A DNA stretch of 64,000 nucleotides from Tannerella serpentiformis (GTDB taxonomy: Bacteria > Bacteroidota > Bacteroidia > Bacteroidales > Tannerellaceae): the NCBI RefSeq assembly GCF_003033925.1, contig NZ_CP028365.1, positions 930,001 to 994,000 on the forward strand, written 5' to 3'. Positions within the stretch are counted from its first letter, which is position 1. Each line of letters starts with the position of its first letter. The position numbers and the translations under genes were made by a program. Below the pieces are notes generated by a model. It ran no database searches. It was not told the DNA's origin and was given only the letters and a program-made list of their open reading frames with translations. Of the stretch, positions 1 to 64,000 are shown in pieces.

Positions 1-192
1 AAATTGCTTGTAGAGCGTCGGTTTCACGATCCACCCCAGCGGGAAGTGGATCCCCAGCGCAATGTTCGTCCCAAGCTTTGCCAACTTCACCAACCCGGGG
101 TGTTTGATGGTGCCAAACAGCAGGCGGGCGTTTCTCAGTTCACTGTCTGATTTCGCCTCAAAGGCGATCTGAGTATCATTAAAATCTAACAT
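1..192 (-). CDS. Proline dehydrogenase, N-terminal fragment (cut by window edge)
   Basis: Only the first 64 codons are present; the gene runs off the left edge. The peptide starts MLDFNDTQIAFEAKSDSEL and continues with an amphipathic stretch (LLFGTIKHPGLVKLAKLG, then ALGIHFPLGWIVKPTLYKQF). This resembles the start of Bacteroidetes proline dehydrogenases, which oxidise proline to pyrroline-5-carboxylate with FAD. The FAD-binding barrel is outside the window, so the assignment rests on the N-terminus alone. The start at 190-192 is the first in-frame ATG and preserves the family-like beginning. A 13-bp perfect dyad lies just upstream at 209-221. Confidence 0.72.
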   Translation of the reverse strand, partial: MLDFNDTQIAFEAKSDSELRNARLLFGTIKHPGLVKLAKLGTNIALGIHFPLGWIVKPTLYKQF

Positions 193-208
193 ATAGGTAC
201 TTGCTAAG

Positions 209-221
209 CGATTTGAAATCG
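209..221. promoter_or_regulatory. Short perfect dyad upstream of the proline dehydrogenase gene
   Basis: CGATTT-G-AAATCG is a perfect 6-bp inverted repeat with a 1-bp centre, 17 bp upstream of the start codon. The position fits an operator or promoter-proximal site, but no regulator is known for it here. Confidence 0.35.
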
Positions 222-399
222 GGCCGAATGTATTCCGTTTTCCATAACGCCACCCTCCCCCCCGTAACAATTTTCTCCCGAGGCGGCCCTGCGCGCTTAT
301 GATCTACAATCAAACGGGGTGAAAAACGACCGGCTTATATACCCGCAAAGCCTCTGAGAAAGGCTTGCCAGACGCCCCCTCCGGCGTGTGATCCGAGTC

Positions 400-770
400 G
401 GAGACTCCGAAAAGGCTGCGCAAGGCTTGCATGATCATTTCGGAGACTGTGAAAAGGCCGAGCAGGTGTTGCATAGTCACGCCGCACACTGTGAAAGGGC
501 TGTGCAGGTGTTGCATAGTCCCGCCACACACTGTGAAAGGGCTGTGCAAGGGTTGCATAGTCACGCCGCACACTGTGAAAGGGCCACGCAAGCGTTGCAT
601 GGTCGTTTCACACACTGTGAAAGGGCTGTGCAGGTGTTGCATGGTCATTTCACACACTGTGAAAGGGCCGCGCAAGCGTTGCATGATCGTTTCGCACACT
701 TTGCCGGTGCCACGCAGGTGTTGCACACTCGTTTCGCACACTGCGACGGCCTGTGCAAGGGATGAAAGAG
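400..770. repeat. 42-bp tandem array, family A (copy 1)
   Basis: About eight to nine copies of a 42-bp unit occupy the divergent gap between the proline dehydrogenase gene and the GLPGLI gene. The core is GCACACTGTGAAAGGGC, followed by a TGCA-rich segment and an ATAGTC or ATGGTC. CACACTGTG is a small dyad (CACA-C-TGTG); successive cores start at 485 and 527, exactly 42 bp apart. Outer copies are more diverged than central ones. The unit is a multiple of three and lacks stops, so long open frames appear on both strands; their His/Cys-rich 14-residue periodicity only reflects the DNA repeat. The same unit recurs inverted at 27.6-28.0 kb. Confidence 0.93.
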
Positions 771-869
771 ACCTTTCAGGATGGCTCCCAAACGGCTTCG
801 CAGCGTCCGGGAGATCATTTGAGGCTGAATGCATATCGCTATCTATGCACCCACTAACAGATATACAGT

Positions 870-1697
870 ATGAATACACGAATTCCAATCATTTGTCTAT
901 TGATGGCCGGCTGCATGAGCGTGTCGGCCCAGCACGCGGCGCAAGGGAAGTATGCGTGCATCTATGAGTACGACGTGAAAAGTGCGGACGGAAACGTCGA
1001 TCGGGGCACCACCCTGTTGCAGATCGCCGATGCCTTTGCGGTGTTCACGGATTATTCGGCCTTTCAGCTCGATTCGGTCGCTCGGCAGCCGGGCGCGTCG
1101 GAAGTGCAGCGGAAGGAGATGGAGGAACGGGTGGAGCGAAACGACCACTTTTTCGATCAAGCAGTCTATCAGAACGACCCGAGCAATCGCCTCACGGTGC
1201 ACAGCGTGATCGCCCCTTATCGATACACCTACGAGGAGAAGATCAACCCCATCGCTTGGCGCCTTGTGGACGAGGAGAAGGAAGTCTGCGGCTACCCTTG
1301 CAAGAAGGCGACCGGGACGTACGGCGGCCGCGAATGGATCGCGTGGTACGCCCCGGAGGTGGCCATCCCCTTCGGGCCTTGGAAGATCGTCGGGCTGCCC
1401 GGCCTGGTGATGGCGGCCGAAGATGCGGCAGGGGTGCATCGCTTCACCGCCATACAGTTTCGGGCCGCGTCGGGACCTGTCGTGACGGGCGAGCTGCCCG
1501 ATGAAATCAAGACGACGCGCGAGAAGTTCATCGAGGCCAAGAACCGTTTCGAGCAGAACCCCATGGCCAATCTGCCGCCCGAGGCGCTGTCGGACATGAC
1601 GATTCGCAAGAGGGAAGGCGGGCAAAAGTCAATCTTCGTCAACGGGGTGCAGCTGCGCATGCGGGCTAACGGATACACGCCGCTGGAAGTCGAATGA
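870..1697 (+). CDS. GLPGLI family protein, exported
   Basis: A 275-residue protein with a likely signal peptide (residues 1-21, cleavage near SVSA-QHAA). The family signature GLPGLV lies at residues 175-180, inside a conserved context (GYPCKKATGTYGGREWIAWY then IPFGPWKIVGLPG). GLPGLI proteins are Bacteroidetes-specific envelope proteins of unknown biochemical function. They are often encoded just before a carboxypeptidase-regulatory/TonB-receptor-like barrel, and that is the case here: the next gene overlaps this stop by 4 bp (ATGA). Translational coupling and a shared role are likely. The start at 870 gives a good signal peptide. Confidence 0.88.
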   Translation: MNTRIPIICLLMAGCMSVSAQHAAQGKYACIYEYDVKSADGNVDRGTTLLQIADAFAVFTDYSAFQLDSVARQPGASEVQRKEMEERVERNDHFFDQAVYQNDPSNRLTVHSVIAPYRYTYEEKINPIAWRLVDEEKEVCGYPCKKATGTYGGREWIAWYAPEVAIPFGPWKIVGLPGLVMAAEDAAGVHRFTAIQFRAASGPVVTGELPDEIKTTREKFIEAKNRFEQNPMANLPPEALSDMTIRKREGGQKSIFVNGVQLRMRANGYTPLEVE

Positions 1698-4285
1698 AGT
1701 GGCTCTTGTTCCTCGTCTTTGTGCTGACCGGAGCGCTTCCGCTCCGCGCCGGGCACACGTTACGCGGCACCGTCGCGAACGCCTCGGGCAAGGCCGTCGA
1801 GGCAGCCACGGTGGAAATCGTGGATCGCGATAAGACCATCGCCTATGCCTTTACCGATGCGCAGGGCGGTTACGTTGTCACGTATGAGGCCGACGCCGCG
1901 CAGCAGCTCCGGATCGTCGTCTCGCACCTCTCTTACGAAAAGCACACTGCGCAGATCAACGTCGGGGACAAGCGTCACGATGTGCGATTGAAGGACAAGA
2001 ACAAGTCCCTGCAAGAGGTCGTCGTCAAGGCCCCCGAGGTGTATCAGCGGGGCGATACGCTGAACTATCGGCTGAGCGCCTTCACCGGGGCGGCCGACTA
2101 TACGCTCAGCGATGCGCTGAAGAAGTTGCCGGGCGTGGAGGTGTCAGACGAGGGCGCCATCAAATACCTCGGGAAAGACATCTCCGACTTCTACATCGAA
2201 GGGCTGGATCTGCTCGGCGGGAAATACAACGTAGCCACGCAGAGCCTCCCCGCCGCGTACGTGACGTCCGTGCAAGTCCTCACGAACCATCAGCCGGTGA
2301 AGGTGGACGAGGCCGCGTTTTCTGACGATGTGGCGATCAATATCAAGCTCTCCAGACACGCCAAACTGCGGCCCGTCGGCACGTACGAGGCGACCGTCGG
2401 GCGAGGCGACAAGACGCGCTACTATCTCGCGGGGGCGGGCATGCTGTTCAATCCCGGCTTCCAGCTGCTGGCGGCCCTGAAGCTGGGCGATACGAAAGAG
2501 TTTGCCGAACAGGAGGGCCGCGATCATTTTGCGGACGACGCCTACACGCCCGTGGCTCGAGCGGTGTTGGGCGAGCTGAATGCCTCCCATCCCCCGATCA
2601 AACGGGAGCGATACATCTCCCCGCAAGACCATGCCTTGAGCCTGAACCTGATCCAAAAGCTGCGCCCCGAGGCCACGCTGAAGGCGAACGTGGGGTATGC
2701 CCACACCCGCACAGGGCACAGTTACGCCTCCGAACAACGCTTCCCCACCGACTCAGAGCCGATCACCATCGCCCAGCAGTATGCGCCCGACGTGGAGAGG
2801 CATCTGCCCTTCCTTTCGATGGAATACAAAGACAACCGCTCGAAGCGCTACCTCGTGAACCGCCTCACGGCCGGCGCTACGCTCCTGGATGCCTCGCTGC
2901 CGATGTCGGACGGCACGTGGGGCGCGTCGTTACAGCGTGAGAAGGGCCGCGAGGCCAACGTGGAGAACCGCTTCTCGGTGCGCTGGAAAAGTGAGAAGCT
3001 GGGCTGGGGACTCGCCTCGTTCGTCCGTTACAACCGCACGCCCGAGGGACGTCTCGACATCGCTACGAGCGACGGCGAACGCCTGACGCAACGGGCCACC
3101 GGTCGGCATTTGCTCGTCCGAACCACGCTCTCGGCTGCGTACGAGACGCGGACATCACGCCTCTACCTGCCGCTGACGGTGGACTATGGCGCGGACCGCT
3201 TGACGACGGCTTTGCAGCAGGATACCGTCGCGGCCGACAATCTCTTGGACGGCGCGTCGCTGCGCATCCTCCTCTCCCCACAATACGAATACACCCACCC
3301 GCTGCGGCGATTCATCTTTCGCGCCTCCACCACCCTGGGCGGCGTGTTCCAGGACTACATCAACCGGGGGAGCCTCCCCGCGACTTATCGGACGGGCCGA
3401 TGGACGGCCGCCCCGTCGCTTTACTTCTACTATGCGCTCTCGCCGCGATCCATCGTCCGGCTGCAGGGGGCGTATGCGGAGACGGACGGCGACTTGGCCG
3501 ACTTGCTCACCGCGCCCATTCGCAATCGCCTGACGTCCGAGCGGCGTGGCCTCGGCCTGCTCGCCCGTAGCCGCACGCTCTCCGCCCGGGCCGATTACGA
3601 CTTCAAGCTGCCCCTCGAAATGCTCTTTTGCTACGTCGGCGCCTCCTATGTGCAGCAGCGCAACAGCCTGATCCCATCGCTGGCGGTCAGTCCGCGGTTG
3701 ATCGAAGCGACGGCCCACTGCATGCCGCATCATACGCGCCACGCAAGCGTCTACTTCGGCGTCACCAAGCGCTTCCAGTCCATCGGGACAAAGGCGGCGC
3801 TCAACGCCGGCTTCACGCGCGGCCAGCAGGCGATGATCCAAAATGAACGGCTGTACAATTACCGACTGAGCACACTTTGGTTCACCCCGACCGTCGTCGC
3901 TAAGCCCTTCGGCGACCCCGTAGAGCTGGCCTACAGCTACCGCTTCGTCAAGACTTTCAACCGCATCCGCAGCGGCCGCACGTCGTCGCATCTCTCGCAG
4001 ACGCACGACATCCGGCTGCATCTCCAGCCCGCCGCGGCATGGCTCCTCACGGCCTCGTCCGACATCACCACCGAGGCCTGGCCCACCGGCCGCCCCGTCA
4101 CGGCCACCCTCTTCGACCTCGGCCTCACCTATCGCCACCGCGCCTTACGCCTCAGCCTCGACCTGCGCAACGTCTTCAACCGTCGGCATTACAGCTATTC
4201 GCTTTTCAGCGCCGTCAACACCTACACCTATAGCTATCGCCTCCGCGGCCGTGAGCTGTGGCTCACCGCTTCGCTCACGCGATGA
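1694..4285 (+). CDS. TonB-dependent receptor-like outer membrane protein with carboxypeptidase regulatory-like domain
   Basis: An 863-residue protein with a signal peptide (MKWLLFLVFVLTGALPLRAG). Residues about 20-105 form a CarboxypepD_reg-like beta-sandwich domain, and residues about 110-215 look like a plug (VVVKAPEVYQRGDTLNYR, then KKLPGVEVSDEGAIKYLGKD). The remaining about 640 residues have alternating aromatic and polar residues typical of a 22-strand barrel. No classical TonB box is obvious. It is translationally coupled to the upstream GLPGLI gene. Substrate is unknown; proteins of this class may be assembly or transport partners of the GLPGLI protein. The end (RGRELWLTASLTR) fits a last beta strand. 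Confidence 0.84.
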   Translation: MKWLLFLVFVLTGALPLRAGHTLRGTVANASGKAVEAATVEIVDRDKTIAYAFTDAQGGYVVTYEADAAQQLRIVVSHLSYEKHTAQINVGDKRHDVRLKDKNKSLQEVVVKAPEVYQRGDTLNYRLSAFTGAADYTLSDALKKLPGVEVSDEGAIKYLGKDISDFYIEGLDLLGGKYNVATQSLPAAYVTSVQVLTNHQPVKVDEAAFSDDVAINIKLSRHAKLRPVGTYEATVGRGDKTRYYLAGAGMLFNPGFQLLAALKLGDTKEFAEQEGRDHFADDAYTPVARAVLGELNASHPPIKRERYISPQDHALSLNLIQKLRPEATLKANVGYAHTRTGHSYASEQRFPTDSEPITIAQQYAPDVERHLPFLSMEYKDNRSKRYLVNRLTAGATLLDASLPMSDGTWGASLQREKGREANVENRFSVRWKSEKLGWGLASFVRYNRTPEGRLDIATSDGERLTQRATGRHLLVRTTLSAAYETRTSRLYLPLTVDYGADRLTTALQQDTVAADNLLDGASLRILLSPQYEYTHPLRRFIFRASTTLGGVFQDYINRGSLPATYRTGRWTAAPSLYFYYALSPRSIVRLQGAYAETDGDLADLLTAPIRNRLTSERRGLGLLARSRTLSARADYDFKLPLEMLFCYVGASYVQQRNSLIPSLAVSPRLIEATAHCMPHHTRHASVYFGVTKRFQSIGTKAALNAGFTRGQQAMIQNERLYNYRLSTLWFTPTVVAKPFGDPVELAYSYRFVKTFNRIRSGRTSSHLSQTHDIRLHLQPAAAWLLTASSDITTEAWPTGRPVTATLFDLGLTYRHRALRLSLDLRNVFNRRHYSYSLFSAVNTYTYSYRLRGRELWLTASLTR

Positions 4286-4410
4286 CGTCAGGCGTCGCCT
4301 CCATCGCTTGGGGAAATGCATGCAATTCCAAACAGCTTCTTGAGATCTACGTACGGGCGTTCTGCTCGCTCGTCGTTATGTCGCTTGGGAGGAGTCTCTG
4401 GGTCGAAAGC

Positions 4411-4912
4411 GACGCCAGAATGTCGCATGACGGAGCCGCTGGCACGCAGGCGCCTCAAAATGCCGCATGACGGAGCCGCTGGCACGCAGCGACGCCAAAA
4501 TGTCGCATGACGGAGTCGCTGGCACGCAGGCGCCCCAGAATGTCGCATGACGGAGCCGCTGGCACGCAGGCGCCTCAAAATGTCGCATGACGGGGCCGCT
4601 GGCACGCAGCGACGCCAGAATGTCGCTTGACGAGGCCGCTGGCACGTAGCGACGCCAAAAAGTCGCTTGACGGAGCCGCTGGCACGCAGCGACACCAAAA
4701 AGTCGCTTGACGGAGCCGCTGGCACGCAGCGACGCCAAAAAGTCGCTTGACGGAGCCGCTGGCACGCAGCGATGCCAAAAAGTCGCTTGACGGGGCCGCT
4801 GGCTCCCAGCGACGCGAAAAACTCGCTTGACGGGTCCGCTGGCACGCAGCGGCGCCAAAAACTCGCTTGACGAGGCCGCTGGCACCCAGCGACGCCAAAA
4901 AGTCGCTCGGGC
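4411..4912. repeat. 40-bp tandem array, family B
   Basis: Twelve units of exactly 40 bp begin at 4421, 4461, 4501 and so on to 4861, with partial units at both ends. The conserved core reads GACGGAGCCGCTGGCACGCA, followed by GCGACGCCAAAA or GGCGCCTCAAAA. CGCTG-GCACG-CAGCG is a dyad inside each unit. The left half of the array carries TGTCGCATGA and the right half AGTCGCTTGA, so copies have been homogenised in blocks. It separates the TonB-like gene from aspS. Long minus-strand open frames through it are by-products of three units making 120 bp. Confidence 0.95.
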
Positions 4913-5023
4913 GGGCCGACTCCTTGCGTCGAACTCACAATCTGAAAAAGGTCAGCGCCAGAGGGTGAACGGAAGTTTACGCGCTTGCGCCGATTCCGAC
5001 TGAATGACTTTCCCAAGCGGACT

Positions 5024-5031
5024 TATCTTTG
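5024..5031 (+). promoter_or_regulatory. Bacteroidetes -7 promoter box for aspS
   Basis: TATCTTTG matches the Bacteroidetes sigma -7 consensus TAnnTTTG and lies 41 bp before the aspS ATG. It is just outside the 40-bp array, so the array itself is probably not transcribed from this promoter. Confidence 0.6.
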
Positions 5032-5072
5032 GCGCCGCTTATCCAAAGACAATCATTACACATCATATTTAT

Positions 5073-6827
5073 ATGTACAGGACAAATACTTGCGGCGAGC
5101 TGCGACTGACCGACGAGGGACGGACCGCGACGCTGGCCGGATGGGTACAGCGTACCCGAAAGATGGGCGGCATGACGTTCGTCGACCTGCGCGACCGCTA
5201 CGGCATCACGCAATTGGTGTTTAACGAAGCCCTCAACGCGCCGCTCTGCGAGCAGGCCAACAAGCTGGGGCGAGAGTTTGTGATCCGCGTGACGGGCACC
5301 GTCCGCGAGCGCTCGAACAAGAATCCGCACCTCGCCACGGGCGAGATCGAGCTGATCGTCGATGAGTTGGAAGTGCTCAACCCGGCGCTCACCCCGCCGT
5401 TCACCATCGAGGACGAGACCGACGGCGGCGACGATCTGCGCATGAAGTATCGCTACTTAGACCTCCGTCGGCAGGCCGTGCGTAAGAATTTAGAGCTGCG
5501 CCATCGCATGGCGCTCGAGGTGCGCCGATACCTGAACGACCTCCATTTCTTGGAGGTGGAGACCCCCGTTTTGGTCAACTCCACGCCGGAGGGCGCGCGC
5601 GACTTTGTTGTGCCCTCGCGCATGAACCCGGGGCAATTCTATGCCCTGCCACAGTCGCCGCAGACGCTCAAGCAGCTGCTGATGGTCTCCGGTTTCGACC
5701 GCTATTTCCAGATCGTGAAATGCTTCCGCGACGAAGACCTCCGCGCCGACCGTCAGCCGGAGTTCACGCAGATCGACTGCGAGATGAGCTTCGTGGAGCA
5801 AGACGACGTCATCACGCTCTTTGAGGGCATGGTGCGCCACCTCTTCCGCGCCGTCCTCGGCGTGGAGTTCTCCAGCGAGGCCTTCCCGCGCATGACGTGG
5901 CACGACGCCATGAAGTATTACGGCTCCGACAAGCCCGACCTGCGCTTCGGCATGCGTTTCGTGGAGCTCACCGACCTGATGCGGGGCCACGGATTCGGCG
6001 TCTTCGACCGTGCCGACTACATCGCCGGCATCCGGGCTGAAGGCGCAGCCACCTACACGCGCAAGCAGCTCGACGAACTGACCAAGTTTGTGGAGCGGCC
6101 GCAGATCGGGGCCAAGGGTCTCATCTACGCCCGCGTGGAGCCGGACGGACACGTCAAGTCGAGTATCGACAAGTATTTCACCCAGGAGCAGCTGCAGGCC
6201 ATGAAGGCTGCCTTCGGCGCCGAGCCGGGCGACCTGATGCTGATTCTCTGTGGCGAGACAGACAAGACGCGCAAGCAGCTCTGCGAGCTCCGTCTGGAGA
6301 TGGGCAACCGGCTCGGGCTGCGAGATAAGTCGCGGTTCGAATGCCTCTGGGTAGTCGACTTCCCGCTGTTGGAGTGGAGCGAAGAAGACCAACGCTTCTA
6401 CGCCGTGCATCACCCCTTCACCTCGCCCAAGCCGGAGGACATCCCGCTGCTTGAGACCGATCCCGGGGCCGTCCGCGCTAATGCCTACGACATGGTCATC
6501 AACGGTGTCGAAGTGGGCGGCGGGTCGATCCGTATCCACGACAGCAAGTTGCAAGACAAGATGTTCTCGATACTCGGCTTCACCGAAGAGCGCGCCCAGG
6601 AGCAGTTTGGCTTCCTCATGAACGCCTTCAAATACGGCGCCCCACCCCACGGCGGCATTGCCTACGGCCTCGACCGTGTCGTCTCGCTCTTCGCCGGCCT
6701 CGACTCCATCCGCGACTGCATCGCCTTCCCGAAAAACAATGCGGGCCGCGACGTCATGCTCGACGCCCCGACACCGCTTGAGCCAGCACAGCTCGAGGAA
6801 CTTCACATCGACGTGAAACCGGAATAA
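5073..6827 (+). CDS. aspS: Aspartate--tRNA ligase
   Basis: A 584-residue bacterial-type aspartyl-tRNA synthetase that charges tRNA-Asp in the cytoplasm. Residues 1-105 form the OB-fold anticodon-binding domain. Class II motif 2 ([16 protein letters not shown]) is at 218-233, a GAD insertion follows at about 280-410, and motif 3 ([10 protein letters not shown]) is near residue 530. The length is normal for the family. The chosen ATG gives [11 protein letters not shown], the usual start; a longer reading from 5004 would add 23 unconserved residues and overlap the promoter box. It is followed 11 bp later by the NIF3 gene, so the two are probably cotranscribed. Confidence 0.97.
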
Positions 6828-6838
6828 CCGCACGCGCC

Positions 6839-7936
6839 ATGCTGCTCATCAGAGATGTTTTACGTGAAATAGAGCGCCTCGCACCGACCGCGTTGCAAGA
6901 GTCGTACGACCATACTGGCCTTCAGGTGGGCGACGTCAACCAGCCGGCGCGTGGCGCACTGCTCTGCGTCGACGTCACGGAGGCCGTGGTCGACGAGGCC
7001 ATCGCCCACGATTGCAACCTCATCATTGCCCACCATCCGCTGCTGTTCCGCCCCCTGCGTGAGCTGACGGGTGCGGACTACGTGCAGCGGTGCGTGGCCA
7101 AAGCCTGCCGGAACGACGTCGTGATCTATGCCGCCCATACGAACCTCGACAATGCCACGGGTGGCGTCAACTACAAGCTGGCCGAGCTGATCGGGCTACA
7201 GAACACGCGCATCCTGCATCCGCTGTCGGACGGCCTGCTGAAGCTCGTCACCTTCGTGCCGGAAGCGCACGCCGATGCTGTGCGCGCGGCCTTGGCCGAC
7301 GCCGGTGCGGGCCACATCGGAGCCTACGACGCATGCAGTTTCAGCACACCGGGCGAGGGGCGATTCCGTGCCACGGAGGGCTGTCAGCCATACGTCGGCA
7401 CCGTCGGCGCGCTGCATGTCGAACCCGAGGTGCGCGTAGAAACCATCTTGCCGCGCCATCTGCGCAGCACCGTGGTGCGGGCCTTGCTCGCAGCGCATCC
7501 CTACGAGGAGGTGGCCTACGATCTCTATCCATTGAGTAACGCTTGGTCGCAGGCCGGATCGGGAGCTGTCGGTGAGCTGGTGGAGCCGATGAGTGAGGCG
7601 GACTTCCTGCATCACTTGAAGAGCGTGCTCCATGTGCCCTGCGTACGCCACTCCGCGCTGCGCGGTCGGCCAGTGAGGCGCGTGGCCCTCTGCGGTGGAA
7701 GCGGCGCGTTCCTTTGGCGCGACGCCGCAGCGGCAGGTGCGGATGTGTTCGTGACCGGCGAGGCGAAGTACAACGACTACTTCGACGTGGCGGATAGCCT
7801 CCTCCTGGCCGTCGTCGGGCACTATGAGAGTGAGCGATGCACGGTGGATTTGTTTCACGAAATCATCTCCTCGAAACACCCTACTTTTGCACTACGAAAC
7901 TCAGAAACAAGCATTAATCCCATAACATATTTATAG
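6839..7936 (+). CDS. NIF3-like dinuclear metal centre protein (YqfO/YbgI family)
   Basis: A 365-residue NIF3 family protein. The metal-binding His pair is seen in LIIAHHPLLF (about residues 60-69), with AAHTNLDNATGG following and a C-terminal GHYESER. The middle part (about 135-240) is the PII/CutA-like insertion that makes the longer YqfO form. Proteins of this family form hexameric toroids; proposed roles include GTP cyclohydrolase I type 2, but the true reaction is unsettled. It lies between aspS and the zinc-ribbon gene (3-bp gap downstream), a common Bacteroidetes arrangement. Confidence 0.93.
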   Translation: MLLIRDVLREIERLAPTALQESYDHTGLQVGDVNQPARGALLCVDVTEAVVDEAIAHDCNLIIAHHPLLFRPLRELTGADYVQRCVAKACRNDVVIYAAHTNLDNATGGVNYKLAELIGLQNTRILHPLSDGLLKLVTFVPEAHADAVRAALADAGAGHIGAYDACSFSTPGEGRFRATEGCQPYVGTVGALHVEPEVRVETILPRHLRSTVVRALLAAHPYEEVAYDLYPLSNAWSQAGSGAVGELVEPMSEADFLHHLKSVLHVPCVRHSALRGRPVRRVALCGGSGAFLWRDAAAAGADVFVTGEAKYNDYFDVADSLLLAVVGHYESERCTVDLFHEIISSKHPTFALRNSETSINPITYL

Positions 7937-7939
7937 CGT

Positions 7940-8788
7940 ATGACTACGAAAGAAGAAACGTCAGTGATGAATGAGGCCGAAACGCCGACGCCCGAAGTGG
8001 TGGAAACAGCTGCCCCAACCCATACCCCCGCAGCTGAATACCGGGAGCTGACGGTCGAAGAGCGGCTCCGATCACTGCACCATTTGCAGGCGATCATGTC
8101 GGAGGTCGACAAGCTGAAAACCCTGCGTGGGGAGCTGCCGCTGGAAGTGCAGGACTTGGAAGACGAAATAGCCGGACTGGAGACGCGCATTAAGAATTAT
8201 CAGAGCGGCATTGAGGAGAATAAGGCGAACGTGCTGGCGCAGAAAAACAAAATCTCGGAGTCGAGAGAGCTGATCGAGCGCTACAAGTCGCAACTGGACA
8301 ATGTGCGTAACAACCGCGAGTTCGACAACCTGACGAAGGAAATCGAGTTCCAAGGCCTCGAGATCGAGTTTGCCGAAAAGAAAATCCGCGAGTTCAACGC
8401 CGCCGTAGACGCCAAGAAGCAGAAGATCAAGCAGAGCAAGGAAGTGCTCGAAGGGCGCAAGGGCGATCTGGCGCAGAAGAAGAGCGAGCTGGATGAGATC
8501 ACCTCCGAGACGCGTCAGGAGGAGGATCGCCTGCGCGACAAGGCCAAGGCGCTCGAGACGACCATCGAGCCGCGCCTCCTGGCAGCCTTCAAACGTATTC
8601 GCAAGGGCGCCCGCAACGGGCTCGCCGTGGTGCCCATCGAACGCGATGCGTGCGGCGGCTGCTTCAACAAAATTCCGCCCCAGCGACAGATGGACATCAA
8701 GCTGAGGAAGAAAATCATCGTCTGCGAGTATTGCGGCCGTATCATGATCGACCCCGATCTGGCCGAAGAGGGGACTCCCAACACCTGA
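7940..8788 (+). CDS. Zinc ribbon coiled-coil protein (COG1579)
   Basis: A 282-residue protein. Residues about 1-45 are a low-complexity acidic leader, and residues about 50-225 form a long coiled coil rich in Glu/Lys with heptad spacing. A C-terminal zinc ribbon carries two CxxC pairs (CGGC, then CEYC about 20 residues later). COG1579 proteins resemble the chlamydial CdsZ protein and are suspected nucleic-acid-binding or scaffold proteins; the exact role is not known. Two in-frame Met codons (residues 1 and 10) are possible starts. A TACTTTTG box at 7882-7889, within the end of the NIF3 gene, could be an internal promoter. Confidence 0.9.
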   Translation: MTTKEETSVMNEAETPTPEVVETAAPTHTPAAEYRELTVEERLRSLHHLQAIMSEVDKLKTLRGELPLEVQDLEDEIAGLETRIKNYQSGIEENKANVLAQKNKISESRELIERYKSQLDNVRNNREFDNLTKEIEFQGLEIEFAEKKIREFNAAVDAKKQKIKQSKEVLEGRKGDLAQKKSELDEITSETRQEEDRLRDKAKALETTIEPRLLAAFKRIRKGARNGLAVVPIERDACGGCFNKIPPQRQMDIKLRKKIIVCEYCGRIMIDPDLAEEGTPNT

Positions 8789-8814
8789 CCCCCGCGACTG
8801 ATCACCAAGAATTG

Positions 8815-8862
8815 CAGCGCCGCCCTGTCGGAATCCCTTCCGGCGGGGCGGCGTTGTGTTAT
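8815..8862 (+). terminator. Hairpin terminator after the zinc-ribbon gene
   Basis: A GC-rich hairpin (left arm GCGCCGCCCTGTCGGA, right arm TCCGGCGGGGCGGCGT) begins 27 bp after the stop codon and is followed by TTGTGTTATT. It probably ends the aspS-NIF3-zinc ribbon transcript. The T run is weak, so termination efficiency is uncertain. Confidence 0.65.
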
Positions 8863-9119
8863 TGAGGGAGGGAGTGGTCGGCGGTTAAGCCAGCAGGGGG
8901 CCTCGAACCTGTTCGGGCCGCAGCGTCCAATCCGATGGGAGCCAACCGCCGAACCCGACCGGCCCCATACGCCGAGCGGTATTGGGCCTATCCACCCGAA
9001 GCGAGTGGGCCTACACGCCCCATGGGGTGGGGGCTGTCAGGCAAACGGTCTTGGGCGCATCATGCAAGCCCGATCGGACCCACTCTGCCATCCGGTTTTA
9101 ACTCCCGCTTCCGTAGCCG
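8863..9119. other. Non-coding gap between convergent genes
   Basis: GC-rich sequence with several TGGGCC or GGGCC/GGCCC motifs spaced irregularly, about 20-45 bp apart. It could be a decayed member of the dyad-array class seen elsewhere in the window, but the spacing is not regular enough for a firm call. No gene was seen. Confidence 0.3.
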
Positions 9120-9872
9120 CTAACTGCCACAGCGTTGCCACGTTACACGCGAGAGGGCGTCCAGCAGGCCGGCATGATCCAAACTGTGGAGCGGCGCCTT
9201 ACCTCCGGCATAGCTGCAGGAGTTCACCTGCTTGTCCCACGAGATGGAGACGAAGCGCTCCGGGCGCAAACAACGCGTCAGGCAGGCAGGCGCCTGAAAG
9301 GGCTGTCGGCCGGCGACTTCGGCCAACTGCCGGGCCGACGGGGTACGGTCGGGCCGACGGGGTACGAGGATGATCTGCTGGCGGGTGAGTAGGCCGAGAA
9401 AACGCGCGAAGACGGCCGTGGCGTCCGGTAGCCGATCAGATTCAACGAGCAGGTTCAGCCCGGGCTTGATGGGCGTTGCGGCGAGGCGACGGATCAGGCC
9501 CTCCACGCGACGGACTTCGTCGGCGTCGTGCGGGCGGTGGATGGTGACGTGAATCTTGTCTGGCGCATCGCGTAGAAGTTGTAGCCAGACGGCGTCGTGC
9601 TCCAGTGGCAGTCCGTTCGTTGTGACCGTGAGGTAACACCGAGGGTAGAGCGCGCGGATGATGTCGAACACCCCGTCGTACTCGAACGGTTCGCCACCTC
9701 CGAGCGAGACGGCCCGCACGCCGTGCGCTATGCAATCCGTGGCCAGGCGGATCACCTCCGACGGGCGCCACATGGTCGCTCCCTCCGGCCGGCTATGGTT
9801 GTAGCAGAAGGGGCACTGCTTGGAGCAATAGTTGCTGAGGTCGATGGAGATTTGCTCGATCATTTCAATCAT
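9120..9872 (-). CDS. Radical SAM protein of unknown substrate
   Basis: A 250-residue protein. The radical SAM [4Fe-4S] motif CxxxCxxC is at Cys16, Cys20 and Cys23 (CSKQCPFC), followed by the SAM-contact GGGEP (SLGGGEPFEYDG) and a TTNG strand. The C-terminus has further cysteines (CLTRC, then a Cys-Ser about 20 residues on), like a reduced SPASM/twitch region that may hold a second cluster. It is the last gene of a three-gene operon, with its ATG overlapping the previous stop by 4 bp. This placement suggests that it modifies, or works with, the two related upstream proteins; that is inference. No classical RiPP precursor was found nearby. Confidence 0.85.
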   Translation of the reverse strand: MIEMIEQISIDLSNYCSKQCPFCYNHSRPEGATMWRPSEVIRLATDCIAHGVRAVSLGGGEPFEYDGVFDIIRALYPRCYLTVTTNGLPLEHDAVWLQLLRDAPDKIHVTIHRPHDADEVRRVEGLIRRLAATPIKPGLNLLVESDRLPDATAVFARFLGLLTRQQIILVPRRPDRTPSARQLAEVAGRQPFQAPACLTRCLRPERFVSISWDKQVNSCSYAGGKAPLHSLDHAGLLDALSRVTWQRCGS

Positions 9873-10696
9873 GTAGGGATATAGTCCTCCTCACGCGGCA
9901 GGGTAGAGAGCGAAATTCCGTCTCCCCCATAGAGCCGACAGGGGGTATGCTGGGCGATTTGGATGTATCGTTTCTCGGCAAAGCGTCCGGGAATGCGATG
10001 GATGCGCGACCTAAATTCCTCCGGCACCTGAGAAAGTTTCACCGGATGGCGGGGCGTGAGGACACGCTCCGAGAGTTCCTCCTCATTGTAGGGCTGTTGG
10101 TAGAGGTAGTAGGGTAGGGATTCGAAATTGAGCCTGAACTTCTTGCCCGATTCATCTGCCTTATTGTCATCGATCGACAGGTATTTACAGGAGAGGTAAC
10201 GGAAAATAATGCCTCGGTCGATGAGCTTTCGGATCACCGATTGCGGATCAAGCAGCGGATTGTCTTCCTCCTTCTCTATATGCTTGAAACAATTATAATA
10301 ATCGACGAGGTACAGCCCTCGCACCCTCGACACACATTTCTCGACGGTCAACTCCCCTTCGCGGCAGAGTGCCAAAAATTCCTCTTCGCGCGAGGGATTG
10401 ATCTGGGTGATACCCTCATCCCAATATTTTTCCTCATCCGGAGTGTTGACTTCATGGATCAAATTTTCTAAGACCTCATCAAGCTGATCATCCGTTAGGG
10501 AAAAAGTGATGTAGTCGTCATCCCTGTCTGTGGTGCTGGGCCCAAAAAGTAACTTATCGAACCATGTGTCAGGCACGTCCACGGGAATAGGGCCATTATT
10601 TTCGAACTGTATGATGGCCACGTTGTCGTCGTCGTCCACCATGTACCAGGCCGTGGACATGGAGTGCGTGGCGGGATATTCTTTGTCTGTCTTCAT
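9869..10696 (-). CDS. Unknown protein with N-terminal ATHSMSTAWYMVD motif (short paralog)
   Basis: A 275-residue soluble, acidic protein of unknown function. Its first about 265 residues match the neighbouring upstream protein. Both share KEYPATHSMSTAWYMVDDDD at the start, a central PYY(L/I)Y(Q/Y)QPY, HPVKLSQVPE, then RIHRIPGRFA and QIAQHT. The N-terminal pattern (HSMxTxWFAxDxxGxVA-like) recalls a widespread uncharacterised bacterial family. Compared with the larger paralog it lacks the last about 200 residues, ending shortly after SLSTLPRE. This may be a natural single-domain version or a C-terminal truncation. The stop overlaps the radical SAM start (ATGA). Confidence 0.75.
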   Translation of the reverse strand: MKTDKEYPATHSMSTAWYMVDDDDNVAIIQFENNGPIPVDVPDTWFDKLLFGPSTTDRDDDYITFSLTDDQLDEVLENLIHEVNTPDEEKYWDEGITQINPSREEEFLALCREGELTVEKCVSRVRGLYLVDYYNCFKHIEKEEDNPLLDPQSVIRKLIDRGIIFRYLSCKYLSIDDNKADESGKKFRLNFESLPYYLYQQPYNEEELSERVLTPRHPVKLSQVPEEFRSRIHRIPGRFAEKRYIQIAQHTPCRLYGGDGISLSTLPREEDYIPT

Positions 10697-10732
10697 CGTT
10701 GTAAGGGGGTAAATAAGTGGGACTAAAATACG

Positions 10733-12151
10733 CTATCGACGCGAAGGATCTTTCACGTAAAAGGAACGGTCTACGAGGTCATGCACTTCCCCGCGGTAGG
10801 GCTGCTGTGCGTAATGCTCAATCTCGGCGGCGTAGCGCTTGCGCTCAGAGAGGAGATAGATGGGGTACGTCTCGCCGTCGATTTGAACACGATGATCGGT
10901 GATGGGGTAGACTTGCTCAAAGACTGCCTGCGCATCATCATCCAGCAAGAGCACGTGCGGCCTGATCCAGCGAACGACCCAATCTGGATACTTGCAATCC
11001 GCAAGCAGCTGGGCCAGCACCTCGTCGGTGAGGCTCTTGGCAGCTGCGCTATCGTAGTCATAGTGTGCGTACTTCTTCGGCAGCCTGGGGACATAGGGAA
11101 TCCACATCGTGTGGCGAATCAGCCTGTCCGTATGCTCGAACGCCTTATCGATGAGGAACCATCGCTTCTTCGGATCGCCAATCATAACGACTGTCGGCTG
11201 GTGGGTCAGTGGGGCATTACGAATGTTTTGATACCAGTCTTCTGGATCCGGCTCCTCGTAGCCTTCACTCGGATCCGGACGCCAGCCATACGACTCCCAG
11301 CAGGGGATATGACAAATCACCTCGCGCCACTGCCCATCCTCCATGGGGAGAGTCGTGAGCGACCAAATCTCATAGGAATAAGTCAGTTCGTCATAGCCAT
11401 ACACCTTGCAGAAGGTATGCTGGGCGATCTGGAGGTACTCCTTATCGGCAAAACGTCCGGGGATGCGGTGGATGCGATGGCGAAAATTTTCCGGTACTTG
11501 GGACAGCTTCACCGGGTGATGCGGCGTAATCATTCGTTTGGCCAGATGCGCGACCCAGTAGGGTTGATAATAGATGTAATACGGCGCAGCCTCGTAGTTC
11601 TTGGTGTACTCCATACGACGAGTTTCTTTGTGATAGATATCGTCGAACTCAAACTCTTTCATCTCGTAGGCCGCAGTAAGGATGTCGCCAGCTATCATTT
11701 TCTGCAATACGGAACCCTCCTTGATCTTACCCATCTGGATACAACGATCAAAATCGGCAAGGTAAAGTCCCTTTTGCTTCGATACAATCTCTTTGATGGG
11801 CACACCGCCTTCACTACAGAGCGCCAAAAACGCGTCTGTTTGCCTGGGGTCGATCTGAAACACCGTCCGATGCCACCAATAGCTGACATCCTCCAGCGAG
11901 CAGGGGGCGTCAAGAAAATCGGGCAAGAGCTCCTCGATTTGCTCTTCGGTCAGCTCGATAGTCGTTTTACAGCTATCGGAAACACCCGTAGGTGGGCCAA
12001 ACAGTAAATCCTCTGTAGTTGCCTCGGGCACATCCCAAGGCACGGGACCGTTTTCGTTATACTCAATGATGGCCACGTTGTCGTCGTCGTCCACCATGTA
12101 CCAGGCCGTGGACATGGAGTGCGTGGCGGGATATTCTTTATCAAGTAGCAT
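10733..12151 (-). CDS. Unknown protein with ATHSMSTAWYMVD motif (long, two-domain paralog)
   Basis: A 472-residue acidic, aromatic-rich protein without signal peptide or membrane segment; function unknown. Residues 1 to about 270 are homologous to the 275-residue downstream gene. Residues about 290-472 form an extra domain (for example PTVVMIGDPKKRWFLIDKAF, then DYPDWVVRWI-like text, ending in RSFYVKDPSRR). The ATG at 12149-12151 was chosen because it aligns MLLDKEYPATHS with MKTDKEYPATHS of the paralog. The reading frame stays open upstream to 12523 only because it enters a stop-free 42-bp repeat array. It is first in the operon, 36 bp ahead of the paralog. Confidence 0.78.
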   Translation of the reverse strand: MLLDKEYPATHSMSTAWYMVDDDDNVAIIEYNENGPVPWDVPEATTEDLLFGPPTGVSDSCKTTIELTEEQIEELLPDFLDAPCSLEDVSYWWHRTVFQIDPRQTDAFLALCSEGGVPIKEIVSKQKGLYLADFDRCIQMGKIKEGSVLQKMIAGDILTAAYEMKEFEFDDIYHKETRRMEYTKNYEAAPYYIYYQPYWVAHLAKRMITPHHPVKLSQVPENFRHRIHRIPGRFADKEYLQIAQHTFCKVYGYDELTYSYEIWSLTTLPMEDGQWREVICHIPCWESYGWRPDPSEGYEEPDPEDWYQNIRNAPLTHQPTVVMIGDPKKRWFLIDKAFEHTDRLIRHTMWIPYVPRLPKKYAHYDYDSAAAKSLTDEVLAQLLADCKYPDWVVRWIRPHVLLLDDDAQAVFEQVYPITDHRVQIDGETYPIYLLSERKRYAAEIEHYAQQPYRGEVHDLVDRSFYVKDPSRR

Positions 12152-12210
12152 GGGGTGGGGCGGATTATATAAAACGATTCTTTTGATCTGCTCCGGGGAG
12201 CCTAAAAGGG

Positions 12211-12556
12211 GCTTGGAAGTTTCTTCCTGGCAACCCCCAAGAGCATTTAGGTGCTTGGAAGTTTCTTCCTGGCAACCCCCAAGCGCTTGGAAGTGCTTGG
12301 AAGTTTCTTCCAGACAACCCCCAAGAGCATTTAGGTGCTTGGAAGAAACTTCCACGGGGCTAAAAGCACCGGGGGACCCTCTGGAAGAAACTTCCACGGG
12401 ACTAAAAGCACCGGGGGACTCTCTGGAAGAAACTTCCACGGGGCTAAAAGCACCGGGGGACCCTCTGGAAGAAACTTCCACGGGACTAAAAGCGCCGGGA
12501 GATCCTCTGGAAGAAACTTCCACGAGGCTAAAAGCACTCGGAGGCTCCCTGAGAAG
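12211..12556. repeat. 42-bp tandem array, family C, with an orientation switch
   Basis: Dyads of the form GGAAG-3 nt-CTTCC start at 12215, 12257, 12299, 12341, 12383, 12425, 12467 and 12509, each exactly 42 bp apart. The first three have TTT in the centre (GGAAGTTTCTTCC) and flank CCCCCAAG text. From 12341 on the centre is AAA (GGAAGAAACTTCC), followed by GGGGCTAAAAGCACCGG. So the array flips strand at about 12320 without breaking the 42-bp register. A final degenerate copy ends near 12556. It lies between ispH (minus, upstream) and the operon that starts at 12151. Confidence 0.95.
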
Positions 12557-12580
12557 AATCTTTTTTGGGAGCCCCGAGGT

Positions 12581-13450
12581 TCAGGCATTGAGTGTGCGGA
12601 TGCGTTCGGCCACCTCTTCCATGAGCCACTTGGGCGTGGAGGTGGCGCCGCAGACGCCGACGCTGTGGACGTCAGGCGGAAGGGGCTCGGTGATCTCGGC
12701 CGCATCGGAGATGAATACAGAGCGGGGGTTGGCCAGCCGACATTGGTCGTAGAGCATTTGCCCGTTGGAGCTTTTTTTGCCGGCCACGAAGTAGACGTAG
12801 TCGTGCCGCGCGGCGAAGTCGCGGATGGTAGAGAGGCGGTTGGAGACTTGGCGGCAGATGGTGTCGAAGTAGCGGAAGGTGACGCCCGCGGCGAGGTGCG
12901 CACGGATCAGCTCGACCGTCTGGCCGAATCCCTCGAGCGACTTCGTGGTCTGGGAGAAGAGGTAGATGTCTCGCGAAAAATCGAGGCGAGTCAGAGCCTC
13001 TTCCGGGTGCTCGATGACGATGGCCGTGCCGTCGGTCTGGCCCACCAGGCCATTGACCTCCGCGTGGCCTTTTTTTCCGTAGATAACGAGCTGCGCGGGG
13101 GTGCCTTTGATCTCGTTGTAGCAGCGGTGGATGCGCCGCTGGAGCTGGAGAACGACGGGGCAGGTGGCGTCGATGATCCGGATGCGGTGCTCGCGGGCCA
13201 GGCGGTAGGTGGAGGGCGGCTCGCCATGCGCGCGAAGAAGGACGGTGCGTCCCTCGAGCCGCGAGAGGTCGGCGTGCTCGATGGTGTGTAGGCCGATGGA
13301 GCGGAGGCGGTCGACCTCCAGGCTGTTGTGGACGATGTCGCCGAGGCTGTACAGCTCGTCCGTCTGCGTCAGTTCGCGCTCGGCGCTGCGGATGGCGTTC
13401 ACGACGCCGAAGCAGAAGCCCGAATCCTGGTCGATGGTTACGTTCACCAT
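12581..13450 (-). CDS. ispH: 4-hydroxy-3-methylbut-2-enyl diphosphate reductase
   Basis: A 289-residue IspH/LytB enzyme, the last step of the MEP isoprenoid pathway, reducing HMBPP to IPP and DMAPP. The three [4Fe-4S] cysteines are Cys13 (GFCFG), Cys97 (DATCPVV) and Cys199 (TICRQ). The conserved HGEPP (residues 75-79) and TxxS-type substrate-binding segments (SQTTKSLE) are present. The length is normal. It follows cmk with a 3-bp gap; cmk-ispH next to porQ is a conserved order in Porphyromonas-like genomes. Confidence 0.97.
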   Translation of the reverse strand: MVNVTIDQDSGFCFGVVNAIRSAERELTQTDELYSLGDIVHNSLEVDRLRSIGLHTIEHADLSRLEGRTVLLRAHGEPPSTYRLAREHRIRIIDATCPVVLQLQRRIHRCYNEIKGTPAQLVIYGKKGHAEVNGLVGQTDGTAIVIEHPEEALTRLDFSRDIYLFSQTTKSLEGFGQTVELIRAHLAAGVTFRYFDTICRQVSNRLSTIRDFAARHDYVYFVAGKKSSNGQMLYDQCRLANPRSVFISDAAEITEPLPPDVHSVGVCGATSTPKWLMEEVAERIRTLNA

Positions 13451-13453
13451 ACC

Positions 13454-14152
13454 TTATTCTCCATCCGTAGCCTGCCGAAAGAGCTGCAGCAGACGTTCGC
13501 GCTGCCCCTCGATCGTCAGGTGGGTGTTGTCTAACTCGATGGCGTCCTCCGCGCGACGCAGGGGGCTCTCGGCGCGCTCCATGTCGAGGCGGTCCCGCTC
13601 GCGCACATTGCGGAGCACCTCCTCCATCGACACGTCCGTGCCCTTGGCCCGCAGCTCATCGACGCGTCGCTGGGCACGCACCTCGTCCGAGGCGGTGACA
13701 AAAACTTTCAGTTCGGCCTGGGGGAAAACGACCGTGCCAATGTCGCGTCCGTCCATCACCAACCCTTTTTCGCGGCCCATCGCCTGCTGCTGCGCCACGA
13801 GTGCGCGGCGGACGAACGGCAGTGCAGAAACGCGACTGACCAGCGCAGACACCTCCATGCCGCGGATGTCGGCCTCGACGTTCTGACCGTTGAGATGCGT
13901 CTCCGAGCGTCCCGTCGCGGGGTTCACGCGGAAGGTAATGTCGATCTCGCCCATGCGCTGTTCGAGTGCAGCGGCATCGACCGCCCCGTCGGGGCTCAGC
14001 AACGCGTGCCTGAGGGCGTAAAGGGTCACGGCGCGATACATAGCGCCGGTATCTATATAGGCATAGCCGACCTCACGGGCCAGCTCGCGCGCCATCGTGC
14101 TCTTACCGCACGACGATAGGCCATCAATGGCTACAATTATTTTCTTTGTCAT
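13454..14152 (-). CDS. cmk: Cytidylate kinase
   Basis: A 232-residue (d)CMP kinase that phosphorylates CMP and dCMP in nucleotide metabolism. The P-loop GLSSCGKS is at residues 11-18, DTGAMYRAV at about 36-44 and [13 protein letters not shown] in the second half; the Arg-rich lid (RRVDEL, then [13 protein letters not shown]) is intact. It is probably cotranscribed with ispH (3-bp gap). Confidence 0.97.
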
Positions 14153-14221
14153 AGTGAGTTAGGGGGTACTTTTTCTTTGATTCTCTTTCCTCGTTGTCTT
14201 CTTTGATTCTCTCCTTCTTGT

Positions 14222-14253
14222 CTTCTTTTCTTCCCTTGATGGAAGAAAAGAAG
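14222..14253. terminator. Perfect 13-bp hairpin between porQ and cmk
   Basis: CTTCTTTTCTTCC at 14222-14234 and its exact complement at 14241-14253 enclose a 6-nt loop. It sits in a purine/pyrimidine-skewed stretch between two minus-strand genes. It may terminate the porQ transcript or stabilise the cmk leader; no clean T run follows, so the role is uncertain. Confidence 0.45.
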
Positions 14254-14330
14254 CAAAAGAAGATCAAGGCCTCTGCCGAGGCCGGGGAAGTTTGGACCGG
14301 GTACTTCTTTTCCTTGATGATAATTAGCGG

Positions 14331-14459
14331 AGAGACTTTAGAGAGTGGCGCAGATGCAAGGCGTCCGAGACCGAAGGCGAAGGGAGTATACATGAGTATA
14401 TGGCCGAGCCTGAGTTTGTCGAAGGCAACGCAGCAGATGCGCTACTATATAAAGTCTCT
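14331..14459. repeat. Hairpin-forming dispersed element abutting porQ
   Basis: The segment opens with AGAGACTTTA and closes with TAAAGTCTCT (exact inverted repeat). Inside are GTGGCGCAGATGC near the left and GCAGATGCGCTAC near the right, and a central GTATACATGAGTATA dyad. About 130 bp in all, non-coding. The layout fits a small palindromic repeat or MITE common in Bacteroidales. Its right end touches the last codons of porQ. Copy number cannot be judged from this window. Confidence 0.5.
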
Positions 14460-15463
14460 TATGGGTTGTCGTCATTGAGCGATATCCCCAACCCCAACAT
14501 CAGCGACATCGCTGAGGGGTGATAGCGTGCAGCGGAGATGCTGACGTCGAACCGCGAGACGTGTAGCCCCGCACCCATCGAGAATCCACCGAGCCGATTG
14601 CCGCCGTCCTTGAGCCGCATATCCATGGCTTCTTTGGGGTTATAGCCCACGCCAACCCAAAAGTTGTTCGAGGGTACGAAGTCGACACCAAAGACGAGGT
14701 GCTTGGCCAGCGTAGCGACGAAGCTATCGTCCACGTTGCGCTCCGTGAGCGTCTCGTCGACGTACTTGAACTTCCATTGATTGAGATACATGCCCGTAAC
14801 CGATAGGCGTATCGGGGCGTGGGCCATGCGCTTGGTGAATCCCAGCTGGATGTCCCACGGCAGGCGACTGCGACGCGAATCGTAGGCCTTGAGCTGAGCG
14901 CCGATGTTCTTCAGCGCGATGCCGACGGAGAGGTCTGCCTCCTCGTCGAAGTAGCTAAGCCCGGCGTCTGCGGCCAGTCCGAAGGCCGAGTATTCGGCGA
15001 TGGCGGAGTAGAGGACCTTCATCGACAACCCACCCCGCCAACGATCCGAGAGGTCGTAGGAATAGGTGGCACTCAGGCCCGCGTCGGAGGCCGAGAAGTG
15101 GCCCGAGAGGTTGCGCTGCGCATCGGCCTCCTTCATGCTCCCGTAGTTGATGTACGAGAGGCCGACGGCCCACGCGCCGCGGTCGCCGTGGGTGCGTGTA
15201 TAGATGGCGCTACCGACGTGGATACCGCCGATGTAGTTCATATAGCTCAGCCCCACCATGCCGTTCATCTCGCCCCCCAGCAACGCGGGGTTGTGAAAGA
15301 CGAGGGCCGGATCGGCCTCCACGAGCGAGACCGTGTGCCCCCCCAGTGCGCCGGCCCGGGCCGACATGGGGAAACGTAAAAAGCGGAACACTTCGTTGCC
15401 CTGCTGAGCCGCAAGGCAGGCGGGAAAGAGGCATAAAAGCCCGATCAACCGTAGAATCTTCAT
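14459..15463 (-). CDS. porQ: Type IX secretion system protein PorQ
   Basis: A 334-residue outer-membrane beta-barrel with a signal peptide (MKILRLIGLLCLFPACLAA-QQ). The PorQ/PorV-type N-terminus FRFLRFPMSARAGALGGHTV, VEADPALVFHNPALL and YMNYIGGIHVGSA are clear. PorQ helps bring mature cargo to the PorU sortase complex at the cell surface. The order porQ, cmk, ispH supports the call. Its presence, together with sprA/sov at 30.4 kb, implies a functional T9SS. A likely -7 box lies at 15490-15497. Confidence 0.92.
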   Translation of the reverse strand: MKILRLIGLLCLFPACLAAQQGNEVFRFLRFPMSARAGALGGHTVSLVEADPALVFHNPALLGGEMNGMVGLSYMNYIGGIHVGSAIYTRTHGDRGAWAVGLSYINYGSMKEADAQRNLSGHFSASDAGLSATYSYDLSDRWRGGLSMKVLYSAIAEYSAFGLAADAGLSYFDEEADLSVGIALKNIGAQLKAYDSRRSRLPWDIQLGFTKRMAHAPIRLSVTGMYLNQWKFKYVDETLTERNVDDSFVATLAKHLVFGVDFVPSNNFWVGVGYNPKEAMDMRLKDGGNRLGGFSMGAGLHVSRFDVSISAARYHPSAMSLMLGLGISLNDDNP

Positions 15464-15489
15464 CTTGTCTTTGTCTAAAATATCGGTGG

Positions 15490-15497
15490 CAAAAATA
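15490..15497 (-). promoter_or_regulatory. Likely -7 promoter box for porQ
   Basis: Read on the minus strand this is TATTTTTG, a TAnnTTTG match, about 27 bp upstream of the porQ start codon. No convincing -33 TTG was seen at the right spacing. Confidence 0.5.
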
Positions 15498-15661
15498 GAG
15501 CAAAGCCCCCGGGGCAGCGGTGGGCCTCACCCTTAACGGACAAAGGCGCCAGGTATTTCCTTTCGGGGCTGAAAAGAGGGGCTCGGGAGGGGCGGTCGAG
15601 GGTCGTTGGGTGAATGATCGTGAGGCAACGGCGCCAACTAAGGATCAATGGAGGTGTTTCT

Positions 15662-15707
15662 TTGAGTAATTTTCACCGACGACCTGCCAACGGTGAAAAT
15701 TACTCAA
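15662..15707. repeat. 17-bp perfect inverted repeat at the edge of array D
   Basis: TTGAGTAATTTTCACCG (15662-15678) and its exact complement (15691-15707) flank a 12-nt loop. It would form a very stable hairpin. It is the first element of the 42-bp array that follows and shares its ACTC and AATT text, so it may be an ancestral or boundary unit. Confidence 0.9.
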
Positions 15708-15920
15708 GGAAATTCCTCCAAAAGAGGTCGGTTGGAGGAATTTACTCGGAGAAATTCCTTCAAAAGAGGTCGGTTGGAGGAATTTACTCGGAGAAATTCC
15801 TTCAAAAGAGGTCGGTTGGAGGAATTTACTCGGAGAAATTCCTTCAAAAGAGGTCGGTTGGAGGAATTTACTCGGAGAAATTCCTTCAAAAGAGGTCGGT
15901 TGGAGGAATTTACTCTGAGG
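15708..15920. repeat. 42-bp tandem array, family D
   Basis: Copies of a 42-bp unit; the GGAATTT half of each dyad starts at 15737, 15779, 15821, 15863 and 15905. Each unit has the nested dyad GGAATTT-A-CTC-G-GAG-AAATTCC followed by TTCAAAAGAGGTCGGTTGGA. Internal copies are virtually identical, which indicates recent expansion or homogenisation. The array lies between porQ and wbqC, both on the minus strand. Confidence 0.95.
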
Positions 15921-15969
15921 AAGCGGCCCGGCGAGAGGCCTCCCTCCCCCCAGAGCGAACGTGCATGGG

Positions 15970-16578
15970 CTATAAATACAGCACGCTCTCGTTCCCCATA
16001 TTGAAGAGCAGGTCGACGATGCTAAGGTCGGGCTGGAAGCCGTGCTTGCGCCCAAAGACTTGGTAGTAGGGCCGCGGCGGCGGCAGGTCGGGGTGCTCGG
16101 GGCGTGGCGTACGCGGCGTGAAGGCCTCGCGCAGGTCGTCCGCCACGGACCCCGGGGGCATGTACGCCTCGGTCAGGCCGACCGTCGGGCTGATGTCGAG
16201 CAGCTCGCAGACGAGCGACTGGAGCGCCATGTTGTAGTCGATCAGAAACGTGTAAGGCCGCTCATAAAACGGCGCGAAGTCGTCGGCGTAATACTCGAAA
16301 AAGGGGCTCATGCCGTAGGCCGAGACCAGGGCTTGCCAGTGCAGATGGCGCCACCGACCGTGGTCGGAGATGCGGATGTCGCGCGTAGGCGCCTTGGGGT
16401 TGTCAGGCCGTACGACGGGCACAGTGAGCGCCTGCACACCGCCGGCGGTGGCGATCAGGCAACGGTTGCGGAGCGTCTGTTTCGGGTAGTGTTCCCAGGC
16501 CTCGATGCGCACCTCGGCGGCGCGGTGCATGAGGCGGTAGTAGGGGATGGGGCCTAAGTAGGCGGTGGGGAGGAGCAT
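15970..16578 (-). CDS. WbqC family protein
   Basis: A 202-residue WbqC-like protein (start MLLPTAYLGPIPYYRLM). Family features: the N-terminal YLGPIPYY, WEHYPKQTLRNRCLI and the tail GNESVLYL. WbqC proteins are found in O-antigen and surface-glycan loci, but their biochemical activity is not firmly established. The ATG at 16578 is preferred over an upstream GTG/ATG reading to 16617, because the family starts here and the longer version would run into the rplI terminator. Confidence 0.88.
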   Translation of the reverse strand: MLLPTAYLGPIPYYRLMHRAAEVRIEAWEHYPKQTLRNRCLIATAGGVQALTVPVVRPDNPKAPTRDIRISDHGRWRHLHWQALVSAYGMSPFFEYYADDFAPFYERPYTFLIDYNMALQSLVCELLDISPTVGLTEAYMPPGSVADDLREAFTPRTPRPEHPDLPPPRPYYQVFGRKHGFQPDLSIVDLLFNMGNESVLYL

Positions 16579-16590
16579 CTGTTGGGGTGC

Positions 16591-16631
16591 AAAAAAAGAG
16601 AGCGCCCGAACGCTCATGTTCGGACACTCTC
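16591..16631 (-). terminator. Intrinsic terminator of the rpsF-rpsR-rplI operon
   Basis: On the minus strand, GAGAGTGTCCGAAC, loop, GTTCGGGCGCTCTC, then seven T. Two positions pair as G-U. It ends 13 bp before the wbqC start, so wbqC must rely on read-through or on a promoter overlapping the hairpin. Confidence 0.88.
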
Positions 16632-16674
16632 TTCTGCTTCTATCCGGTTTCTGGAAAAGACTCCGGGTGTGGGG

Positions 16675-17124
16675 TCATGCCTCCGAGATCACCTCGAAGG
16701 GGATCTCCACCGACACCTCCTTATGGAGTCTCACCGTGGCGTTATACGAGCCGATTTCCTTCACTGCGTCTTCCTTGATACGGATGATCTTACGATCGAC
16801 CTCGAAGCCCAGCTTAGCCAGCTCTTCTGCGATTTGAATGTTCGTCACCGAGCCGAAGATCGTACCCGTGGAGCTGGTCTTGGCGCCGATGGTGAGCGAT
16901 ACGCCCTTCATCTTTTCGGCCAGTGCCTCGGCTTCTTCCTTGATCTTGGCAATCTTGTGAGCGCGCTGCTTGAGCACTTCTGCGAGCACTTTGCGGGCAG
17001 ACTCTGAGGCGATCACGGCCTTCCCCTGCGGGATCAGAAAGTTGCGTCCGTAACCGTCCTTTACGTGTACGATATCGTCTTTGTAGCCCAGGTTGGCTAC
17101 GTCTTCTTTCAATATAACTTCCAT
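16675..17124 (-). CDS. rplI: 50S ribosomal protein L9
   Basis: A 149-residue L9: N-terminal [36 protein letters not shown], a long connecting helix (about 45-75) and a C-terminal domain. The length is typical. Last gene of the S6-S18-L9 operon, 24 bp after rpsR, followed by a clear terminator. Confidence 0.98.
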
Positions 17125-17148
17125 AGTTCTGTTTCGCTTTAACGGGGG

Positions 17149-17439
17149 TTATTTCATCAAATCGGTTACGTAAGGCAGCAGGGCCAAGTGGCGAGCACGC
17201 TTAACGGCCTGGGCCACGCGACGCTGAAACTTCAGCGAGGTGCCGGTGATGCGTCGGGGCAGGATCTTGCCTTGCTCGTTGAGGAACTTCTTGAGGAAGT
17301 CGGGATCCTTATAATCGATGTATTTGATTCCGCTTTTCTTGAAGCGGCAGTACTTCTTCTTCTTGACGTCTTTCGACATCGGGGTCAGGTAGCGGAGTTC
17401 AGACTGGTTGTTACCTGTGGGGGTGTTTGTCGTTGCCAT
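17149..17439 (-). CDS. rpsR: 30S ribosomal protein S18
   Basis: A 96-residue S18 with [39 protein letters not shown] and an [10 protein letters not shown] tail. The N-terminal extension of about 20 residues is usual in Bacteroidetes. It lies between rpsF (19-bp gap) and rplI. Confidence 0.98.
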
Positions 17440-17458
17440 GTGGTTTAATCCTCCTTGT

Positions 17459-17824
17459 TTACTGGTTAGCTTTCTCTGCCGATTCTCTCTCTTTCGATGC
17501 CTTCAGGCCGCGGCGCTTGGCTGCGTACTCAGCGGCGAACTTGTCCTGACGGAAGGTCAGGAAGCGGATCACACGCTCGTCACGGCGGAACTGCGTCTCC
17601 AACACTTCCACGGCTTCGGGTACGGCCTTGAACTCAAGCAGCCAGTAGAAGCCCGTCGTCTTCTTGTCGATCGGGTAAGCCAGCTTCTTCAGCCCCCAAT
17701 TCTCTTCGTTCACAATCTCTGCCTTCACTGTCCCCAGTGCGGCCTTCACTTTGTCTACCGCTTCCTTTACCTGTGCTTCAGATAAAACGGGAGTTAAAAT
17801 GAAAACGGTTTCGTAATTGTTCAT
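17459..17824 (-). CDS. rpsF: 30S ribosomal protein S6
   Basis: A 121-residue S6 starting [14 protein letters not shown], the universal S6 start; an upstream in-frame reading would add 12 unconserved residues. [23 protein letters not shown] is the conserved core. The C-terminus is Lys/Glu-rich. First gene of the operon, with an excellent Bacteroidetes promoter upstream. Confidence 0.97.
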
Positions 17825-17857
17825 ATGTGTATTACTTACGCTTAAAAAATTCGGCCG

Positions 17858-17887
17858 CAAAGATAGATATTCGACTTACCTGCACAA
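17858..17887 (-). promoter_or_regulatory. Promoter of the rpsF operon (-33 TTG, -7 TATCTTTG)
   Basis: On the minus strand TTG (17885-17887) is followed after exactly 19 bp by TATCTTTG (17858-17865), matching the Bacteroidetes -33/-7 architecture. It lies 34 bp upstream of the rpsF ATG. This is the best promoter match in the window. Confidence 0.85.
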
Positions 17888-17954
17888 CCGTCAGGGTATT
17901 GTGCCACAAGATGAAGCCGCTACGATAGCTTTGCCGCCCGTATTATTTCTGATT

Positions 17955-19520
17955 ATGCACATCACCCATTCCTCCCTCCGCCACATCCTCGCATGGATGA
18001 CCCTTGCGCTTTCAGTTCACGTTTATGCAGACGAAGTCGCCGACTCTACGGCCTCTGTCCCACCCTCTGCCGGCACCTTATATAAGGTATCGTTCTCCGG
18101 CGCCGGTGCCGACGGCGGCACACCCTTCTGGATGGCCAGCCACACGCACGGACGGATGCCCATAGACATCGCCCGTTTCGGTGGCTACATGCAGGCAGGC
18201 GTGCAACACACGGGACGGCTCACCGACCGTTGGCAGTGGGAGGCGGCGATGAGCCTCGTAGCCGCCACACCACGCATCGGGCGACACGTCTTCGTCGAGG
18301 AGGCTTACGCCGCGCTCTCTTACCGCGACCGACTCGCGCTCTCCATCGGCAGTGGCGCGTGGGATGGTAACGCCGCAGCATCTCGCCCGACCAGCCCCGA
18401 CCCAACGCTAAGCAGCGGCGACTTGCTCCTCTCGCCCAACGCACGTCCCATCCCCGAGATCACGCTCTACACGCCACGCCTCACGGCCGTCCCGCTGACA
18501 GGCGGATGGCTCGCGGCAGGCGGCGACTTCGCCGTGGGACGATCGTTCGACACAGACTATCTGCGCACCGCCATCGCCCCCGAGCGTCACTATGTGCAGG
18601 GCGTCCTGTGGCACCGCAAAGCGCTCTACCTCCGCCTCCGCGATCCTCGCCCTGCATCCCTTCCGCTCGCCTTCACGATTGGCATACGCCACATGGCGCA
18701 GTGGGGCGGCACATCGACCTTGCCCAAGATGGGTCGTCAGCCGCAGTCGCTGAAAGACTTTGCGCGCATCGTCCTCGGGCAATCGGGCGGTAGCGACGCC
18801 ACCGTCTCGGATCAGATCAACGTGCTGGGCAATCATTACGGCACATTCGATTTCCGCCTCGACTACGCCGGCCCACGCTTCGCCATCTCCGCCTACTACC
18901 AGCACTTCTGGGAGGATCGCTCCGGAATCGAATGGTACAACGGGCTCGACGGCCTGGCGGGAATCTCCATCGACCTGCCCACCTTCCCATACGTGCGCCG
19001 CATCGTTGTGGAGCACCTCTCGACGATGGATCAGAGCGGCCCCTTCCACTTCATCCAGTATGACCACAAGAAATATCCCGGCTACGGTGGCGGTGCGGAC
19101 AACTATTATAATAACGGTGAGTACACCACCGGAGCGTCCTACTTCGGACGTGCCATCGGCTCGCCTCTCCTCCTCTCGCCCACCTACAACGCCAACCGTT
19201 CGCCCGCCTTCCTCCACAACCGCATCCGCGCATGGCACATCGGCGCCGAAGGACGCATCGCCGGATCTTGGGGTTGGCGTGCCCGCCTCTCGACCCTCCG
19301 CAGCTACGGCACGCCCTACGCCCCCACGCTGCGCCCGCTTGACAACACCTCCCTCAGCCTCGACATCCGTTACCTCCTGCCCGACGCTCACAGCGCGGCG
19401 CCGTCTGGCTGGGAGTTTACGGCCACGCTGGCCCTCGATCGCGGTAGCCTGATCGGCCCCCGAACCGGCGTCGGACTGACCGTCAGCCGCTGCGGATGGA
19501 TCCGGTGGGCCGGACGATAG
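17955..19520 (+). CDS. Outer-membrane barrel, capsule assembly Wzi-like
   Basis: A 521-residue protein with a signal peptide (MHITHSSLRHILAWMTLALSVHVYA-DE). It is rich in alternating aromatic strands. The pattern GGADNYYNNGEYTTGASYFG, RAIGSPLL and NRIRAWHIGAEG is shared with Bacteroidetes proteins annotated as Wzi family capsule assembly proteins. Wzi is a surface lectin barrel that anchors capsule in enterobacteria; here the role is only suggested by family resemblance. It is divergent from rpsF and ends 1 bp before the plsC stop (convergent). Confidence 0.72.
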   Translation: MHITHSSLRHILAWMTLALSVHVYADEVADSTASVPPSAGTLYKVSFSGAGADGGTPFWMASHTHGRMPIDIARFGGYMQAGVQHTGRLTDRWQWEAAMSLVAATPRIGRHVFVEEAYAALSYRDRLALSIGSGAWDGNAAASRPTSPDPTLSSGDLLLSPNARPIPEITLYTPRLTAVPLTGGWLAAGGDFAVGRSFDTDYLRTAIAPERHYVQGVLWHRKALYLRLRDPRPASLPLAFTIGIRHMAQWGGTSTLPKMGRQPQSLKDFARIVLGQSGGSDATVSDQINVLGNHYGTFDFRLDYAGPRFAISAYYQHFWEDRSGIEWYNGLDGLAGISIDLPTFPYVRRIVVEHLSTMDQSGPFHFIQYDHKKYPGYGGGADNYYNNGEYTTGASYFGRAIGSPLLLSPTYNANRSPAFLHNRIRAWHIGAEGRIAGSWGWRARLSTLRSYGTPYAPTLRPLDNTSLSLDIRYLLPDAHSAAPSGWEFTATLALDRGSLIGPRTGVGLTVSRCGWIRWAGR

Positions 19521-19521
19521 G

Positions 19522-20268
19522 TCATCGGAACTCCGGCCAGAGCGCCGAAGCAATCGTCTCACGCGTACGGTCGGCCACCTGCTGCATACGCGCAAACTCA
19601 TCCTCACCCTCGGCCAACGTCCCGCAATCAATCGGCGGATGAATCACCATCTCCAGGCGGTGTGGCCAGGCCAACCAACGGCCGATCGGCAAAACGTGAT
19701 ACGGCCCATTGAGCGTGATCGGCACCACGGGCAGCCCCCGGTCGAGCGCCACCTGAAACGCCCCCTTCTTGAAGCGTCCCATCCGCCCCGTCTTCGACCG
19801 CGAACCCTCGGGGAAGACGGCCAGCGAGAAGCCGTCCTTCAGCCGTCGCTCAGCCTCCGCGATGCTGCGGCGTGCAGCCCGCGGCGACGAATTATCCACG
19901 AAAATGAACCCCGCGGCCCGACATGCATAGCCCACCAGCGGAATGCGCTCCAGCCCAGCCTTCATCATCCACTTGATCGGGAGGCCGATGAAGCCGTAAA
20001 CCAGAAAAATGTCGAACGCCCCCTGATGATTGGCCGCGAAGACGTACGAGCGGCCCCGCTGCAGATGTTCGCGCCCCCGCACATGCACCGGCGAAAGCAC
20101 CAATAGGCATGTCAGCCGCGACCAAATCATGCCCGGGTAATACGAGAAAACGCGCTCCCCACCCAGCAGGCAGCCTACCGTTGTCAAGAGCGCCGTCAGC
20201 GCCGTCAGCAGGACAAACAGCGGCAGCGCGATCAGGATGAAATAAATGGGATAAAGCAATTTAGCCAT
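19522..20268 (-). CDS. plsC: 1-acyl-sn-glycerol-3-phosphate acyltransferase
   Basis: A 248-residue PlsC-type acyltransferase making phosphatidic acid from lysophosphatidic acid at the inner membrane. An N-terminal membrane helix (residues 5-35) precedes the catalytic NHxxxxD (NHQGAFD, 80-86); the phosphate-binding FPEGSRS is at 152-158. The ATG at 20268 gives MAKLLYPIYF; an upstream frame would add 20 residues over the promoter box. Confidence 0.92.
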   Translation of the reverse strand: MAKLLYPIYFILIALPLFVLLTALTALLTTVGCLLGGERVFSYYPGMIWSRLTCLLVLSPVHVRGREHLQRGRSYVFAANHQGAFDIFLVYGFIGLPIKWMMKAGLERIPLVGYACRAAGFIFVDNSSPRAARRSIAEAERRLKDGFSLAVFPEGSRSKTGRMGRFKKGAFQVALDRGLPVVPITLNGPYHVLPIGRWLAWPHRLEMVIHPPIDCGTLAEGEDEFARMQQVADRTRETIASALWPEFR

Positions 20269-20293
20269 CGTTTTTGTCAGTCTTTTCTTGCAA

Positions 20294-20301
20294 CAAAGAT
20301 A
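20294..20301 (-). promoter_or_regulatory. -7 promoter box for plsC
   Basis: Minus strand TATCTTTG, 25 bp before the plsC start. It agrees with TAnnTTTG; no clear -33 element. Confidence 0.6.
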
Positions 20302-20417
20302 CGTCCCTTGCCTCGTTCCCTCAGGCACTTTTTACAGCGCCCCGCGCATGCGATCTGATTTTTATCCCTTCTTTTGTGCGTAGAAATCGTAATCAATCAA
20401 CAGTAATAGATCGAACT

Positions 20418-20594
20418 ATGGGTGCTTTGAAGTATTTAGGGATCCTGATCCTCCTCATCGGCGTCGGCGTTTTGGCTGCTACCACGGCAGGCGACACAAG
20501 CAGTAACACCATGCTCCTCCTCGGGCTGGCATTGATCATCTGCGGCTACTTGGCGCACATCTTCTTCAACAAGAACAGTAAGCGCATCGAATGA
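20418..20594 (+). CDS. Small two-helix membrane protein
   Basis: A 58-residue peptide (starts MGALKYLGILILLIGVG) with two hydrophobic helices (about 5-25 and 32-50) and a basic tail (FFNKNSKRIE). Its family resembles short Bacteroidetes membrane proteins of unknown function. It is divergent from plsC and followed at once by a strong terminator, so it is probably a real monocistronic gene. Confidence 0.8.
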   Translation: MGALKYLGILILLIGVGVLAATTAGDTSSNTMLLLGLALIICGYLAHIFFNKNSKRIE

Positions 20595-20634
20595 AAAGCG
20601 GGCTCTTGAGCCCTGCCTCTTTAACGTCTTTCGT

Positions 20635-20671
20635 GCATCCTCCACCATCGCGGTGGGGGATGCTTTTTTTT
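20635..20671 (+). terminator. Intrinsic terminator after the small membrane protein
   Basis: GCATCC(T)CCACC, short loop, GGTGGGGGATGC, then eight T. Textbook rho-independent form. Confidence 0.9.
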
Positions 20672-20844
20672 GTCCCCAAACCCCGCACGACGCGAACCTC
20701 CACCCCGCTTCGTCCTCCAAAAACGCACGCCATCGGCTTCGCCCGGATCGTGACACCCCCAAGCGTTACGCCATCGGCTTTTCCCGCCCTCAGGCAACCC
20801 TCAAAAACGAATGCGAAGCAAATGTCATGGACTTTCAACCAGAT

Positions 20845-21360
20845 GTTTTATTCATAGAAACTATATCCAAAAGTGTTTCCAAAGCGTTTATCTCATTGAC
20901 GGGATCTCCCATGTATTTTATCCCTATTTCTTTCTATTGACGCCTATTCAAAAAGTGATTTCATTCTGTTTGGATGCATATCCTTATGTAGAAATAGCTC
21001 GAAATCTCGTTTATGATCAAAAAAAGCTATCTAAGAGATATATCATGCTGTCTATGACAAAAACGAGCTGAATAAAATGTTTAGAAAATTATATCGATCA
21101 TAGACAAGGAGTAAAATGCGATATGCAGTTCATTTATGTCATGATCAGAATATAAAAATGAGTTACATACTTATTTTGATCGCGTACGGTATGTATAAAT
21201 GATTCTATAAGTTGTTTGTTTGATAGATAGTACCTATAAAACAAAAGTAAGGCTGTATGAAACAAAGACAGATCGAGTAATGTTTTAGACTTACTGTTTA
21301 TGATCAAAACAGTAAATGTAAGTTTTTGGATAGTATGTCTATGAATAAAACAGTGCCTTG
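20845..21360. repeat. Degenerate AT-rich array with about 41-bp spacing, family E
   Basis: A strongly AT-rich island in a GC-rich genome. Copies of a weak dyad (ideal form TTTATGATCATAAA) are centred near 20851, 20892, 20936, 20976, 21015, 21055, 21099, 21141, 21182, 21222, 21264, 21304 and 21343: thirteen sites spaced 39-44 bp. The best copy, at 21293-21314, has ACTGTTT and AAACAGT arms around ATGATCA. Sequence between the dyads is not conserved. No gene is supported here. It separates the small membrane protein from miaB. Confidence 0.65.
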
Positions 21361-21497
21361 AAGAATCACAGTTTTAGCCCTTGAGCCGTTTTTGGGGCCA
21401 TCACGGCGGGAGTGAAACCGATTGCGCGCGTTTTTCGGAGAGAGAGGCGAATGGGAAAGGCTGTCGCCTCGATCAATGGGAGATTCGGGTCGGCGGC

Positions 21498-21505
21498 TAC
21501 CTTTG
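21498..21505 (+). promoter_or_regulatory. -7 promoter box for miaB
   Basis: TACCTTTG, a TAnnTTTG match, 25 bp before the miaB ATG and downstream of the AT-rich array. Confidence 0.65.
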
Positions 21506-21530
21506 CCGCCCGATTTTTTTAAGGTATACG

Positions 21531-22883
21531 ATGAACGAAAAGATGAAGGGAGAGACGAAAAAGTTGTATGTGGAGACGTACGGGTGCCAAATGAATGTGG
21601 CGGACACGGAGGTGGTGGCGTCGGTGATGCAAACCGATGGCTACGAGCTGACGGCCAACCTGGAGGAGGCAGACGCGGTGTTCGTGAACACGTGTTCGGT
21701 GCGCGACAATGCGGAACAGCGGGTGGTGAGCCGGCTGCAATATTTCCGGTCGCTGAAACGCGGGGGACGGCCGCGGCTGATCGTCGGTGTGCTGGGTTGC
21801 ATGGCCGAGCGAGCCAAGGAGGAGCTGGTCGAGAAGCATGGTGTGGACCTGGTGGCGGGGCCGGATTCGTACATGGACCTGCCGAACCTCGTGGGGGCGG
21901 TGGAGCGCGGCGAGAAGGCTGTCAATGTGTCACTCTCGACGGAGGAAACGTATCGCGACGTGAAGCCATTGAAGATGGCTGGGGTGCATGTGACGGGGTT
22001 CGTTTCGATCATGCGGGGGTGCAATAACTTCTGTTCGTACTGCATTGTGCCCTACACGCGGGGGCGGGAGCGGAGCCGCGATGTGGACAGCATCCTGTCC
22101 GAAATCGAGGATATGCGGGCGAAGGGATACCGCGATGTGACGCTGCTGGGGCAGAATGTGAACTCGTATCTCTATCGGTCGGCAGAGGGCGAGGAAGTGA
22201 GCTTCGCGCGGCTGCTGGAGCGGGCTGCGGAGGCGGCTCCGGACGTCAGGATCCGCTTCATGACGTCGCACCCGAAGGACATGAGCGACGAGATGCTGCA
22301 CGTGATGGCGGCACACCGGAACATCTGCAAATACATCCACCTGCCAGCGCAGTCGGGCAGCTCGCGGATGCTGGCGGTGATGAAGCGAGGCTACACCCGG
22401 GAGTGGTATCTGGACCGGATAGCAGCCATTCGGCGGATCCTGCCCGGGTGTGCCATTTCGACAGATCTCTTTTGCGGCTTCCACTCCGAGACGGAGGCGG
22501 ATCACCAGGAGACGCTCTCGCTGATGCGTGAAGTGGGCTACGATTCAGCCTTCATGTTCAAGTACTCGGAGCGGCCGGGGACGTATGCGGCGCGGCACCT
22601 CGAGGACGACGTGCCGGAGGAGGTGAAGGTGCGGCGGCTACAGGAGATGATTGCGCTGCAGAACGAGCTCTCGGAGGCGAGCAATCGGCGAGATGTGGGG
22701 CGTCGATTCGAGATCTTGGTCGAGGGCTTCTCGAAGCGTTCTCGGGAGCGGATGTACGGGAAAACGGAGCACAATAAGGTGGTTGTTTTCGACCGCGGCG
22801 GGCATCGGATCGGGGACTTTGTGCGGGTCGAGGTCGAGGAGGCCACATCAGCCACGCTGCTGGGTCGGGAGGTGTTCGATTGA
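21531..22883 (+). CDS. miaB: tRNA-2-methylthio-N6-dimethylallyladenosine synthase
   Basis: A 450-residue methylthiotransferase adding a methylthio group to i6A37 of tRNA. N-terminal MTTase-domain cysteines Cys19 (YGCQMN), Cys55 (NTCSVRDNAE) and Cys90 (LGCMAE); radical SAM cysteines Cys164, Cys168 and Cys171 (GCNNFCSYC) with IVPYTRGRERSR; C-terminal TRAM domain. These motifs favour MiaB over RimO or MtaB. The start MNEKMKGETKKLYVETYGCQ is the first sensible Met and lies after the promoter; the frame is open to 21381 but unconserved there. Confidence 0.96.
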   Translation: MNEKMKGETKKLYVETYGCQMNVADTEVVASVMQTDGYELTANLEEADAVFVNTCSVRDNAEQRVVSRLQYFRSLKRGGRPRLIVGVLGCMAERAKEELVEKHGVDLVAGPDSYMDLPNLVGAVERGEKAVNVSLSTEETYRDVKPLKMAGVHVTGFVSIMRGCNNFCSYCIVPYTRGRERSRDVDSILSEIEDMRAKGYRDVTLLGQNVNSYLYRSAEGEEVSFARLLERAAEAAPDVRIRFMTSHPKDMSDEMLHVMAAHRNICKYIHLPAQSGSSRMLAVMKRGYTREWYLDRIAAIRRILPGCAISTDLFCGFHSETEADHQETLSLMREVGYDSAFMFKYSERPGTYAARHLEDDVPEEVKVRRLQEMIALQNELSEASNRRDVGRRFEILVEGFSKRSRERMYGKTEHNKVVVFDRGGHRIGDFVRVEVEEATSATLLGREVFD

Positions 22884-22999
22884 CGCCTCGAAGTCGGCTT
22901 GAGAGGTGTTTTGGAGGCTGTTAAATATCACAAAGGGGGCGAGCGGGCCGTGGATTAGCCTTTCTTTTGCGCGCTCATCATCATCCCCGCGCGCATCGC

Positions 23000-23875
23000 A
23001 TGGCCTATAAAAAATCCGGTTCGGCATCCTTTTTCAGCTCACGTTTGACCTCCGTCATCAGCATCGCATTGGCGCTGTACATGACGGGCGTTTTTTTTGT
23101 GTTTGGGCTGTTGAGCCGCGGACTGTCGGTGTACATGAAGGAGAATCTGGCGTTCTCGGTCGTACTGAAGGACGACCTGCGCGAGTCGGATATTCGCCGC
23201 ATGCAGGATTACCTCGAGGCGCAGCCGTTCGTGCGCTCCACGGAGTACGTCTCGAAGGCTGAGGCGGCGGAGGAGATGAAAGCCGAGCTGGGGGAGGATC
23301 CGGAGGTGTTTTTAGGCTACAATCCGTTTCATGCTTCGATCGGCGTGACGCTGAAGTCGGAATATGCGAACGCGGAGAATCTCCGAGAGATTGAGAAGAA
23401 ACTGACGGCCGATGTGCGCGTGATGGAGCTGGCCTATCGCAAGGACATCATGCAGACAGTGAACGACAATATCCGGCGCATCGGGTTGGTGCTGGCACTG
23501 CTGATCGCGCTGCTCATGGTGATCTCGTTCGTACTAATCAGCAACACGATCCGCCTCCTGATTTACTCGAAACGTTTTCTGATTTACACCATGCGACTGG
23601 TGGGCGCTACGCCGGAATTCATCCGACGGCCATTCATCCGCAGCGCCGTAGTGAACGGTGCGGTGGCGGGTGGACTGGCCGACATGTTGCTGGCGCTGAC
23701 GGCTGTCTATCTACAGAACGAACTAAGCGGACTGGACCGTATCCTGCCCGTGGGTGGGGTCGTGACGGTGTGCCTCGTGCTGCCATTGCTGGGCGTGGCG
23801 CTGTCGGTCGGTGCGGCGTATTTCTCCGTGAACCGCTATCTGTATATGGAGCGGGGGCAGCTGTATTCGGTGTAG
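23000..23875 (+). CDS. ftsX: Cell division protein FtsX
   Basis: A 291-residue FtsX: first membrane helix at about 15-40, a periplasmic ECD (about 45-155) and three C-terminal helices. KRFLIYTMRLVGATPEFIRRPF is the conserved cytoplasmic coupling loop. FtsX pairs with the ATPase FtsE to control cell-wall hydrolases; ftsE is not in this window, which is usual in Bacteroidetes. It starts the cluster ftsX-DUF3098-uppP-truB-queA-folK. Start MAYKKSGSAS chosen because upstream codons are low-quality. Confidence 0.94.
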   Translation: MAYKKSGSASFFSSRLTSVISIALALYMTGVFFVFGLLSRGLSVYMKENLAFSVVLKDDLRESDIRRMQDYLEAQPFVRSTEYVSKAEAAEEMKAELGEDPEVFLGYNPFHASIGVTLKSEYANAENLREIEKKLTADVRVMELAYRKDIMQTVNDNIRRIGLVLALLIALLMVISFVLISNTIRLLIYSKRFLIYTMRLVGATPEFIRRPFIRSAVVNGAVAGGLADMLLALTAVYLQNELSGLDRILPVGGVVTVCLVLPLLGVALSVGAAYFSVNRYLYMERGQLYSV

Positions 23876-23944
23876 TCCGGAGTCGTGTAAGGGGAGAGTG
23901 AGAAGTAGCGGACGGCAATACCTATTATATGTGTGATTTGAATC

Positions 23945-24214
23945 ATGGATAAAGAAGATAAGATGAAAGATTTTGCGTTGGGGAAACTCAACTTTATGCT
24001 GATCGGGGCCGCGGTGGTGCTGATCGCTGTGGGCTTTATGCTGATGAGCGGTGGCGGGTCGACGGACGGCGTGTCGTTCAATCCTGCGATCTTTAGCAAA
24101 CAACGGATCTCGGTGGCACCGATCGTGACGATGGCCGGATTTATACTGATGGTCTTCGGGATTTTGGTGGGCGACCGTAAGACGGCGTCGGACAAGGATC
24201 AGACGGAGGCATGA
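23945..24214 (+). CDS. DUF3098 family membrane protein
   Basis: An 89-residue protein with two membrane helices separated by a short loop ([24 protein letters not shown]). This matches DUF3098, a Bacteroidetes family that regularly sits between ftsX and uppP. Function unknown; context suggests the envelope. Its stop overlaps the uppP start by 4 bp. Confidence 0.88.
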
Positions 24215-25023
24215 ACGAGGCGGAAGCGATTGTTCTGGGCCTGATCCAAGGCCTGACAGAGTTTCTGCCCGTCAGCAGCAGCGGCCACTTGACAATAGCG
24301 GGCACGCTGTTCGGCATGAATAGCGGGAAGGAGATGCTGGCCTTCACGACGCTGCTCCATGTGGCTACGGTATTCAGTACGTTGGTCGTGCTGCGTAGCG
24401 AGATCGGTGAGCTGATCCGCGGACTGTTTGCTTTTCGGCGAAACGACGAGACAGCGATGGTCGGTAAGCTGTTGCTGTCGGCCGTGCCAGTGGGCATTGT
24501 GGGGCTGTTCTTCCGCGACTGGGTAGAGGCTGTGTTTGGCGAGGGATTGCTCGTCGTGGGCTGCATGTTGCTGCTGACGGCGTTGCTACTCGGCTTGGCA
24601 TCGTTCATAAAGCCACGGATGGAGAAGCCTGAGATCTCGTATCGCGACGCATTCGTGATCGGCGTGGCGCAAGCCTGTGCCGTGATGCCCGGACTGTCAC
24701 GGTCGGGGACAACCATTGCGACGGGTCTGGTGCTGGGCAACAAGCGTGAGGCGGTAGCCAAGTTCTCGTTTCTGATGGTGCTGATCCCTGTGCTCGGTGA
24801 GGCCCTGCTGGACGTCGTGAAAATCCTCAAGGCGGGATCGACCGAGGCAACTTTCGGTGGCATTTCACCGGCGGCGATGGTGCTCGGTTTCCTGGCTGCA
24901 TTCGTGACGGGCGTCATGGCTTGCCGCTGGATGATCGGCGTGGTGAAGCGCGGCCGACTGATCTATTTCGCCATCTATTGTGTCATAGCCGGAGCGGTGG
25001 CCATCGTTTATTCGCTGCTGTGA
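24211..25023 (+). CDS. uppP: Undecaprenyl-diphosphatase
   Basis: A 270-residue UppP/BacA membrane enzyme recycling undecaprenyl pyrophosphate for peptidoglycan and glycan synthesis. Signature 1 ([15 protein letters not shown]) is at 13-27 and signature 2 ([14 protein letters not shown]) at about residue 150; seven to eight helices. Overlaps DUF3098 by 4 bp and truB by 1 bp (TGATG). Confidence 0.96.
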
Positions 25024-25736
25024 TGGACTTTCTGAAGGGGGAGATCGTAGGCTTCGACAAGCCGCTGGACTGGACGTCGTTTGACGTGGTCAACAAGTTT
25101 CGCTATGCCCTCTCACGACGCCTCAGCGTGAAGAAGATCAAGGTGGGGCACGCAGGGACGCTCGATCCGAAGGCCACGGGCGTCTTGGTGCTCTGCACGG
25201 GCGGCGCTACGAAGCGCATCGAGGAGCTGCAAAGTCACACGAAGGAATACATCGCCACACTGCGACTGGGCGCCACCACGCCCTCGTTCGACTTAGAGAA
25301 GCCCATCGACGCCACGTACACCACAGACCACATCACCCGCGAGATGGTGGAGGAAGTGCTCACGGCGTTCACGGGCGAGATCCGACAGGTGCCCCCCACA
25401 TTCTCAGCCTGCAAAGTGGATGGCAAACGGGCCTACGACTTAGCTCGCCGTGGCAAGGACGTGGAGCTGGAGGCGAGGCCGATCGTCATCAGTGAGATGG
25501 AGCTGCTGGACTGCCAGTTGCCGGACATGATCCGCATCCGCTGTGTATGCAGCAAAGGCACCTACATGCGGGCCTTGGCGCGTGACATCGGCGAGGCGCT
25601 CCAGTCGGGCGCCCACCTCATCGAACTACAACGTACACGCAGCGGCGACATGACGCTCGACCGCTGCATCACCCCGGATCAGATCGGGGATTTCTTAGAC
25701 CGTGCCCTCGGCGCGACGCATTCAACACGTATTTAA
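25023..25736 (+). CDS. truB: tRNA pseudouridine(55) synthase
   Basis: A 237-residue TruB, making pseudouridine 55 in the tRNA T-loop. The catalytic Asp48 lies in [35 protein letters not shown] and [12 protein letters not shown] are conserved. The ATG overlaps the uppP stop by one base, and the protein starts with the usual [18 protein letters not shown]. Confidence 0.96.
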
Positions 25737-25765
25737 TCACTGACCAAATACCCTTTTTACGCCAC

Positions 25766-26824
25766 ATGAAACTTTCGAGATACAAATTCACCCTGCCCCC
25801 AGAACTGATCGCTACGCACCCCGCGCCCTACCGCGACGAGTCACGCCTCATGGTGGTGCACCGCGACACGGGTAAGATCGAACATCGGGTTTTCAAAGAC
25901 CTGGTCAAATACTTCGGCGCCGGCGACGTGTTTGTGATGAACAACACGCGCGTCTTCCCCGCCCGCCTCTATGGCAACAAGGAGAAGACCGGCGCACGGA
26001 TCGAGGTCTTCCTGCTGCGCGAGTTGAACGAGAGCCTGCGCCTGTGGGACGTGCTGGTCGACCCTGCGCGTAAGATCCGCATCGGCAACAAACTCTATTT
26101 CGGTAAGAATGAAAACATGGATGATCTCGTCGCCGAGGTGATCGACAACACTACCTCGCGCGGACGTACGCTGCGCTTCCTCTGCGAAGGCGATCACGAT
26201 GCCTTCAAAAAGAAACTCTATGAACTGGGCCAAACACCGATACCGAAGTACATGAACCGCGAGGCCGAGGATGAAGACAAGGAGCGCTACCAGACCATCT
26301 ACGCCACCGAAGAGGGCGCCGTCGTAGCCCCCGCTGCCGGACTCCACTTCAGCCGCGAGCTGATGCGCCGACTCGAGATCAAGGACAGCCGCTTCGTCTA
26401 CCTCACCGTCCACTCTGGGCTGGGCATCTATCGCGAAATCGACGTCGAGGATCTCTCCAAACACAAGATCGACTCCGAGCAGATGATCATTGGTCGCGAG
26501 ACGATCGACGCCGTCAATACGGCCATCGACACCAACCATCGCGTCTGCGCCGTCGGCACCTCCGTCATGCGCGCCATCGAGACGGCCGTCGGTACGGACG
26601 GGCATCTCAAGGAGTTTGACGGCTGGACGAACAAGTTCATCTTCATCCCCTACGAGTTCTCCATCGCCAACTCGATGATCACCAACTTCCATCAGCCTTA
26701 CTCCACACTGCTGCTGATGACGGCCGCCTTCGCAGGCTATGAGCTGACGATGGAAGCCTACGACATCGCCATCAAGGAGAAATATCGCTTCTGCGCCTAT
26801 GGCGACGCGATGCTTATCCTGTAA
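25766..26824 (+). CDS. queA: S-adenosylmethionine:tRNA ribosyltransferase-isomerase
   Basis: A 352-residue QueA for epoxyqueuosine synthesis on tRNA. It begins [20 protein letters not shown]. It has [29 protein letters not shown] and the C-terminal [17 protein letters not shown]. Full length. Between truB and folK; a heptamer array separates it from folK. Confidence 0.97.
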
Positions 26825-27123
26825 TTAGAGGGTAGAGGGTAGAGGGTAGAGGGTAGAGGGTAGAGAGTAGAGGGTAGAAGCAAAACGAAAGAGAGCGTAA
26901 AGCATAAACACTCGACCATCCGACTCAACCCCCTATCCTCTAATCTCCCCCCTACCCTCTATCCTCTATCCTCTATCCTCTACCCTCTACCCTCTATCCT
27001 CTAATCTCTACCCTCCACTCTCTACTCTCTACCCTCTACCCTCTACCCTCTACCCTCTACCCTCTACCCTCTACCCTCTACCCTCTAATCTCTACCCTCT
27101 ACCCTCTAATCTCTACCCTCTAT
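26825..27123. repeat. Heptanucleotide microsatellite in two opposed blocks
   Basis: 26825-26879 is about eight copies of TAGAGGG. After a 52-bp unique spacer, 26932-27123 is about 26 copies of the complement (TACCCTC, with ATCCTCT and AATCTCT variants). The two blocks can pair into a long imperfect hairpin. The second block ends 4 bp before the folK ATG, so it forms the whole folK leader. Heptamer arrays change length by slippage. Confidence 0.95.
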
Positions 27124-27127
27124 AACA

Positions 27128-27598
27128 ATGTCTGACGTCTACCTCAGCCTCGGTTCCAACTTAGGCGACCGGCACCGACTGATCACATCGGCCATCGCGC
27201 TACTGGCCGAACGGGCTGGCAGGACGATCGCCGTGTCACGTTGCTATGAGACCGCGCCGTGGGGTTTCCAATCGGCCCACCCCTTCCTCAACGTCGCCCT
27301 CAGCCTCCGCACCGACCTCGCCCCCCTACCCTTGCTCGACCTGACGCAACAGATTGAGCGTGAGCTGGGCCGCACCGTCAAATCCTCGCCCGGGGGCACC
27401 TACGCCGATCGTCCGATCGACATCGACCTCATCTTCTATGCCGACACCTGTCTCGACACGCCCCGCCTAACCCTGCCCCACCCACTGATGCACCTGCGAC
27501 GCTTCGTCCTCGAGCCGCTCGCAGAGATCGCCCCCACGATCGTCCACCCCACGCTCGGTCGCACAGTCAGCGAACTGCTGGAGCAGTGCTCGGAGTGA
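27128..27598 (+). CDS. folK: 2-amino-4-hydroxy-6-hydroxymethyldihydropteridine diphosphokinase
   Basis: A 156-residue HPPK in folate synthesis. Motifs: YLSLGSNLGDR at the N-terminus, FLNVALSLRTDL, and the family signature around RPIDIDLIFYAD then LPHPLMHLRRFVLEPLAEIAP. The start codon follows a 190-bp pyrimidine-rich heptamer array, so its leader is unusual and probably variable in length. Confidence 0.95.
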   Translation: MSDVYLSLGSNLGDRHRLITSAIALLAERAGRTIAVSRCYETAPWGFQSAHPFLNVALSLRTDLAPLPLLDLTQQIERELGRTVKSSPGGTYADRPIDIDLIFYADTCLDTPRLTLPHPLMHLRRFVLEPLAEIAPTIVHPTLGRTVSELLEQCSE

Positions 27599-27629
27599 TC
27601 CCCTGAGGGGGCGTAAACCTCCGTGCACC

Positions 27630-27990
27630 CCTTGCGCAGGCCGGCGCAGTGTGTGATACGAGTGTGCAACACTTGCGTAGCCCCTTCACAGTGTGCGAAA
27701 CGACTATGCAACACCTGCGTAGCCCTTTCACAGTGTGCGAAATGACCATGCAACACCTGCACAGCCCTTTCACAGGGTGCGAAATGACCATGCAACACCT
27801 GCACAGCCCTTTCACAGTGTGTGGCGGGACTATGAAACACCTGCACACCCTTTTCACAGGGTGTGAAACGATCATGCAACACTTGCACCCCCTTTTCACA
27901 GGGTGTGAAACGACCATACACCCCTTGCGTAGCCTTTTCACGATGTGCGGCGTGACCATGCAACACTTGCAGGGAGTCTTGCAAGCATTT
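27630..27990. repeat. 42-bp tandem array, family A (copy 2, inverted)
   Basis: About eight copies of the complement of the unit at 0.4-0.77 kb: CTTTCACAGTGTGCGAAA, then a YGACYATGCAACACCTGC segment, exactly 42 bp apart. The dyad CACAGTGTG is shared. The same family is thus found 27 kb apart in opposite orientation, after folK and before the hydrolase gene. Confidence 0.94.
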
Positions 27991-28088
27991 TCCCCCAAGC
28001 GATGGAGGCGCGAGGTACGCCTTTATGGTGCACCCTGAGAGGCACCGTATGAGCGAAGGCCCTTTCTGGCTGCGCACCGGCGAGGCCT

Positions 28089-28096
28089 TACCTTTG
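28089..28096 (+). promoter_or_regulatory. -7 promoter box almost touching the hydrolase start codon
   Basis: TACCTTTG ends only 5 bp before the ATG at 28102. With usual Bacteroidetes spacing transcription would start at about 28102-28104, giving a leaderless message. Confidence 0.6.
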
Positions 28097-28101
28097 CGGC
28101 C

Positions 28102-29052
28102 ATGATGAGAAAACTACGCAACATCCTGCTCACACTGCTGCTGCTCGCCATCGTGGCGCTCACCGCAGGCAGCTTCTTCTTGCTCAACCATGCCCTCCGA
28201 CCGGCCGACAATAAGGGGCGCGACACGGAGGGATCGTACGCCTACATGTTTCAGACTTACCCCTTCCTGCGGCCTTGGGTGGACAGCCTCCGCCGTGCGG
28301 GTGCCCTGCGCGACACGTTCATCATCGCCGACGATGGCGTCCGCCTGCATGCCCTCTACGCCCGCGCCACACGGCCCACGCGCCGATCGGCCGTCATCGT
28401 CCACGGCTACAAGGATTGCGCTGTGCGTATGCTCATGATCGGCTATCTCTATCACCACGACCTGGGCTTCAACATCCTCCTGCCCGACCTCTACGGCGCC
28501 GGTCAAAGCGGTGGCGATTATATCCGTATGGGCTGGCTCGACCGCTACGACGTGATCCGTTGGACGTGCGTCGCCGACGAGCTCTTCGGCCCCGAGGCCA
28601 CGATCGCCGTGCACGGCATATCGATGGGCGCCGCCACGACGATGATGGTGGCCGGCGAAAAGCAGCAGGCCGACGTGCGATGCTTCGTCGAAGACTGTGG
28701 CTACACCAGCGTCTGGGACGAGTTTGCCAAGGAGCTACGCGCGCAGTACGGCCTGCCCGAGATGCCCCTGCTCTACACCACCAGCATGCTCTGCCGCGCG
28801 CGTTACGGATGGGACTTCCTGCAGGCCTCGTCGCTGGCGCAAGTGGCCGCTTCGGAGCTACCCATCTTCTTCATCCACGGCGAGACAGATGACTATGTGC
28901 CCACCGAGATGGTTCACCCCCTCTACGAGGCCAAACGCCGTGGCGGCCGCGAGCTCTGGATCGCCCCCGGGTCAGCCCACGCCTTCTCCTATCACGATCA
29001 CCGCGCCGAATACACCGCCCGCGTCCGCGCCTTCGTCCGGCGGTATATGTGA
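28102..29052 (+). CDS. Alpha/beta hydrolase, membrane-anchored
   Basis: A 316-residue protein with an N-terminal membrane helix or uncleaved signal (residues about 6-30), then an alpha/beta hydrolase domain. VIVHGYKD (98-105) is the oxyanion-hole strand, the nucleophile elbow is GISMG (Ser174 at its centre), an acidic residue lies in HGETDDYVP, and the catalytic His is in GSAHAFSYHD near 300. It resembles Bacteroidales BAAT/prolyl-oligopeptidase-like hydrolases; the substrate is unknown. Translation may start at the second Met codon (28105). Confidence 0.88.
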   Translation: MMRKLRNILLTLLLLAIVALTAGSFFLLNHALRPADNKGRDTEGSYAYMFQTYPFLRPWVDSLRRAGALRDTFIIADDGVRLHALYARATRPTRRSAVIVHGYKDCAVRMLMIGYLYHHDLGFNILLPDLYGAGQSGGDYIRMGWLDRYDVIRWTCVADELFGPEATIAVHGISMGAATTMMVAGEKQQADVRCFVEDCGYTSVWDEFAKELRAQYGLPEMPLLYTTSMLCRARYGWDFLQASSLAQVAASELPIFFIHGETDDYVPTEMVHPLYEAKRRGGRELWIAPGSAHAFSYHDHRAEYTARVRAFVRRYM

Positions 29053-29196
29053 GCCCGACTCCCGCTATACTTTTTCAATCCTTTAGCCGTTATGAGGGGA
29101 CACGTAACCAATCTCTTGAGAGGGCTTCATAGCCTAAACAGAAGCGACCGTACACCTCTCAAATACGTTTACATGTAAATGATATATCGCTCGATT

Positions 29197-29466
29197 ATGA
29201 ATACGACTCTCACGAAATCCGCTGCGTCTATTCGGATCAACTCCGGAGTGCTGAAGCAGCTGAAAGAAGAAGCCAAGAAAGAAGACAAGAGCCTAAGCAG
29301 CTACTTGGAGGCCTTGCTTTACGAGATGGGATACAGGCCCTATAACGAAGAGACCGTGCAAGCCTGTCGGGAAGCCAGAGAGGGTAAAATAGCCGGCGTC
29401 GTTAATACAACCAGTCGAGAGACAATCGAAGCCTCGCTGTTCGGAGATGAAGAAGCGGAAGATTGA
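29197..29466 (+). CDS. Antitoxin of a YafQ-type pair (RelB/DinJ-like)
   Basis: An 89-residue protein. The N-terminal part (SIRINSGVLKQLKEEAKKEDKSLSSYLEALL) is a ribbon-helix-helix-type dimerisation and DNA-binding motif; the C-terminal tail (NEETVQACREAREGK...TIEASLFGDEE) is the toxin-wrapping region typical of RelB/DinJ antitoxins. It overlaps the toxin gene by 20 bp. Antitoxins of this kind usually repress their own promoter. Confidence 0.85.
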   Translation: MNTTLTKSAASIRINSGVLKQLKEEAKKEDKSLSSYLEALLYEMGYRPYNEETVQACREAREGKIAGVVNTTSRETIEASLFGDEEAED

Positions 29467-29737
29467 ATACACTGTGAGGTTCAAGAGAGACCTCAAGAAG
29501 TTTCGCCACATGCCGGAGAAGCGAGCCAAGATCACGAAGGCGATCCAAATACTGGCAGAAGGACTCCCGATTCCTTTATCCATGCGGCCTCATAAACTCA
29601 TCGGCGACTATGCCGGATACATGGAGCTTCACATCGAAGGCGATCTTCTTTTGATCTGGATAGAACTTAACGCAAACAACGAAGAGATCATCCGGCTCTC
29701 TCGCATAGGATCCCATTCCGAACTGTTTGGAACATAG
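29447..29737 (+). CDS. Type II toxin, YafQ family mRNA interferase
   Basis: A 96-residue RelE/YafQ-fold toxin: YTVRFKRDLKK, then RPHKLIGDYAGYMELHIEGDLLLIW, ending LSRIGSHSELF. The His of GSHSELF and the PHKL His correspond to catalytic positions in YafQ, a ribosome-dependent endoribonuclease. It lies 37 bp before ruvA, inserted upstream of the conserved ruvA-sprA pair. Confidence 0.9.
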   Translation: MKKRKIEYTVRFKRDLKKFRHMPEKRAKITKAIQILAEGLPIPLSMRPHKLIGDYAGYMELHIEGDLLLIWIELNANNEEIIRLSRIGSHSELFGT

Positions 29738-29774
29738 AATCAGCATCCCCCCTACAAGAACCACCCATAGATAT

Positions 29775-30368
29775 ATGATCGAATACATCAAAGGAGAAAT
29801 CGTAGAACTGCAACCCGCACTGATGATCATGGAGTGCGGCGGCGTGGGCTACGAACTCAATATCTCACTGACCACCTACAGCACCTTCGACGGTCTCCGC
29901 GAGGGCAAGATCTACGTCCACGAAGTGATCCGTGAAGACGCCCACCTGCTTTACGGCTTTGCCAGCCGCGAAGAGCGCGAGCTCTTCCTGCTGCTCACAT
30001 CCGTCTCCGGCGTCGGGCCGAACACCGCGCGCATGATCCTCTCGTCCTTCAAGCCCTCGGATCTGATCGACATCATCGCTTCTGGCGACGACGCCACACT
30101 GACCACCGTCAAAGGCATCGGCAACAAGACGGCCCAGCGCATCGTTGTCGACCTCAAGAGTAAGGTGCGTCCCGTGGCAGGACTCGACGAACGGCGTGCT
30201 GCAGCCTCGCGAGGGTCACAGACAGACACGTCCGAAGAGGCCGTGGCGGCGCTCGTCATGCTGGGTTTCCAGAAAAACGCCTCGCAAAAAGCCGTCGAGA
30301 AACTCCTCAAGGAGGATCCCAACATGCCCGTCGAACAGATCGTACGCAGTGCCCTGAAAGTGCTCTGA
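29775..30368 (+). CDS. ruvA: Holliday junction branch migration protein RuvA
   Basis: A 197-residue RuvA: N-terminal OB fold (MIEYIKGEIVELQPALMIMECGGVGY), tandem HhH motifs (LTSVSGVGPNTARMILSSF and VKGIGNKTAQRIVVDLKSK) and a C-terminal UBA-like domain III. RuvA tetramers hold Holliday junctions for RuvB. The ATG at 29775 gives the universal MIEYIKG start. Confidence 0.97.
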   Translation: MIEYIKGEIVELQPALMIMECGGVGYELNISLTTYSTFDGLREGKIYVHEVIREDAHLLYGFASREERELFLLLTSVSGVGPNTARMILSSFKPSDLIDIIASGDDATLTTVKGIGNKTAQRIVVDLKSKVRPVAGLDERRAAASRGSQTDTSEEAVAALVMLGFQKNASQKAVEKLLKEDPNMPVEQIVRSALKVL

Positions 30369-30409
30369 TCGCCTTGACGCATCGTTTCCCGTCACTATTC
30401 CCCATCCGT

Positions 30410-33400
30410 ATGAAAACAGGTTGCCCCTATCGTTCTACCCTTCTCCTTGCACTCTTCTTCGCCATACTCTGGTCCGGAGGGCGCGCCGCAGCGCAGGCTC
30501 CGGCTGACTCCGCGCGCAAGGACTCCGTCCCCCCGACCATCGCTACGCTGGGCAAGCCACGCTTCCCCGTGGCACGCACCGCTCCCCTCTTCTACCGCGA
30601 CCTGACACAGCCCATGCCTGCCGACCTCCACAACCCGGACAATCTGCAAACCACCGTTGAGTACGACATCCTCACGAACCGGTATATCGTCCGTACACGC
30701 GTGGGCGACATGGAGCTCGGCACACCCATCACCATGACTCCCGAGCAATACCAGCAGTACAGCATGCAACAGTCGATGAAGGCCTATTATCGCCAGAGAA
30801 ACGACGAGAACTTCCGACAGGCAAGTGGCGAAAAGCTGAACTTGATGGACATGCGTTTCAACATCGGTGCCGCTGATCGGGTGTTCGGCCCCGGAGGTAT
30901 ACGCGTCAAGTCGCAGGGGACGGCGGAGATGAAGGTGGGCATGAAGTCCAGTGGCACGAAGAACCCCACCTTGCCCGAACGATCGCGCAACCATACCTTC
31001 TTCAACTTCGACAACAACGTACAGCTCAACATGCAGGCCTCCGTCGGCACGAAGGTCAATTTCGGGCTGAACTACAACACCCAATCGTCGTTCGAGTTCG
31101 ACGCTTCACGCTTGAATCTAGCCTACGCGGGCGACGAAGACGAGATCATCAAGAACATCGAGGCCGGTAACGTGAGCCTGAACACGGGCAACTCGCTCAT
31201 TCGTGGTGGGGCGGCCCTGTTCGGCATTAAGACGGAGCTACAGTTTGGCAAACTGCGCGTCAACGCCCTCTTGGCCCAACAGAACTCCGAGTCGCGTACC
31301 ATCACCTCGCAGGGGGGCGTACAGACGACGGACTTCGAGATCAACATCGACAACTATGACGAAAACCGCCACTTCTTCCTGGGTCATTTCTTCCGTGACC
31401 GCTATGACGAGGCCATGGCCAAGTTGCCCCTCGTGGCGTCGAGTGCCAAGATCACCAAGATAGAGGTATGGGTGACCAACCGCCGTGGCAATTACAATGA
31501 GGCGCGAGACATTGTCGCCTTCTCCGACCTCGGTGAGAACGTCCATATCGGCAACACGGCTGAGGTGCAGGCTTCGGGTACGGTGCGGATGACCCACAAC
31601 GAGGCCAACACGCTCTACTCCCGCGTCAACGCCTTGACCGATGCGCGCAGCATTGATCGCGTCAACGGGGCACTGAGCTTCTTGGAGGACGGGCGCGACT
31701 ATGAGAAGATCGGTAGTGCACGCCTACTCAGCCCCTCCGAATATTCGCTTAACGAGGCCTTAGGGTATATCTCCCTCTCGACCGCCTTGCAACCAGACGA
31801 AAGTTTAGCGGTGGCCTTTGAGTACACCTATGGCGGGCAGACGTTTAAGGTGGGAGAGATCTCGACCGACAATACGAATAACACCGGTGGATGCCTCTTC
31901 GTCAAGCTGATCAAGGGTATCAATGAGGCTCCGGGCATGCCATTCTGGGATCTGATGATGAAGAATGTCTACTCCCTCGAGGCATTCTCCGTGCAGAAGG
32001 ACCGCTTCAAACTAGACATTGTCTACCAGAGCGACACGGTCGGCACTTACGTCTACAGCATCCAAGAGGGAAATATCGCCGGGCGTACCTTGCTACAGGT
32101 AATGAACCTCGACCGCCTCGACGTCAACAATGAGCCCTATCCGAACGGTTCGTTCGACTTCGTGGAGGGCTACACCATCCAACCCGCCAACGGACGTATA
32201 TTCTTCCCCGTCGTGGAGCCCTTCGGACGGCACCTCCGGAAGGCCATCGGTAACAACGCCATTGCCGATCGGTACGTGTTTCAGGAACTCTATGACTCCA
32301 CCAAGACCGTCGCCCAACAGATTGCAGAGAAGAACAAGTTCAAGCTACGTGGCAAGTACCGTGCGTCATCGGCATCGGACATCAACCTGGGTTCGACCAA
32401 CGTAGCCCGCGGATCTGTTGTCGTCACCGCCGGGGGCGTTCGACTGACCGAGAATGTGGACTACGTCGTGGACTACGCTTCCGGTATCGTCAGTATCATC
32501 AACGAGAGCGTACTGGCCAATCGCAGTTCCATCAGTGTATCGTTAGAGAACCAGTCCGTCTACAGCATGCAACGCAAAACGATGATGGGCCTCGACCTGA
32601 ACTATGAGTTCTCGAAGCACTTTTCAGCCGGAGCCACCGTGATGCACCTCTCCGAAATGCCCCTCACCACAAAAACCGCCATGGGCGAGGAGTCGATCAA
32701 CAACACCCTTTGGGGGGCCAATCTGGCCTACAAGGGAGAAAGTCAGTGGTTGACGAACGTAGTGGACAAGCTCCCGCTCTTGAACCTCACCCAGCCCAGC
32801 CAGATCTCCCTCAATGCGGAGTTCGCTCACCTCATCGCCGGACACTACCAGAACGAGAACACGGGTCGCTATTCCTACCTCGACGACTTTGAGTCCACCC
32901 GAAACAGCATCGACCTACTGAACCCCTACCTCTGGTCGCTAGCCAGCACACCTTACGATAACGGCGCCGCAGCGAAGTTCCCCGAGGCCTCACTCGTCAA
33001 TAACACAGAGTATGGCAAGAACCGCGCGCTCTTTGCTTGGTATTACATCGACGGACTCTTTACTCGCCGCAACTCGAGCCTCCGACCGAAGTATCTTACG
33101 GACAAGGACATCTCGAACCACTATGTCCGTCCGATCGAGTATTCCGAGATCTATCCCAACAAGGATTTGGCATACAACGAGACCAACATGCTTAACACCC
33201 TCAACCTGGCCTATTACCCGACCGAGCGAGGCCCCTACAACCTGGACGTAGATGGCATGAACGCCGATGGCACCTTAGCGAATCCGCAGCGCCGTTGGGG
33301 TGGCATGATGCGACGACTGGACCAGACGGACTTCGAGGCTTCCAATATTGAGTACATCGAGTTTTGGATGATGGATCCCTTCATCTATAACCGGGAGACA

Positions 33401-36400
33401 ACCAAGGGGGGCGACCTCTTCTTACATCTCGGCGACGTATCGGAAGACATACTGAGGGACGGCAAGAAGTTCTTCGAGAACGGTCTGCCCGTCAACGGCA
33501 ACCTGAGCCAGGTTGACACGAACGTCTGGGGTCGGATACCCCGACAGCAGAGCACTGTCTATGCCTTTGACAACACCACCGGTGCGCGTCGTGTGCAGGA
33601 TGTGGGCCTTAACGGTCTCTCCTCCACCGAGGAGCGCGCCTTCCCCACGTATAAGAATTATGTGGAACGGCTGCGTGCCAAGGTCTCGGCCGACACATGG
33701 ATGCGATGGGAGCACGACCCCTTCTCACCCGTCAATGACCCTGCGGGCGACGACTACCATTACTTCCGCGGTTCGGATTACGACCGTGATCAGGTAGATA
33801 TCCTCACCCGATACAAGCATTACAACGGTACGGAGGGCAACTCCACCGCCTCGGAAGATTCTCCGGAGAGTTACGACATCTCATCCAAGACCAACCCCGA
33901 TGTGGAAGACATCAACGGAGACAACACCATGAGCGACTTGGAGCGCTATTATGAGTATCGTGTCTCGATCCGCCCTAAGGACATGGTCGTGGGGCAGAAC
34001 CATATCGTCAACGAGCGACGCGTCCGCGTTCGCCTGCCTAATGGTGACACGACATCCGTCACCTGGTACCAGTTCAAGGTACCGGTCAAGGAGTACCTCC
34101 GCCGCGTGGGCACCATTCAGGGGTACAAGAGTATCCGCTTCATGCGCCTTTACATGACTGACTTTTACGAGACCACCATCCTACGTCTGGGCACCTTCGA
34201 CCTCGTTCGCGGTGACTGGCGCACCTACCTCCAGAGCCTGGCACCTATCGGCGCGCCCCCGTCCGTGAATGGCACCCTCGACGTCACTTCCGTCAACATA
34301 GAGGAGAATGGCGACCGCGAGCCGGTCAACTATATCCTGCCCCCGGGCGTCACCCGAATGACCGACCCCAGCCAGCCGCAGATCAGGCAGCAAAACGAGC
34401 AGGCCCTCTCGCTGAAGGTCACCAATCTGGCCTCGCAAGACGCACGCGCCATCTACAAGAGTACCAAATACGACATGCGTCGCTACAAGCGCCTCCAGCT
34501 CTTCGTTCACGCCGAGCGATTGATCAACGACGTCACCAGCCTGGCCAATGGCGAGCTGTCCGTGTTCATCCGACTCGGATCGGACTACAAGAACAACTAC
34601 TACGAGTATGAGGTACCCCTCACCCTCACCCCTGCCGGACGATACAATAGCAGCAGCGAGGCCGACCGCTCCACCGTTTGGCCGGAAAGCAATATGATCG
34701 ACTTCCCAACCGAGGTGCTTACCAATCTGAAGAATAAGCGCAACCGGGCCAAGCGTGAGGGTCGTGCGGGGGTATCGTTTGCCACGGTCTATTCCGAGAT
34801 GGATCCGCAGCGGCAGATGAATAAGGTGAGCGTGGTGGGCAACCCTTCGCTCGCTGAGGTGCGCACGATTATGATCGGCGTCCGCAACAACGCTAAGGAC
34901 CTCAAGAGCGGCGAGGTCTGGGTCAACGAGCTTCGCTTGACCGACTTCGACGAGCGAGGCGGATGGGCCGCCAATGGCTCGCTCAGTGTGGCCCTCTCGG
35001 ACCTCGGAACGATTCAGGCTGCCGGGCGGATCACGACAGCCGGATTCGGGCAGATCGACCAATCCATCGGCGAGCGCAGCATGGATAACTACACCCAGTA
35101 TGCCGTCTCTACCTCCCTCCAGCTCGGCAAGTTCTTCCCCGAAAAGGCTCAGGTGAACCTGCCGCTTTACTATGCCTATTCGCGTGAGACTATCTCGCCG
35201 GAATACAACCCGTTAGACGGCGACGTCCACCTCCGCGATGCCCTTGATGCCGCCGTAACCACGGCCCAAAAGGACTCCATCCGCAACCTCACGCAGCAGA
35301 GGGTCACCACCAAGAGCGTCGCCCTTTCGAACGCGCACGTGAACATCCAAAGCAAGACACCTATGCCTTACGACCCGTCGAACTTCTCCTTCGGCTACGC
35401 CTATAACGAGCGTGAACGGAAAGACCCAGAGACGGTCTACGAGACTACGAAAAATTATCAGGGCAACCTCAGCTACATCTATACGCCCTACATCCGACCC
35501 TTCCAGCCCTTCGAGAAGCTGCAGAAGAGCAATGGCTATACCCGCTATATCAAGCAACTGGCCTTCAATTACCTCCCCTCCACCATCACCTTCCAGACCA
35601 CCATGCTCCGCAACTACAACGAGCTTCAGCTCCGCGACATGGACCACCTGGACGACGCAGCCTCCGCGACCACCCTGCCGGTCTCCTTCAGCAGCCTATT
35701 CACCTGGGATCGCAGCTTCAGCATCCGATGGAGCCCCCTGACGAACCTCACAGCCGATTTCTCCGCCGGAACTAACGCCCGCATCGAGGAGCCGCACGTG
35801 CAGGTCAACAAGAAGCTCAACCGCTCGGACTATGAGCTCTGGAAGGACTCCATCAAGCGCAGCATCGCCCAGCTTGGCACGCCCCTGCTCTACGACCAAA
35901 CCCTGAACGTCACCTACAGCCTGCCCCTGCAATACATCCCCATCCTCGACTGGGTGGCGGCTAACATGACCTACAATACGCAGTACAACTGGGAGAGCGG
36001 CTCTCGCGTTGACCAGACCACCAAGACCGGTAACACGATCAAGAACCAGCGCCAAATGAATTATACCGCCGGCCTCAACCTGCAAGGCCTTTACAACAAG
36101 AGCTCGTTCCTCAAGACCGTGAACCAGAAATACGGCGCTCTGGCCGATGCGCAGCGCAGCGAGGGATCCCGCCGACGTCGCGTGAAGCAGAATTATGAGG
36201 CCACCATCCGGCTCAGCCCTGACAGTGGCACGATCGTATCGCACAGCCTGATGACGAAGAAGTTAGCCCGCGTCACGGCGCGGCGAACCGACGACAGCTC
36301 GCGCTACAACATCACGTACAAGGTGATCGACTTCGCCCGCATCCGCATTACGAATCGGGACTCGGTGGAGCTACGCATCGTCGTCGTCCCTGCCCCGCCC

Positions 36401-37846
36401 AAAGAGGAAACGCCCGCTTACAAGGGTCTGGAGTACGCCGCACGCTTCCTGATGATGGTGCGCCGCGTCAACCTACAGTTCTCGCAGACGGATGGCATGA
36501 AGGTGGACGGCTTCCAGCCTCAGATTGGCGACTGGATTGGGCAAGCCTCCACGGCCTACGGTCGGGCACCCGGATGGGGTTTTGCTTTTGGCGACGTCCG
36601 CGAGAGCTATGTCCGCGAGGCTTACGACCGCCACTGGCTGATGACAGAAAGCGAGCAGAACTATCTGGCCCAGATCAATAGCAGCCGCACCTTGACCGGA
36701 TCGGCCACCATCGAACCCGCCGTGGGCATGAAGATCGAGCTCAACATCAATCGAGTGGACTCCCGCGACGCGGAGATTCAGTATCTCTATTCCGGCATGC
36801 CCACCATGCACCGAGGCACCTTCACGATGACCACCTCCACGATCGGTAGCGCCTTTGCCAGCCTCGGCAGCGCCACCAATGGCTACGAGTCCGGCCCCTT
36901 CCGACGTTTCGTGGAGAACCGTGCCATCATAGCCTCGCGCATCGAGCGTGAGTATGACGGGGCCACCTATCCCAGCGAAGGCTTCCTAGCCCAGTCCGAA
37001 CTGGCCGGTAAGGCCCACAACGCGACGAAAAGCCCCGTCAGTCAGAACGCGTCCGACGTACTCATCCCCGCCTTCCTGGCCGCATACACCGGCCGCAGCG
37101 CATCCCGCGTGGCCCTGACCGCCTTCCCCTCCATGCTCAGCCTACTGCCCAACTGGCGCCTCTCGTACGACGGACTCGTGCAGATCCCCTTCATCCGTCG
37201 CCACTTCAAGACCATGACCCTCAGCCACCAGTATCGCTGCGTCTACACCGTCGGCACCTACCAGTCACACCTATCCTGGGTCGGCATCGGTCGCGGCGAC
37301 CGCGGTTACATCAAAGACGCCTCGGGCGACCCTCGCCCGTCATCACCGTATGACATAGCGTCGGTCAGCATCACTGAGGCTTTCTCGCCCCTCATCGGAA
37401 TTGACGCCATGTTCCTCAACAATGTCACGGCCGGTCTGAAGTACCAAAAGACGCGCAACCTGAACCTGAACATCACCTCTTATCAAGTCGTCGAGACCCA
37501 CAGTGGGGAGTTCACGGTGAGTTTAGGCTACAAATACGCCGAGTTTAATAAGGTATTGAAGATGCGCAAGAAAGGTGACTTCAGTAACGACCTCATGCTC
37601 CGGTTCGATTACAGCCGCCGCCGCACGCAGTCACTGATCCGTAAGATCGAGAATGCCTATACGCAGCTGACCGCCGGTACGATGACCCAAAGCCTACAGT
37701 TCTCTGCCGACTATGCCTTCAGCCGTGCCGTTACCGTTCGCGCCTACTACGATCTCCAGATCAATACGCCGCTCATCTCGAACAACTCCTATCCGACCTC
37801 CAACGCTGACTATGGCATCAGCCTCCGCTTCTCTCTGGCGCAATAG
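30410..37846 (+). CDS. sprA: T9SS outer-membrane translocon protein SprA/Sov
   Basis: A 2478-residue protein, the size expected of the giant 36-strand SprA/Sov barrel that forms the T9SS conduit. Signal peptide at residues 1-31 (SGGRAAA-QAPAD). Typical SprA text: FGPGGIRVKSQGTAEMKVGMKSS, GKLRVNALLAQQNSESRTI, TEFAHLIAGHYQ-type strands, MIGVRNNAKDLKSGEVWVNELRLTDFDE, and many barrel strands to the C-terminus. It follows ruvA by 41 bp, a conserved order. The ATG at 30410 gives a clean signal peptide; a TTG at 30374 is less likely. Followed by a strong terminator. Confidence 0.96.
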   Translation: MKTGCPYRSTLLLALFFAILWSGGRAAAQAPADSARKDSVPPTIATLGKPRFPVARTAPLFYRDLTQPMPADLHNPDNLQTTVEYDILTNRYIVRTRVGDMELGTPITMTPEQYQQYSMQQSMKAYYRQRNDENFRQASGEKLNLMDMRFNIGAADRVFGPGGIRVKSQGTAEMKVGMKSSGTKNPTLPERSRNHTFFNFDNNVQLNMQASVGTKVNFGLNYNTQSSFEFDASRLNLAYAGDEDEIIKNIEAGNVSLNTGNSLIRGGAALFGIKTELQFGKLRVNALLAQQNSESRTITSQGGVQTTDFEINIDNYDENRHFFLGHFFRDRYDEAMAKLPLVASSAKITKIEVWVTNRRGNYNEARDIVAFSDLGENVHIGNTAEVQASGTVRMTHNEANTLYSRVNALTDARSIDRVNGALSFLEDGRDYEKIGSARLLSPSEYSLNEALGYISLSTALQPDESLAVAFEYTYGGQTFKVGEISTDNTNNTGGCLFVKLIKGINEAPGMPFWDLMMKNVYSLEAFSVQKDRFKLDIVYQSDTVGTYVYSIQEGNIAGRTLLQVMNLDRLDVNNEPYPNGSFDFVEGYTIQPANGRIFFPVVEPFGRHLRKAIGNNAIADRYVFQELYDSTKTVAQQIAEKNKFKLRGKYRASSASDINLGSTNVARGSVVVTAGGVRLTENVDYVVDYASGIVSIINESVLANRSSISVSLENQSVYSMQRKTMMGLDLNYEFSKHFSAGATVMHLSEMPLTTKTAMGEESINNTLWGANLAYKGESQWLTNVVDKLPLLNLTQPSQISLNAEFAHLIAGHYQNENTGRYSYLDDFESTRNSIDLLNPYLWSLASTPYDNGAAAKFPEASLVNNTEYGKNRALFAWYYIDGLFTRRNSSLRPKYLTDKDISNHYVRPIEYSEIYPNKDLAYNETNMLNTLNLAYYPTERGPYNLDVDGMNADGTLANPQRRWGGMMRRLDQTDFEASNIEYIEFWMMDPFIYNRETTKGGDLFLHLGDVSEDILRDGKKFFENGLPVNGNLSQVDTNVWGRIPRQQSTVYAFDNTTGARRVQDVGLNGLSSTEERAFPTYKNYVERLRAKVSADTWMRWEHDPFSPVNDPAGDDYHYFRGSDYDRDQVDILTRYKHYNGTEGNSTASEDSPESYDISSKTNPDVEDINGDNTMSDLERYYEYRVSIRPKDMVVGQNHIVNERRVRVRLPNGDTTSVTWYQFKVPVKEYLRRVGTIQGYKSIRFMRLYMTDFYETTILRLGTFDLVRGDWRTYLQSLAPIGAPPSVNGTLDVTSVNIEENGDREPVNYILPPGVTRMTDPSQPQIRQQNEQALSLKVTNLASQDARAIYKSTKYDMRRYKRLQLFVHAERLINDVTSLANGELSVFIRLGSDYKNNYYEYEVPLTLTPAGRYNSSSEADRSTVWPESNMIDFPTEVLTNLKNKRNRAKREGRAGVSFATVYSEMDPQRQMNKVSVVGNPSLAEVRTIMIGVRNNAKDLKSGEVWVNELRLTDFDERGGWAANGSLSVALSDLGTIQAAGRITTAGFGQIDQSIGERSMDNYTQYAVSTSLQLGKFFPEKAQVNLPLYYAYSRETISPEYNPLDGDVHLRDALDAAVTTAQKDSIRNLTQQRVTTKSVALSNAHVNIQSKTPMPYDPSNFSFGYAYNERERKDPETVYETTKNYQGNLSYIYTPYIRPFQPFEKLQKSNGYTRYIKQLAFNYLPSTITFQTTMLRNYNELQLRDMDHLDDAASATTLPVSFSSLFTWDRSFSIRWSPLTNLTADFSAGTNARIEEPHVQVNKKLNRSDYELWKDSIKRSIAQLGTPLLYDQTLNVTYSLPLQYIPILDWVAANMTYNTQYNWESGSRVDQTTKTGNTIKNQRQMNYTAGLNLQGLYNKSSFLKTVNQKYGALADAQRSEGSRRRRVKQNYEATIRLSPDSGTIVSHSLMTKKLARVTARRTDDSSRYNITYKVIDFARIRITNRDSVELRIVVVPAPPKEETPAYKGLEYAARFLMMVRRVNLQFSQTDGMKVDGFQPQIGDWIGQASTAYGRAPGWGFAFGDVRESYVREAYDRHWLMTESEQNYLAQINSSRTLTGSATIEPAVGMKIELNINRVDSRDAEIQYLYSGMPTMHRGTFTMTTSTIGSAFASLGSATNGYESGPFRRFVENRAIIASRIEREYDGATYPSEGFLAQSELAGKAHNATKSPVSQNASDVLIPAFLAAYTGRSASRVALTAFPSMLSLLPNWRLSYDGLVQIPFIRRHFKTMTLSHQYRCVYTVGTYQSHLSWVGIGRGDRGYIKDASGDPRPSSPYDIASVSITEAFSPLIGIDAMFLNNVTAGLKYQKTRNLNLNITSYQVVETHSGEFTVSLGYKYAEFNKVLKMRKKGDFSNDLMLRFDYSRRRTQSLIRKIENAYTQLTAGTMTQSLQFSADYAFSRAVTVRAYYDLQINTPLISNNSYPTSNADYGISLRFSLAQ

Positions 37847-37912
37847 CAGTCCGCGCGGCGGCGGCTAAAGGTCAAGGCCCCGCGGCCAACCGTCCCACAG
37901 ACGACACCCTCC

Positions 37913-37947
37913 AATGAACCCCGGCTCAGTCGGGGTTCATTTTTTTG
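37913..37947 (+). terminator. Intrinsic terminator after sprA
   Basis: AATGAACCCCG, 7-nt loop, CGGGGTTCATT, followed by a run of T, about 70 bp after the sprA stop. Confidence 0.92.
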
Positions 37948-38003
37948 TGCTCTATGTTGAAGCTAGACAGCCCGGCGGTCGATGTTTTTCGTCCGAATGG
38001 GTA

Positions 38004-38140
38004 GGGGCGTATCGAATACGCCCTCCCTGGCGGCCCCGTTAAGGGGACGAACACCCGTACCGGGTTTTATCGATGGTTATTTTAGGACAACCATCCGGGC
38101 CCTATCGTGCCCGTTTGGAGGGCGTATGCGATACGCCCCT
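38004..38140. repeat. REP-like palindrome doublet (38.0 kb)
   Basis: Two copies of the palindrome GGGGCGTAT-3 nt-ATACGCCC (38004-38024 and about 38119-38139) stand in opposite orientation about 115 bp apart, with a CCCCGTTAAGGGGACGAAC hairpin next to the first. This is the basic doublet that is repeated throughout 38-46 kb. Confidence 0.9.
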
Positions 38141-38159
38141 ACCCTGACGGTCGAAAAAA

Positions 38160-38460
38160 CACGTTCGTATTTTGAACTCCTGAGGGGTCGGAGTACCCTT
38201 AACACGTTCGTATTTTGAAGTACCGAGCACTATTGTATGACAATACGGCAGGTATTTTGAAGTACCGAGTGGTAGGAGTGCAAAATTCGGTGCCGTATTG
38301 TCATGCTCCACCCCTCAGGAGTTCAAAATACCTGCCGTATTTTCAGTCACCACCCCTCGGCAGTTCAAAATACCTGCCGTATTGGCAGCCCCTACCCCTC
38401 CGCAGTCCCAAATACGAACCCGTCACGCCCCCTCCGCCCCCTCCGCAGTCCCAAAAACGG
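38160..38460. repeat. Cluster of short CAAAATAC-containing repeats
   Basis: Eight or so copies of a 20- to 25-bp motif: AGTTCAAAATACCTGCCGTA, or its complement TATTTTGAAGTACC, linked by CCACCCCTC or CCCCTCCGCAGTCC. They occur in both orientations and break off where the 173-bp tandem begins. No gene. Frames here repeat short words and are not credible proteins. Confidence 0.75.
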
Positions 38461-38494
38461 ACGTGACATTCCAGCCCCCATACCCGCCACCGTC

Positions 38495-39100
38495 CCCTTT
38501 CCGGGGACGCCTGATGGGGCGTATGCAATACGCCCCTACCCTGACGGACAAAAAACGAGAATCGGAGGCGTAAGGGCGTATTGCATACGCCCCACAATCG
38601 AGCACGATAGAGCCCGGATGATTCCCATAAATCACCCAACGAAATAACCGGGCACCCGCATTCATCCCCTTGTCGGGGACGTCCGATGGGGCGTATGCAA
38701 TACGCCCCTACCCATTCGGATGAAAACAATCGACCGGAGGTGTAGGGGCGTATTGCATACGCCCCACAAACGGGCACGGCAGGGCCCGATCGCCCCCAAT
38801 AAATCACCCTGCGACACAACCGGGTACCCGCCTTCGTCCCCTTGTCGGAAACGTCTGATGGGGCGTATGCTGTTGCGCCCTACCCTGACGGACAAAAAAC
38901 GAGAACCGGAGGCGTAGGGGCGTATTGCATACGCCCCACAATCAGGCACAATAGGGCCCGGACAACCCCAATAAATCACCCTGTGAAATAACCGGGTACC
39001 CGCCTTCATCCCCTTGTCGGGGACGTCTAATGGGGCGTATGCAATACGCCCCTACCCTGACGGACAAAAAACGAGAACCGAAGGCGTAGGGCGATGCCCA
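38495..39100. repeat. Tandem repeat of about 173 bp built on palindrome doublets
   Basis: Palindromes of one orientation start at 38516, 38688, 38860 (decayed) and 39032 (steps of 172); those of the opposite orientation at 38573, 38745 and 38917 (172). Each unit also carries a CCTTGTCGGGGACGTC segment, CTGACGGACAAAAAACGAGA, and GGGCCCGG..ATAAATCACC. Three and a half units in all. Translations of these units give recurring words such as GAYAIRPY and GVLHTPH, which come from the palindrome and are not genes. Confidence 0.92.
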
Positions 39101-39250
39101 TTTTTTATCCGTCAGACCATCCGTCGACCATTGTGCGTCCGGAGGAACGGCATCGGTCCCCAAGCGCCCGGAAAGACGAGTTGCAAGGACGCGCCCGGAA
39201 ATCCGAGTGTCCGAAGCGGAGCGTAGCGACGCAAGTTTTTCGGATTTCAG
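39100..39250. repeat. Dispersed about 150-bp block, copy 1
   Basis: Nearly the same sequence recurs at 41205-41353. It includes GGAACGGCATCGGTCCCCAA and a terminal inverted repeat GAAATCCGA...TCGGATTTC around GCGGAGCGTAGCGACGC. Non-coding; possibly part of a larger mobile or REP-type element. Confidence 0.85.
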
Positions 39251-39305
39251 CGTCCGCAGCTCGTCTTTCAGCTTGGGTGACCGTAGCCTTGACCTTCTTT
39301 TGCCT

Positions 39306-39455
39306 CCTTTTCTTGTGTCAAGACAAGAAAAGGAGGTGGGGGCCGGTGGGGGCTAGCCCCCACCCCTTGACAGACGAAGGGTAGGGCCCGGACGATTCCC
39401 ATACATATCGATATAGGCATGTAGGGGCCGGTGGGGGCTAGCCCCCACCCCTTGG
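39306..39455. repeat. GGGGGCTAGCCCCC palindromes with an 11-bp hairpin
   Basis: CCTTTTCTTGT-GTCAAG-ACAAGAAAAGG is a perfect 11-bp hairpin (about 39306-39333), directly followed by two copies of GGTGGGGGCTAGCCCCCACC (about 39345 and 39430). The hairpin and palindrome recur in the same order at 41409-41470. Confidence 0.88.
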
Positions 39456-39560
39456 CAGATGAACGGCAGGGCCCAGACGCTTCCCCATATATATAGGTAT
39501 AGAGAAGGGCAGGCCGATGGCGGTCAGCCCTCCCGCCTCGCATTTTTTACCATCAATGAG

Positions 39561-39588
39561 TTGCAATTCAAAATACACCCTATATTTG
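39561..39588 (+). promoter_or_regulatory. Promoter of the DUF6261-like gene
   Basis: TTG at 39561-39563 and TATATTTG at 39581-39588 (17 bp between) match the Bacteroidetes -33/-7 pattern, 46 bp before the ATG at 39635. Confidence 0.7.
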
Positions 39589-39634
39589 CGGTGTCGAGAG
39601 ACCCACTTTTCACATATATAAATCACATACGAGA

Positions 39635-40675
39635 ATGAAAGACGTTAAATCCATCTCTGGAATCAATCATCACTACCCGTTGGGTATGCACATTGACATG
39701 CAGGTGCAGCTGTACGACATACTACAGCCCGTCGCCCCTGCCAAAATCCTCTTAGACGCCGCTGATCTTCCCGCCTGGAAGTCCGACATCGACAAAGAGA
39801 AAGAGTCCGTCCGTGAGCCGTCAGCTTACGCGGAGACTAAGTATCTGAAAGAGAAAGACAAGAAGCGTGACGAGATCGTCACCTCCCTCTTCCAGGAGAT
39901 CCGCATGGCAGCTCGCTCGATGGTTGAGGATAGGCAGAAGGCGGGCCACCGCCTCTGCCTGATCGTAGACGCCTATAAAGGTCTGCAAAGCGAGAACATC
40001 GCCAACAAGACCGGTCACGTCACGGGCCTGCTGCTCGACCTCGGCAAACCGGAAGCCACAGCCGACCTGACGACCCTCGGGCTCGCCACCACCGTGCCTA
40101 TGCTCAAGAACATCAACGACGAGTTTGTCACCCTGCGCACCCAACGCCTCAAAGCCGAGGCCGAAGACACTCAGACCGCAGGCACCGACCTAAGAGCTAA
40201 GAACGACGCGACGGCCACGAAGATCTTCCGTCACATCGAGGCCGCCTACATCGCAGCTGCCTCAGACGAGGATCGGAAGTTAGTCGGTGATCTGATCGAT
40301 CGCATCAACACGGTCCTCAGCTACACCAAGACGCACTACAGCCAGAGCCTCGCCCTCAAGCGACTGGCTGCCGAGCGGAGGAAACAACCCAAAGACCCCA
40401 AGAAACCCAAGAAGCCCAAGAAGGGCACTGACCCCGAAATCCGTCTCCCGGACGACGGCCAACCCAAGACACCCGAAACGCCGAAGAAGCCAGAGGGAGG
40501 CGGCGGTGGCAGCGGTAAGCATCCCGAAGGCGGCGGTGGAGGCACCGGAGGCGGCGGTAAGCATCCCGAGGGCGGCAGCGGAGGCACCGGCGGAGGAGGT
40601 AAGCCCTCCGAAGGCGGCGGAGGAGGCACCGGCGGCAGCGGTGGCGGCCCCGAGATCCACCTCCCAGAAGAATAA
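39635..40675 (+). CDS. DUF6261-like protein with a glycine-rich C-terminal tail
   Basis: A 346-residue cytoplasmic-looking protein (no signal peptide). Residues 1 to about 245 are mostly alpha-helical with Lys/Glu/Ala-rich heptads and resemble Bacteroidales DUF6261 proteins (VKSISGINHHY start, then repeated helix pairs). A basic linker follows (KPKKPKKPKKGTDPEIRLPD). The last about 80 residues are near-perfect repeats of GGGGTGGGGKHPEGGS or KPSEGG, ending in PEIHLPEE; note that PEIRLPDD and PEIHLPEE frame the Gly-rich tract. Function unknown. The Gly tract is low-complexity and probably length-variable. It has its own promoter and lies in repeat-rich accessory DNA. Confidence 0.78.
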   Translation: MKDVKSISGINHHYPLGMHIDMQVQLYDILQPVAPAKILLDAADLPAWKSDIDKEKESVREPSAYAETKYLKEKDKKRDEIVTSLFQEIRMAARSMVEDRQKAGHRLCLIVDAYKGLQSENIANKTGHVTGLLLDLGKPEATADLTTLGLATTVPMLKNINDEFVTLRTQRLKAEAEDTQTAGTDLRAKNDATATKIFRHIEAAYIAAASDEDRKLVGDLIDRINTVLSYTKTHYSQSLALKRLAAERRKQPKDPKKPKKPKKGTDPEIRLPDDGQPKTPETPKKPEGGGGGSGKHPEGGGGGTGGGGKHPEGGSGGTGGGGKPSEGGGGGTGGSGGGPEIHLPEE

Positions 40676-40889
40676 GGAACGCACTTTCTTTAGTTTTTTC
40701 TTCATATCTAGTCTCCCCGGGAACGGCCTCGCCTGTCGAGGTACGCCCGGGGTTTATTTTTTGCCCCCACTCCGTCCGGCAAGGACAATCCATCAACCAT
40801 CATACCCACACAGTACCCATTTTTCGTCCGAATGGATAATGCTGAAAACGTATGGGTTCAAAAAATGAACGTGTTTTTTCGACCGTCAG

Positions 40890-41075
40890 GGTAGGGGCGT
40901 ATTGAATACGCCCCCCAATCGGGCATGATAGGGCCCGGATGGTTGTCGTGAAATAGCCGTCGATATAACCGGGTATCTGCATTCGTCCCCTTGGCGGGGA
41001 CGTCAGGGGGACGAACGCAAGACACGTGTTCGCCACCGTCGGTGCCGTCTGGAGGGCGTATTCGATACGCCCCTA
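40890..41075. repeat. REP-like palindrome doublet (40.9 kb), inverted
   Basis: Palindromes at 40894-40914 and about 41053-41073, in the orientation opposite to the 38.0-kb doublet, with a CCCCTTGGCGGGGACGTC hairpin between them. Confidence 0.88.
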
Positions 41076-41204
41076 CAACCTGGTACATCAATGGATCTGA
41101 AAAATACGATTCCTTGCCCCCTATGACAGGTATTCGATACACCCGTCCCCTGACGGTCAAAAGAACATGATCATTTTTCTAACCACAGATATGCAGCGAT
41201 TTCC

Positions 41205-41353
41205 CATTTTTATCCGTCAAACCATCTGCCGACCATTGTGTATCCGGAGGAACGGCATCGGTCCCCAAGCGCCCGGAAAGACGAGTTGCAAGGACGCGCC
41301 CGGAAATCCGAGTGTCCGAAGCGGAGCGTAGCGACGCAAGTTTTTCGGATTTC
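41205..41353. repeat. Dispersed about 150-bp block, copy 2
   Basis: Near-identical to 39100-39250, including the GAAATCCGA...TCGGATTTC ends. Same orientation as copy 1. Confidence 0.85.
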
Positions 41354-41408
41354 GTCCCGTGCCCGGTTTCTTTGGATGTACCAGGCAAACTTCCCAGCCC
41401 CGGCAGGG

Positions 41409-41730
41409 GCCTTTTCTTGTGTCAAGACAAGAAAAGGAGGTGGGGGCTGGTGGGGGCTAGCCCCCACCCCGTAGTAGACGGAGGTTCCGGGCCCTATCGT
41501 TCCCGATCGTGGGGCGTATGCAATACGCCCCTACCCTGACGGTTCATGTTCACAAACAAGAAAAAGAGGTGGGGGCTGGTGGGGGCTAGCCCCCACCCCG
41601 TAGTAGACGGAGGTTCCGGGCCCTATCGTTCCCGATCGTAGGGCGTATGCAATACGCCCCTACCCTGACGGTTCATATTCATAAACAAGAAAAGGAGGTG
41701 GGGGCCGGTGGGGGCTAGCCCCCCACCCCC
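41409..41730. repeat. 129-bp tandem array carrying CTAG palindromes and REP cores
   Basis: GGGGGCTAGC starts at 41452, 41581 and 41710, exactly 129 bp apart. Each unit joins the CTAG palindrome, GTAGTAGACGGAGGTTCCGG, a REP-like core (41511 and 41640) and ACAAGAAAAGGAGG. Two full units and a third start; the last lies about 50 bp before the first lipoprotein gene. Confidence 0.93.
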
Positions 41731-41776
41731 TTCATCTTACCTTCATAGACGTTTCACTTCTCAAACACACACAGAT

Positions 41777-43297
41777 ATGAAAACCACTGCACGTTTAGGG
41801 CTCCTCGCCCTGTTGCTGTCCATCGTCTGGGCAGCCTGTACACACGATCCGGACGTCCCGCCAAGGCCAGCGCCAAAGCCCGACACCACTGCCGTCGATT
41901 CTGCCTTGTTAGGCAAATGGTACCTCGCCGGCCTCGGCCGTGTCGGCGACACCACTGTCACGCCCATCGACTCGGTCAGCTATGCCTTGGAGATCTGGCG
42001 CGAAGGCTTCCTCTATGGCCATTACGTCAATGGCAGCTATACCTGGGCGGGGGACAGCATCCACATCAAGCTTAATGCAGAGGACAAACAGCGCATGCCA
42101 GATCGCATTCGCACCTATCGCGAGGCACTGCTGAGCGTCGAGAGTTACCGTGTCGATAACGAACACCAAATGCGGCTCTTCTACGACCGGGGTCAGCGCT
42201 ATCTGCTCTTCAGGGACCAGCCTACGACACTGCCTAAGCAGGCTATTGTTCCGCAAGACCTGCTCACCACGTGGATCTTACACGGCCGTGTGTACTTCAA
42301 GGACGGAAATAAGGCCCTTCTCCGAAATACCGAGACAGGCCGACTCCGCTTCTACACCGATGCCACTTGGGTCTTCCAACTCTCAACTGGACAGCTCACG
42401 GGCTCCTTCCGCACCGATGGTCAGTCGATGCACTTCACCCTCACACCTCCATCGCTGAAAACTAGCCCGAGCGAAGCCTACTACCTCCGTCAGGCACTGG
42501 AACGGGTGACGAGCTATAAGATCTACGACAATGAGCTGCAGCTCTATGTGGGTGGAGAGGAGGCGTATCTCGCTTTCAAAAATGCGAAGATCGGGACAGG
42601 TCGCATCAACGGACACCTCTGCCAACCGTGGAAGCTCGTCGGGTTCGGACACACCGCAGGTGGCTCGCTGCATATTCCGGAAGAAGGCTATAACCTCCGC
42701 GACCGGTCTTTCATGCTCGAATTCCGAGCTGGCGGCTCGCTATACACCCATTCCTCAACCAATTATTTCTACGGCGAGTACTCCGTGGATGGCCAGTCGC
42801 TCCGTATGGCAGTAGGCGGAGGCACCAAGGTGAACGAAACCCAAGAGGGTAAGGCATATATCGAGGCGCTGCATACGGTGGAACGTTTTGAACTGCAGAA
42901 GGACGGACAGCTGAAACTCTTCTATAATCAAGGTCGCGACTATCTGCTCTTCCGCGATGGTCTCTCGCTCGTCTCTTCCCCGCCACCCGCTGAGCTGCTG
43001 GGGAAGTGGACACTGGCTGAGATGCGCTACTCTGCACTGCCTCCAGTCGTCTTTAAGCCTGGCGAACAGACGATAACGTTCCTCAAGAGTGGGTATATCG
43101 ATGTGGAAGGATATAAGCTCTTTGGCAGCATACCTGAAGATAAGCTATACTACGGCTATCATCCGTGGGGCAAGGAGAACACCCTCTTTATCGGTTGGAC
43201 GTACTTCATCTACAATCTGGAAGGCGAAACACTGACGATGACCGATAAAGCAGCCGTAGACGGTCCGAACTACGTCTTCAAACGACTAAGGAAGTGA
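41777..43297 (+). CDS. Lipoprotein with four lipocalin-like repeats (paralog 1)
   Basis: A 506-residue lipoprotein: signal MKTTARLGLLALLLSIVWAA with lipid-anchored Cys21 (WAAC). The mature part has four about 115-residue modules beginning LGKWYLAG, LTTWILHG, QPWKLVGFG and LGKWTLAE. Each tends to end in a (R/K)DYLLFRD- or YLAFK-like strand, the pattern of small beta-barrel lipocalin-like domains. Binding partner unknown. The first about 50 residues are almost identical to the next gene, and modules 3-4 are also highly similar, so the pair is a tandem duplication. A strong terminator follows. Confidence 0.83.
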   Translation: MKTTARLGLLALLLSIVWAACTHDPDVPPRPAPKPDTTAVDSALLGKWYLAGLGRVGDTTVTPIDSVSYALEIWREGFLYGHYVNGSYTWAGDSIHIKLNAEDKQRMPDRIRTYREALLSVESYRVDNEHQMRLFYDRGQRYLLFRDQPTTLPKQAIVPQDLLTTWILHGRVYFKDGNKALLRNTETGRLRFYTDATWVFQLSTGQLTGSFRTDGQSMHFTLTPPSLKTSPSEAYYLRQALERVTSYKIYDNELQLYVGGEEAYLAFKNAKIGTGRINGHLCQPWKLVGFGHTAGGSLHIPEEGYNLRDRSFMLEFRAGGSLYTHSSTNYFYGEYSVDGQSLRMAVGGGTKVNETQEGKAYIEALHTVERFELQKDGQLKLFYNQGRDYLLFRDGLSLVSSPPPAELLGKWTLAEMRYSALPPVVFKPGEQTITFLKSGYIDVEGYKLFGSIPEDKLYYGYHPWGKENTLFIGWTYFIYNLEGETLTMTDKAAVDGPNYVFKRLRK

Positions 43298-43329
43298 TCG
43301 CAGCCCTCCCCCTGACAACCCCATTTTTT

Positions 43330-43358
43330 GAACCGCGGCACCCCCGCGGTTCATTTTT
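43330..43358 (+). terminator. Intrinsic terminator after lipoprotein 1
   Basis: GAACCGCGG, loop CACCC, CCGCGGTTC, then ATTTTTCT. The same hairpin follows the second lipoprotein gene at 45312, so it was duplicated with the gene. Confidence 0.85.
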
Positions 43359-43417
43359 CTCGTCCGTTAGGGTAACGCTGAAAATGTACGGGTTCAATTT
43401 TGGGGGCCGAACAGGTA

Positions 43418-43553
43418 GGGGCGTATTGCATACGCCCCATCAGACGTCCCCGTCAAGGGGATGAACGCCCGTACCCAGTTCTGCCGACAATCACCCAAAG
43501 GCAACCGCCCGGGCTCTATCGTGCCCGATTGTGGGGCGTATTCAATACGCCCC
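43418..43553. repeat. REP-like palindrome doublet between the two lipoprotein genes
   Basis: Cores at 43418-43438 and 43533-43553 (115 bp apart), with the CGTCCCCGTCAAGGGGAYG hairpin and GGGCTCTATCGTGCCC between. Same composition as each unit of the 216-bp array at 45.4-46.4 kb. Confidence 0.92.
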
Positions 43554-43669
43554 TACCCTGACGGTCGATTGTACATGATTGTTTTTCCACCGCCTGCGCT
43601 ATGCAGCATCTCCCCCTACCCCCTTCATCTTAACCACATAGACATCTCACTTCTCAAACACATACTGAT

Positions 43670-45193
43670 ATGAAAACTACTGCACGTTTAGGGCTCCTCG
43701 CCCTATTGCTGTCCATCGTCTGGGCAGCCTGTACACACGATCCGGACGTCCCGCCACGGCCAGCGCCGAAGCCCGACACCACGGCCGTCGACTCTGCCTT
43801 GTTAGGCAAATGGTATCTCCTTGGCTCCGGCTGGAGGTATGATATGGACCCTCAACCCCTCGACACTGTGGCTTACGTTCTGGAGTTTGGAGGCGATGGC
43901 TCCCTGCATGGCTATGCTGTCAATGGCAGCTATACGCTGAAGGACACGGCCTTGCGATTCAAGCTCTATGCCGTGGACGAACAGCGCATGCCAGATCGCC
44001 TTCTCACCTATCGCAAGAAACTGCTGAGCGTCTATCGTTACACGATCTACTCCGACGGACTACTGCGGCTCTATTACGACAACGACACGAAATATCTGCT
44101 TTTCGACAGGAAGGAGCCGGCACCTCCCGTGCTGAATCAGTTGCCGCGAGCACTGCTCGCCACGTGGCGGATCAACGAATATCGTCTCATCGAGGATAGA
44201 GTAACGAGGGATCTCTCAAACAGTGAGCCGATCCAACTCCGGTTCAACGCCGATACCACTTGGACGCTCCAAGTCTCAAGTGGACAGACCACGGGCCCCT
44301 TCCGCACGGACAGTTGGACTATCCGCTTCAACCACAGACTCAAGCCGATGGATAGATTCGGATCACCCGACGACCGTCGCCTCTTGGAGTCACTGAGAGA
44401 GGTGGTCTGGTACGAATTAAAAGGGGATGAACTGACACTCTATTTCAGTGAAGGTGCGGGCTTCATCAGCTGCCAAAAAGTAGAGCCTGAGGCAGGTCGC
44501 ATCGACGAGCACCTCTGCCAACCGTGGAAACTTGTCGGGTTTGGGCACACCGCAGACGGCTCGCTGCGTGAGTTAACCGGAGCGGATCGCCTCTCCAACA
44601 AGACTTTCTTAGTCGAATTACTAATTAATGGCATGCTGTACACGCTCTCCTCTTCCAATGAACTCTATGGCAACTTCTCCATGAATGGCCAATCGATCCG
44701 TATGAACGTAGGCGGAGGCACCAAGGTCGGCGAAACCAAAGCGGGCGAGGCATATGTCCGGGCACTGAATGCGGCGGAACGTTTCGAACTACAGAAGGAC
44801 GGACGGCTGAAACTCTTCTATAACCAAGGGCGCGACTATCTACTCTTCCGCGAGGGTATCTCGATCATCTCCTCCACACCACCTGCCGAGCTGCTGGGGA
44901 AGTGGGTAATGGCGGATCTTCGCCGCTACGCAATGCCCCCAACAGGATTTAAGCTTAGCGAACAGACAGTGGATTTCCGCTCGGATGGGTTCGTCTATAT
45001 CACAGGGACGGAGCCCTTTGGCACTTCACTTGGGAACAAGCTGCCTTACGGCTATCAGCCGTGGGGTAAGGAGGACAACCTCCTTGTCGGTTATATGTAC
45101 TTCAGCTGTCGCATAGATGGCGACGAGCTAAGGTTAGGGCGCAATTCATCCGTAGACGGTCCGGTCTACGTCTTCAAACGGCTAAGGAAGTGA
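43670..45193 (+). CDS. Lipoprotein with lipocalin-like repeats (paralog 2)
   Basis: A 507-residue lipoprotein with the same signal and linker as paralog 1 (Cys21, then THDPDVPPRPAPKPDTTAVD). Module 1 (LGKWYLLGSG) and module 2 (LATWRINEYR) have diverged strongly from paralog 1. Modules 3 and 4 (QPWKLVGFGHTADGS, LGKWVMADLR) and the tail (SVDGPVYVFKRLRK) remain close. Uneven divergence suggests partial gene conversion or selection on the N-terminal modules. Function unknown; surface exposure is likely for a Bacteroidetes lipoprotein but is not shown by the sequence. Confidence 0.83.
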   Translation: MKTTARLGLLALLLSIVWAACTHDPDVPPRPAPKPDTTAVDSALLGKWYLLGSGWRYDMDPQPLDTVAYVLEFGGDGSLHGYAVNGSYTLKDTALRFKLYAVDEQRMPDRLLTYRKKLLSVYRYTIYSDGLLRLYYDNDTKYLLFDRKEPAPPVLNQLPRALLATWRINEYRLIEDRVTRDLSNSEPIQLRFNADTTWTLQVSSGQTTGPFRTDSWTIRFNHRLKPMDRFGSPDDRRLLESLREVVWYELKGDELTLYFSEGAGFISCQKVEPEAGRIDEHLCQPWKLVGFGHTADGSLRELTGADRLSNKTFLVELLINGMLYTLSSSNELYGNFSMNGQSIRMNVGGGTKVGETKAGEAYVRALNAAERFELQKDGRLKLFYNQGRDYLLFREGISIISSTPPAELLGKWVMADLRRYAMPPTGFKLSEQTVDFRSDGFVYITGTEPFGTSLGNKLPYGYQPWGKEDNLLVGYMYFSCRIDGDELRLGRNSSVDGPVYVFKRLRK

Positions 45194-45311
45194 TCGCCTC
45201 CCTCCCCCCGATAACCCCATTTTTTGAAGCCCTATGTTTTTAGGGTTAGCCTAATGGGATCTTTTTTTGGACCCACATTTGGGGATCGTTATCCTAACAA
45301 CCCCATTTTTT

Positions 45312-45342
45312 GAACCGCGGCACCCCCGCGGTTCATTTTTTT
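45312..45342 (+). terminator. Intrinsic terminator after lipoprotein 2
   Basis: GAACCGCGG-CACCC-CCGCGGTTC followed by ATTTTTTT. A copy of the hairpin at 43330. Confidence 0.85.
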
Positions 45343-45389
45343 CGTCCGTCAGGGTAACGCTGAAAACGTATGGGTTCAATTTTTGGGGC

Positions 45390-46480
45390 CGAACAGGTAG
45401 GGGCGTATTGCATACGCCCCTTCAGACGTTCCCGTCAAGGGAACGAACGTGCTTTTTTTGTTGTGTCGTTGGGTGATTTATTGGGGACTATCCGGGCACT
45501 ATGGTGCCCGATTGTGGGGCGTATTCAATACGCCCCTACCCTGACGGTCGAAAAAACATGATCATTTTTTGAACCCGTATGTTTTCAAGGTTCCTATTTT
45601 TCATCCAAATGGGTAGGGCGCAAAAGCATACGCCCCATCAGACGTTCCCATCAAGGGAACGGACGTGGTTTTTGGGTTGTGTCGTTGGGTGATTTATTGG
45701 GGACTATCCGGGCCCTATCGTACCCGATTGTGGGGCGTATTCAATACGCCCCTACCCTGACGGTCGAAAAAACAGGATCATTTTTTGAACCCGTATGTTT
45801 TCACAGTCCCTATTTTTCATCCGAATGGGAAGGGGCGTATCGAATACGCCCCATCAGACGTCCCCGTCAAGGGAACGAGCGTAAACACCCAGTTCTGCCG
45901 ACAATCACCCAAAGACAACCGCCCGGGCCCTATCGTACCCGATTGTGGGGCGTATTCAATACGCCCCTACCCTGACGGTCGAAAAAACATAATCATTTTT
46001 TGAAGCCATATGTTTTCAAGGTTCCTATTTTTCATCCGAACAGGTAGGGGCGTATTGCATACGCCCCTTCAGACGTTCCCGTCAAGGGGACGAACGTGGT
46101 TTTTTTGTTGTGTCATTGGGTGATTTATTGGGGACTATCCGGGCCCTATCGTGCCCGATTGTAGGGCGTATTCAATACGCCCCTACCCTGACGGTCGAAA
46201 AAACAGGATCATTTTTTGAACCCGTATGTTTTCAAGGTTCCTATTTTTCATCCGAATGGGTAGGGGCGTATTGCATACGCCCCTTCAGACATTCCCGTCA
46301 AGGGAACGAGCACCCGTATCCAGTTCCGCCAACAATCACCCCAAAGCAACCACCCGGGCCCTATCGTGCCCGTTCATGGGGCGTATGTTTTTGCGCCCTA
46401 CCCTGACGGTCGAAAAAACAAGATCATTTTTTGAACCCGTGCATTTTCCGCGTTATCCTAACGGATAAAAAAAAGGAACC
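45390..46480. repeat. Five-unit tandem array of about 216 bp made of palindrome doublets
   Basis: First palindromes start at 45400, 45615, 45832, 46047 and 46263; second palindromes at 45516, 45732, 45947, 46162 and 46378. Steps are 215-217 bp in both series. Each unit contains: palindrome 1, a CGTYCCCGTCAAGGGRACG hairpin, a linker, GGGCCCTATCGTGCCCG, palindrome 2, then CTGACGGTCGAAAAAACA and TTTTTTGAACCCGTATG. Cores at 45615 and 46378 are decayed on one side. No gene is hidden here; proteins predicted from it only read out the palindrome. Confidence 0.95.
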
Positions 46481-46604
46481 TATACGTTTTCAGAGTTACC
46501 CTAACAGGTATATTTTTTGAACCGAAATAGATATCCAATTCACGTAACCCATCCCTATTTTTTCTCTCGACGTTTTCAGGGTCCCTCTGACCAATCCAGA
46601 AAAC

Positions 46605-46647
46605 AAAAAAACGACCCCACCGGCTGAAAAAACCGATGGGGTCGTTT
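46605..46647 (-). terminator. Intrinsic terminator of the OmpA-like gene
   Basis: On the minus strand AACGACCCCATCGG, loop, CCGGTGGGGTCGTT followed by a T run. It starts about 48 bp after the OmpA-like stop. Confidence 0.9.
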
Positions 46648-46694
46648 GAAGTATGTCGCCCAGAGGATCCGGGCGACGTATGTGTCAGGCGAAC

Positions 46695-47396
46695 TTAACG
46701 CTCGCCGGCCTCGCGTTTCGCGTCGTTGACCATCTTCTCGTTGGCGCTGATCAGCACCTCTACACGACGGTTTTGGGCACGCCCCTCGACGGTGTTATTG
46801 CTCGCCACGGGCTGATGGATACCCTTGCCCTCATAGACCATGCGTCGACTGCTTACGCCTTGGTCAAGCAGATAGTCGTAAACACTCCTGGCACGACGTT
46901 CGGAGAGACTCTGGTTGTAGTCCACTCGGCCCGTATTGTCCGTATGACCGACTATGCGGAGGTCGGTATCTGGGTTTTTCTCTAAGTTTCGAGCCAGGTC
47001 ACGCAGGGCGGACTTGGACGCAGCACTCACGGTACTGGAGTTTGTGGCGAAGAGAATTCCTGAGTCGAACGTGACACGCAAAGCCGGGGCACGCCCCTCT
47101 TCCTCTACCACTTCCACCTTGGTATCATCCGGAAGCACCTTCTCCAGTTCCTTCTTCTGTTTGTCCATCTTCTTACCGATGATGGCTCCTGTGGCGCCAC
47201 CGACGGCGGCACCAATGACGGCTCCGAGCGCCGTGTTACCGGCTATCTTACCGATGCCCGCGCCGACGGCAGCTCCTCCGCCGACACCGATAGCCGTACC
47301 CTTGGCCGTGTTGCTTGCCCCGCACCCGGTCAGCAGGAGCGACGCGCAGGCGAGCGCCATTGCCATTACCTTAAAGTTTTTGATCATACTGTTCAT
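46695..47396 (-). CDS. OmpA family lipoprotein with glycine zipper
   Basis: A 233-residue outer-membrane lipoprotein: lipobox LLTGC (Cys25); glycine-zipper repeats (IGVGGGAAVGAGIGKIAG, then AVIGAAVGGATGAIIG) at about 35-75; C-terminal OmpA peptidoglycan-binding domain (VTFDSGILFATNSS, then IVGHTDNTGRVDYNQSLSERRARSV). It resembles YiaD/Pal-like proteins that tie the outer membrane to the wall. Start could be this Met or the one three codons on. A weak TACCTTGC -7-like box lies about 50 bp upstream. Confidence 0.92.
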   Translation of the reverse strand: MNSMIKNFKVMAMALACASLLLTGCGASNTAKGTAIGVGGGAAVGAGIGKIAGNTALGAVIGAAVGGATGAIIGKKMDKQKKELEKVLPDDTKVEVVEEEGRAPALRVTFDSGILFATNSSTVSAASKSALRDLARNLEKNPDTDLRIVGHTDNTGRVDYNQSLSERRARSVYDYLLDQGVSSRRMVYEGKGIHQPVASNNTVEGRAQNRRVEVLISANEKMVNDAKREAGER

Positions 47397-47510
47397 TGTT
47401 TTTGGGGTTAATAATATGAGATGTATAACTTGCTATGAAAGACGGCGCAAGGTACGACGTTTTACCGACGACCCCGGCCCGTCAGGCCCCCATGAGACGA
47501 GGCAATAGGG

Positions 47511-47741
47511 CTAATGGTTTAGTCGAGGCGGTCGGTAGACGTACATGATTTCGAAGACCGCCTTGGGGGGATACTGACCGAGCGACTGCTGTTCGTAGAG
47601 GTGGTCTCGGATCTGACTTTTGACGTCCTCTTCGGTTGGGCCGGTCACTTCAATGTCCGGTTTTCCGAACAGACAAGCCCACCAATAGTTCTTGTACTGC
47701 CGGATAGCGACTCTGATCTCGACGATGTTTCTGTTGCGCAT
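47511..47741 (-). CDS. Small conserved-looking hypothetical protein
   Basis: A 76-residue soluble protein (MRNRNIVEIRVAIRQYKNYWW...EVTGPTEEDVKSQIRDHLYEQQSL...VFEIMYVYRPPRL). The family was not recognised. Alternating beta/alpha character with an acidic helix in the middle. It begins 12 bp after the M16 peptidase stop, so it is probably cotranscribed with it. Confidence 0.65.
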   Translation of the reverse strand: MRNRNIVEIRVAIRQYKNYWWACLFGKPDIEVTGPTEEDVKSQIRDHLYEQQSLGQYPPKAVFEIMYVYRPPRLNH

Positions 47742-47753
47742 GGGGGCTTTCCT

Positions 47754-50591
47754 CTACCGATAAAATTCCTGATGGTGAATGCGGACGATCTCGCCAAACG
47801 TGGCCAGTCGGCGCCGGTCTATGCGGTGCGCGTTTCCGACTATGACGTAGACAGGCTTACGTCCGCAGATGTGGGCTTGATAAAACCGGGTGATGTCGTC
47901 CATTGTCATCCGTCGGATGTCGTCTAAGAGCGCCCGATGGGGGTCGTCCGTATAGCCGTCACGTCGGAATTCGGCAATGCGCGTCGAGATGTCGCGAAAG
48001 GCCGGATAGGCATTATTGACCCGATTGATCTCTGTGCGGATCAGGGAGTCGATGCGCTCGGGATGTTCGGGCATGTGGTTGATGAGGGCATCAAGCACTT
48101 CGAGGGCGTCGATCGTCTTATCGCTCTGCGTGGATAGGTAGGCCACGAACCGCGTGGGGAGGTCCGACAGGCGGTAGGGCGGCAGACGGTACGCTCCCGA
48201 GGTGTAGTAAGCCAGCGAACGAAACTCGCGGATCTCTTGAAACATGAGCGACGACATGCCCTCTCCGAAATACAACGAGAAAAGGTCGGCCGTGTGCCGC
48301 TCGCGGAGGGTGGGCAGGGGCTGACAAGGCATGTAGACGTAGATGATGTTTTGGAAGACGTCAGGCATGTGGTAGAGGTAGACGCGCGGGCGGTCGTAGC
48401 TGACGAGCCGTCGATAGGGGGCCACGGCGGCAATCCTTCCGTCGGGGCCCGGAGAGAAGCAACGGAGGGTGCGATCGACTACGCGTTCGGCGGGCAGCGT
48501 GCCACAGTAATGGGCCGTACACTCGCGTCGGACGGCGTGTCGGAACAAGTTGACCAGCTCGCGCCCTTTGGTGCGCTTCACGTCACGCAGAGAGGGCCGC
48601 GTCAGGAATTGCGATTCGGGGCCGTACTGCACAAACTCGAAGAGCGCCTCGGCCACCTCATTGTTCGATTTGAAGAAGGCCTTATCGGCCACCCTTGCGT
48701 CGTCGACTAAGGTTTTGAGCTTGGCGTCGTCCGCCTTCACGCCCGACACGAACCCGGAGACCAACTCCAGCGTCTCGTCGAATGCCGTGTCAAAGCCGGT
48801 GATCTTGAGGGTGAGGCTGTACTCATCGGCTGTCAGGTCGAGCGTGCTACCGAGCGTCTGTAGGCGGGTGTGTAGCGCGTCGAAGGTGAGGGAGGCTGTG
48901 CCGAGGAGGGGTATGTATCCGGTGAGGAGTTTCAGACGCGGCTCCTCGGTGAGTCCGATCGCATAGGACAGTTTGAGGGTGAAGATGTTGTTGACCCTGT
49001 TGGGCGTGATGTAGAGCGTGAGACCGTCGGCGGGTCGAAGTGTCTGCACATCGTGCGTAAAGTCGACAAAGCGCGGCCGCACCTCCTCGACAGGCATACG
49101 GTCGAGCCAGTCGCTGTAGGCCGAGGTTGCGTCGGCATGCTTAGGCACGATGGGTGCGAAGCCCGGCTTCTTCAGCCGCTCCTTGGGGTAACGGCCGGTC
49201 TTTTTCTTCACGAATAGATAATTGGCCCCGAAATACTTATTGGCCACGCGCACCACGTCCTCTTTCGTGAGCGCCTCGGCACGTGCCAACTCCTCGCGGT
49301 AGTCGGCCCAGGTCTTGCCTTGGGAGAAGAGACGCACCATGATCTGGCTGCGCGAATCGATATCCTCGAGTTCCGTCAGGTGGCGGCGGAGCTGTTCACG
49401 CTTGAGGCTGTTGAAGATCTCGTCCGTGAAGTCCCCTTGCTTAACCCGCTCGAGTTCTCTCCAGATCATGCGCTCGGCCGAACGGCATGTATGAGACAAC
49501 CGCGGCACGGCCACGATCCCGATGAAGCCCGCTTCATTGAAAGACTCACCGCCGATCATGGCCCCCATCAGGCGCCGCTCGACCATTAGGCGGTCCAGAT
49601 AGCCCGTGCCATTGGAGTTGTTGAGGATACCCGCGGCCACGTCCAGTGCCGGCTGATCGGGGTGATTAGCGGGTACGCCGCGAAAGCCCAAGGCGACGGC
49701 TTTGAGTAGCGGCAAGGGGATCTTGATCGTAGTCCGCTCGCGGCCCCGGAATGGGCGGATACGGACCGTCGGCGCCGCGTCTGGCACGCCTCGCGGGATA
49801 CGTGAAAAGGTGCGCTCGATGATGGGAAGGGCCCGTCGGGTGTCAAAATCGCCGCTCAGGATGAGGCCCATGTTGGAGGAGACGTAATAGGTCCTGAAGA
49901 AGCGTTTCATCTCCGAGAGCCGCGGATTCTTGAGGTTTTCCGCGCTTCCAATGATCGGGTAGGCATAGGGATGTGGGTGGAAGTACTTCTCCATCAATCG
50001 CTCGATGGAACGGTTGAGGATCATGTCGTCACGTCGGTTTTTCTCCTCGTACACGGTCTCGAGCTCGCTTTGGAACATGCGAAAAACGGGCCGTATGAGT
50101 CGCTCGCTGTTGAGCTCGGCCCACTGCTCCAAGTATTGCGGTGAGAAGAGGTTGTGATAGACGGTGTAATCGTACGACGTACCGGCATTTAGCTTCGATC
50201 CGCCGTACTTGGTAATGAGCCGATCGAACTCGTTGGGGATGACGAAATCTGCGGCCCGGATGCTGAGTTCGTTGATCTCCATTTGAATGGCCTCCCTCCG
50301 CTTGCTGTTCTTGGTTGCAGCCAGCTCCTCGTACTTGGCTTCGATGGCGTCGAGGAGGACTTTCTCAGCGGCGTAGTCTGTCGTCCCGATCTGTTCAGTG
50401 CCCTTAAACATCATATGCTCAAAGTAATGCGCTATGCCCGTGTTGGGGGAATCTTTCGATCCAGCCATCACGACAACAGCACCAAAGACCTTCGGCTGGC
50501 TGTGGTCTTCGTTGAGCCATACCGTCAGGCCATTGTCCAGAATGTATTCGTTGATCTCCGTCGATACGAGCGCCGGCGCAGTTTGCTTCAT
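47754..50591 (-). CDS. M16 family (pitrilysin-like) zinc metallopeptidase
   Basis: A 945-residue peptidase. The inverted zinc motif HxxEH (HYFEH, residues 55-59) is followed by a downstream Glu in the ELETVYEEKNRR helix (about 135-145), completing the site. The second half is the inactive M16 repeat. There is no signal peptide with either candidate start, so a cytoplasmic role is suggested, although some Bacteroidetes homologues are periplasmic. The Met at 50591 (MKQTAPALVSTEINEY) is favoured over 50627, which would add 12 unconserved residues. Probably in operon with the 76-residue protein downstream. Confidence 0.92.
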   Translation of the reverse strand: MKQTAPALVSTEINEYILDNGLTVWLNEDHSQPKVFGAVVVMAGSKDSPNTGIAHYFEHMMFKGTEQIGTTDYAAEKVLLDAIEAKYEELAATKNSKRREAIQMEINELSIRAADFVIPNEFDRLITKYGGSKLNAGTSYDYTVYHNLFSPQYLEQWAELNSERLIRPVFRMFQSELETVYEEKNRRDDMILNRSIERLMEKYFHPHPYAYPIIGSAENLKNPRLSEMKRFFRTYYVSSNMGLILSGDFDTRRALPIIERTFSRIPRGVPDAAPTVRIRPFRGRERTTIKIPLPLLKAVALGFRGVPANHPDQPALDVAAGILNNSNGTGYLDRLMVERRLMGAMIGGESFNEAGFIGIVAVPRLSHTCRSAERMIWRELERVKQGDFTDEIFNSLKREQLRRHLTELEDIDSRSQIMVRLFSQGKTWADYREELARAEALTKEDVVRVANKYFGANYLFVKKKTGRYPKERLKKPGFAPIVPKHADATSAYSDWLDRMPVEEVRPRFVDFTHDVQTLRPADGLTLYITPNRVNNIFTLKLSYAIGLTEEPRLKLLTGYIPLLGTASLTFDALHTRLQTLGSTLDLTADEYSLTLKITGFDTAFDETLELVSGFVSGVKADDAKLKTLVDDARVADKAFFKSNNEVAEALFEFVQYGPESQFLTRPSLRDVKRTKGRELVNLFRHAVRRECTAHYCGTLPAERVVDRTLRCFSPGPDGRIAAVAPYRRLVSYDRPRVYLYHMPDVFQNIIYVYMPCQPLPTLRERHTADLFSLYFGEGMSSLMFQEIREFRSLAYYTSGAYRLPPYRLSDLPTRFVAYLSTQSDKTIDALEVLDALINHMPEHPERIDSLIRTEINRVNNAYPAFRDISTRIAEFRRDGYTDDPHRALLDDIRRMTMDDITRFYQAHICGRKPVYVIVGNAHRIDRRRLATFGEIVRIHHQEFYR

Positions 50592-50909
50592 GATTGATGC
50601 GGAATGGATGTTAGGGGTTGATCTCATTTCAATTCATTCAACAGATGACCGTGCGAATGGTTCATTTCAGGCCATCATCATGGATGCCGGAGTCGTGTCA
50701 AGGTCAGCATCCGCGGCCGAGAGCGATCGCTCCGGGAAGTATGGTAGGCATCCATCTGACGATGCCCTCCCACTCGCCGCTTGTAGGGGAGAGTCCGCCG
50801 TCAATACGCTTAGCCCGACATAAACGGATGCGCTGTCAATGGACAATGGGCGTTGGAATACATATAGACCTCCATCGACTGTAAACAATAGATACCCATA
50901 TATGTTTCA

Positions 50910-51225
50910 CTCGCTTTTGTCTACAGACAAAACTGGCTTTCATATATCGCATAGCTTATCTACCATAGACAAAACACACGTATAGATATAAAAATAGCCA
51001 TTGTCCATAGACAAATCATATGTATAAATATAGACTAGCTTGTTGTCTATAGACGAAAGCACTTGAAATACATATTGCGCCATATTGTCTACGGACAAAA
51101 CATCTATTCATAGTTCACAGGCTATATCTGCCGCAGACAAAGCATGCGTATAGACATAAATAAGCCCGTTGTCCGTAGACAGAGAGATTCGAAATACGTA
51201 TTTCATCTCTTTGTCCATAGACAAC
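50910..51225. repeat. Degenerate 42-bp array of TTGTCYRYAGACAA dyads, family F
   Basis: Dyads centred near 50923, 50966, 51007, 51049, 51091, 51133, 51175 and 51217 (steps 41-43). Variants: TTGTCTACAGACAA, CCATAGACAA, TTGTCCATAGACAA, TTGTCTATAGACGA, TTGTCTACGGACAA, TTGTCCGTAGACAG. Between dyads the text is AT-rich (TATAGATATA, ATACATATT) and poorly conserved. The array lies between the M16 gene and the deacetylase gene, both minus strand. Two more units of this family occur at 58.23-58.29 kb. Confidence 0.85.
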
Positions 51226-51272
51226 GGGCTGTGAAATGTATGGATGAACCTTTTGTCGGGCGTAGTGACTAC

Positions 51273-52046
51273 TTATTTCGGCAGGCTGTCGACGAACTCC
51301 GTGAATGTGCCGAAGCCTGAGCCGCGGAGACTGAGGTCGTCGATCAGCTGATCGAGGCGCTCCACGGCTGCGGTGCCACTGTTACGCGTGACGAGCCGCG
51401 GCAACCCCGATATGCCTTGCAGAGGCATGAACTCCCAAGGGTGGAAGTAGAGGAGTAGGTAGCCGTCGTGGCGCAGGGTGAGGCGGGCCAGGCGGCGGTA
51501 GAGCGCGGGGGGCAGGTGGTGGAAGGAGAGCCAGAAGAGGGGGAAGCGCACGCGCGGCGTGGTGGAGGCGGGCAGCTGTAGGAGGCCCTCGCGGCGGAAC
51601 CAGGTGCGCGGCTGGTTGAGGTGGTTGTAACGACCGGGGATGAGGGTCGGGTTGAGTGACGAGTTGTAGCGGTAGCCGGCCCGCAGGAGCGCCTCGTCGG
51701 CGACGTGCATCATGCGCGGCATGCGAAAGCCCGTGACCGGCTGGCCCGACATCCGCCGGAGAATCTCTCGCGACCGCGTGAGGTCGGCCTCCTCGAAGGC
51801 GCTATGCGCATAGCCGTGTGAGGCCACCTCGTGACCGCCGTCGCAGATGGCGCGCAGCACATCCGGCGCCGCCTCCGCAAAACGCGCGGTGCAAAAGAAG
51901 GTGGCCCGCACACCGTGGCGCGCCAGTACATTTAGTATATGGCCGCTCCCCTCACGCGAAACGCGGAGCTGCTCTTCCCATGAGATCGCCAGCCCGTACT
52001 CCGTCGGCAGGTCGAACTCCTCGATATCAAAACTGAGTAAGATCAT
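51273..52046 (-). CDS. Polysaccharide deacetylase family protein
   Basis: A 257-residue NodB-homology protein. N-terminal SFDIEEFD supplies the metal Asp, ATFFCTARFAEAAPDVLRAI and GHEVASHGYAHSAF the metal His pair (HxxxH), and YLLLYFHPWEF the C-terminal catalytic His. No signal peptide, so it acts in the cytoplasm or on lipid-linked glycans. It stands 41 bp downstream of the GT87-type gene on the same strand, which suggests a joint role in a cell-surface glycan. Confidence 0.9.
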   Translation of the reverse strand: MILLSFDIEEFDLPTEYGLAISWEEQLRVSREGSGHILNVLARHGVRATFFCTARFAEAAPDVLRAICDGGHEVASHGYAHSAFEEADLTRSREILRRMSGQPVTGFRMPRMMHVADEALLRAGYRYNSSLNPTLIPGRYNHLNQPRTWFRREGLLQLPASTTPRVRFPLFWLSFHHLPPALYRRLARLTLRHDGYLLLYFHPWEFMPLQGISGLPRLVTRNSGTAAVERLDQLIDDLSLRGSGFGTFTEFVDSLPK

Positions 52047-52087
52047 GTCAAACTAAAAATGAAAAACTAAAAGTGGATCCATACGGT

Positions 52088-53251
52088 TCACTCCTCATAA
52101 TCACGCGTCATCATCTCCCACATGAGCTTCAGCCATACCATCACGCAGGGCAATGCCTTCAGGGCGTAGGGTATGATATAATGATGATAGATGCGCCGCG
52201 GAAACAGATCCGAGGGCGAAAAGCTGGTCAGCAGCAGGGCAAAGATGAGCAGCGCCAGGTCCCATCGGCTGCGGCGCCAGGGCACCCCGACGTACCAGAT
52301 GGCCACGCCGGTCAGCGCAATGATATATCCGCTGGACTCGCTGCCCGTGCTGAACAACACCACGAACAGCATGACCGATGCTAAGAACATGAGTCGGAAC
52401 GCGCGGTGGCGATACTGGTCGAGCCTGAGGTAGGGCAGCGCAAAGAGGATCAGCCCGGGCACGATGAGCCATAAGTCAGAATAGTCCGCCCGGCCCGAAA
52501 TCTTCCGCACCATGCCCAGCAGTGAGATGTTCTGGCGCAACGCAAAGAGATTCGCATCATTCTTCACCGTGAGCGCCTCGGCCCATGCGCCATACTGCCC
52601 CACGATGTATTCCGGCGACGACAGCAGCATAGGCAGCAGGAATAGCACCACGCTCCACCCCGCCAGCGCCCCGAGGAATCGCCCCTTACGTCGCACAAAG
52701 AAGAAGAACGCCAGCCCCACGATGCCGTACAGCTTGACGAAGGTCCCCACGGCAATCATTAATGCAGCCCAGCCCTCGTGCCCCTCCTCAATCAGCACAA
52801 AGGCGAGGATCAGCAGTGCCGCAATGGCCACGTTGAACTGCGCCATGCTCAGCGCCGTGAACAGCTCATTGGCGCAGAACCAGGCAATGAAGATCCGCCC
52901 CCGACGCTCTATGGGCAGCTTTCGCACGGCCACGAACAGCAGCCCCGCCATCGCCAACAGCCACAGCATAAGCCCCATCAGCGGCGGACAGACCGCAAAC
53001 GGCGCCACGACGCAGCTGAACACTGGGCCGTAGAGATTGACGTCGTGATACACCTCCGGATAAGGCACATACAGCGGCAACCCCTCCCAAACGTGCCAAA
53101 ACACATGTCGGAAGATGGTGAAGTTGTTGTTCGGGAATTTCAGTAGAGCAGCCGCAATGGCCGCCACAGCCCACACCACCCCGATCGGTGCATAGCGATT
53201 AAAAAGCGGTCGCTCAGCAAGGGCTTTCAAGCGTTCATTCCAGTTCATCAT
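52088..53251 (-). CDS. Polytopic membrane glycosyltransferase, GT87/DUF2029-like
   Basis: A 387-residue protein with about ten hydrophobic helices. The loop DVNLYGPVFSCVVAPFAVCPP and the long periplasmic-type N-terminal segment match GT-C enzymes of family 87, which use polyprenyl-phosphate sugars. Donor and acceptor are unknown. Probably cotranscribed with the deacetylase gene that follows. Confidence 0.8.
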   Translation of the reverse strand: MMNWNERLKALAERPLFNRYAPIGVVWAVAAIAAALLKFPNNNFTIFRHVFWHVWEGLPLYVPYPEVYHDVNLYGPVFSCVVAPFAVCPPLMGLMLWLLAMAGLLFVAVRKLPIERRGRIFIAWFCANELFTALSMAQFNVAIAALLILAFVLIEEGHEGWAALMIAVGTFVKLYGIVGLAFFFFVRRKGRFLGALAGWSVVLFLLPMLLSSPEYIVGQYGAWAEALTVKNDANLFALRQNISLLGMVRKISGRADYSDLWLIVPGLILFALPYLRLDQYRHRAFRLMFLASVMLFVVLFSTGSESSGYIIALTGVAIWYVGVPWRRSRWDLALLIFALLLTSFSPSDLFPRRIYHHYIIPYALKALPCVMVWLKLMWEMMTRDYEE

Positions 53252-53434
53252 AGGTCGGTTTTGTTACCTGTTTCATTCAGTCATTATGGGAGAAAAACAC
53301 CCCGGAAGGATGACGTTTCGCCCCGTTTCGCTTCATCCGTAATAGAAAATCAGAAGTCGCTGGGGAGCAACGCCGCTTTGTCCCCTTTATTGCACTTTTC
53401 GTACTCCAAACGCGGGGGTTACGGAAATATAACC

Positions 53435-53442
53435 TACTTTTG
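53435..53442 (+). promoter_or_regulatory. -7 promoter box of the zeta-toxin pair
   Basis: TACTTTTG, a TAnnTTTG match, 22 bp before the GTG start of the zeta-like gene. Confidence 0.65.
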
Positions 53443-53464
53443 CGTCAAGTAATCCCCCAGAACA

Positions 53465-54040
53465 GTGCCCTACTTATACATCATATCCGGCTGCAACGGC
53501 GCCGGTAAAACGACCGCCTCCTACACCATCCTGCCCGAAATGTTAGGATGCAAGGAGTTCGTCAATTCCGACGAAATCGCGAAGGGATTGTCGCCCTTTA
53601 ACGCCGATAATATCGCCGTAGCGGTAGAGGCCAGCCGGATCATGTACAGGCGCATCCGGGAATTGGTGGCCGCCAACAAGACGTTTGCATTAGAGACGAC
53701 CCTAGCCAGCCGTTCGATAGCCAAACTGCTACAGAATGCGCAGGAAAAGAGCTATTACGTGACCCTGCTCTACTTCTGGCTGAACACGCCGGACTTGGCC
53801 GTAGAGCGCGTACGTAACCGAGTAGCATCGGGCGGCCACAATGTCACCGAAAGCACCGTTAGGCGGCGCTACACGGCGGGTATTCAGAACCTGTTCCAGC
53901 TCTACATCCCCATCTGCGACTATTGGATGATCACGGACAATTCCCTCTCGCCGATGGAGGTGATCGCTAAGGGCTTCAAGAACGGAAAGAGAGAGATCTA
54001 TAACCCTGTTGTTTATAATAAATTGGAAACTTATGAATGA
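53465..54040 (+). CDS. Zeta toxin family P-loop kinase
   Basis: A 191-residue protein starting at GTG. Walker A GCNGAGKT is at residues 9-16, NSDEIAKGLSPFN at about 38-50, LETTLASRS at about 76-84 and a C-terminal YYxxYD-like segment (YIPICDYWMITDNS). Related zeta/PezT enzymes phosphorylate UDP-N-acetylglucosamine; small stand-alone versions like this one (COG4185) are poorly characterised. The gene overlaps a 51-residue partner by 8 bp, in toxin-first order, the reverse of the classical epsilon-zeta operon. Confidence 0.88.
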   Translation: MPYLYIISGCNGAGKTTASYTILPEMLGCKEFVNSDEIAKGLSPFNADNIAVAVEASRIMYRRIRELVAANKTFALETTLASRSIAKLLQNAQEKSYYVTLLYFWLNTPDLAVERVRNRVASGGHNVTESTVRRRYTAGIQNLFQLYIPICDYWMITDNSLSPMEVIAKGFKNGKREIYNPVVYNKLETYE

Positions 54041-54188
54041 ACGAGAGTTGAGCAAGTTTGAAGAGAACGTGGTGAAAGGTGCGAGTTTGGCCTTCCAACG
54101 TTTGGTGAAGAAGAGAAAGGAAGAGAACGGCGAGCTGGTCTTCGCTCGAAACGGACGGATCTTTAAGGTGAAAGCCGTTGATCTATAA
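54033..54188 (+). CDS. Small partner (putative antitoxin) of the zeta-like kinase
   Basis: A 51-residue protein: MNERELSKFEENVVKGAS, LAFQRLVKKRKEENGELVF, ARNGRIFKVKAVDL. The amphipathic N-terminal helix, basic middle and short beta end look like the small proteins that accompany zeta-like kinases in other bacteria. It starts 8 bp inside the kinase gene (ATG at 54033, kinase stop at 54038-54040), so translation is coupled. An antitoxin role is inference from pairing. Confidence 0.72.
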   Translation: MNERELSKFEENVVKGASLAFQRLVKKRKEENGELVFARNGRIFKVKAVDL

Positions 54189-54267
54189 TTACTCTTTCCC
54201 TAACAAGAGGGAGATCTCGTTCTTTCAGCCCCCCTTTTTAAGGCAAAGCGTTTCTCTCCGGGGTGTC

Positions 54268-54301
54268 GGCGTAAGTGTTTATCACGCTTACGCCTTTTTT
54301 A
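54268..54301 (+). terminator. Intrinsic terminator after the zeta pair
   Basis: GGCGTAAG, loop, CTTACGCC, followed by TTTTTT. About 80 bp after the small partner stop. Confidence 0.85.
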
Positions 54302-54354
54302 TGTCCGCACGGAGGCGAGATGGCCGATTATCCCGCATGTATGGGGGCGCATGA

Positions 54355-54628
54355 AGTGCTCCGACGGGCGTCGAAGGAGAAAACCCTCAGGGTTCACAGC
54401 TCCGACGGGCGTCGAAGGGGAAAACCCTCAGGGTTCACAGCTCCGACGAGCGTCGAAGGAGGAAACCCTCAGGGTTCACAGCTCCGACGAGCGTCGAAGG
54501 AGGAAACCCTCAGGGTTCATGGCTCCGACGGGCGTCGAAGGGGAAAACCCTCAGGGTTCACGGCTCCGACGGGCGTCGAAGGAGGAAACCCTCAGGGTTC
54601 GCGGCTCCGACGAGCGTCGAAGGAAGAG
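54355..54628. repeat. 41-bp tandem array, family G
   Basis: Nearly seven copies of a 41-bp unit: CTCCGACGGGCGTCGAAGG, then RGRAAACCCTCAGGGTTCAY. CCGACGGGCG starts at 54361, 54402, 54443 and 54484, each 41 bp apart. Two dyads per unit: CGACG-GG-CGTCG and AACCCT-C-AGGGTT. Two alternating subtypes (GGCGTC and GAGCGTC) are mixed. It sits between the zeta pair and a small membrane protein gene (convergent). Confidence 0.95.
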
Positions 54629-54632
54629 GACG

Positions 54633-54815
54633 CTACCGGTCCTTGTGCCGCCGATTCTTGTAGAGGGGCACGAAGACGATGACGCCCGAGGCGATGATGG
54701 TGAAGACGGTCATGAAGTCCACCGTCGGGCTGTACCGGAGGAGCATGTAGACCAAAAGGAACCACAGAAAAAGGATGCACACGGCTTGGGTGTTGCTGAT
54801 CTTACGACGGGGCAT
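54633..54815 (-). CDS. Small two-helix membrane protein
   Basis: A 60-residue protein (starts MPRRKISNTQ) with two hydrophobic helices (about 11-28 and 35-51) and basic ends (YKNRRHKDR). Positive-inside features at both ends predict both termini in the cytoplasm. Family not recognised. Its 3' end touches the 41-bp array. Confidence 0.72.
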   Translation of the reverse strand: MPRRKISNTQAVCILFLWFLLVYMLLRYSPTVDFMTVFTIIASGVIVFVPLYKNRRHKDR

Positions 54816-54859
54816 GATGAGGTACGTTTTGGAGTTGTTTACGAGGGATCGAAGAGAGG

Positions 54860-54940
54860 AATGTGTACCCTAAAGTGGGGTTTCGGGTACATATCGATGA
54901 GAATATGTACCCCAAAGTGGGGTTTCGGGTACATGTTGCG
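54860..54940. repeat. Two-unit 42-bp repeat, family H
   Basis: GTACCC starts at 54865 and 54907, exactly 42 bp apart. Each unit is a dyad: GTACCC(C/T)AAA, GTGGGG, TTTCGGGTAC. This is the shortest of the 42-bp arrays and sits between the small membrane gene and the Fic gene. Confidence 0.85.
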
Positions 54941-54952
54941 GAGACGAATCGA

Positions 54953-56083
54953 TCATGAAAAGGGGAGGCTGTGGTTGACAAAGAGATTGACCAGTGAGGC
55001 ATTGATGTAATAATTGGAACGTCCGACTTTTATCCGTTCCAATAGTCCGTTTTCGACGATCAAATCCAAGTATTTAGCGGCCGTCTTCCGTCCCACACCC
55101 ATGTCCTGCTGGAGGTACTCAATCTTGGTATAAGGATGGAAGAAAAGGTTGTTGAGCAGCTCGTGCTTGTAGGCTTTGGCAAAGAGCGGACGTAGATGCT
55201 GCTTGTATTTGGCCATGAGCATCGATATGCCTTCAACGAGCCGGATAGTCTGTTCCGAAGTAACCTCGACGCCTTTGAGCAGAAAGAGTATCCATTCCTC
55301 CCAAGCGGCGAGGTGGGCAACAGTGTCACCCTGCGTGTCACGGACATGTTGTATCAGCCGGTAGTATGTGCCCTTGTTATGGGTGATGTAACGACTGAGG
55401 TAAAGAATGGGGAGATCCAGCAGGCCGTTGATCACGAGATAGAGCACAGAGATGACGCGACCGGTACGACCGTTGCCGTCGTAGAAGGGGTGGATGCTTT
55501 CAAATTGGTGATGAATGACGGCCATTTTGATCAGTGGGTCGACGTCGTGCAGCGTGGGGTCATTGATGTATTGCTCCAGATTGTCCATCAATCGCTGAAT
55601 TTCGCCGTTGTCTTGCGGTGGGATGTAGACAATTTCATCGGCATCATTCCTCAGTGTGGTACCAGGCACGGCACGAAAGCCAGCGCTGTTTTTGACCAGT
55701 TCCGCTTGTATCTGCTGTATATCATTCAGCGTGAGCAAGCCCTTCTTCCTTGCTGAGAAGAAGCCGCTTTGCAGGGATTGACGATAGTTCAGCACCTCTT
55801 TCGTCGAGGCGTTGATGACTACGTCCCTCATAGCTAAGTCGGCACGATAGAGCTCATCGTTGGTGGTGACGATGTTTTCCACCTCGGAGCTATCCTTGGC
55901 TTCTTGCAGCGTCAGGGTATTGATCAGGATTTGCTCGTTGGGGATCGTGCGGGCGACACCTTTGAGTTCAGCCAATCGACGGTGCGAGAGGCTGAGCTGC
56001 CTGAGGACGGCCTTCGTCTCCAAGTCGAAGGGAAGAGGCAGCATAGGGAGCTGATAGGTGCATGTCATTTTATCTTGTGTCAT
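54953..56083 (-). CDS. Fic family protein, class II (self-inhibited)
   Basis: A 376-residue Fic protein that likely transfers AMP from ATP to target hydroxyls. The active-site loop HPFYDGNGRTGR is at residues 198-209 (catalytic His198). Upstream, SSEVEN (65-70) fits the inhibitory helix [S/T]xxxE[G/N], which in class II Fic enzymes lies in the same chain and blocks ATP binding. A C-terminal winged-helix-like region (about 300-376, LQQDMGVGRKTAAKYLDLIVENGLL) follows. Target unknown. It lies 10 bp downstream of the regulator gene and may be cotranscribed with it. Confidence 0.93.
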   Translation of the reverse strand: MTQDKMTCTYQLPMLPLPFDLETKAVLRQLSLSHRRLAELKGVARTIPNEQILINTLTLQEAKDSSEVENIVTTNDELYRADLAMRDVVINASTKEVLNYRQSLQSGFFSARKKGLLTLNDIQQIQAELVKNSAGFRAVPGTTLRNDADEIVYIPPQDNGEIQRLMDNLEQYINDPTLHDVDPLIKMAVIHHQFESIHPFYDGNGRTGRVISVLYLVINGLLDLPILYLSRYITHNKGTYYRLIQHVRDTQGDTVAHLAAWEEWILFLLKGVEVTSEQTIRLVEGISMLMAKYKQHLRPLFAKAYKHELLNNLFFHPYTKIEYLQQDMGVGRKTAAKYLDLIVENGLLERIKVGRSNYYINASLVNLFVNHSLPFS

Positions 56084-56093
56084 ACGGTTGAGA

Positions 56094-56972
56094 TCACTTC
56101 ACCTCCGGGATGAGGCGGTGGGTGATGGCGTAGAAGGTGAGGCCGGGCGTGGTTTTGATGCCCAGCTTGGCGGTGATGTTCTTGCGGTGCGTCAGGACGG
56201 TGTTGACGCTGACGTAGAGGCGGGCGGCGATCTCTTTGTTCGTCAGACCTTCGACAATGAGGCGGAGGACGTCCTTCTCGCGCTCTGAGAGGCTGTTGCT
56301 CTCGTCGTCGATCATGGGCAGGAGGATGCGGTGGCGGATACGGTTATGCTGGCGGATGTCGCGGCCGAGGGTGTCGATAGCGAAGAGGACGGCGTAGCAG
56401 AGGTTCTCGTCGTAGGCTCCGGAGAGGTGCTTGAGCATGATATGGCGCATATCGTCGAGGGTGGCTTGGATGGCCTCGTCGTCGTCAGAGGTGGGCTTGA
56501 GACGTGGGCGGCGGCGACTCTTCGTATCGGAGGGGGTGAGTAGCAGGGGGAACCACTCTCGCTCGTCGGCCTCGATGCGTCGGCGGAGGCCCTCCTTGAA
56601 GCTGGCGAACATGTCACCCAGAAGGCGCAGGGAGGTGTTGTCCGAGGCGTGGAGGAAGAAGTGGAGGTGGCGCTCGATGTTGGGCAACTGGTTCTGGAGA
56701 TAGTAGAGGTTGGTCTTCTTCAGATAGTCGATGATCTGCGAGAGGTGGAAGTTCTGGAGCTTCTTCTCCGGGAAATAGTCTTCGTTGATGAAGGTGTTGA
56801 CGATGGTGAGGAAGAAGTCCGGGTCTACGTTGTACGCATCGCAGACGGCCTTGACCGTGTCGTCGCCCACGCCGAGGCGAATGCCGAAGCGATTGACGAC
56901 GGGCACGAGTGCGAGGTGACTCTCTATCGCCTCGCTCATCTTCATGTTGGCGTAGACCAGGGTCATGGTCAA
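56094..56972 (-). CDS. LuxR-type regulator with ScdA/hemerythrin-like N-terminal region
   Basis: A 292-residue regulator. Residues about 22-60 (VPVVNRFGIRLGVGDDTVKAVCDAYNV) resemble the N-terminal domain of ScdA/YtfE/RIC repair proteins, but the usual CC pair is absent. Residues about 75-215 fit a hemerythrin-like four-helix bundle in which most iron ligands look replaced: KTNLYYL where RIC has THHxYL, RRRIEADEREWFP, and DIRQHNRIRHRILLP. Residues about 225-290 are a LuxR/GerE helix-turn-helix (LSEREKDVLRLIVEGLTNKEIAARLYVSVNTV). Related Porphyromonas regulators exist. It could sense redox, nitric oxide or metal state, but the ligand loss makes direct iron binding doubtful. Confidence 0.82.
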   Translation of the reverse strand: MTMTLVYANMKMSEAIESHLALVPVVNRFGIRLGVGDDTVKAVCDAYNVDPDFFLTIVNTFINEDYFPEKKLQNFHLSQIIDYLKKTNLYYLQNQLPNIERHLHFFLHASDNTSLRLLGDMFASFKEGLRRRIEADEREWFPLLLTPSDTKSRRRPRLKPTSDDDEAIQATLDDMRHIMLKHLSGAYDENLCYAVLFAIDTLGRDIRQHNRIRHRILLPMIDDESNSLSEREKDVLRLIVEGLTNKEIAARLYVSVNTVLTHRKNITAKLGIKTTPGLTFYAITHRLIPEVK

Positions 56973-57023
56973 TTACTCATTTCAAATTACACGGCGGAAG
57001 GGGGAGCATGCTACATAATAAAC

Positions 57024-57063
57024 AGAAGAGCTACGGGGCTTTGCTGACTCTCGTAGCTCTTCT
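57024..57063 (-). terminator. Hairpin after fbp
   Basis: AGAAGAGCTACG (57024-57035) and its exact complement (57052-57063). It lies 22 bp beyond the fbp stop. The following T run is weak (TGTTTATTATG), so it is a probable rather than ideal terminator. Confidence 0.65.
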
Positions 57064-57084
57064 CTCTTTAATGGGCAGCGCGAA

Positions 57085-58098
57085 TCACTCGGGGGCGTTA
57101 CGCATGAACTCTTCCACCTTCTCGACCATCTTCCGACTGCCGCAGAAGAAGGGTGTACGCTGATGCAGCTCCGTGGGCTCGATGTCGAGGATGCGACGGA
57201 AGCCATCCGAAGCCTTACCGCCAGCCTGCTCCGTGAGGAAGGCCATCGGGTTGCACTCGTAGAGCAAACGCAGCTTGCCACGTGGCGATTGCGAGGTGGA
57301 GGGGTAGATGTAGATGCCCCCCTTGATCATGTTACGATGGAAGTCGGCCACCAGCGAACCGATGTAGCGCGAGGTGTAGGGCCGATTCTCCTCCTCCCGT
57401 TGGCAGTACTTGATGTAGTCCTTCACGCCCTGGGGGAACTTGATGTAGTTGCCCTCGTTGATGGAGTAGATCTTGCCGTCTTCGGGGAAGCGCATGTTGG
57501 GGTTGGAGAGGTAGTAGCTGCCCAGCGAGGGGTCGAGGGTGAAGCCGTTGACGCCGTTGCCGGTGGTGTAGACCAGCATGGTGGACGAGCCGTAGATGAT
57601 GTATCCAGCGGCCACTTGGTTCGTCCCCTTTTGCAGGAAGTCCTCCAGCTGCACGGGGGTGCCGGCGGGGGTGATACGGCGATAGATGGAAAAGATCGTC
57701 CCCACGGACACGTTCACGTCGATGTTTGACGACCCGTCCAGCGGATCCATCAGCACGACATACTTGCTCAGTTCGGCGTTAGCGCCGCTCCGAATCTCAA
57801 TAAAGTCGTCATTCTCCTCCGAGGCCACACCGCAGACCACCTCGCGCTGCGAGAGGGCATTGATAAAGATCTCGTTGGCGATGACGTCCAACTTCTGCTG
57901 TTCCTCGCCCTGCACGTTGCGGTTGCCCGCCTCGCCCAGCACGTTGGTGATACCCGCTTTGTTAATGAAGCGGTTCACCATCTTGGAGGCGATCTGGATA
58001 CAGCTGATCAAGCGGGAGAATTCGCCAGATGAATATTTGAAATCCATCTGCTTCTCGATAATGAACTCACCCAAGGTCGGTAAACTTTGCTCTTTCAT
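57085..58098 (-). CDS. fbp: Fructose-1,6-bisphosphatase, class I
   Basis: A 337-residue class I FBPase for gluconeogenesis. Metal-binding [11 protein letters not shown] and [23 protein letters not shown], and a C-terminal [29 protein letters not shown]. The ATG at 58098 ([13 protein letters not shown]) gives the family length; an upstream Met would add nine residues. It is divergent from groES across a 466-bp gap. Confidence 0.97.
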
Positions 58099-58224
58099 TT
58101 CGGTATTTTTTTGATTGCCGGGCAAAGAAGCGCCTTTTTTTCTCCATTGACAACTGTTAGCGGGATAAAAGCTCTGCGTCTTGGCTCATTGACATTCGTC
58201 GGAAGCCACACGTCGGCTTTTTCG

Positions 58225-58290
58225 ACGCTCTGTCTGTAGACAAATAGCTATTTATATGCGTTTCTCAGACTATTATCCGCAGGCAGAGGC
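58225..58290. repeat. Two-unit relic of array family F
   Basis: TGTCTGTAGACAAA (centre near 58236) and TTATCCGCAGGCAGAG (centre near 58278) stand 42 bp apart with AT-rich text between. Both resemble the 50.9-kb dyads. Confidence 0.55.
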
Positions 58291-58564
58291 TTGAAAAACG
58301 CCTTTCAGACGCCAGCGCCAATAGTCAATGAGTCGCGCGAAGCATTTCCTGACACATCGCCTCCGGAATACTGACACATTGTCCGACCTTCAACTGCGTA
58401 AACGACTGCAATATGACACGTGCACTCGCCGCAGACATCCGCAGCACAAGGCACGGGCAAGTTTGGCATGGTATTCGCAAGAAAGGGGCCGTGTCGCTCC
58501 TAAGCGAGGCGAGCGACAAGAGAAATGAACATCATAATCAGTAACAATAAATACAGGAACAATC
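58291..58564. other. groES upstream region
   Basis: No gene and no CIRCE operator (TTAGCACTC/GAGTGCTAA) was seen before groES, so HrcA control is not evident. No convincing TAnnTTTG box was found either; the promoter is unresolved. The stretch close to the start is AT-rich (CATAATCAGTAACAATAAAT). Confidence 0.5.
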
Positions 58565-58834
58565 ATGAATGTAAAGCCATTAGCAGACAGAGTGCTGGTT
58601 AAGCCAGCAGAAGCTGAAGAGAAGACGGCGAGCGGTATCATCATCCCCGACTCGGCCAAGGAGAAACCCCTCAAGGGCGAGATCATCGCCGCAGGTAAAG
58701 GCACAAAGGATGAGGAGATGGTGCTCAAACCGGGTGACCATGTGCTCTACGGCAAGTATGCCGGTACGGAGATCGAACTCGAGGGCACGAAGTACCTCAT
58801 CATGCGCCAATCGGACGTTTTGGCCATCATCTAA
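58565..58834 (+). CDS. groES: Co-chaperonin GroES
   Basis: An 89-residue Gro[16 protein letters not shown], the mobile loop [23 protein letters not shown] and [18 protein letters not shown]. Caps GroEL. It is 39 bp upstream of groEL. Confidence 0.98.
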
Positions 58835-58861
58835 ATCACAGAATCACAAACAAAAGAGTAA

Positions 58862-60514
<1,653 letters not shown>

Positions 60515-60577
60515 TCCATAGCCCTCAAGCCATCCCGAGAGAGAGACTTTTTCGTATTGAAATAAGTTGGTTCAGTA

Positions 60578-60623
60578 AGAGCTGCCTGCCGTGCTGTAAA
60601 GCGCTGCGGGCAGCTCTGTTTTT
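60578..60623 (+). terminator. Terminator of groES-groEL
   Basis: AGAGCTGCC...GGCAGCTCT stem around a 22-nt loop, followed by GTTTTTAG. It immediately precedes the left end of the MITE-like element. Confidence 0.8.
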
Positions 60624-60835
60624 AGAAGGCTGTTTGGAATTTATTTCGGGGGCTACCCTAGAGCATGTTTCTGATGATCTTGTTTCATCATTTGACGAGC
60701 ATAGCCAGCTCGTGTGAGGATTAATGATGGAACAAAAGGGCAGAAACAGGCCTCGATAGACCCGAAACAAGAAAGGAGGATCCGCCTAAGCAGCTCCATA
60801 AAACAATCACTCAATAAATTCCCAACAGCTTCTTA
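60623..60835. mobile_element. MITE-like palindromic element, about 213 bp
   Basis: The ends are imperfect terminal inverted repeats of about 23 bp (left TAGAAGGCTGTTTGGAAT..., right the complement of AATTCCCAACAGCTTCTTA). Inside, GTTTCTG...TTGTTTCATCAT pairs with ATGATGGAACAAAA...CAGAAAC, and ACGAGC pairs with GCTCGT at the centre. So the whole segment can fold into one long hairpin. No transposase is encoded. It fits a non-autonomous MITE, squeezed between the groEL terminator and the last codons of the lipoprotein gene. No clear target-site duplication was identified. Confidence 0.78.
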
Positions 60836-60841
60836 GGCACA

Positions 60842-61957
60842 CTATTTCTTCTTCAGTAGTGCCTCCAAGGCCCGACGCAGCTCAATGCCATTGTCTGTCT
60901 TGAGGACGATTGTCCCGCTACGATCGATCAGGAAGCAGCGGGGCAGTGCGTTGACGTTGTACGCCTCTAAGACACGGATGGACTGCCCAGCGGAGTCGGT
61001 GAAGACGTTCCAGTGTGTCGTGTCGGTACGCATTTGGCTACGCACGTCGCTTGGGGTCTCATCAAGGCTAACAAGAGCCACAGCGACGTCTTGGCGCGAG
61101 AAGTCGGCTTGGATCTTATCTAAGAGTAGCTTCTCCGTCTTGCAGAGGTCGCACCAGGCGGCGGTGAAGGCCAGCACTAAGTTGCGACCCGCGAAGGAGT
61201 CACGGGTGAGCGTCGCACCGTAGACATTGCGCAGGGTGAAGTCCGGCGCCTTAGCCCCGACCATGGTGTGCATAGCCCGCTCACAGTAAGCACGGAGGTT
61301 GCGCAGGGTACGCGTGTTCTCCAGCTTGGGACTGAGGGTGCCGATCATCTTTTCGGCACGCGTAGGGTCTTCGGGGTCGAGGATATAGTCGCGGATAAGG
61401 ATGGCTGAGGCCTCGTCTTTGGGGTGTTTATGGATGAAGTTTTCGGCCATCTGGGCCAGCTCATGGTCGATGTTAGCCAGCCGTGGAAGGTGTTCCGCCC
61501 GACTCGCCTCGGCGGCTCGTCCCGCGTCGGCCTCGGTGAGGGCAGCACCGGAGAGCTCCGTCTTCTCCTTGAGCAGCGTGGCAGCCTGCTTACGAAAGTC
61601 GGAGAGCAAGTCGTTGGTACGCGTACCCCTCACCTGTAGGGTAAGCGGATAGCGAGCGTCGCCGGTGACGGTGATCTTTCGTCCCGGCTCCAAATAGATG
61701 GTAATGCCCTCTTTATGATTCTCGAAATAGACCGTAAGCTGGTCGAACTGCCCCTCGTCGCGTGTGATCTGCACAGGCTTTCCAGGACGATAAACGACCG
61801 TGTCGACCTGCTTGTGGTCATCCGACTCAAACACGGCGTAAAGGTTCTGTGTCTCCAAGTTGGACAGATCCAACTCCACCCGGTAGGTCGCTTTTTCGCC
61901 ACATGCACACAGCAACCAGGCCACACAACTGATGATATACAACTTCTTTAACGGCAT
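60842..61957 (-). CDS. TlpA-like thioredoxin-fold lipoprotein with DUF4369 domain
   Basis: A 371-residue lipoprotein: lipobox LCAC (Cys19). Residues about 25-130 are a DUF4369-type beta domain, about 130-235 a helical region, and about 240-371 an AhpC-TSA/TlpA thioredoxin domain with the redox pair CxxC in AAWCDLCKTEK, then VNALPRCFLIDRSGTIV. Such proteins are periplasmic thiol oxidoreductases in Bacteroidetes. A -7 box lies about 20 bp upstream. Its stop codon is just 6 bp from the MITE-like element. Confidence 0.9.
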   Translation of the reverse strand: MPLKKLYIISCVAWLLCACGEKATYRVELDLSNLETQNLYAVFESDDHKQVDTVVYRPGKPVQITRDEGQFDQLTVYFENHKEGITIYLEPGRKITVTGDARYPLTLQVRGTRTNDLLSDFRKQAATLLKEKTELSGAALTEADAGRAAEASRAEHLPRLANIDHELAQMAENFIHKHPKDEASAILIRDYILDPEDPTRAEKMIGTLSPKLENTRTLRNLRAYCERAMHTMVGAKAPDFTLRNVYGATLTRDSFAGRNLVLAFTAAWCDLCKTEKLLLDKIQADFSRQDVAVALVSLDETPSDVRSQMRTDTTHWNVFTDSAGQSIRVLEAYNVNALPRCFLIDRSGTIVLKTDNGIELRRALEALLKKK

Positions 61958-61976
61958 CTTACGTGAAAATTTGCCA

Positions 61977-61984
61977 CAAAGATA
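61977..61984 (-). promoter_or_regulatory. -7 promoter box for the TlpA-like gene
   Basis: Minus strand TATCTTTG (TAnnTTTG match), 19 bp before the start codon. Confidence 0.65.
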
Positions 61985-62082
61985 GTGCGCTTTTCGGTGG
62001 AGTCGAAAAAGATATTAAAGGGAATATAGCGATATGATCGTATCGTAATGGCAGACCAAAGTGGCAGATTCGTACACGCAAA

Positions 62083-62116
62083 AAAGGCCGGGCACCCCTT
62101 CGGATACCCGGCCTTT
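62083..62116. terminator. Bidirectional-looking hairpin
   Basis: AAAGGCCGGG and CCCGGCCTTT flank a short loop; an A run precedes it. On the minus strand a T run follows. It could end the transcript of the BACON gene. Confidence 0.6.
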
Positions 62117-62335
62117 CCGAAGCCTCGGAAACGTTCAGCGGCGTGTTTTGAGCCTTCCGACGCGTCGGAAACCCTCAGCGGCGCGTTTTTGAGCTTTCCG
62201 ACGCGTCGGAAACGTTCAGCGGTGTGTTTTTGAGCTTTCCGAGGCCTCGGAAACCTTCAGCGGCGCGTTTTTGAGCTTTCCGACGCGTCGGAAACGTTCA
62301 GCGGCGCGTTTTGACACTTTCCGAGGCCTCGGGGG
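62116..62335. repeat. 41-bp tandem array, family I
   Basis: Six units; TCCGA starts at 62116, 62156, 62197, 62238, 62279 and 62320 (40-41 bp apart). Each unit has a dyad TTTCCGACGCGTCGGAAA or its variant with GAGGCCTC in the centre, then CGTTCAGCGGCGCGTTTTTGA. The two dyad versions alternate. Located between the TlpA-like gene and the BACON gene (both minus). Confidence 0.94.
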
Positions 62336-62447
62336 CGTCTACGGACGCCCCGTTGAATTGTTGGTTTGTTGGGGCCCGGGGGCCCGTTTGATGTTGGTTT
62401 GTTGGGGCCTTGCAGCCCGTTGGTTTGTTGAGGTGGGTACCCGTGTA

Positions 62448-62562
62448 GGGGCGTATTACATACGCCCTACCAAACGGGCCCCACGGGCCCGAATGGATGG
62501 ACGCCGGGTATGTTCATTCATCCCTTGCGGGATGTTTGTGGGGCGTATGCGATACGCCCCTA
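62448..62562. repeat. REP-like palindrome doublet (62.5 kb)
   Basis: Cores at about 62448-62468 (one mismatch) and 62540-62560 in opposite orientation, 92 bp apart. The palindrome is the one of the 38-46 kb region, but the linker is different. Confidence 0.85.
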
Positions 62563-62687
62563 CACCGGGTACGTGCATTCGGGTCCCTTCGGGTACCCGG
62601 CCAGATTCGCCGGCGTCCGCAGACGCCCCGGCCAAACGTCTAAACGCCTAAACATCTCAACGGGGCGCAGCCCCAACAACTAAACAC

Positions 62688-64000
62688 CTACCGAACGACC
62701 ACCTTCTCCGTCAGCGGGCCGACCTTGATGATGTAGGTGCCGAGGGGGAGGGTGACGGACGTGTCGCCGGCGGGGGCTTGCCAGGTGCGGTAGAGCGTGC
62801 CGGCGAGGGTGTAGACCTGCACTGCCTCGGGCGTCGGGAGGGAGAGGTAGAGCGTCGGGCCGACGGTGTAGACCTTCGCCTGCGGGGCGTAGGGCACGGT
62901 GTTGGCGACGGTCGAGAGGACGTTCACCTCGCAGCGGGCGACGATGCCACTGCCGTCTGAGGCGGCGGCCGTGATCACGGCCTTACCCTTGCCGACGATG
63001 GTCACGAGGGCGTAGTCGTCGGCGTCGGGGGCGAAGCGCAGCTGGGGCAGTGCGGCCGACTGCTTCGGGGTGAAGACTTGCACGGTGGCCACGGAGGCGT
63101 TGGTGCTCATCCACAAGAGACCCTTGTTGCGGGCGTTGTCCGGCGAGACGATGGCGGAGATGAGCGCCGTGGAGAGGTCGCCGTTGACGGTGAGCGTGGC
63201 CGGGTCGAGCGTGACGTTAGAGACTTTCACCTCGGCGGGTGGCACGACGCTGCCGTCGTTGCCCTGCTGGTGGATGGCCACTTTCAGCTCGTCCATGCCT
63301 TGCTGCGTGCGGACGGTGATCGTGCCGTGGCGCATCTCCTTGGACGGGTTGGCGGCGAGGCGGAAGGTGAACGTGCCATTGCCGCGGCCTACGGCGCTCT
63401 CGAGGCGGATCCAGTCCTCGGTCGTGGAGCCGGCCCAGAGGCGACTCGTCGCGACGCTGATCGAGCTACCGGCGCCGTCCGACGGGCCGACGGTGATCTC
63501 TTCGGGGTTCAGCGCCAGGTCGTAGTCGTATTCCTCGGATGGGGTGCTGCCGGGGCTGGGCGTGGGCTTGCGTTGGCCGGCGCGCTGGGTGAGGGTGAAG
63601 GTGCGTTCGGCTTTGCCGTCGTCGCTCTTGACGGTGAGCTTGCCCGTGCGTTCGGCGCCGGACTCATTGCGGTCGAAGCGGACGATGACGAGGCGCGTGC
63701 CCGAGCCACGTGTGGCGTCGGGGTGCATCCAGTCGGGGCTGCCGCTGATCGTCCATCCCTTGCCGGCATAGACGTTGAAGCCGACCGTGCCGCCGCCGCT
63801 GCCCATGGTCATGGCTGCGGGGTTGAGGGAGATTCCGGTGGCGGCCACGGGTGGCTCCACGGCCTTCGCGGCTTCCTGCGTGACGAGGATGTGGCGGGTG
63901 ATGGGGGTGCGGTGGCCTATCCTTCTCCTGGACGAGACCACCTGAATCGTTGCGCCGCGCTTCTTGGTGCTGGTGTTGGGGGTGACTTCCACGACGATCG
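62688..64000 (-). CDS. BACON/Ig-like repeat protein with T9SS-type C-terminal tail (start outside window)
   Basis: The last about 437 codons of a longer gene that continues past the right edge. It begins inside a BACON-like domain (RGATIQVVSSRRR ... RHILVTQEAAK), followed by two more BACON repeats (ATGISLNPAAMTM...TLTQRAG and LALNPEEITVGPSDG...AIHQQG), a BIG2-like Ig domain (VTLDPATLTVNGD...STNASVATVQ), and a C-terminal sorting-type domain (LYLSLPTPEAVQVYTLAGTL, PLGTYIIKVGPLTEKVVV). Such tails direct proteins through the T9SS to the cell surface. The protein is likely a surface adhesin or glycan-binding protein; the ligand is unknown. Confidence 0.85.
   Translation of the reverse strand, partial: IVVEVTPNTSTKKRGATIQVVSSRRRIGHRTPITRHILVTQEAAKAVEPPVAATGISLNPAAMTMGSGGGTVGFNVYAGKGWTISGSPDWMHPDATRGSGTRLVIVRFDRNESGAERTGKLTVKSDDGKAERTFTLTQRAGQRKPTPSPGSTPSEEYDYDLALNPEEITVGPSDGAGSSISVATSRLWAGSTTEDWIRLESAVGRGNGTFTFRLAANPSKEMRHGTITVRTQQGMDELKVAIHQQGNDGSVVPPAEVKVSNVTLDPATLTVNGDLSTALISAIVSPDNARNKGLLWMSTNASVATVQVFTPKQSAALPQLRFAPDADDYALVTIVGKGKAVITAAASDGSGIVARCEVNVLSTVANTVPYAPQAKVYTVGPTLYLSLPTPEAVQVYTLAGTLYRTWQAPAGDTSVTLPLGTYIIKVGPLTEKVVVR

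Follow-up and report, generated by a model that had tools for sequence, protein, structure and literature searches.

Tandem minisatellites carried by miniature elements have been described in Porphyromonas gingivalis, which belongs to the same order as the organism of the present study. MITE464/PgRS is a miniature inverted-repeat element that contains 41-nt tandem direct repeats in approximately 10-20 copies. In BrickBuilt, a tandem minisatellite lies between a leader and a tail with inverted-repeat ends; it is always intergenic, varies in copy number and is predicted to form stem-loops. Repeats of 22, 23 and 41 nt all occur in this species (PMC4596501). In the portion of that paper drawn on here, miniature elements bearing minisatellites are a special trait of P. 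gingivalis and close relatives, and each element type has a single unit family. A modular build in which the ends are constant and the number of tandem middle modules varies is also known from the BOX elements of Streptococcus pneumoniae, for which mobilisation in trans by an insertion sequence has been proposed (PMC3049150). Short extragenic palindromes of 20-40 bp that are able to cluster are found in the REP/BIME class with its RAYT proteins (PMC3733652). Among the literature matches listed, with most subscription journals outside the coverage, no genome-wide 41-42-bp class with unrelated sequences was found, and the portions consulted of PMC6344855 and PMC4060949, which concern prokaryotic periodic repeats, make no mention of one.

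Arrays of 40-43 bp units in and beyond the window

The window, by which we mean the whole 64-kb stretch of DNA analysed (G000:C1:930001-994000), is part of a complete genome of 3,013,500 bases. NCBIfam matches (T9SS proteins, GLPGLI and SusC-like) and the 82% identity of its AspS to that of Parabacteroides assign it to Bacteroidales. An earlier note on it had named 11 positions with intergenic arrays, and Tandem Repeats Finder recognised clear tandem arrays at seven of these (Table 1). The weak sites were tested for their best lag against shuffles, a test with a floor of p 0.003. Those at 20.8, 50.9 and 54.9 kb reached the floor and are supported, whereas the one at 58.2 kb did not hold up. 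A lag scan of the window (lags 15-139) revealed long segments with a periodicity of 40-42 or multiples of it, along with 7-bp arrays and 85/129-bp repeats. Two heptamer arrays share one gap after queA (TAGAGGG x7.6 at 26826-26878 and TCTACCC x25.6 at 26944-27122); heptamers are reported as the most abundant prokaryotic intergenic tandem repeats in the portion consulted of PMC6344855. Larger tandem repeats with periods of 172, 129 and 216, approximately multiples of 43, occupy 38481-39091, 41427-41729 and 45389-46440 and carry GGGGCGTATTGCATACGCCCC, a palindrome, or a sequence very similar to it. The window gave no match to Rfam at gathering thresholds.

Table 1. Repeat features of the window, with the basis on which each was called
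Feature	Position	Strand	Basis
42-bp array, 8 copies	409..757	+	Tandem Repeats Finder: 409-743 at period 42, to 757 at period 126
40-bp array, 12.5 copies, upstream of aspS	4408..4907	+	Tandem Repeats Finder
42-bp array, 3.3 copies	12207..12345		Tandem Repeats Finder
42-bp array adjoining the preceding one, 4.7 copies	12340..12537		Tandem Repeats Finder; GGAAGAAACTTCC dyad in unit by eye
Left end common to the 15709 family, including a long-stem unit	15633..15708	+	Found at 3/4 family loci
42-bp array, 5 copies, 98% matches	15709..15919	+	Tandem Repeats Finder
Decayed A+T-rich array, best lag 41	20820..21385		Best-lag test against shuffles, p 0.003
42-bp array, 7.7 copies, 409 family reversed	27647..27971	-	Tandem Repeats Finder and family comparison
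42-bp array, 3.4 copies, overlooked in the earlier note	38274..38415		Tandem Repeats Finder
42-bp repeat within a high-scoring gene prediction, encoding Gly-rich repeats of 14 residues	40496..40642	+	Tandem Repeats Finder and gene calls
Decayed 42-bp array, TTGTC(4)GACAA-like dyad	50903..51238		Best lag 42, p 0.003
41-bp array, 6.5 copies	54358..54624		Tandem Repeats Finder; two dyads ~20.5 bp apart by eye
42-bp unit x2	54855..54945		Best lag 42, p 0.003
Claimed array, best lag 42, non-significant	58215..58325		p 0.49 against shuffles
41-bp array, 5.4 copies	62113..62332		Tandem Repeats Finder

The array class extends far beyond the window. A sample consisting of the window and a further 40 stretches, each 20 kb long (39 at even spacing and one picked on a match), covered 864 kb, or 29% of the genome. 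It contained 118 arrays with a period of 40-43 (Tandem Repeats Finder, score at least 50), namely five of 40, 57 of 41, 52 of 42 and four of 43 bp. Their mean period was 41.47 bp, corresponding to 10.37 bp per turn at four turns. The remaining collapsed arrays comprised 83 with periods of at most 36 and 27 with periods above 43, 17 of the latter near multiples of 42, and the 40-43-bp peak was already visible from two-copy arrays upward. The earlier note had taken the lack of an excess at 40-42 bp over other lags, or equal occurrence inside genes, as a sign that the class is an accident of the window; in the 29% sample there is instead an excess at 40-43 bp, and arrays are depleted in genes. 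Non-genic arrays with periods of 39-44 or multiples thereof and a score of at least 100 (n=125) covered 33,947 bases, equal to 3.9% of the sample and ~18% of its intergenic bases. Linear scaling from the 29% sample would give ~430 arrays in the whole genome. In gaps free of Tandem Repeats Finder arrays, pooled autocorrelation had maxima at lag 42 (z 4.9) and lag 84 (z 3.7), and 15 of 107 such gaps had a significant best lag, which was 41-43 or 84-86 in 12 gaps and 23, 25 and 60 in the other three. The persistence of these lag peaks in array-free gaps points to decayed arrays.

Genes were called with a simple codon-based caller (77% coding), and 114 of the 118 arrays fell outside predicted genes. 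The arrays had been described as lying only between transcription units and never in genes; depletion in genes is indeed evident, but "never" is too strong, as four arrays are genic. Two of these (L033 11364 and L038 3223) fall in low-scoring, doubtful gene predictions, whereas that at 40496-40642 lies in a well-scoring gene. The 42-bp repeats in four predicted genes, two of them doubtful, count against a binding-site model, which does not predict them. They also bear on an explanation in which a replication or recombination process makes tandem duplications of ~21 or 42 bp, the intergenic arrays being the tolerated ones and the dyads hot spots. Period 42 is the commonest among genic arrays with a score of at least 100 (4/13), and gene autocorrelation shows an excess at lag 42 (z 5.3) but not at lag 41 (z 0.1), the pattern to be anticipated if units that break the reading frame are weeded out. 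Moreover, arrays of fewer than 2.3 copies already include nine of period 41-43, and the gap upstream of aspS contains one unit in the sister species G033 compared with 5.8 in G014. However, the single copy may be due to collapse in the assembly or may represent an earlier stage. Genes also show an excess at lag 12 (z 4.9), and among the 35 genic arrays with a score of at least 50, periods 21 (n=10) and 18 (n=6) outnumber period 42 (n=4, including the two in doubtful genes). Units common to distant loci and the elements bounded by inverted repeats described below require dispersal, which argues against such a mutational ruler as the full account. We regard this explanation as rather doubtful.

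A role as terminators or transcript-end elements, also raised in the earlier note, was not borne out. The units contain inverted repeats, and an ordinary terminator-like hairpin, identified by eye, precedes the array at 62113. However, complementary inner pairs are unnecessary for a hairpin, and the neighbours of the 114 placed arrays (of 131) were tandem in 69, divergent in 26 and convergent in 19 cases, about the proportions of all gaps above 200 bp (155, 48 and 33, respectively). This lack of a preferred gene orientation makes a terminator or promoter role of the class unlikely, and we give the terminator explanation hardly any credence.

Carrier elements of a subset of arrays

Sequence shared beyond the array itself was found in 8 of 62 same-family pairs (5 of 20 families), the other 54 having none above threshold, and two of the eight flank-sharing pairs led to terminal inverted repeats (TIRs). 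The sequence TAACGTGAGTTCG has 45 matches in the genome with at most one mismatch, compared with one for the reversed control. Among 20 loci fetched on TIR matches, three of which (L248, L263 and L266) overlap with sampled stretches, 15 had a 40-42-bp array and five did not. Elements bounded by the TIR TAACGTGAGTTCGAYG contain 0 to ~13 units of 40-42 bp, and different unit families are found between identical TIRs. The shortest TIR pair (L255), with TIR starts 118 bp apart, had no array. Comparison by eye showed that seven of nine TIR pairs share two kinds of end segment (~60-80 bp), while L250 and L252 differ.

One TIR pair (L256 2431-3446), with the same TIR as around arrays, encloses a gene matching PF13612 (E 2e-27), which we take to be an IS982 type transposase. 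The genome contains 14 matches to PF13612, some of them fragments of one gene. None of the matches listed spans the family profile free of stops, so that any present-day mobility is putative. The carrier of a subset of arrays is thus a miniature element whose TIRs match those of a decayed PF13612 transposase copy. At many ends TA precedes the inner ACGTGAG; inspection of nine pairs by eye did not reveal a longer duplication that recurs consistently. Because TA adjoins the TIR, an IS630/Tc1-mariner element was also considered as the mover; the single PF13358 match, at 13.9 kb, contains stops and has no TIR match nearby, and this candidate was dropped once the PF13612 gene was found.

A TIR (at most two mismatches in 12) was present within 250 bp of 10 of the 125 sampled arrays, compared with 2 of 173 array-free gaps, and the other 115 arrays had no recognisable TIR within this distance. 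The carrier is therefore shown for a minority. In a more general test, 24 of 120 arrays had flanking inverted repeats beyond the 95% null, compared with six expected. The suggestion that an unknown mechanism copies the arrays as a repeat family was accordingly right in part, since for this subset the likely copying mechanism can now be named as miniature elements derived from insertion sequences.

The TIR is also frequent in some species of the genus. Counts with at most one mismatch were 40 in this genome, 46 in G004, 26 in G041, 21 in G010, 18 in G016 and 17 in G015, and at least one match was present in 30 of 41 genomes. Among the TIR matches listed, seven are at most 120 bases from a contig start (five in G041 and two in G046), each oriented, judged by match position, with the contig beginning inside the element. 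This fits arrays breaking short-read assemblies, as insertion sequences and MITEs do in P. gingivalis (PMC5771137, in the portion consulted). A generic test in close relatives was negative, none of 20 contig starts (G031, G033 and G014) having such an array; contig ends inside arrays or elements came to light in the family- and TIR-specific searches. If, as these matches suggest, the short-read genomes of the genus break at such elements, the number of elements is underestimated there. An array of G014 exceeds its counterpart in the sister species G033 by 294 bp (7x42), possibly through assembly collapse, and the three further G033 matches all lie at contig starts. Between this genome and the sister species G014, G031 and G033, GroEL is 93-94% identical, though G+C is 57.7% in the window and 46% in the sampled G014 stretches.

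Eighty other Bacteroidales loci (1.32 Mb) yielded 20 arrays with a period of at least 12 outside long ORFs, with periods of 21-24, 32-33, 40-42 or 66. A smaller order-level set of relatives (274 kb) gave periods of 20, 21, 23, 23 and 27, a poorer fit. Arrays of 21 bp, half of the 42-bp unit, occur in 9-14 copies in species of the same genus (L139 17823, L153 11849, L184 7436 and L194 11995). A unit apparently shared across genera (Hallella L112 and L046, score 17) was not counted as significant over 36 x 126 comparisons.

Unit length, sequence families and dyads

With period multiples included, 126 arrays fall into 83 sequence clusters. The unit sequences had been called unrelated, but not all of them are: the arrays at 409 and 27647 belong to one family in opposite orientation, with a third locus near G000:2406737. 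The array at 54358 has a related array at L025 12930. A strong dyad centre was present in 33 of 72 family representatives, compared with 8.4 in shuffles, and was centred on a base pair in 25 of the 33. Taken singly, the best dyad reached p < 0.05 in 18 of 72 families (dinucleotide shuffles), and two strong centres within one unit were rare (four pairs in 72 units). The idea of one or two dyads in every unit therefore survives in reduced form. Unit length is kept while sequence is not, and a dyad is kept in about half of the families. The 39 families that have no strong dyad count against an account based on phased dyads.

In 42-bp units, symmetry goes up again 21 bp off the main centre. At 50.9 kb, the dyad keeps its register through eight rows of 42 bp despite divergence of the spacers, and five of the eight dyads exceed the dyad threshold; the same is seen less clearly in L031 and L043. 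Palindrome centres in the 62113 array switch between ACGCGT and AGGCCT, each symmetric. The AA/TT signal at the helical harmonic (z 4.4) is equalled by one at 6.9 bp (z 5.4), which counts against the phase account. Half-unit direct similarity within 41-42-bp units was weak at most. The suggestion of the earlier note that helical phase may be selected thus gains partial support from the mean period, from the 21-22-bp arrays of the genus and from the 21-bp rise in symmetry, but would rely on a putative binding protein and has to accommodate the 42-bp repeats in some genes.

Such phasing could serve the host, the arrays being kept by selection between transcription units to present binding sites in helical phase to a nucleoid or insulator protein. 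The dyads conserved at 50.9 kb would agree with this, as would the presence of an array in 98 of the 207 sampled gaps of at least 250 bp. Upstream of aspS, an array with a period of at least 20 occurs in 7 of 27 genomes including this one (periods 40, 41, 41, 21, 21, 23 and 29), the remaining six being other species of the genus and the unit sequences differing. However, in 13 of the 27 the 640 bp upstream contain no such array and no contig end, and in the other seven the contig ends within that distance. Array density is far lower in the fetched assembled stretches of relatives, HU-HIG is not expanded (three matches here compared with 1-10 in 20 other species), and no single recognition sequence is common to all families. 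We therefore consider host-function platforms improbable. An aspartyl-tRNA-synthetase-like match (37-38% identity) was noted in open frames of ~1100 residues in G015:C109, G018:C280 and G037:C138.

Alternatively, the length may be a matter of descent from one ancestral 41-bp satellite, its sequence erased by substitution and core replacement and its length retained owing to the rarity of indels in arrays that homogenise. In line with this explanation, 38 of 72 families can be placed by a shared hidden flank model, and the different unit families between identical TIRs would also agree, as would the fit of all three G014 arrays tested. Yet 34 families do not fit. When applied to 22 arrays of other genomes, the model reached p < 0.05, uncorrected, for only five (L140, L181 and L197, these three being from G014, as well as L224 and L060 19737). 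Among same-genus arrays, four of seven with 41-42 bp and five of six with 21 bp had no fit. The 21-22-bp arrays of the genus also share length classes with the 22-, 23- and 41-nt repeats of P. gingivalis (PMC4596501, in the portion consulted), which speaks against a single ancestor. Common descent as the main cause is, in our view, rather unlikely. None of these explanations excludes the others.

With some reservation, we lean towards the arrays being minisatellites of the kind carried in MITEs, dispersed by carriers derived from insertion sequences and held to length by helical phase. Units would be dispersed when the PF13612 transposase moves the carrier in trans. Copy number appears to change by whole units, as seen at the one locus where the two sister species differ, barring assembly collapse, and some arrays evidently persist in a decayed state. 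Most other arrays would belong to older or different carriers with decayed ends, or would have been seeded by units alone. One array contains two cores between near-identical flanks, from which we infer that within the 41-bp frame one palindromic core can be exchanged whole for another; such replacement would make families look unrelated while length persists. Least certain is the reason for the near-four-turn length: two-fold symmetric sites two or four turns apart may present the same face of the helix to a dimeric DNA-binding protein, and arrays out of phase would not be kept. The phased-dyad account and a 42-bp mutational ruler both find support in the data. A broader rule is conceivable, which we offer tentatively: the units of intergenic minisatellites of Bacteroidales may be held, whatever their sequence, to a length of roughly two helical turns (21-23 bp) or four (40-43 bp). 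A putative DNA-binding or DNA-duplicating machine would then measure dyads on one helix face, as in nucleosome-sized eukaryotic satellites, and would have built and rebuilt the ~400 arrays extrapolated for this genome.

Comparison with known systems

Since their units are contiguous and have no spacers, the arrays are not CRISPR arrays. REP/RAYT elements were also rejected: the sole Y1 transposase (PF01797, G000:1380004) lies among palindromic repeats of 31-36 bp in L017, a 20-kb stretch with no 40-43-bp array. A separate palindromic repeat with 31-36-bp spacing, at 62333-62425 and L017 2807-6168, is by its likeness by eye a REP-RAYT candidate.

Like minisatellite-bearing MITEs, the arrays are tandem repeats free of spacers and intergenic (114/118), and a TIR is held in common with an insertion sequence of the same genome (the PF13612 gene of L256). 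The BOX elements, built on the same plan of fixed ends and variable tandem middles, belong to a different phylum, and boxB is one module family. MITE464/PgRS is closer, and its period of 41 is that of 57 of the 118 arrays. However, it has one unit family compared with dozens here, its TIR GAGACTGTTGCA is not enriched in this genome, where GAGACYKTTGCA gave two matches compared with three in the control. BrickBuilt differs in having 23-nt units in one family, with 19 copies making up 0.44% of the genome (PMC4596501, in the portion consulted), in contrast to 40-43 bp, 83 clusters and 3.9% of the sample here. Its GAGACC-type TIR was not enriched in this genome (two matches, three in the control). 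The left TIR of P. gingivalis MITE239, ACGTGAGTTCGAT..., matches the TIR found here (Table 2 of PMC4596501). According to the portion consulted of that paper, MITE239 and MITE700 seem not to have acquired mini- or microsatellites and the matching insertion sequences are assigned to IS5, whereas in this genome TIRs of that type enclose 0-13 units of 40-42 bp and the gene between the TIRs matches PF13612. Compared with these systems, what is new is the presence of dozens of families on a 41-bp frame in one genome, amounting to ~18% of the intergenic bases sampled, and the recurrence of similar length classes in other species. This makes a question testable: what, if not sequence, fixes how long the units of bacterial minisatellites are.
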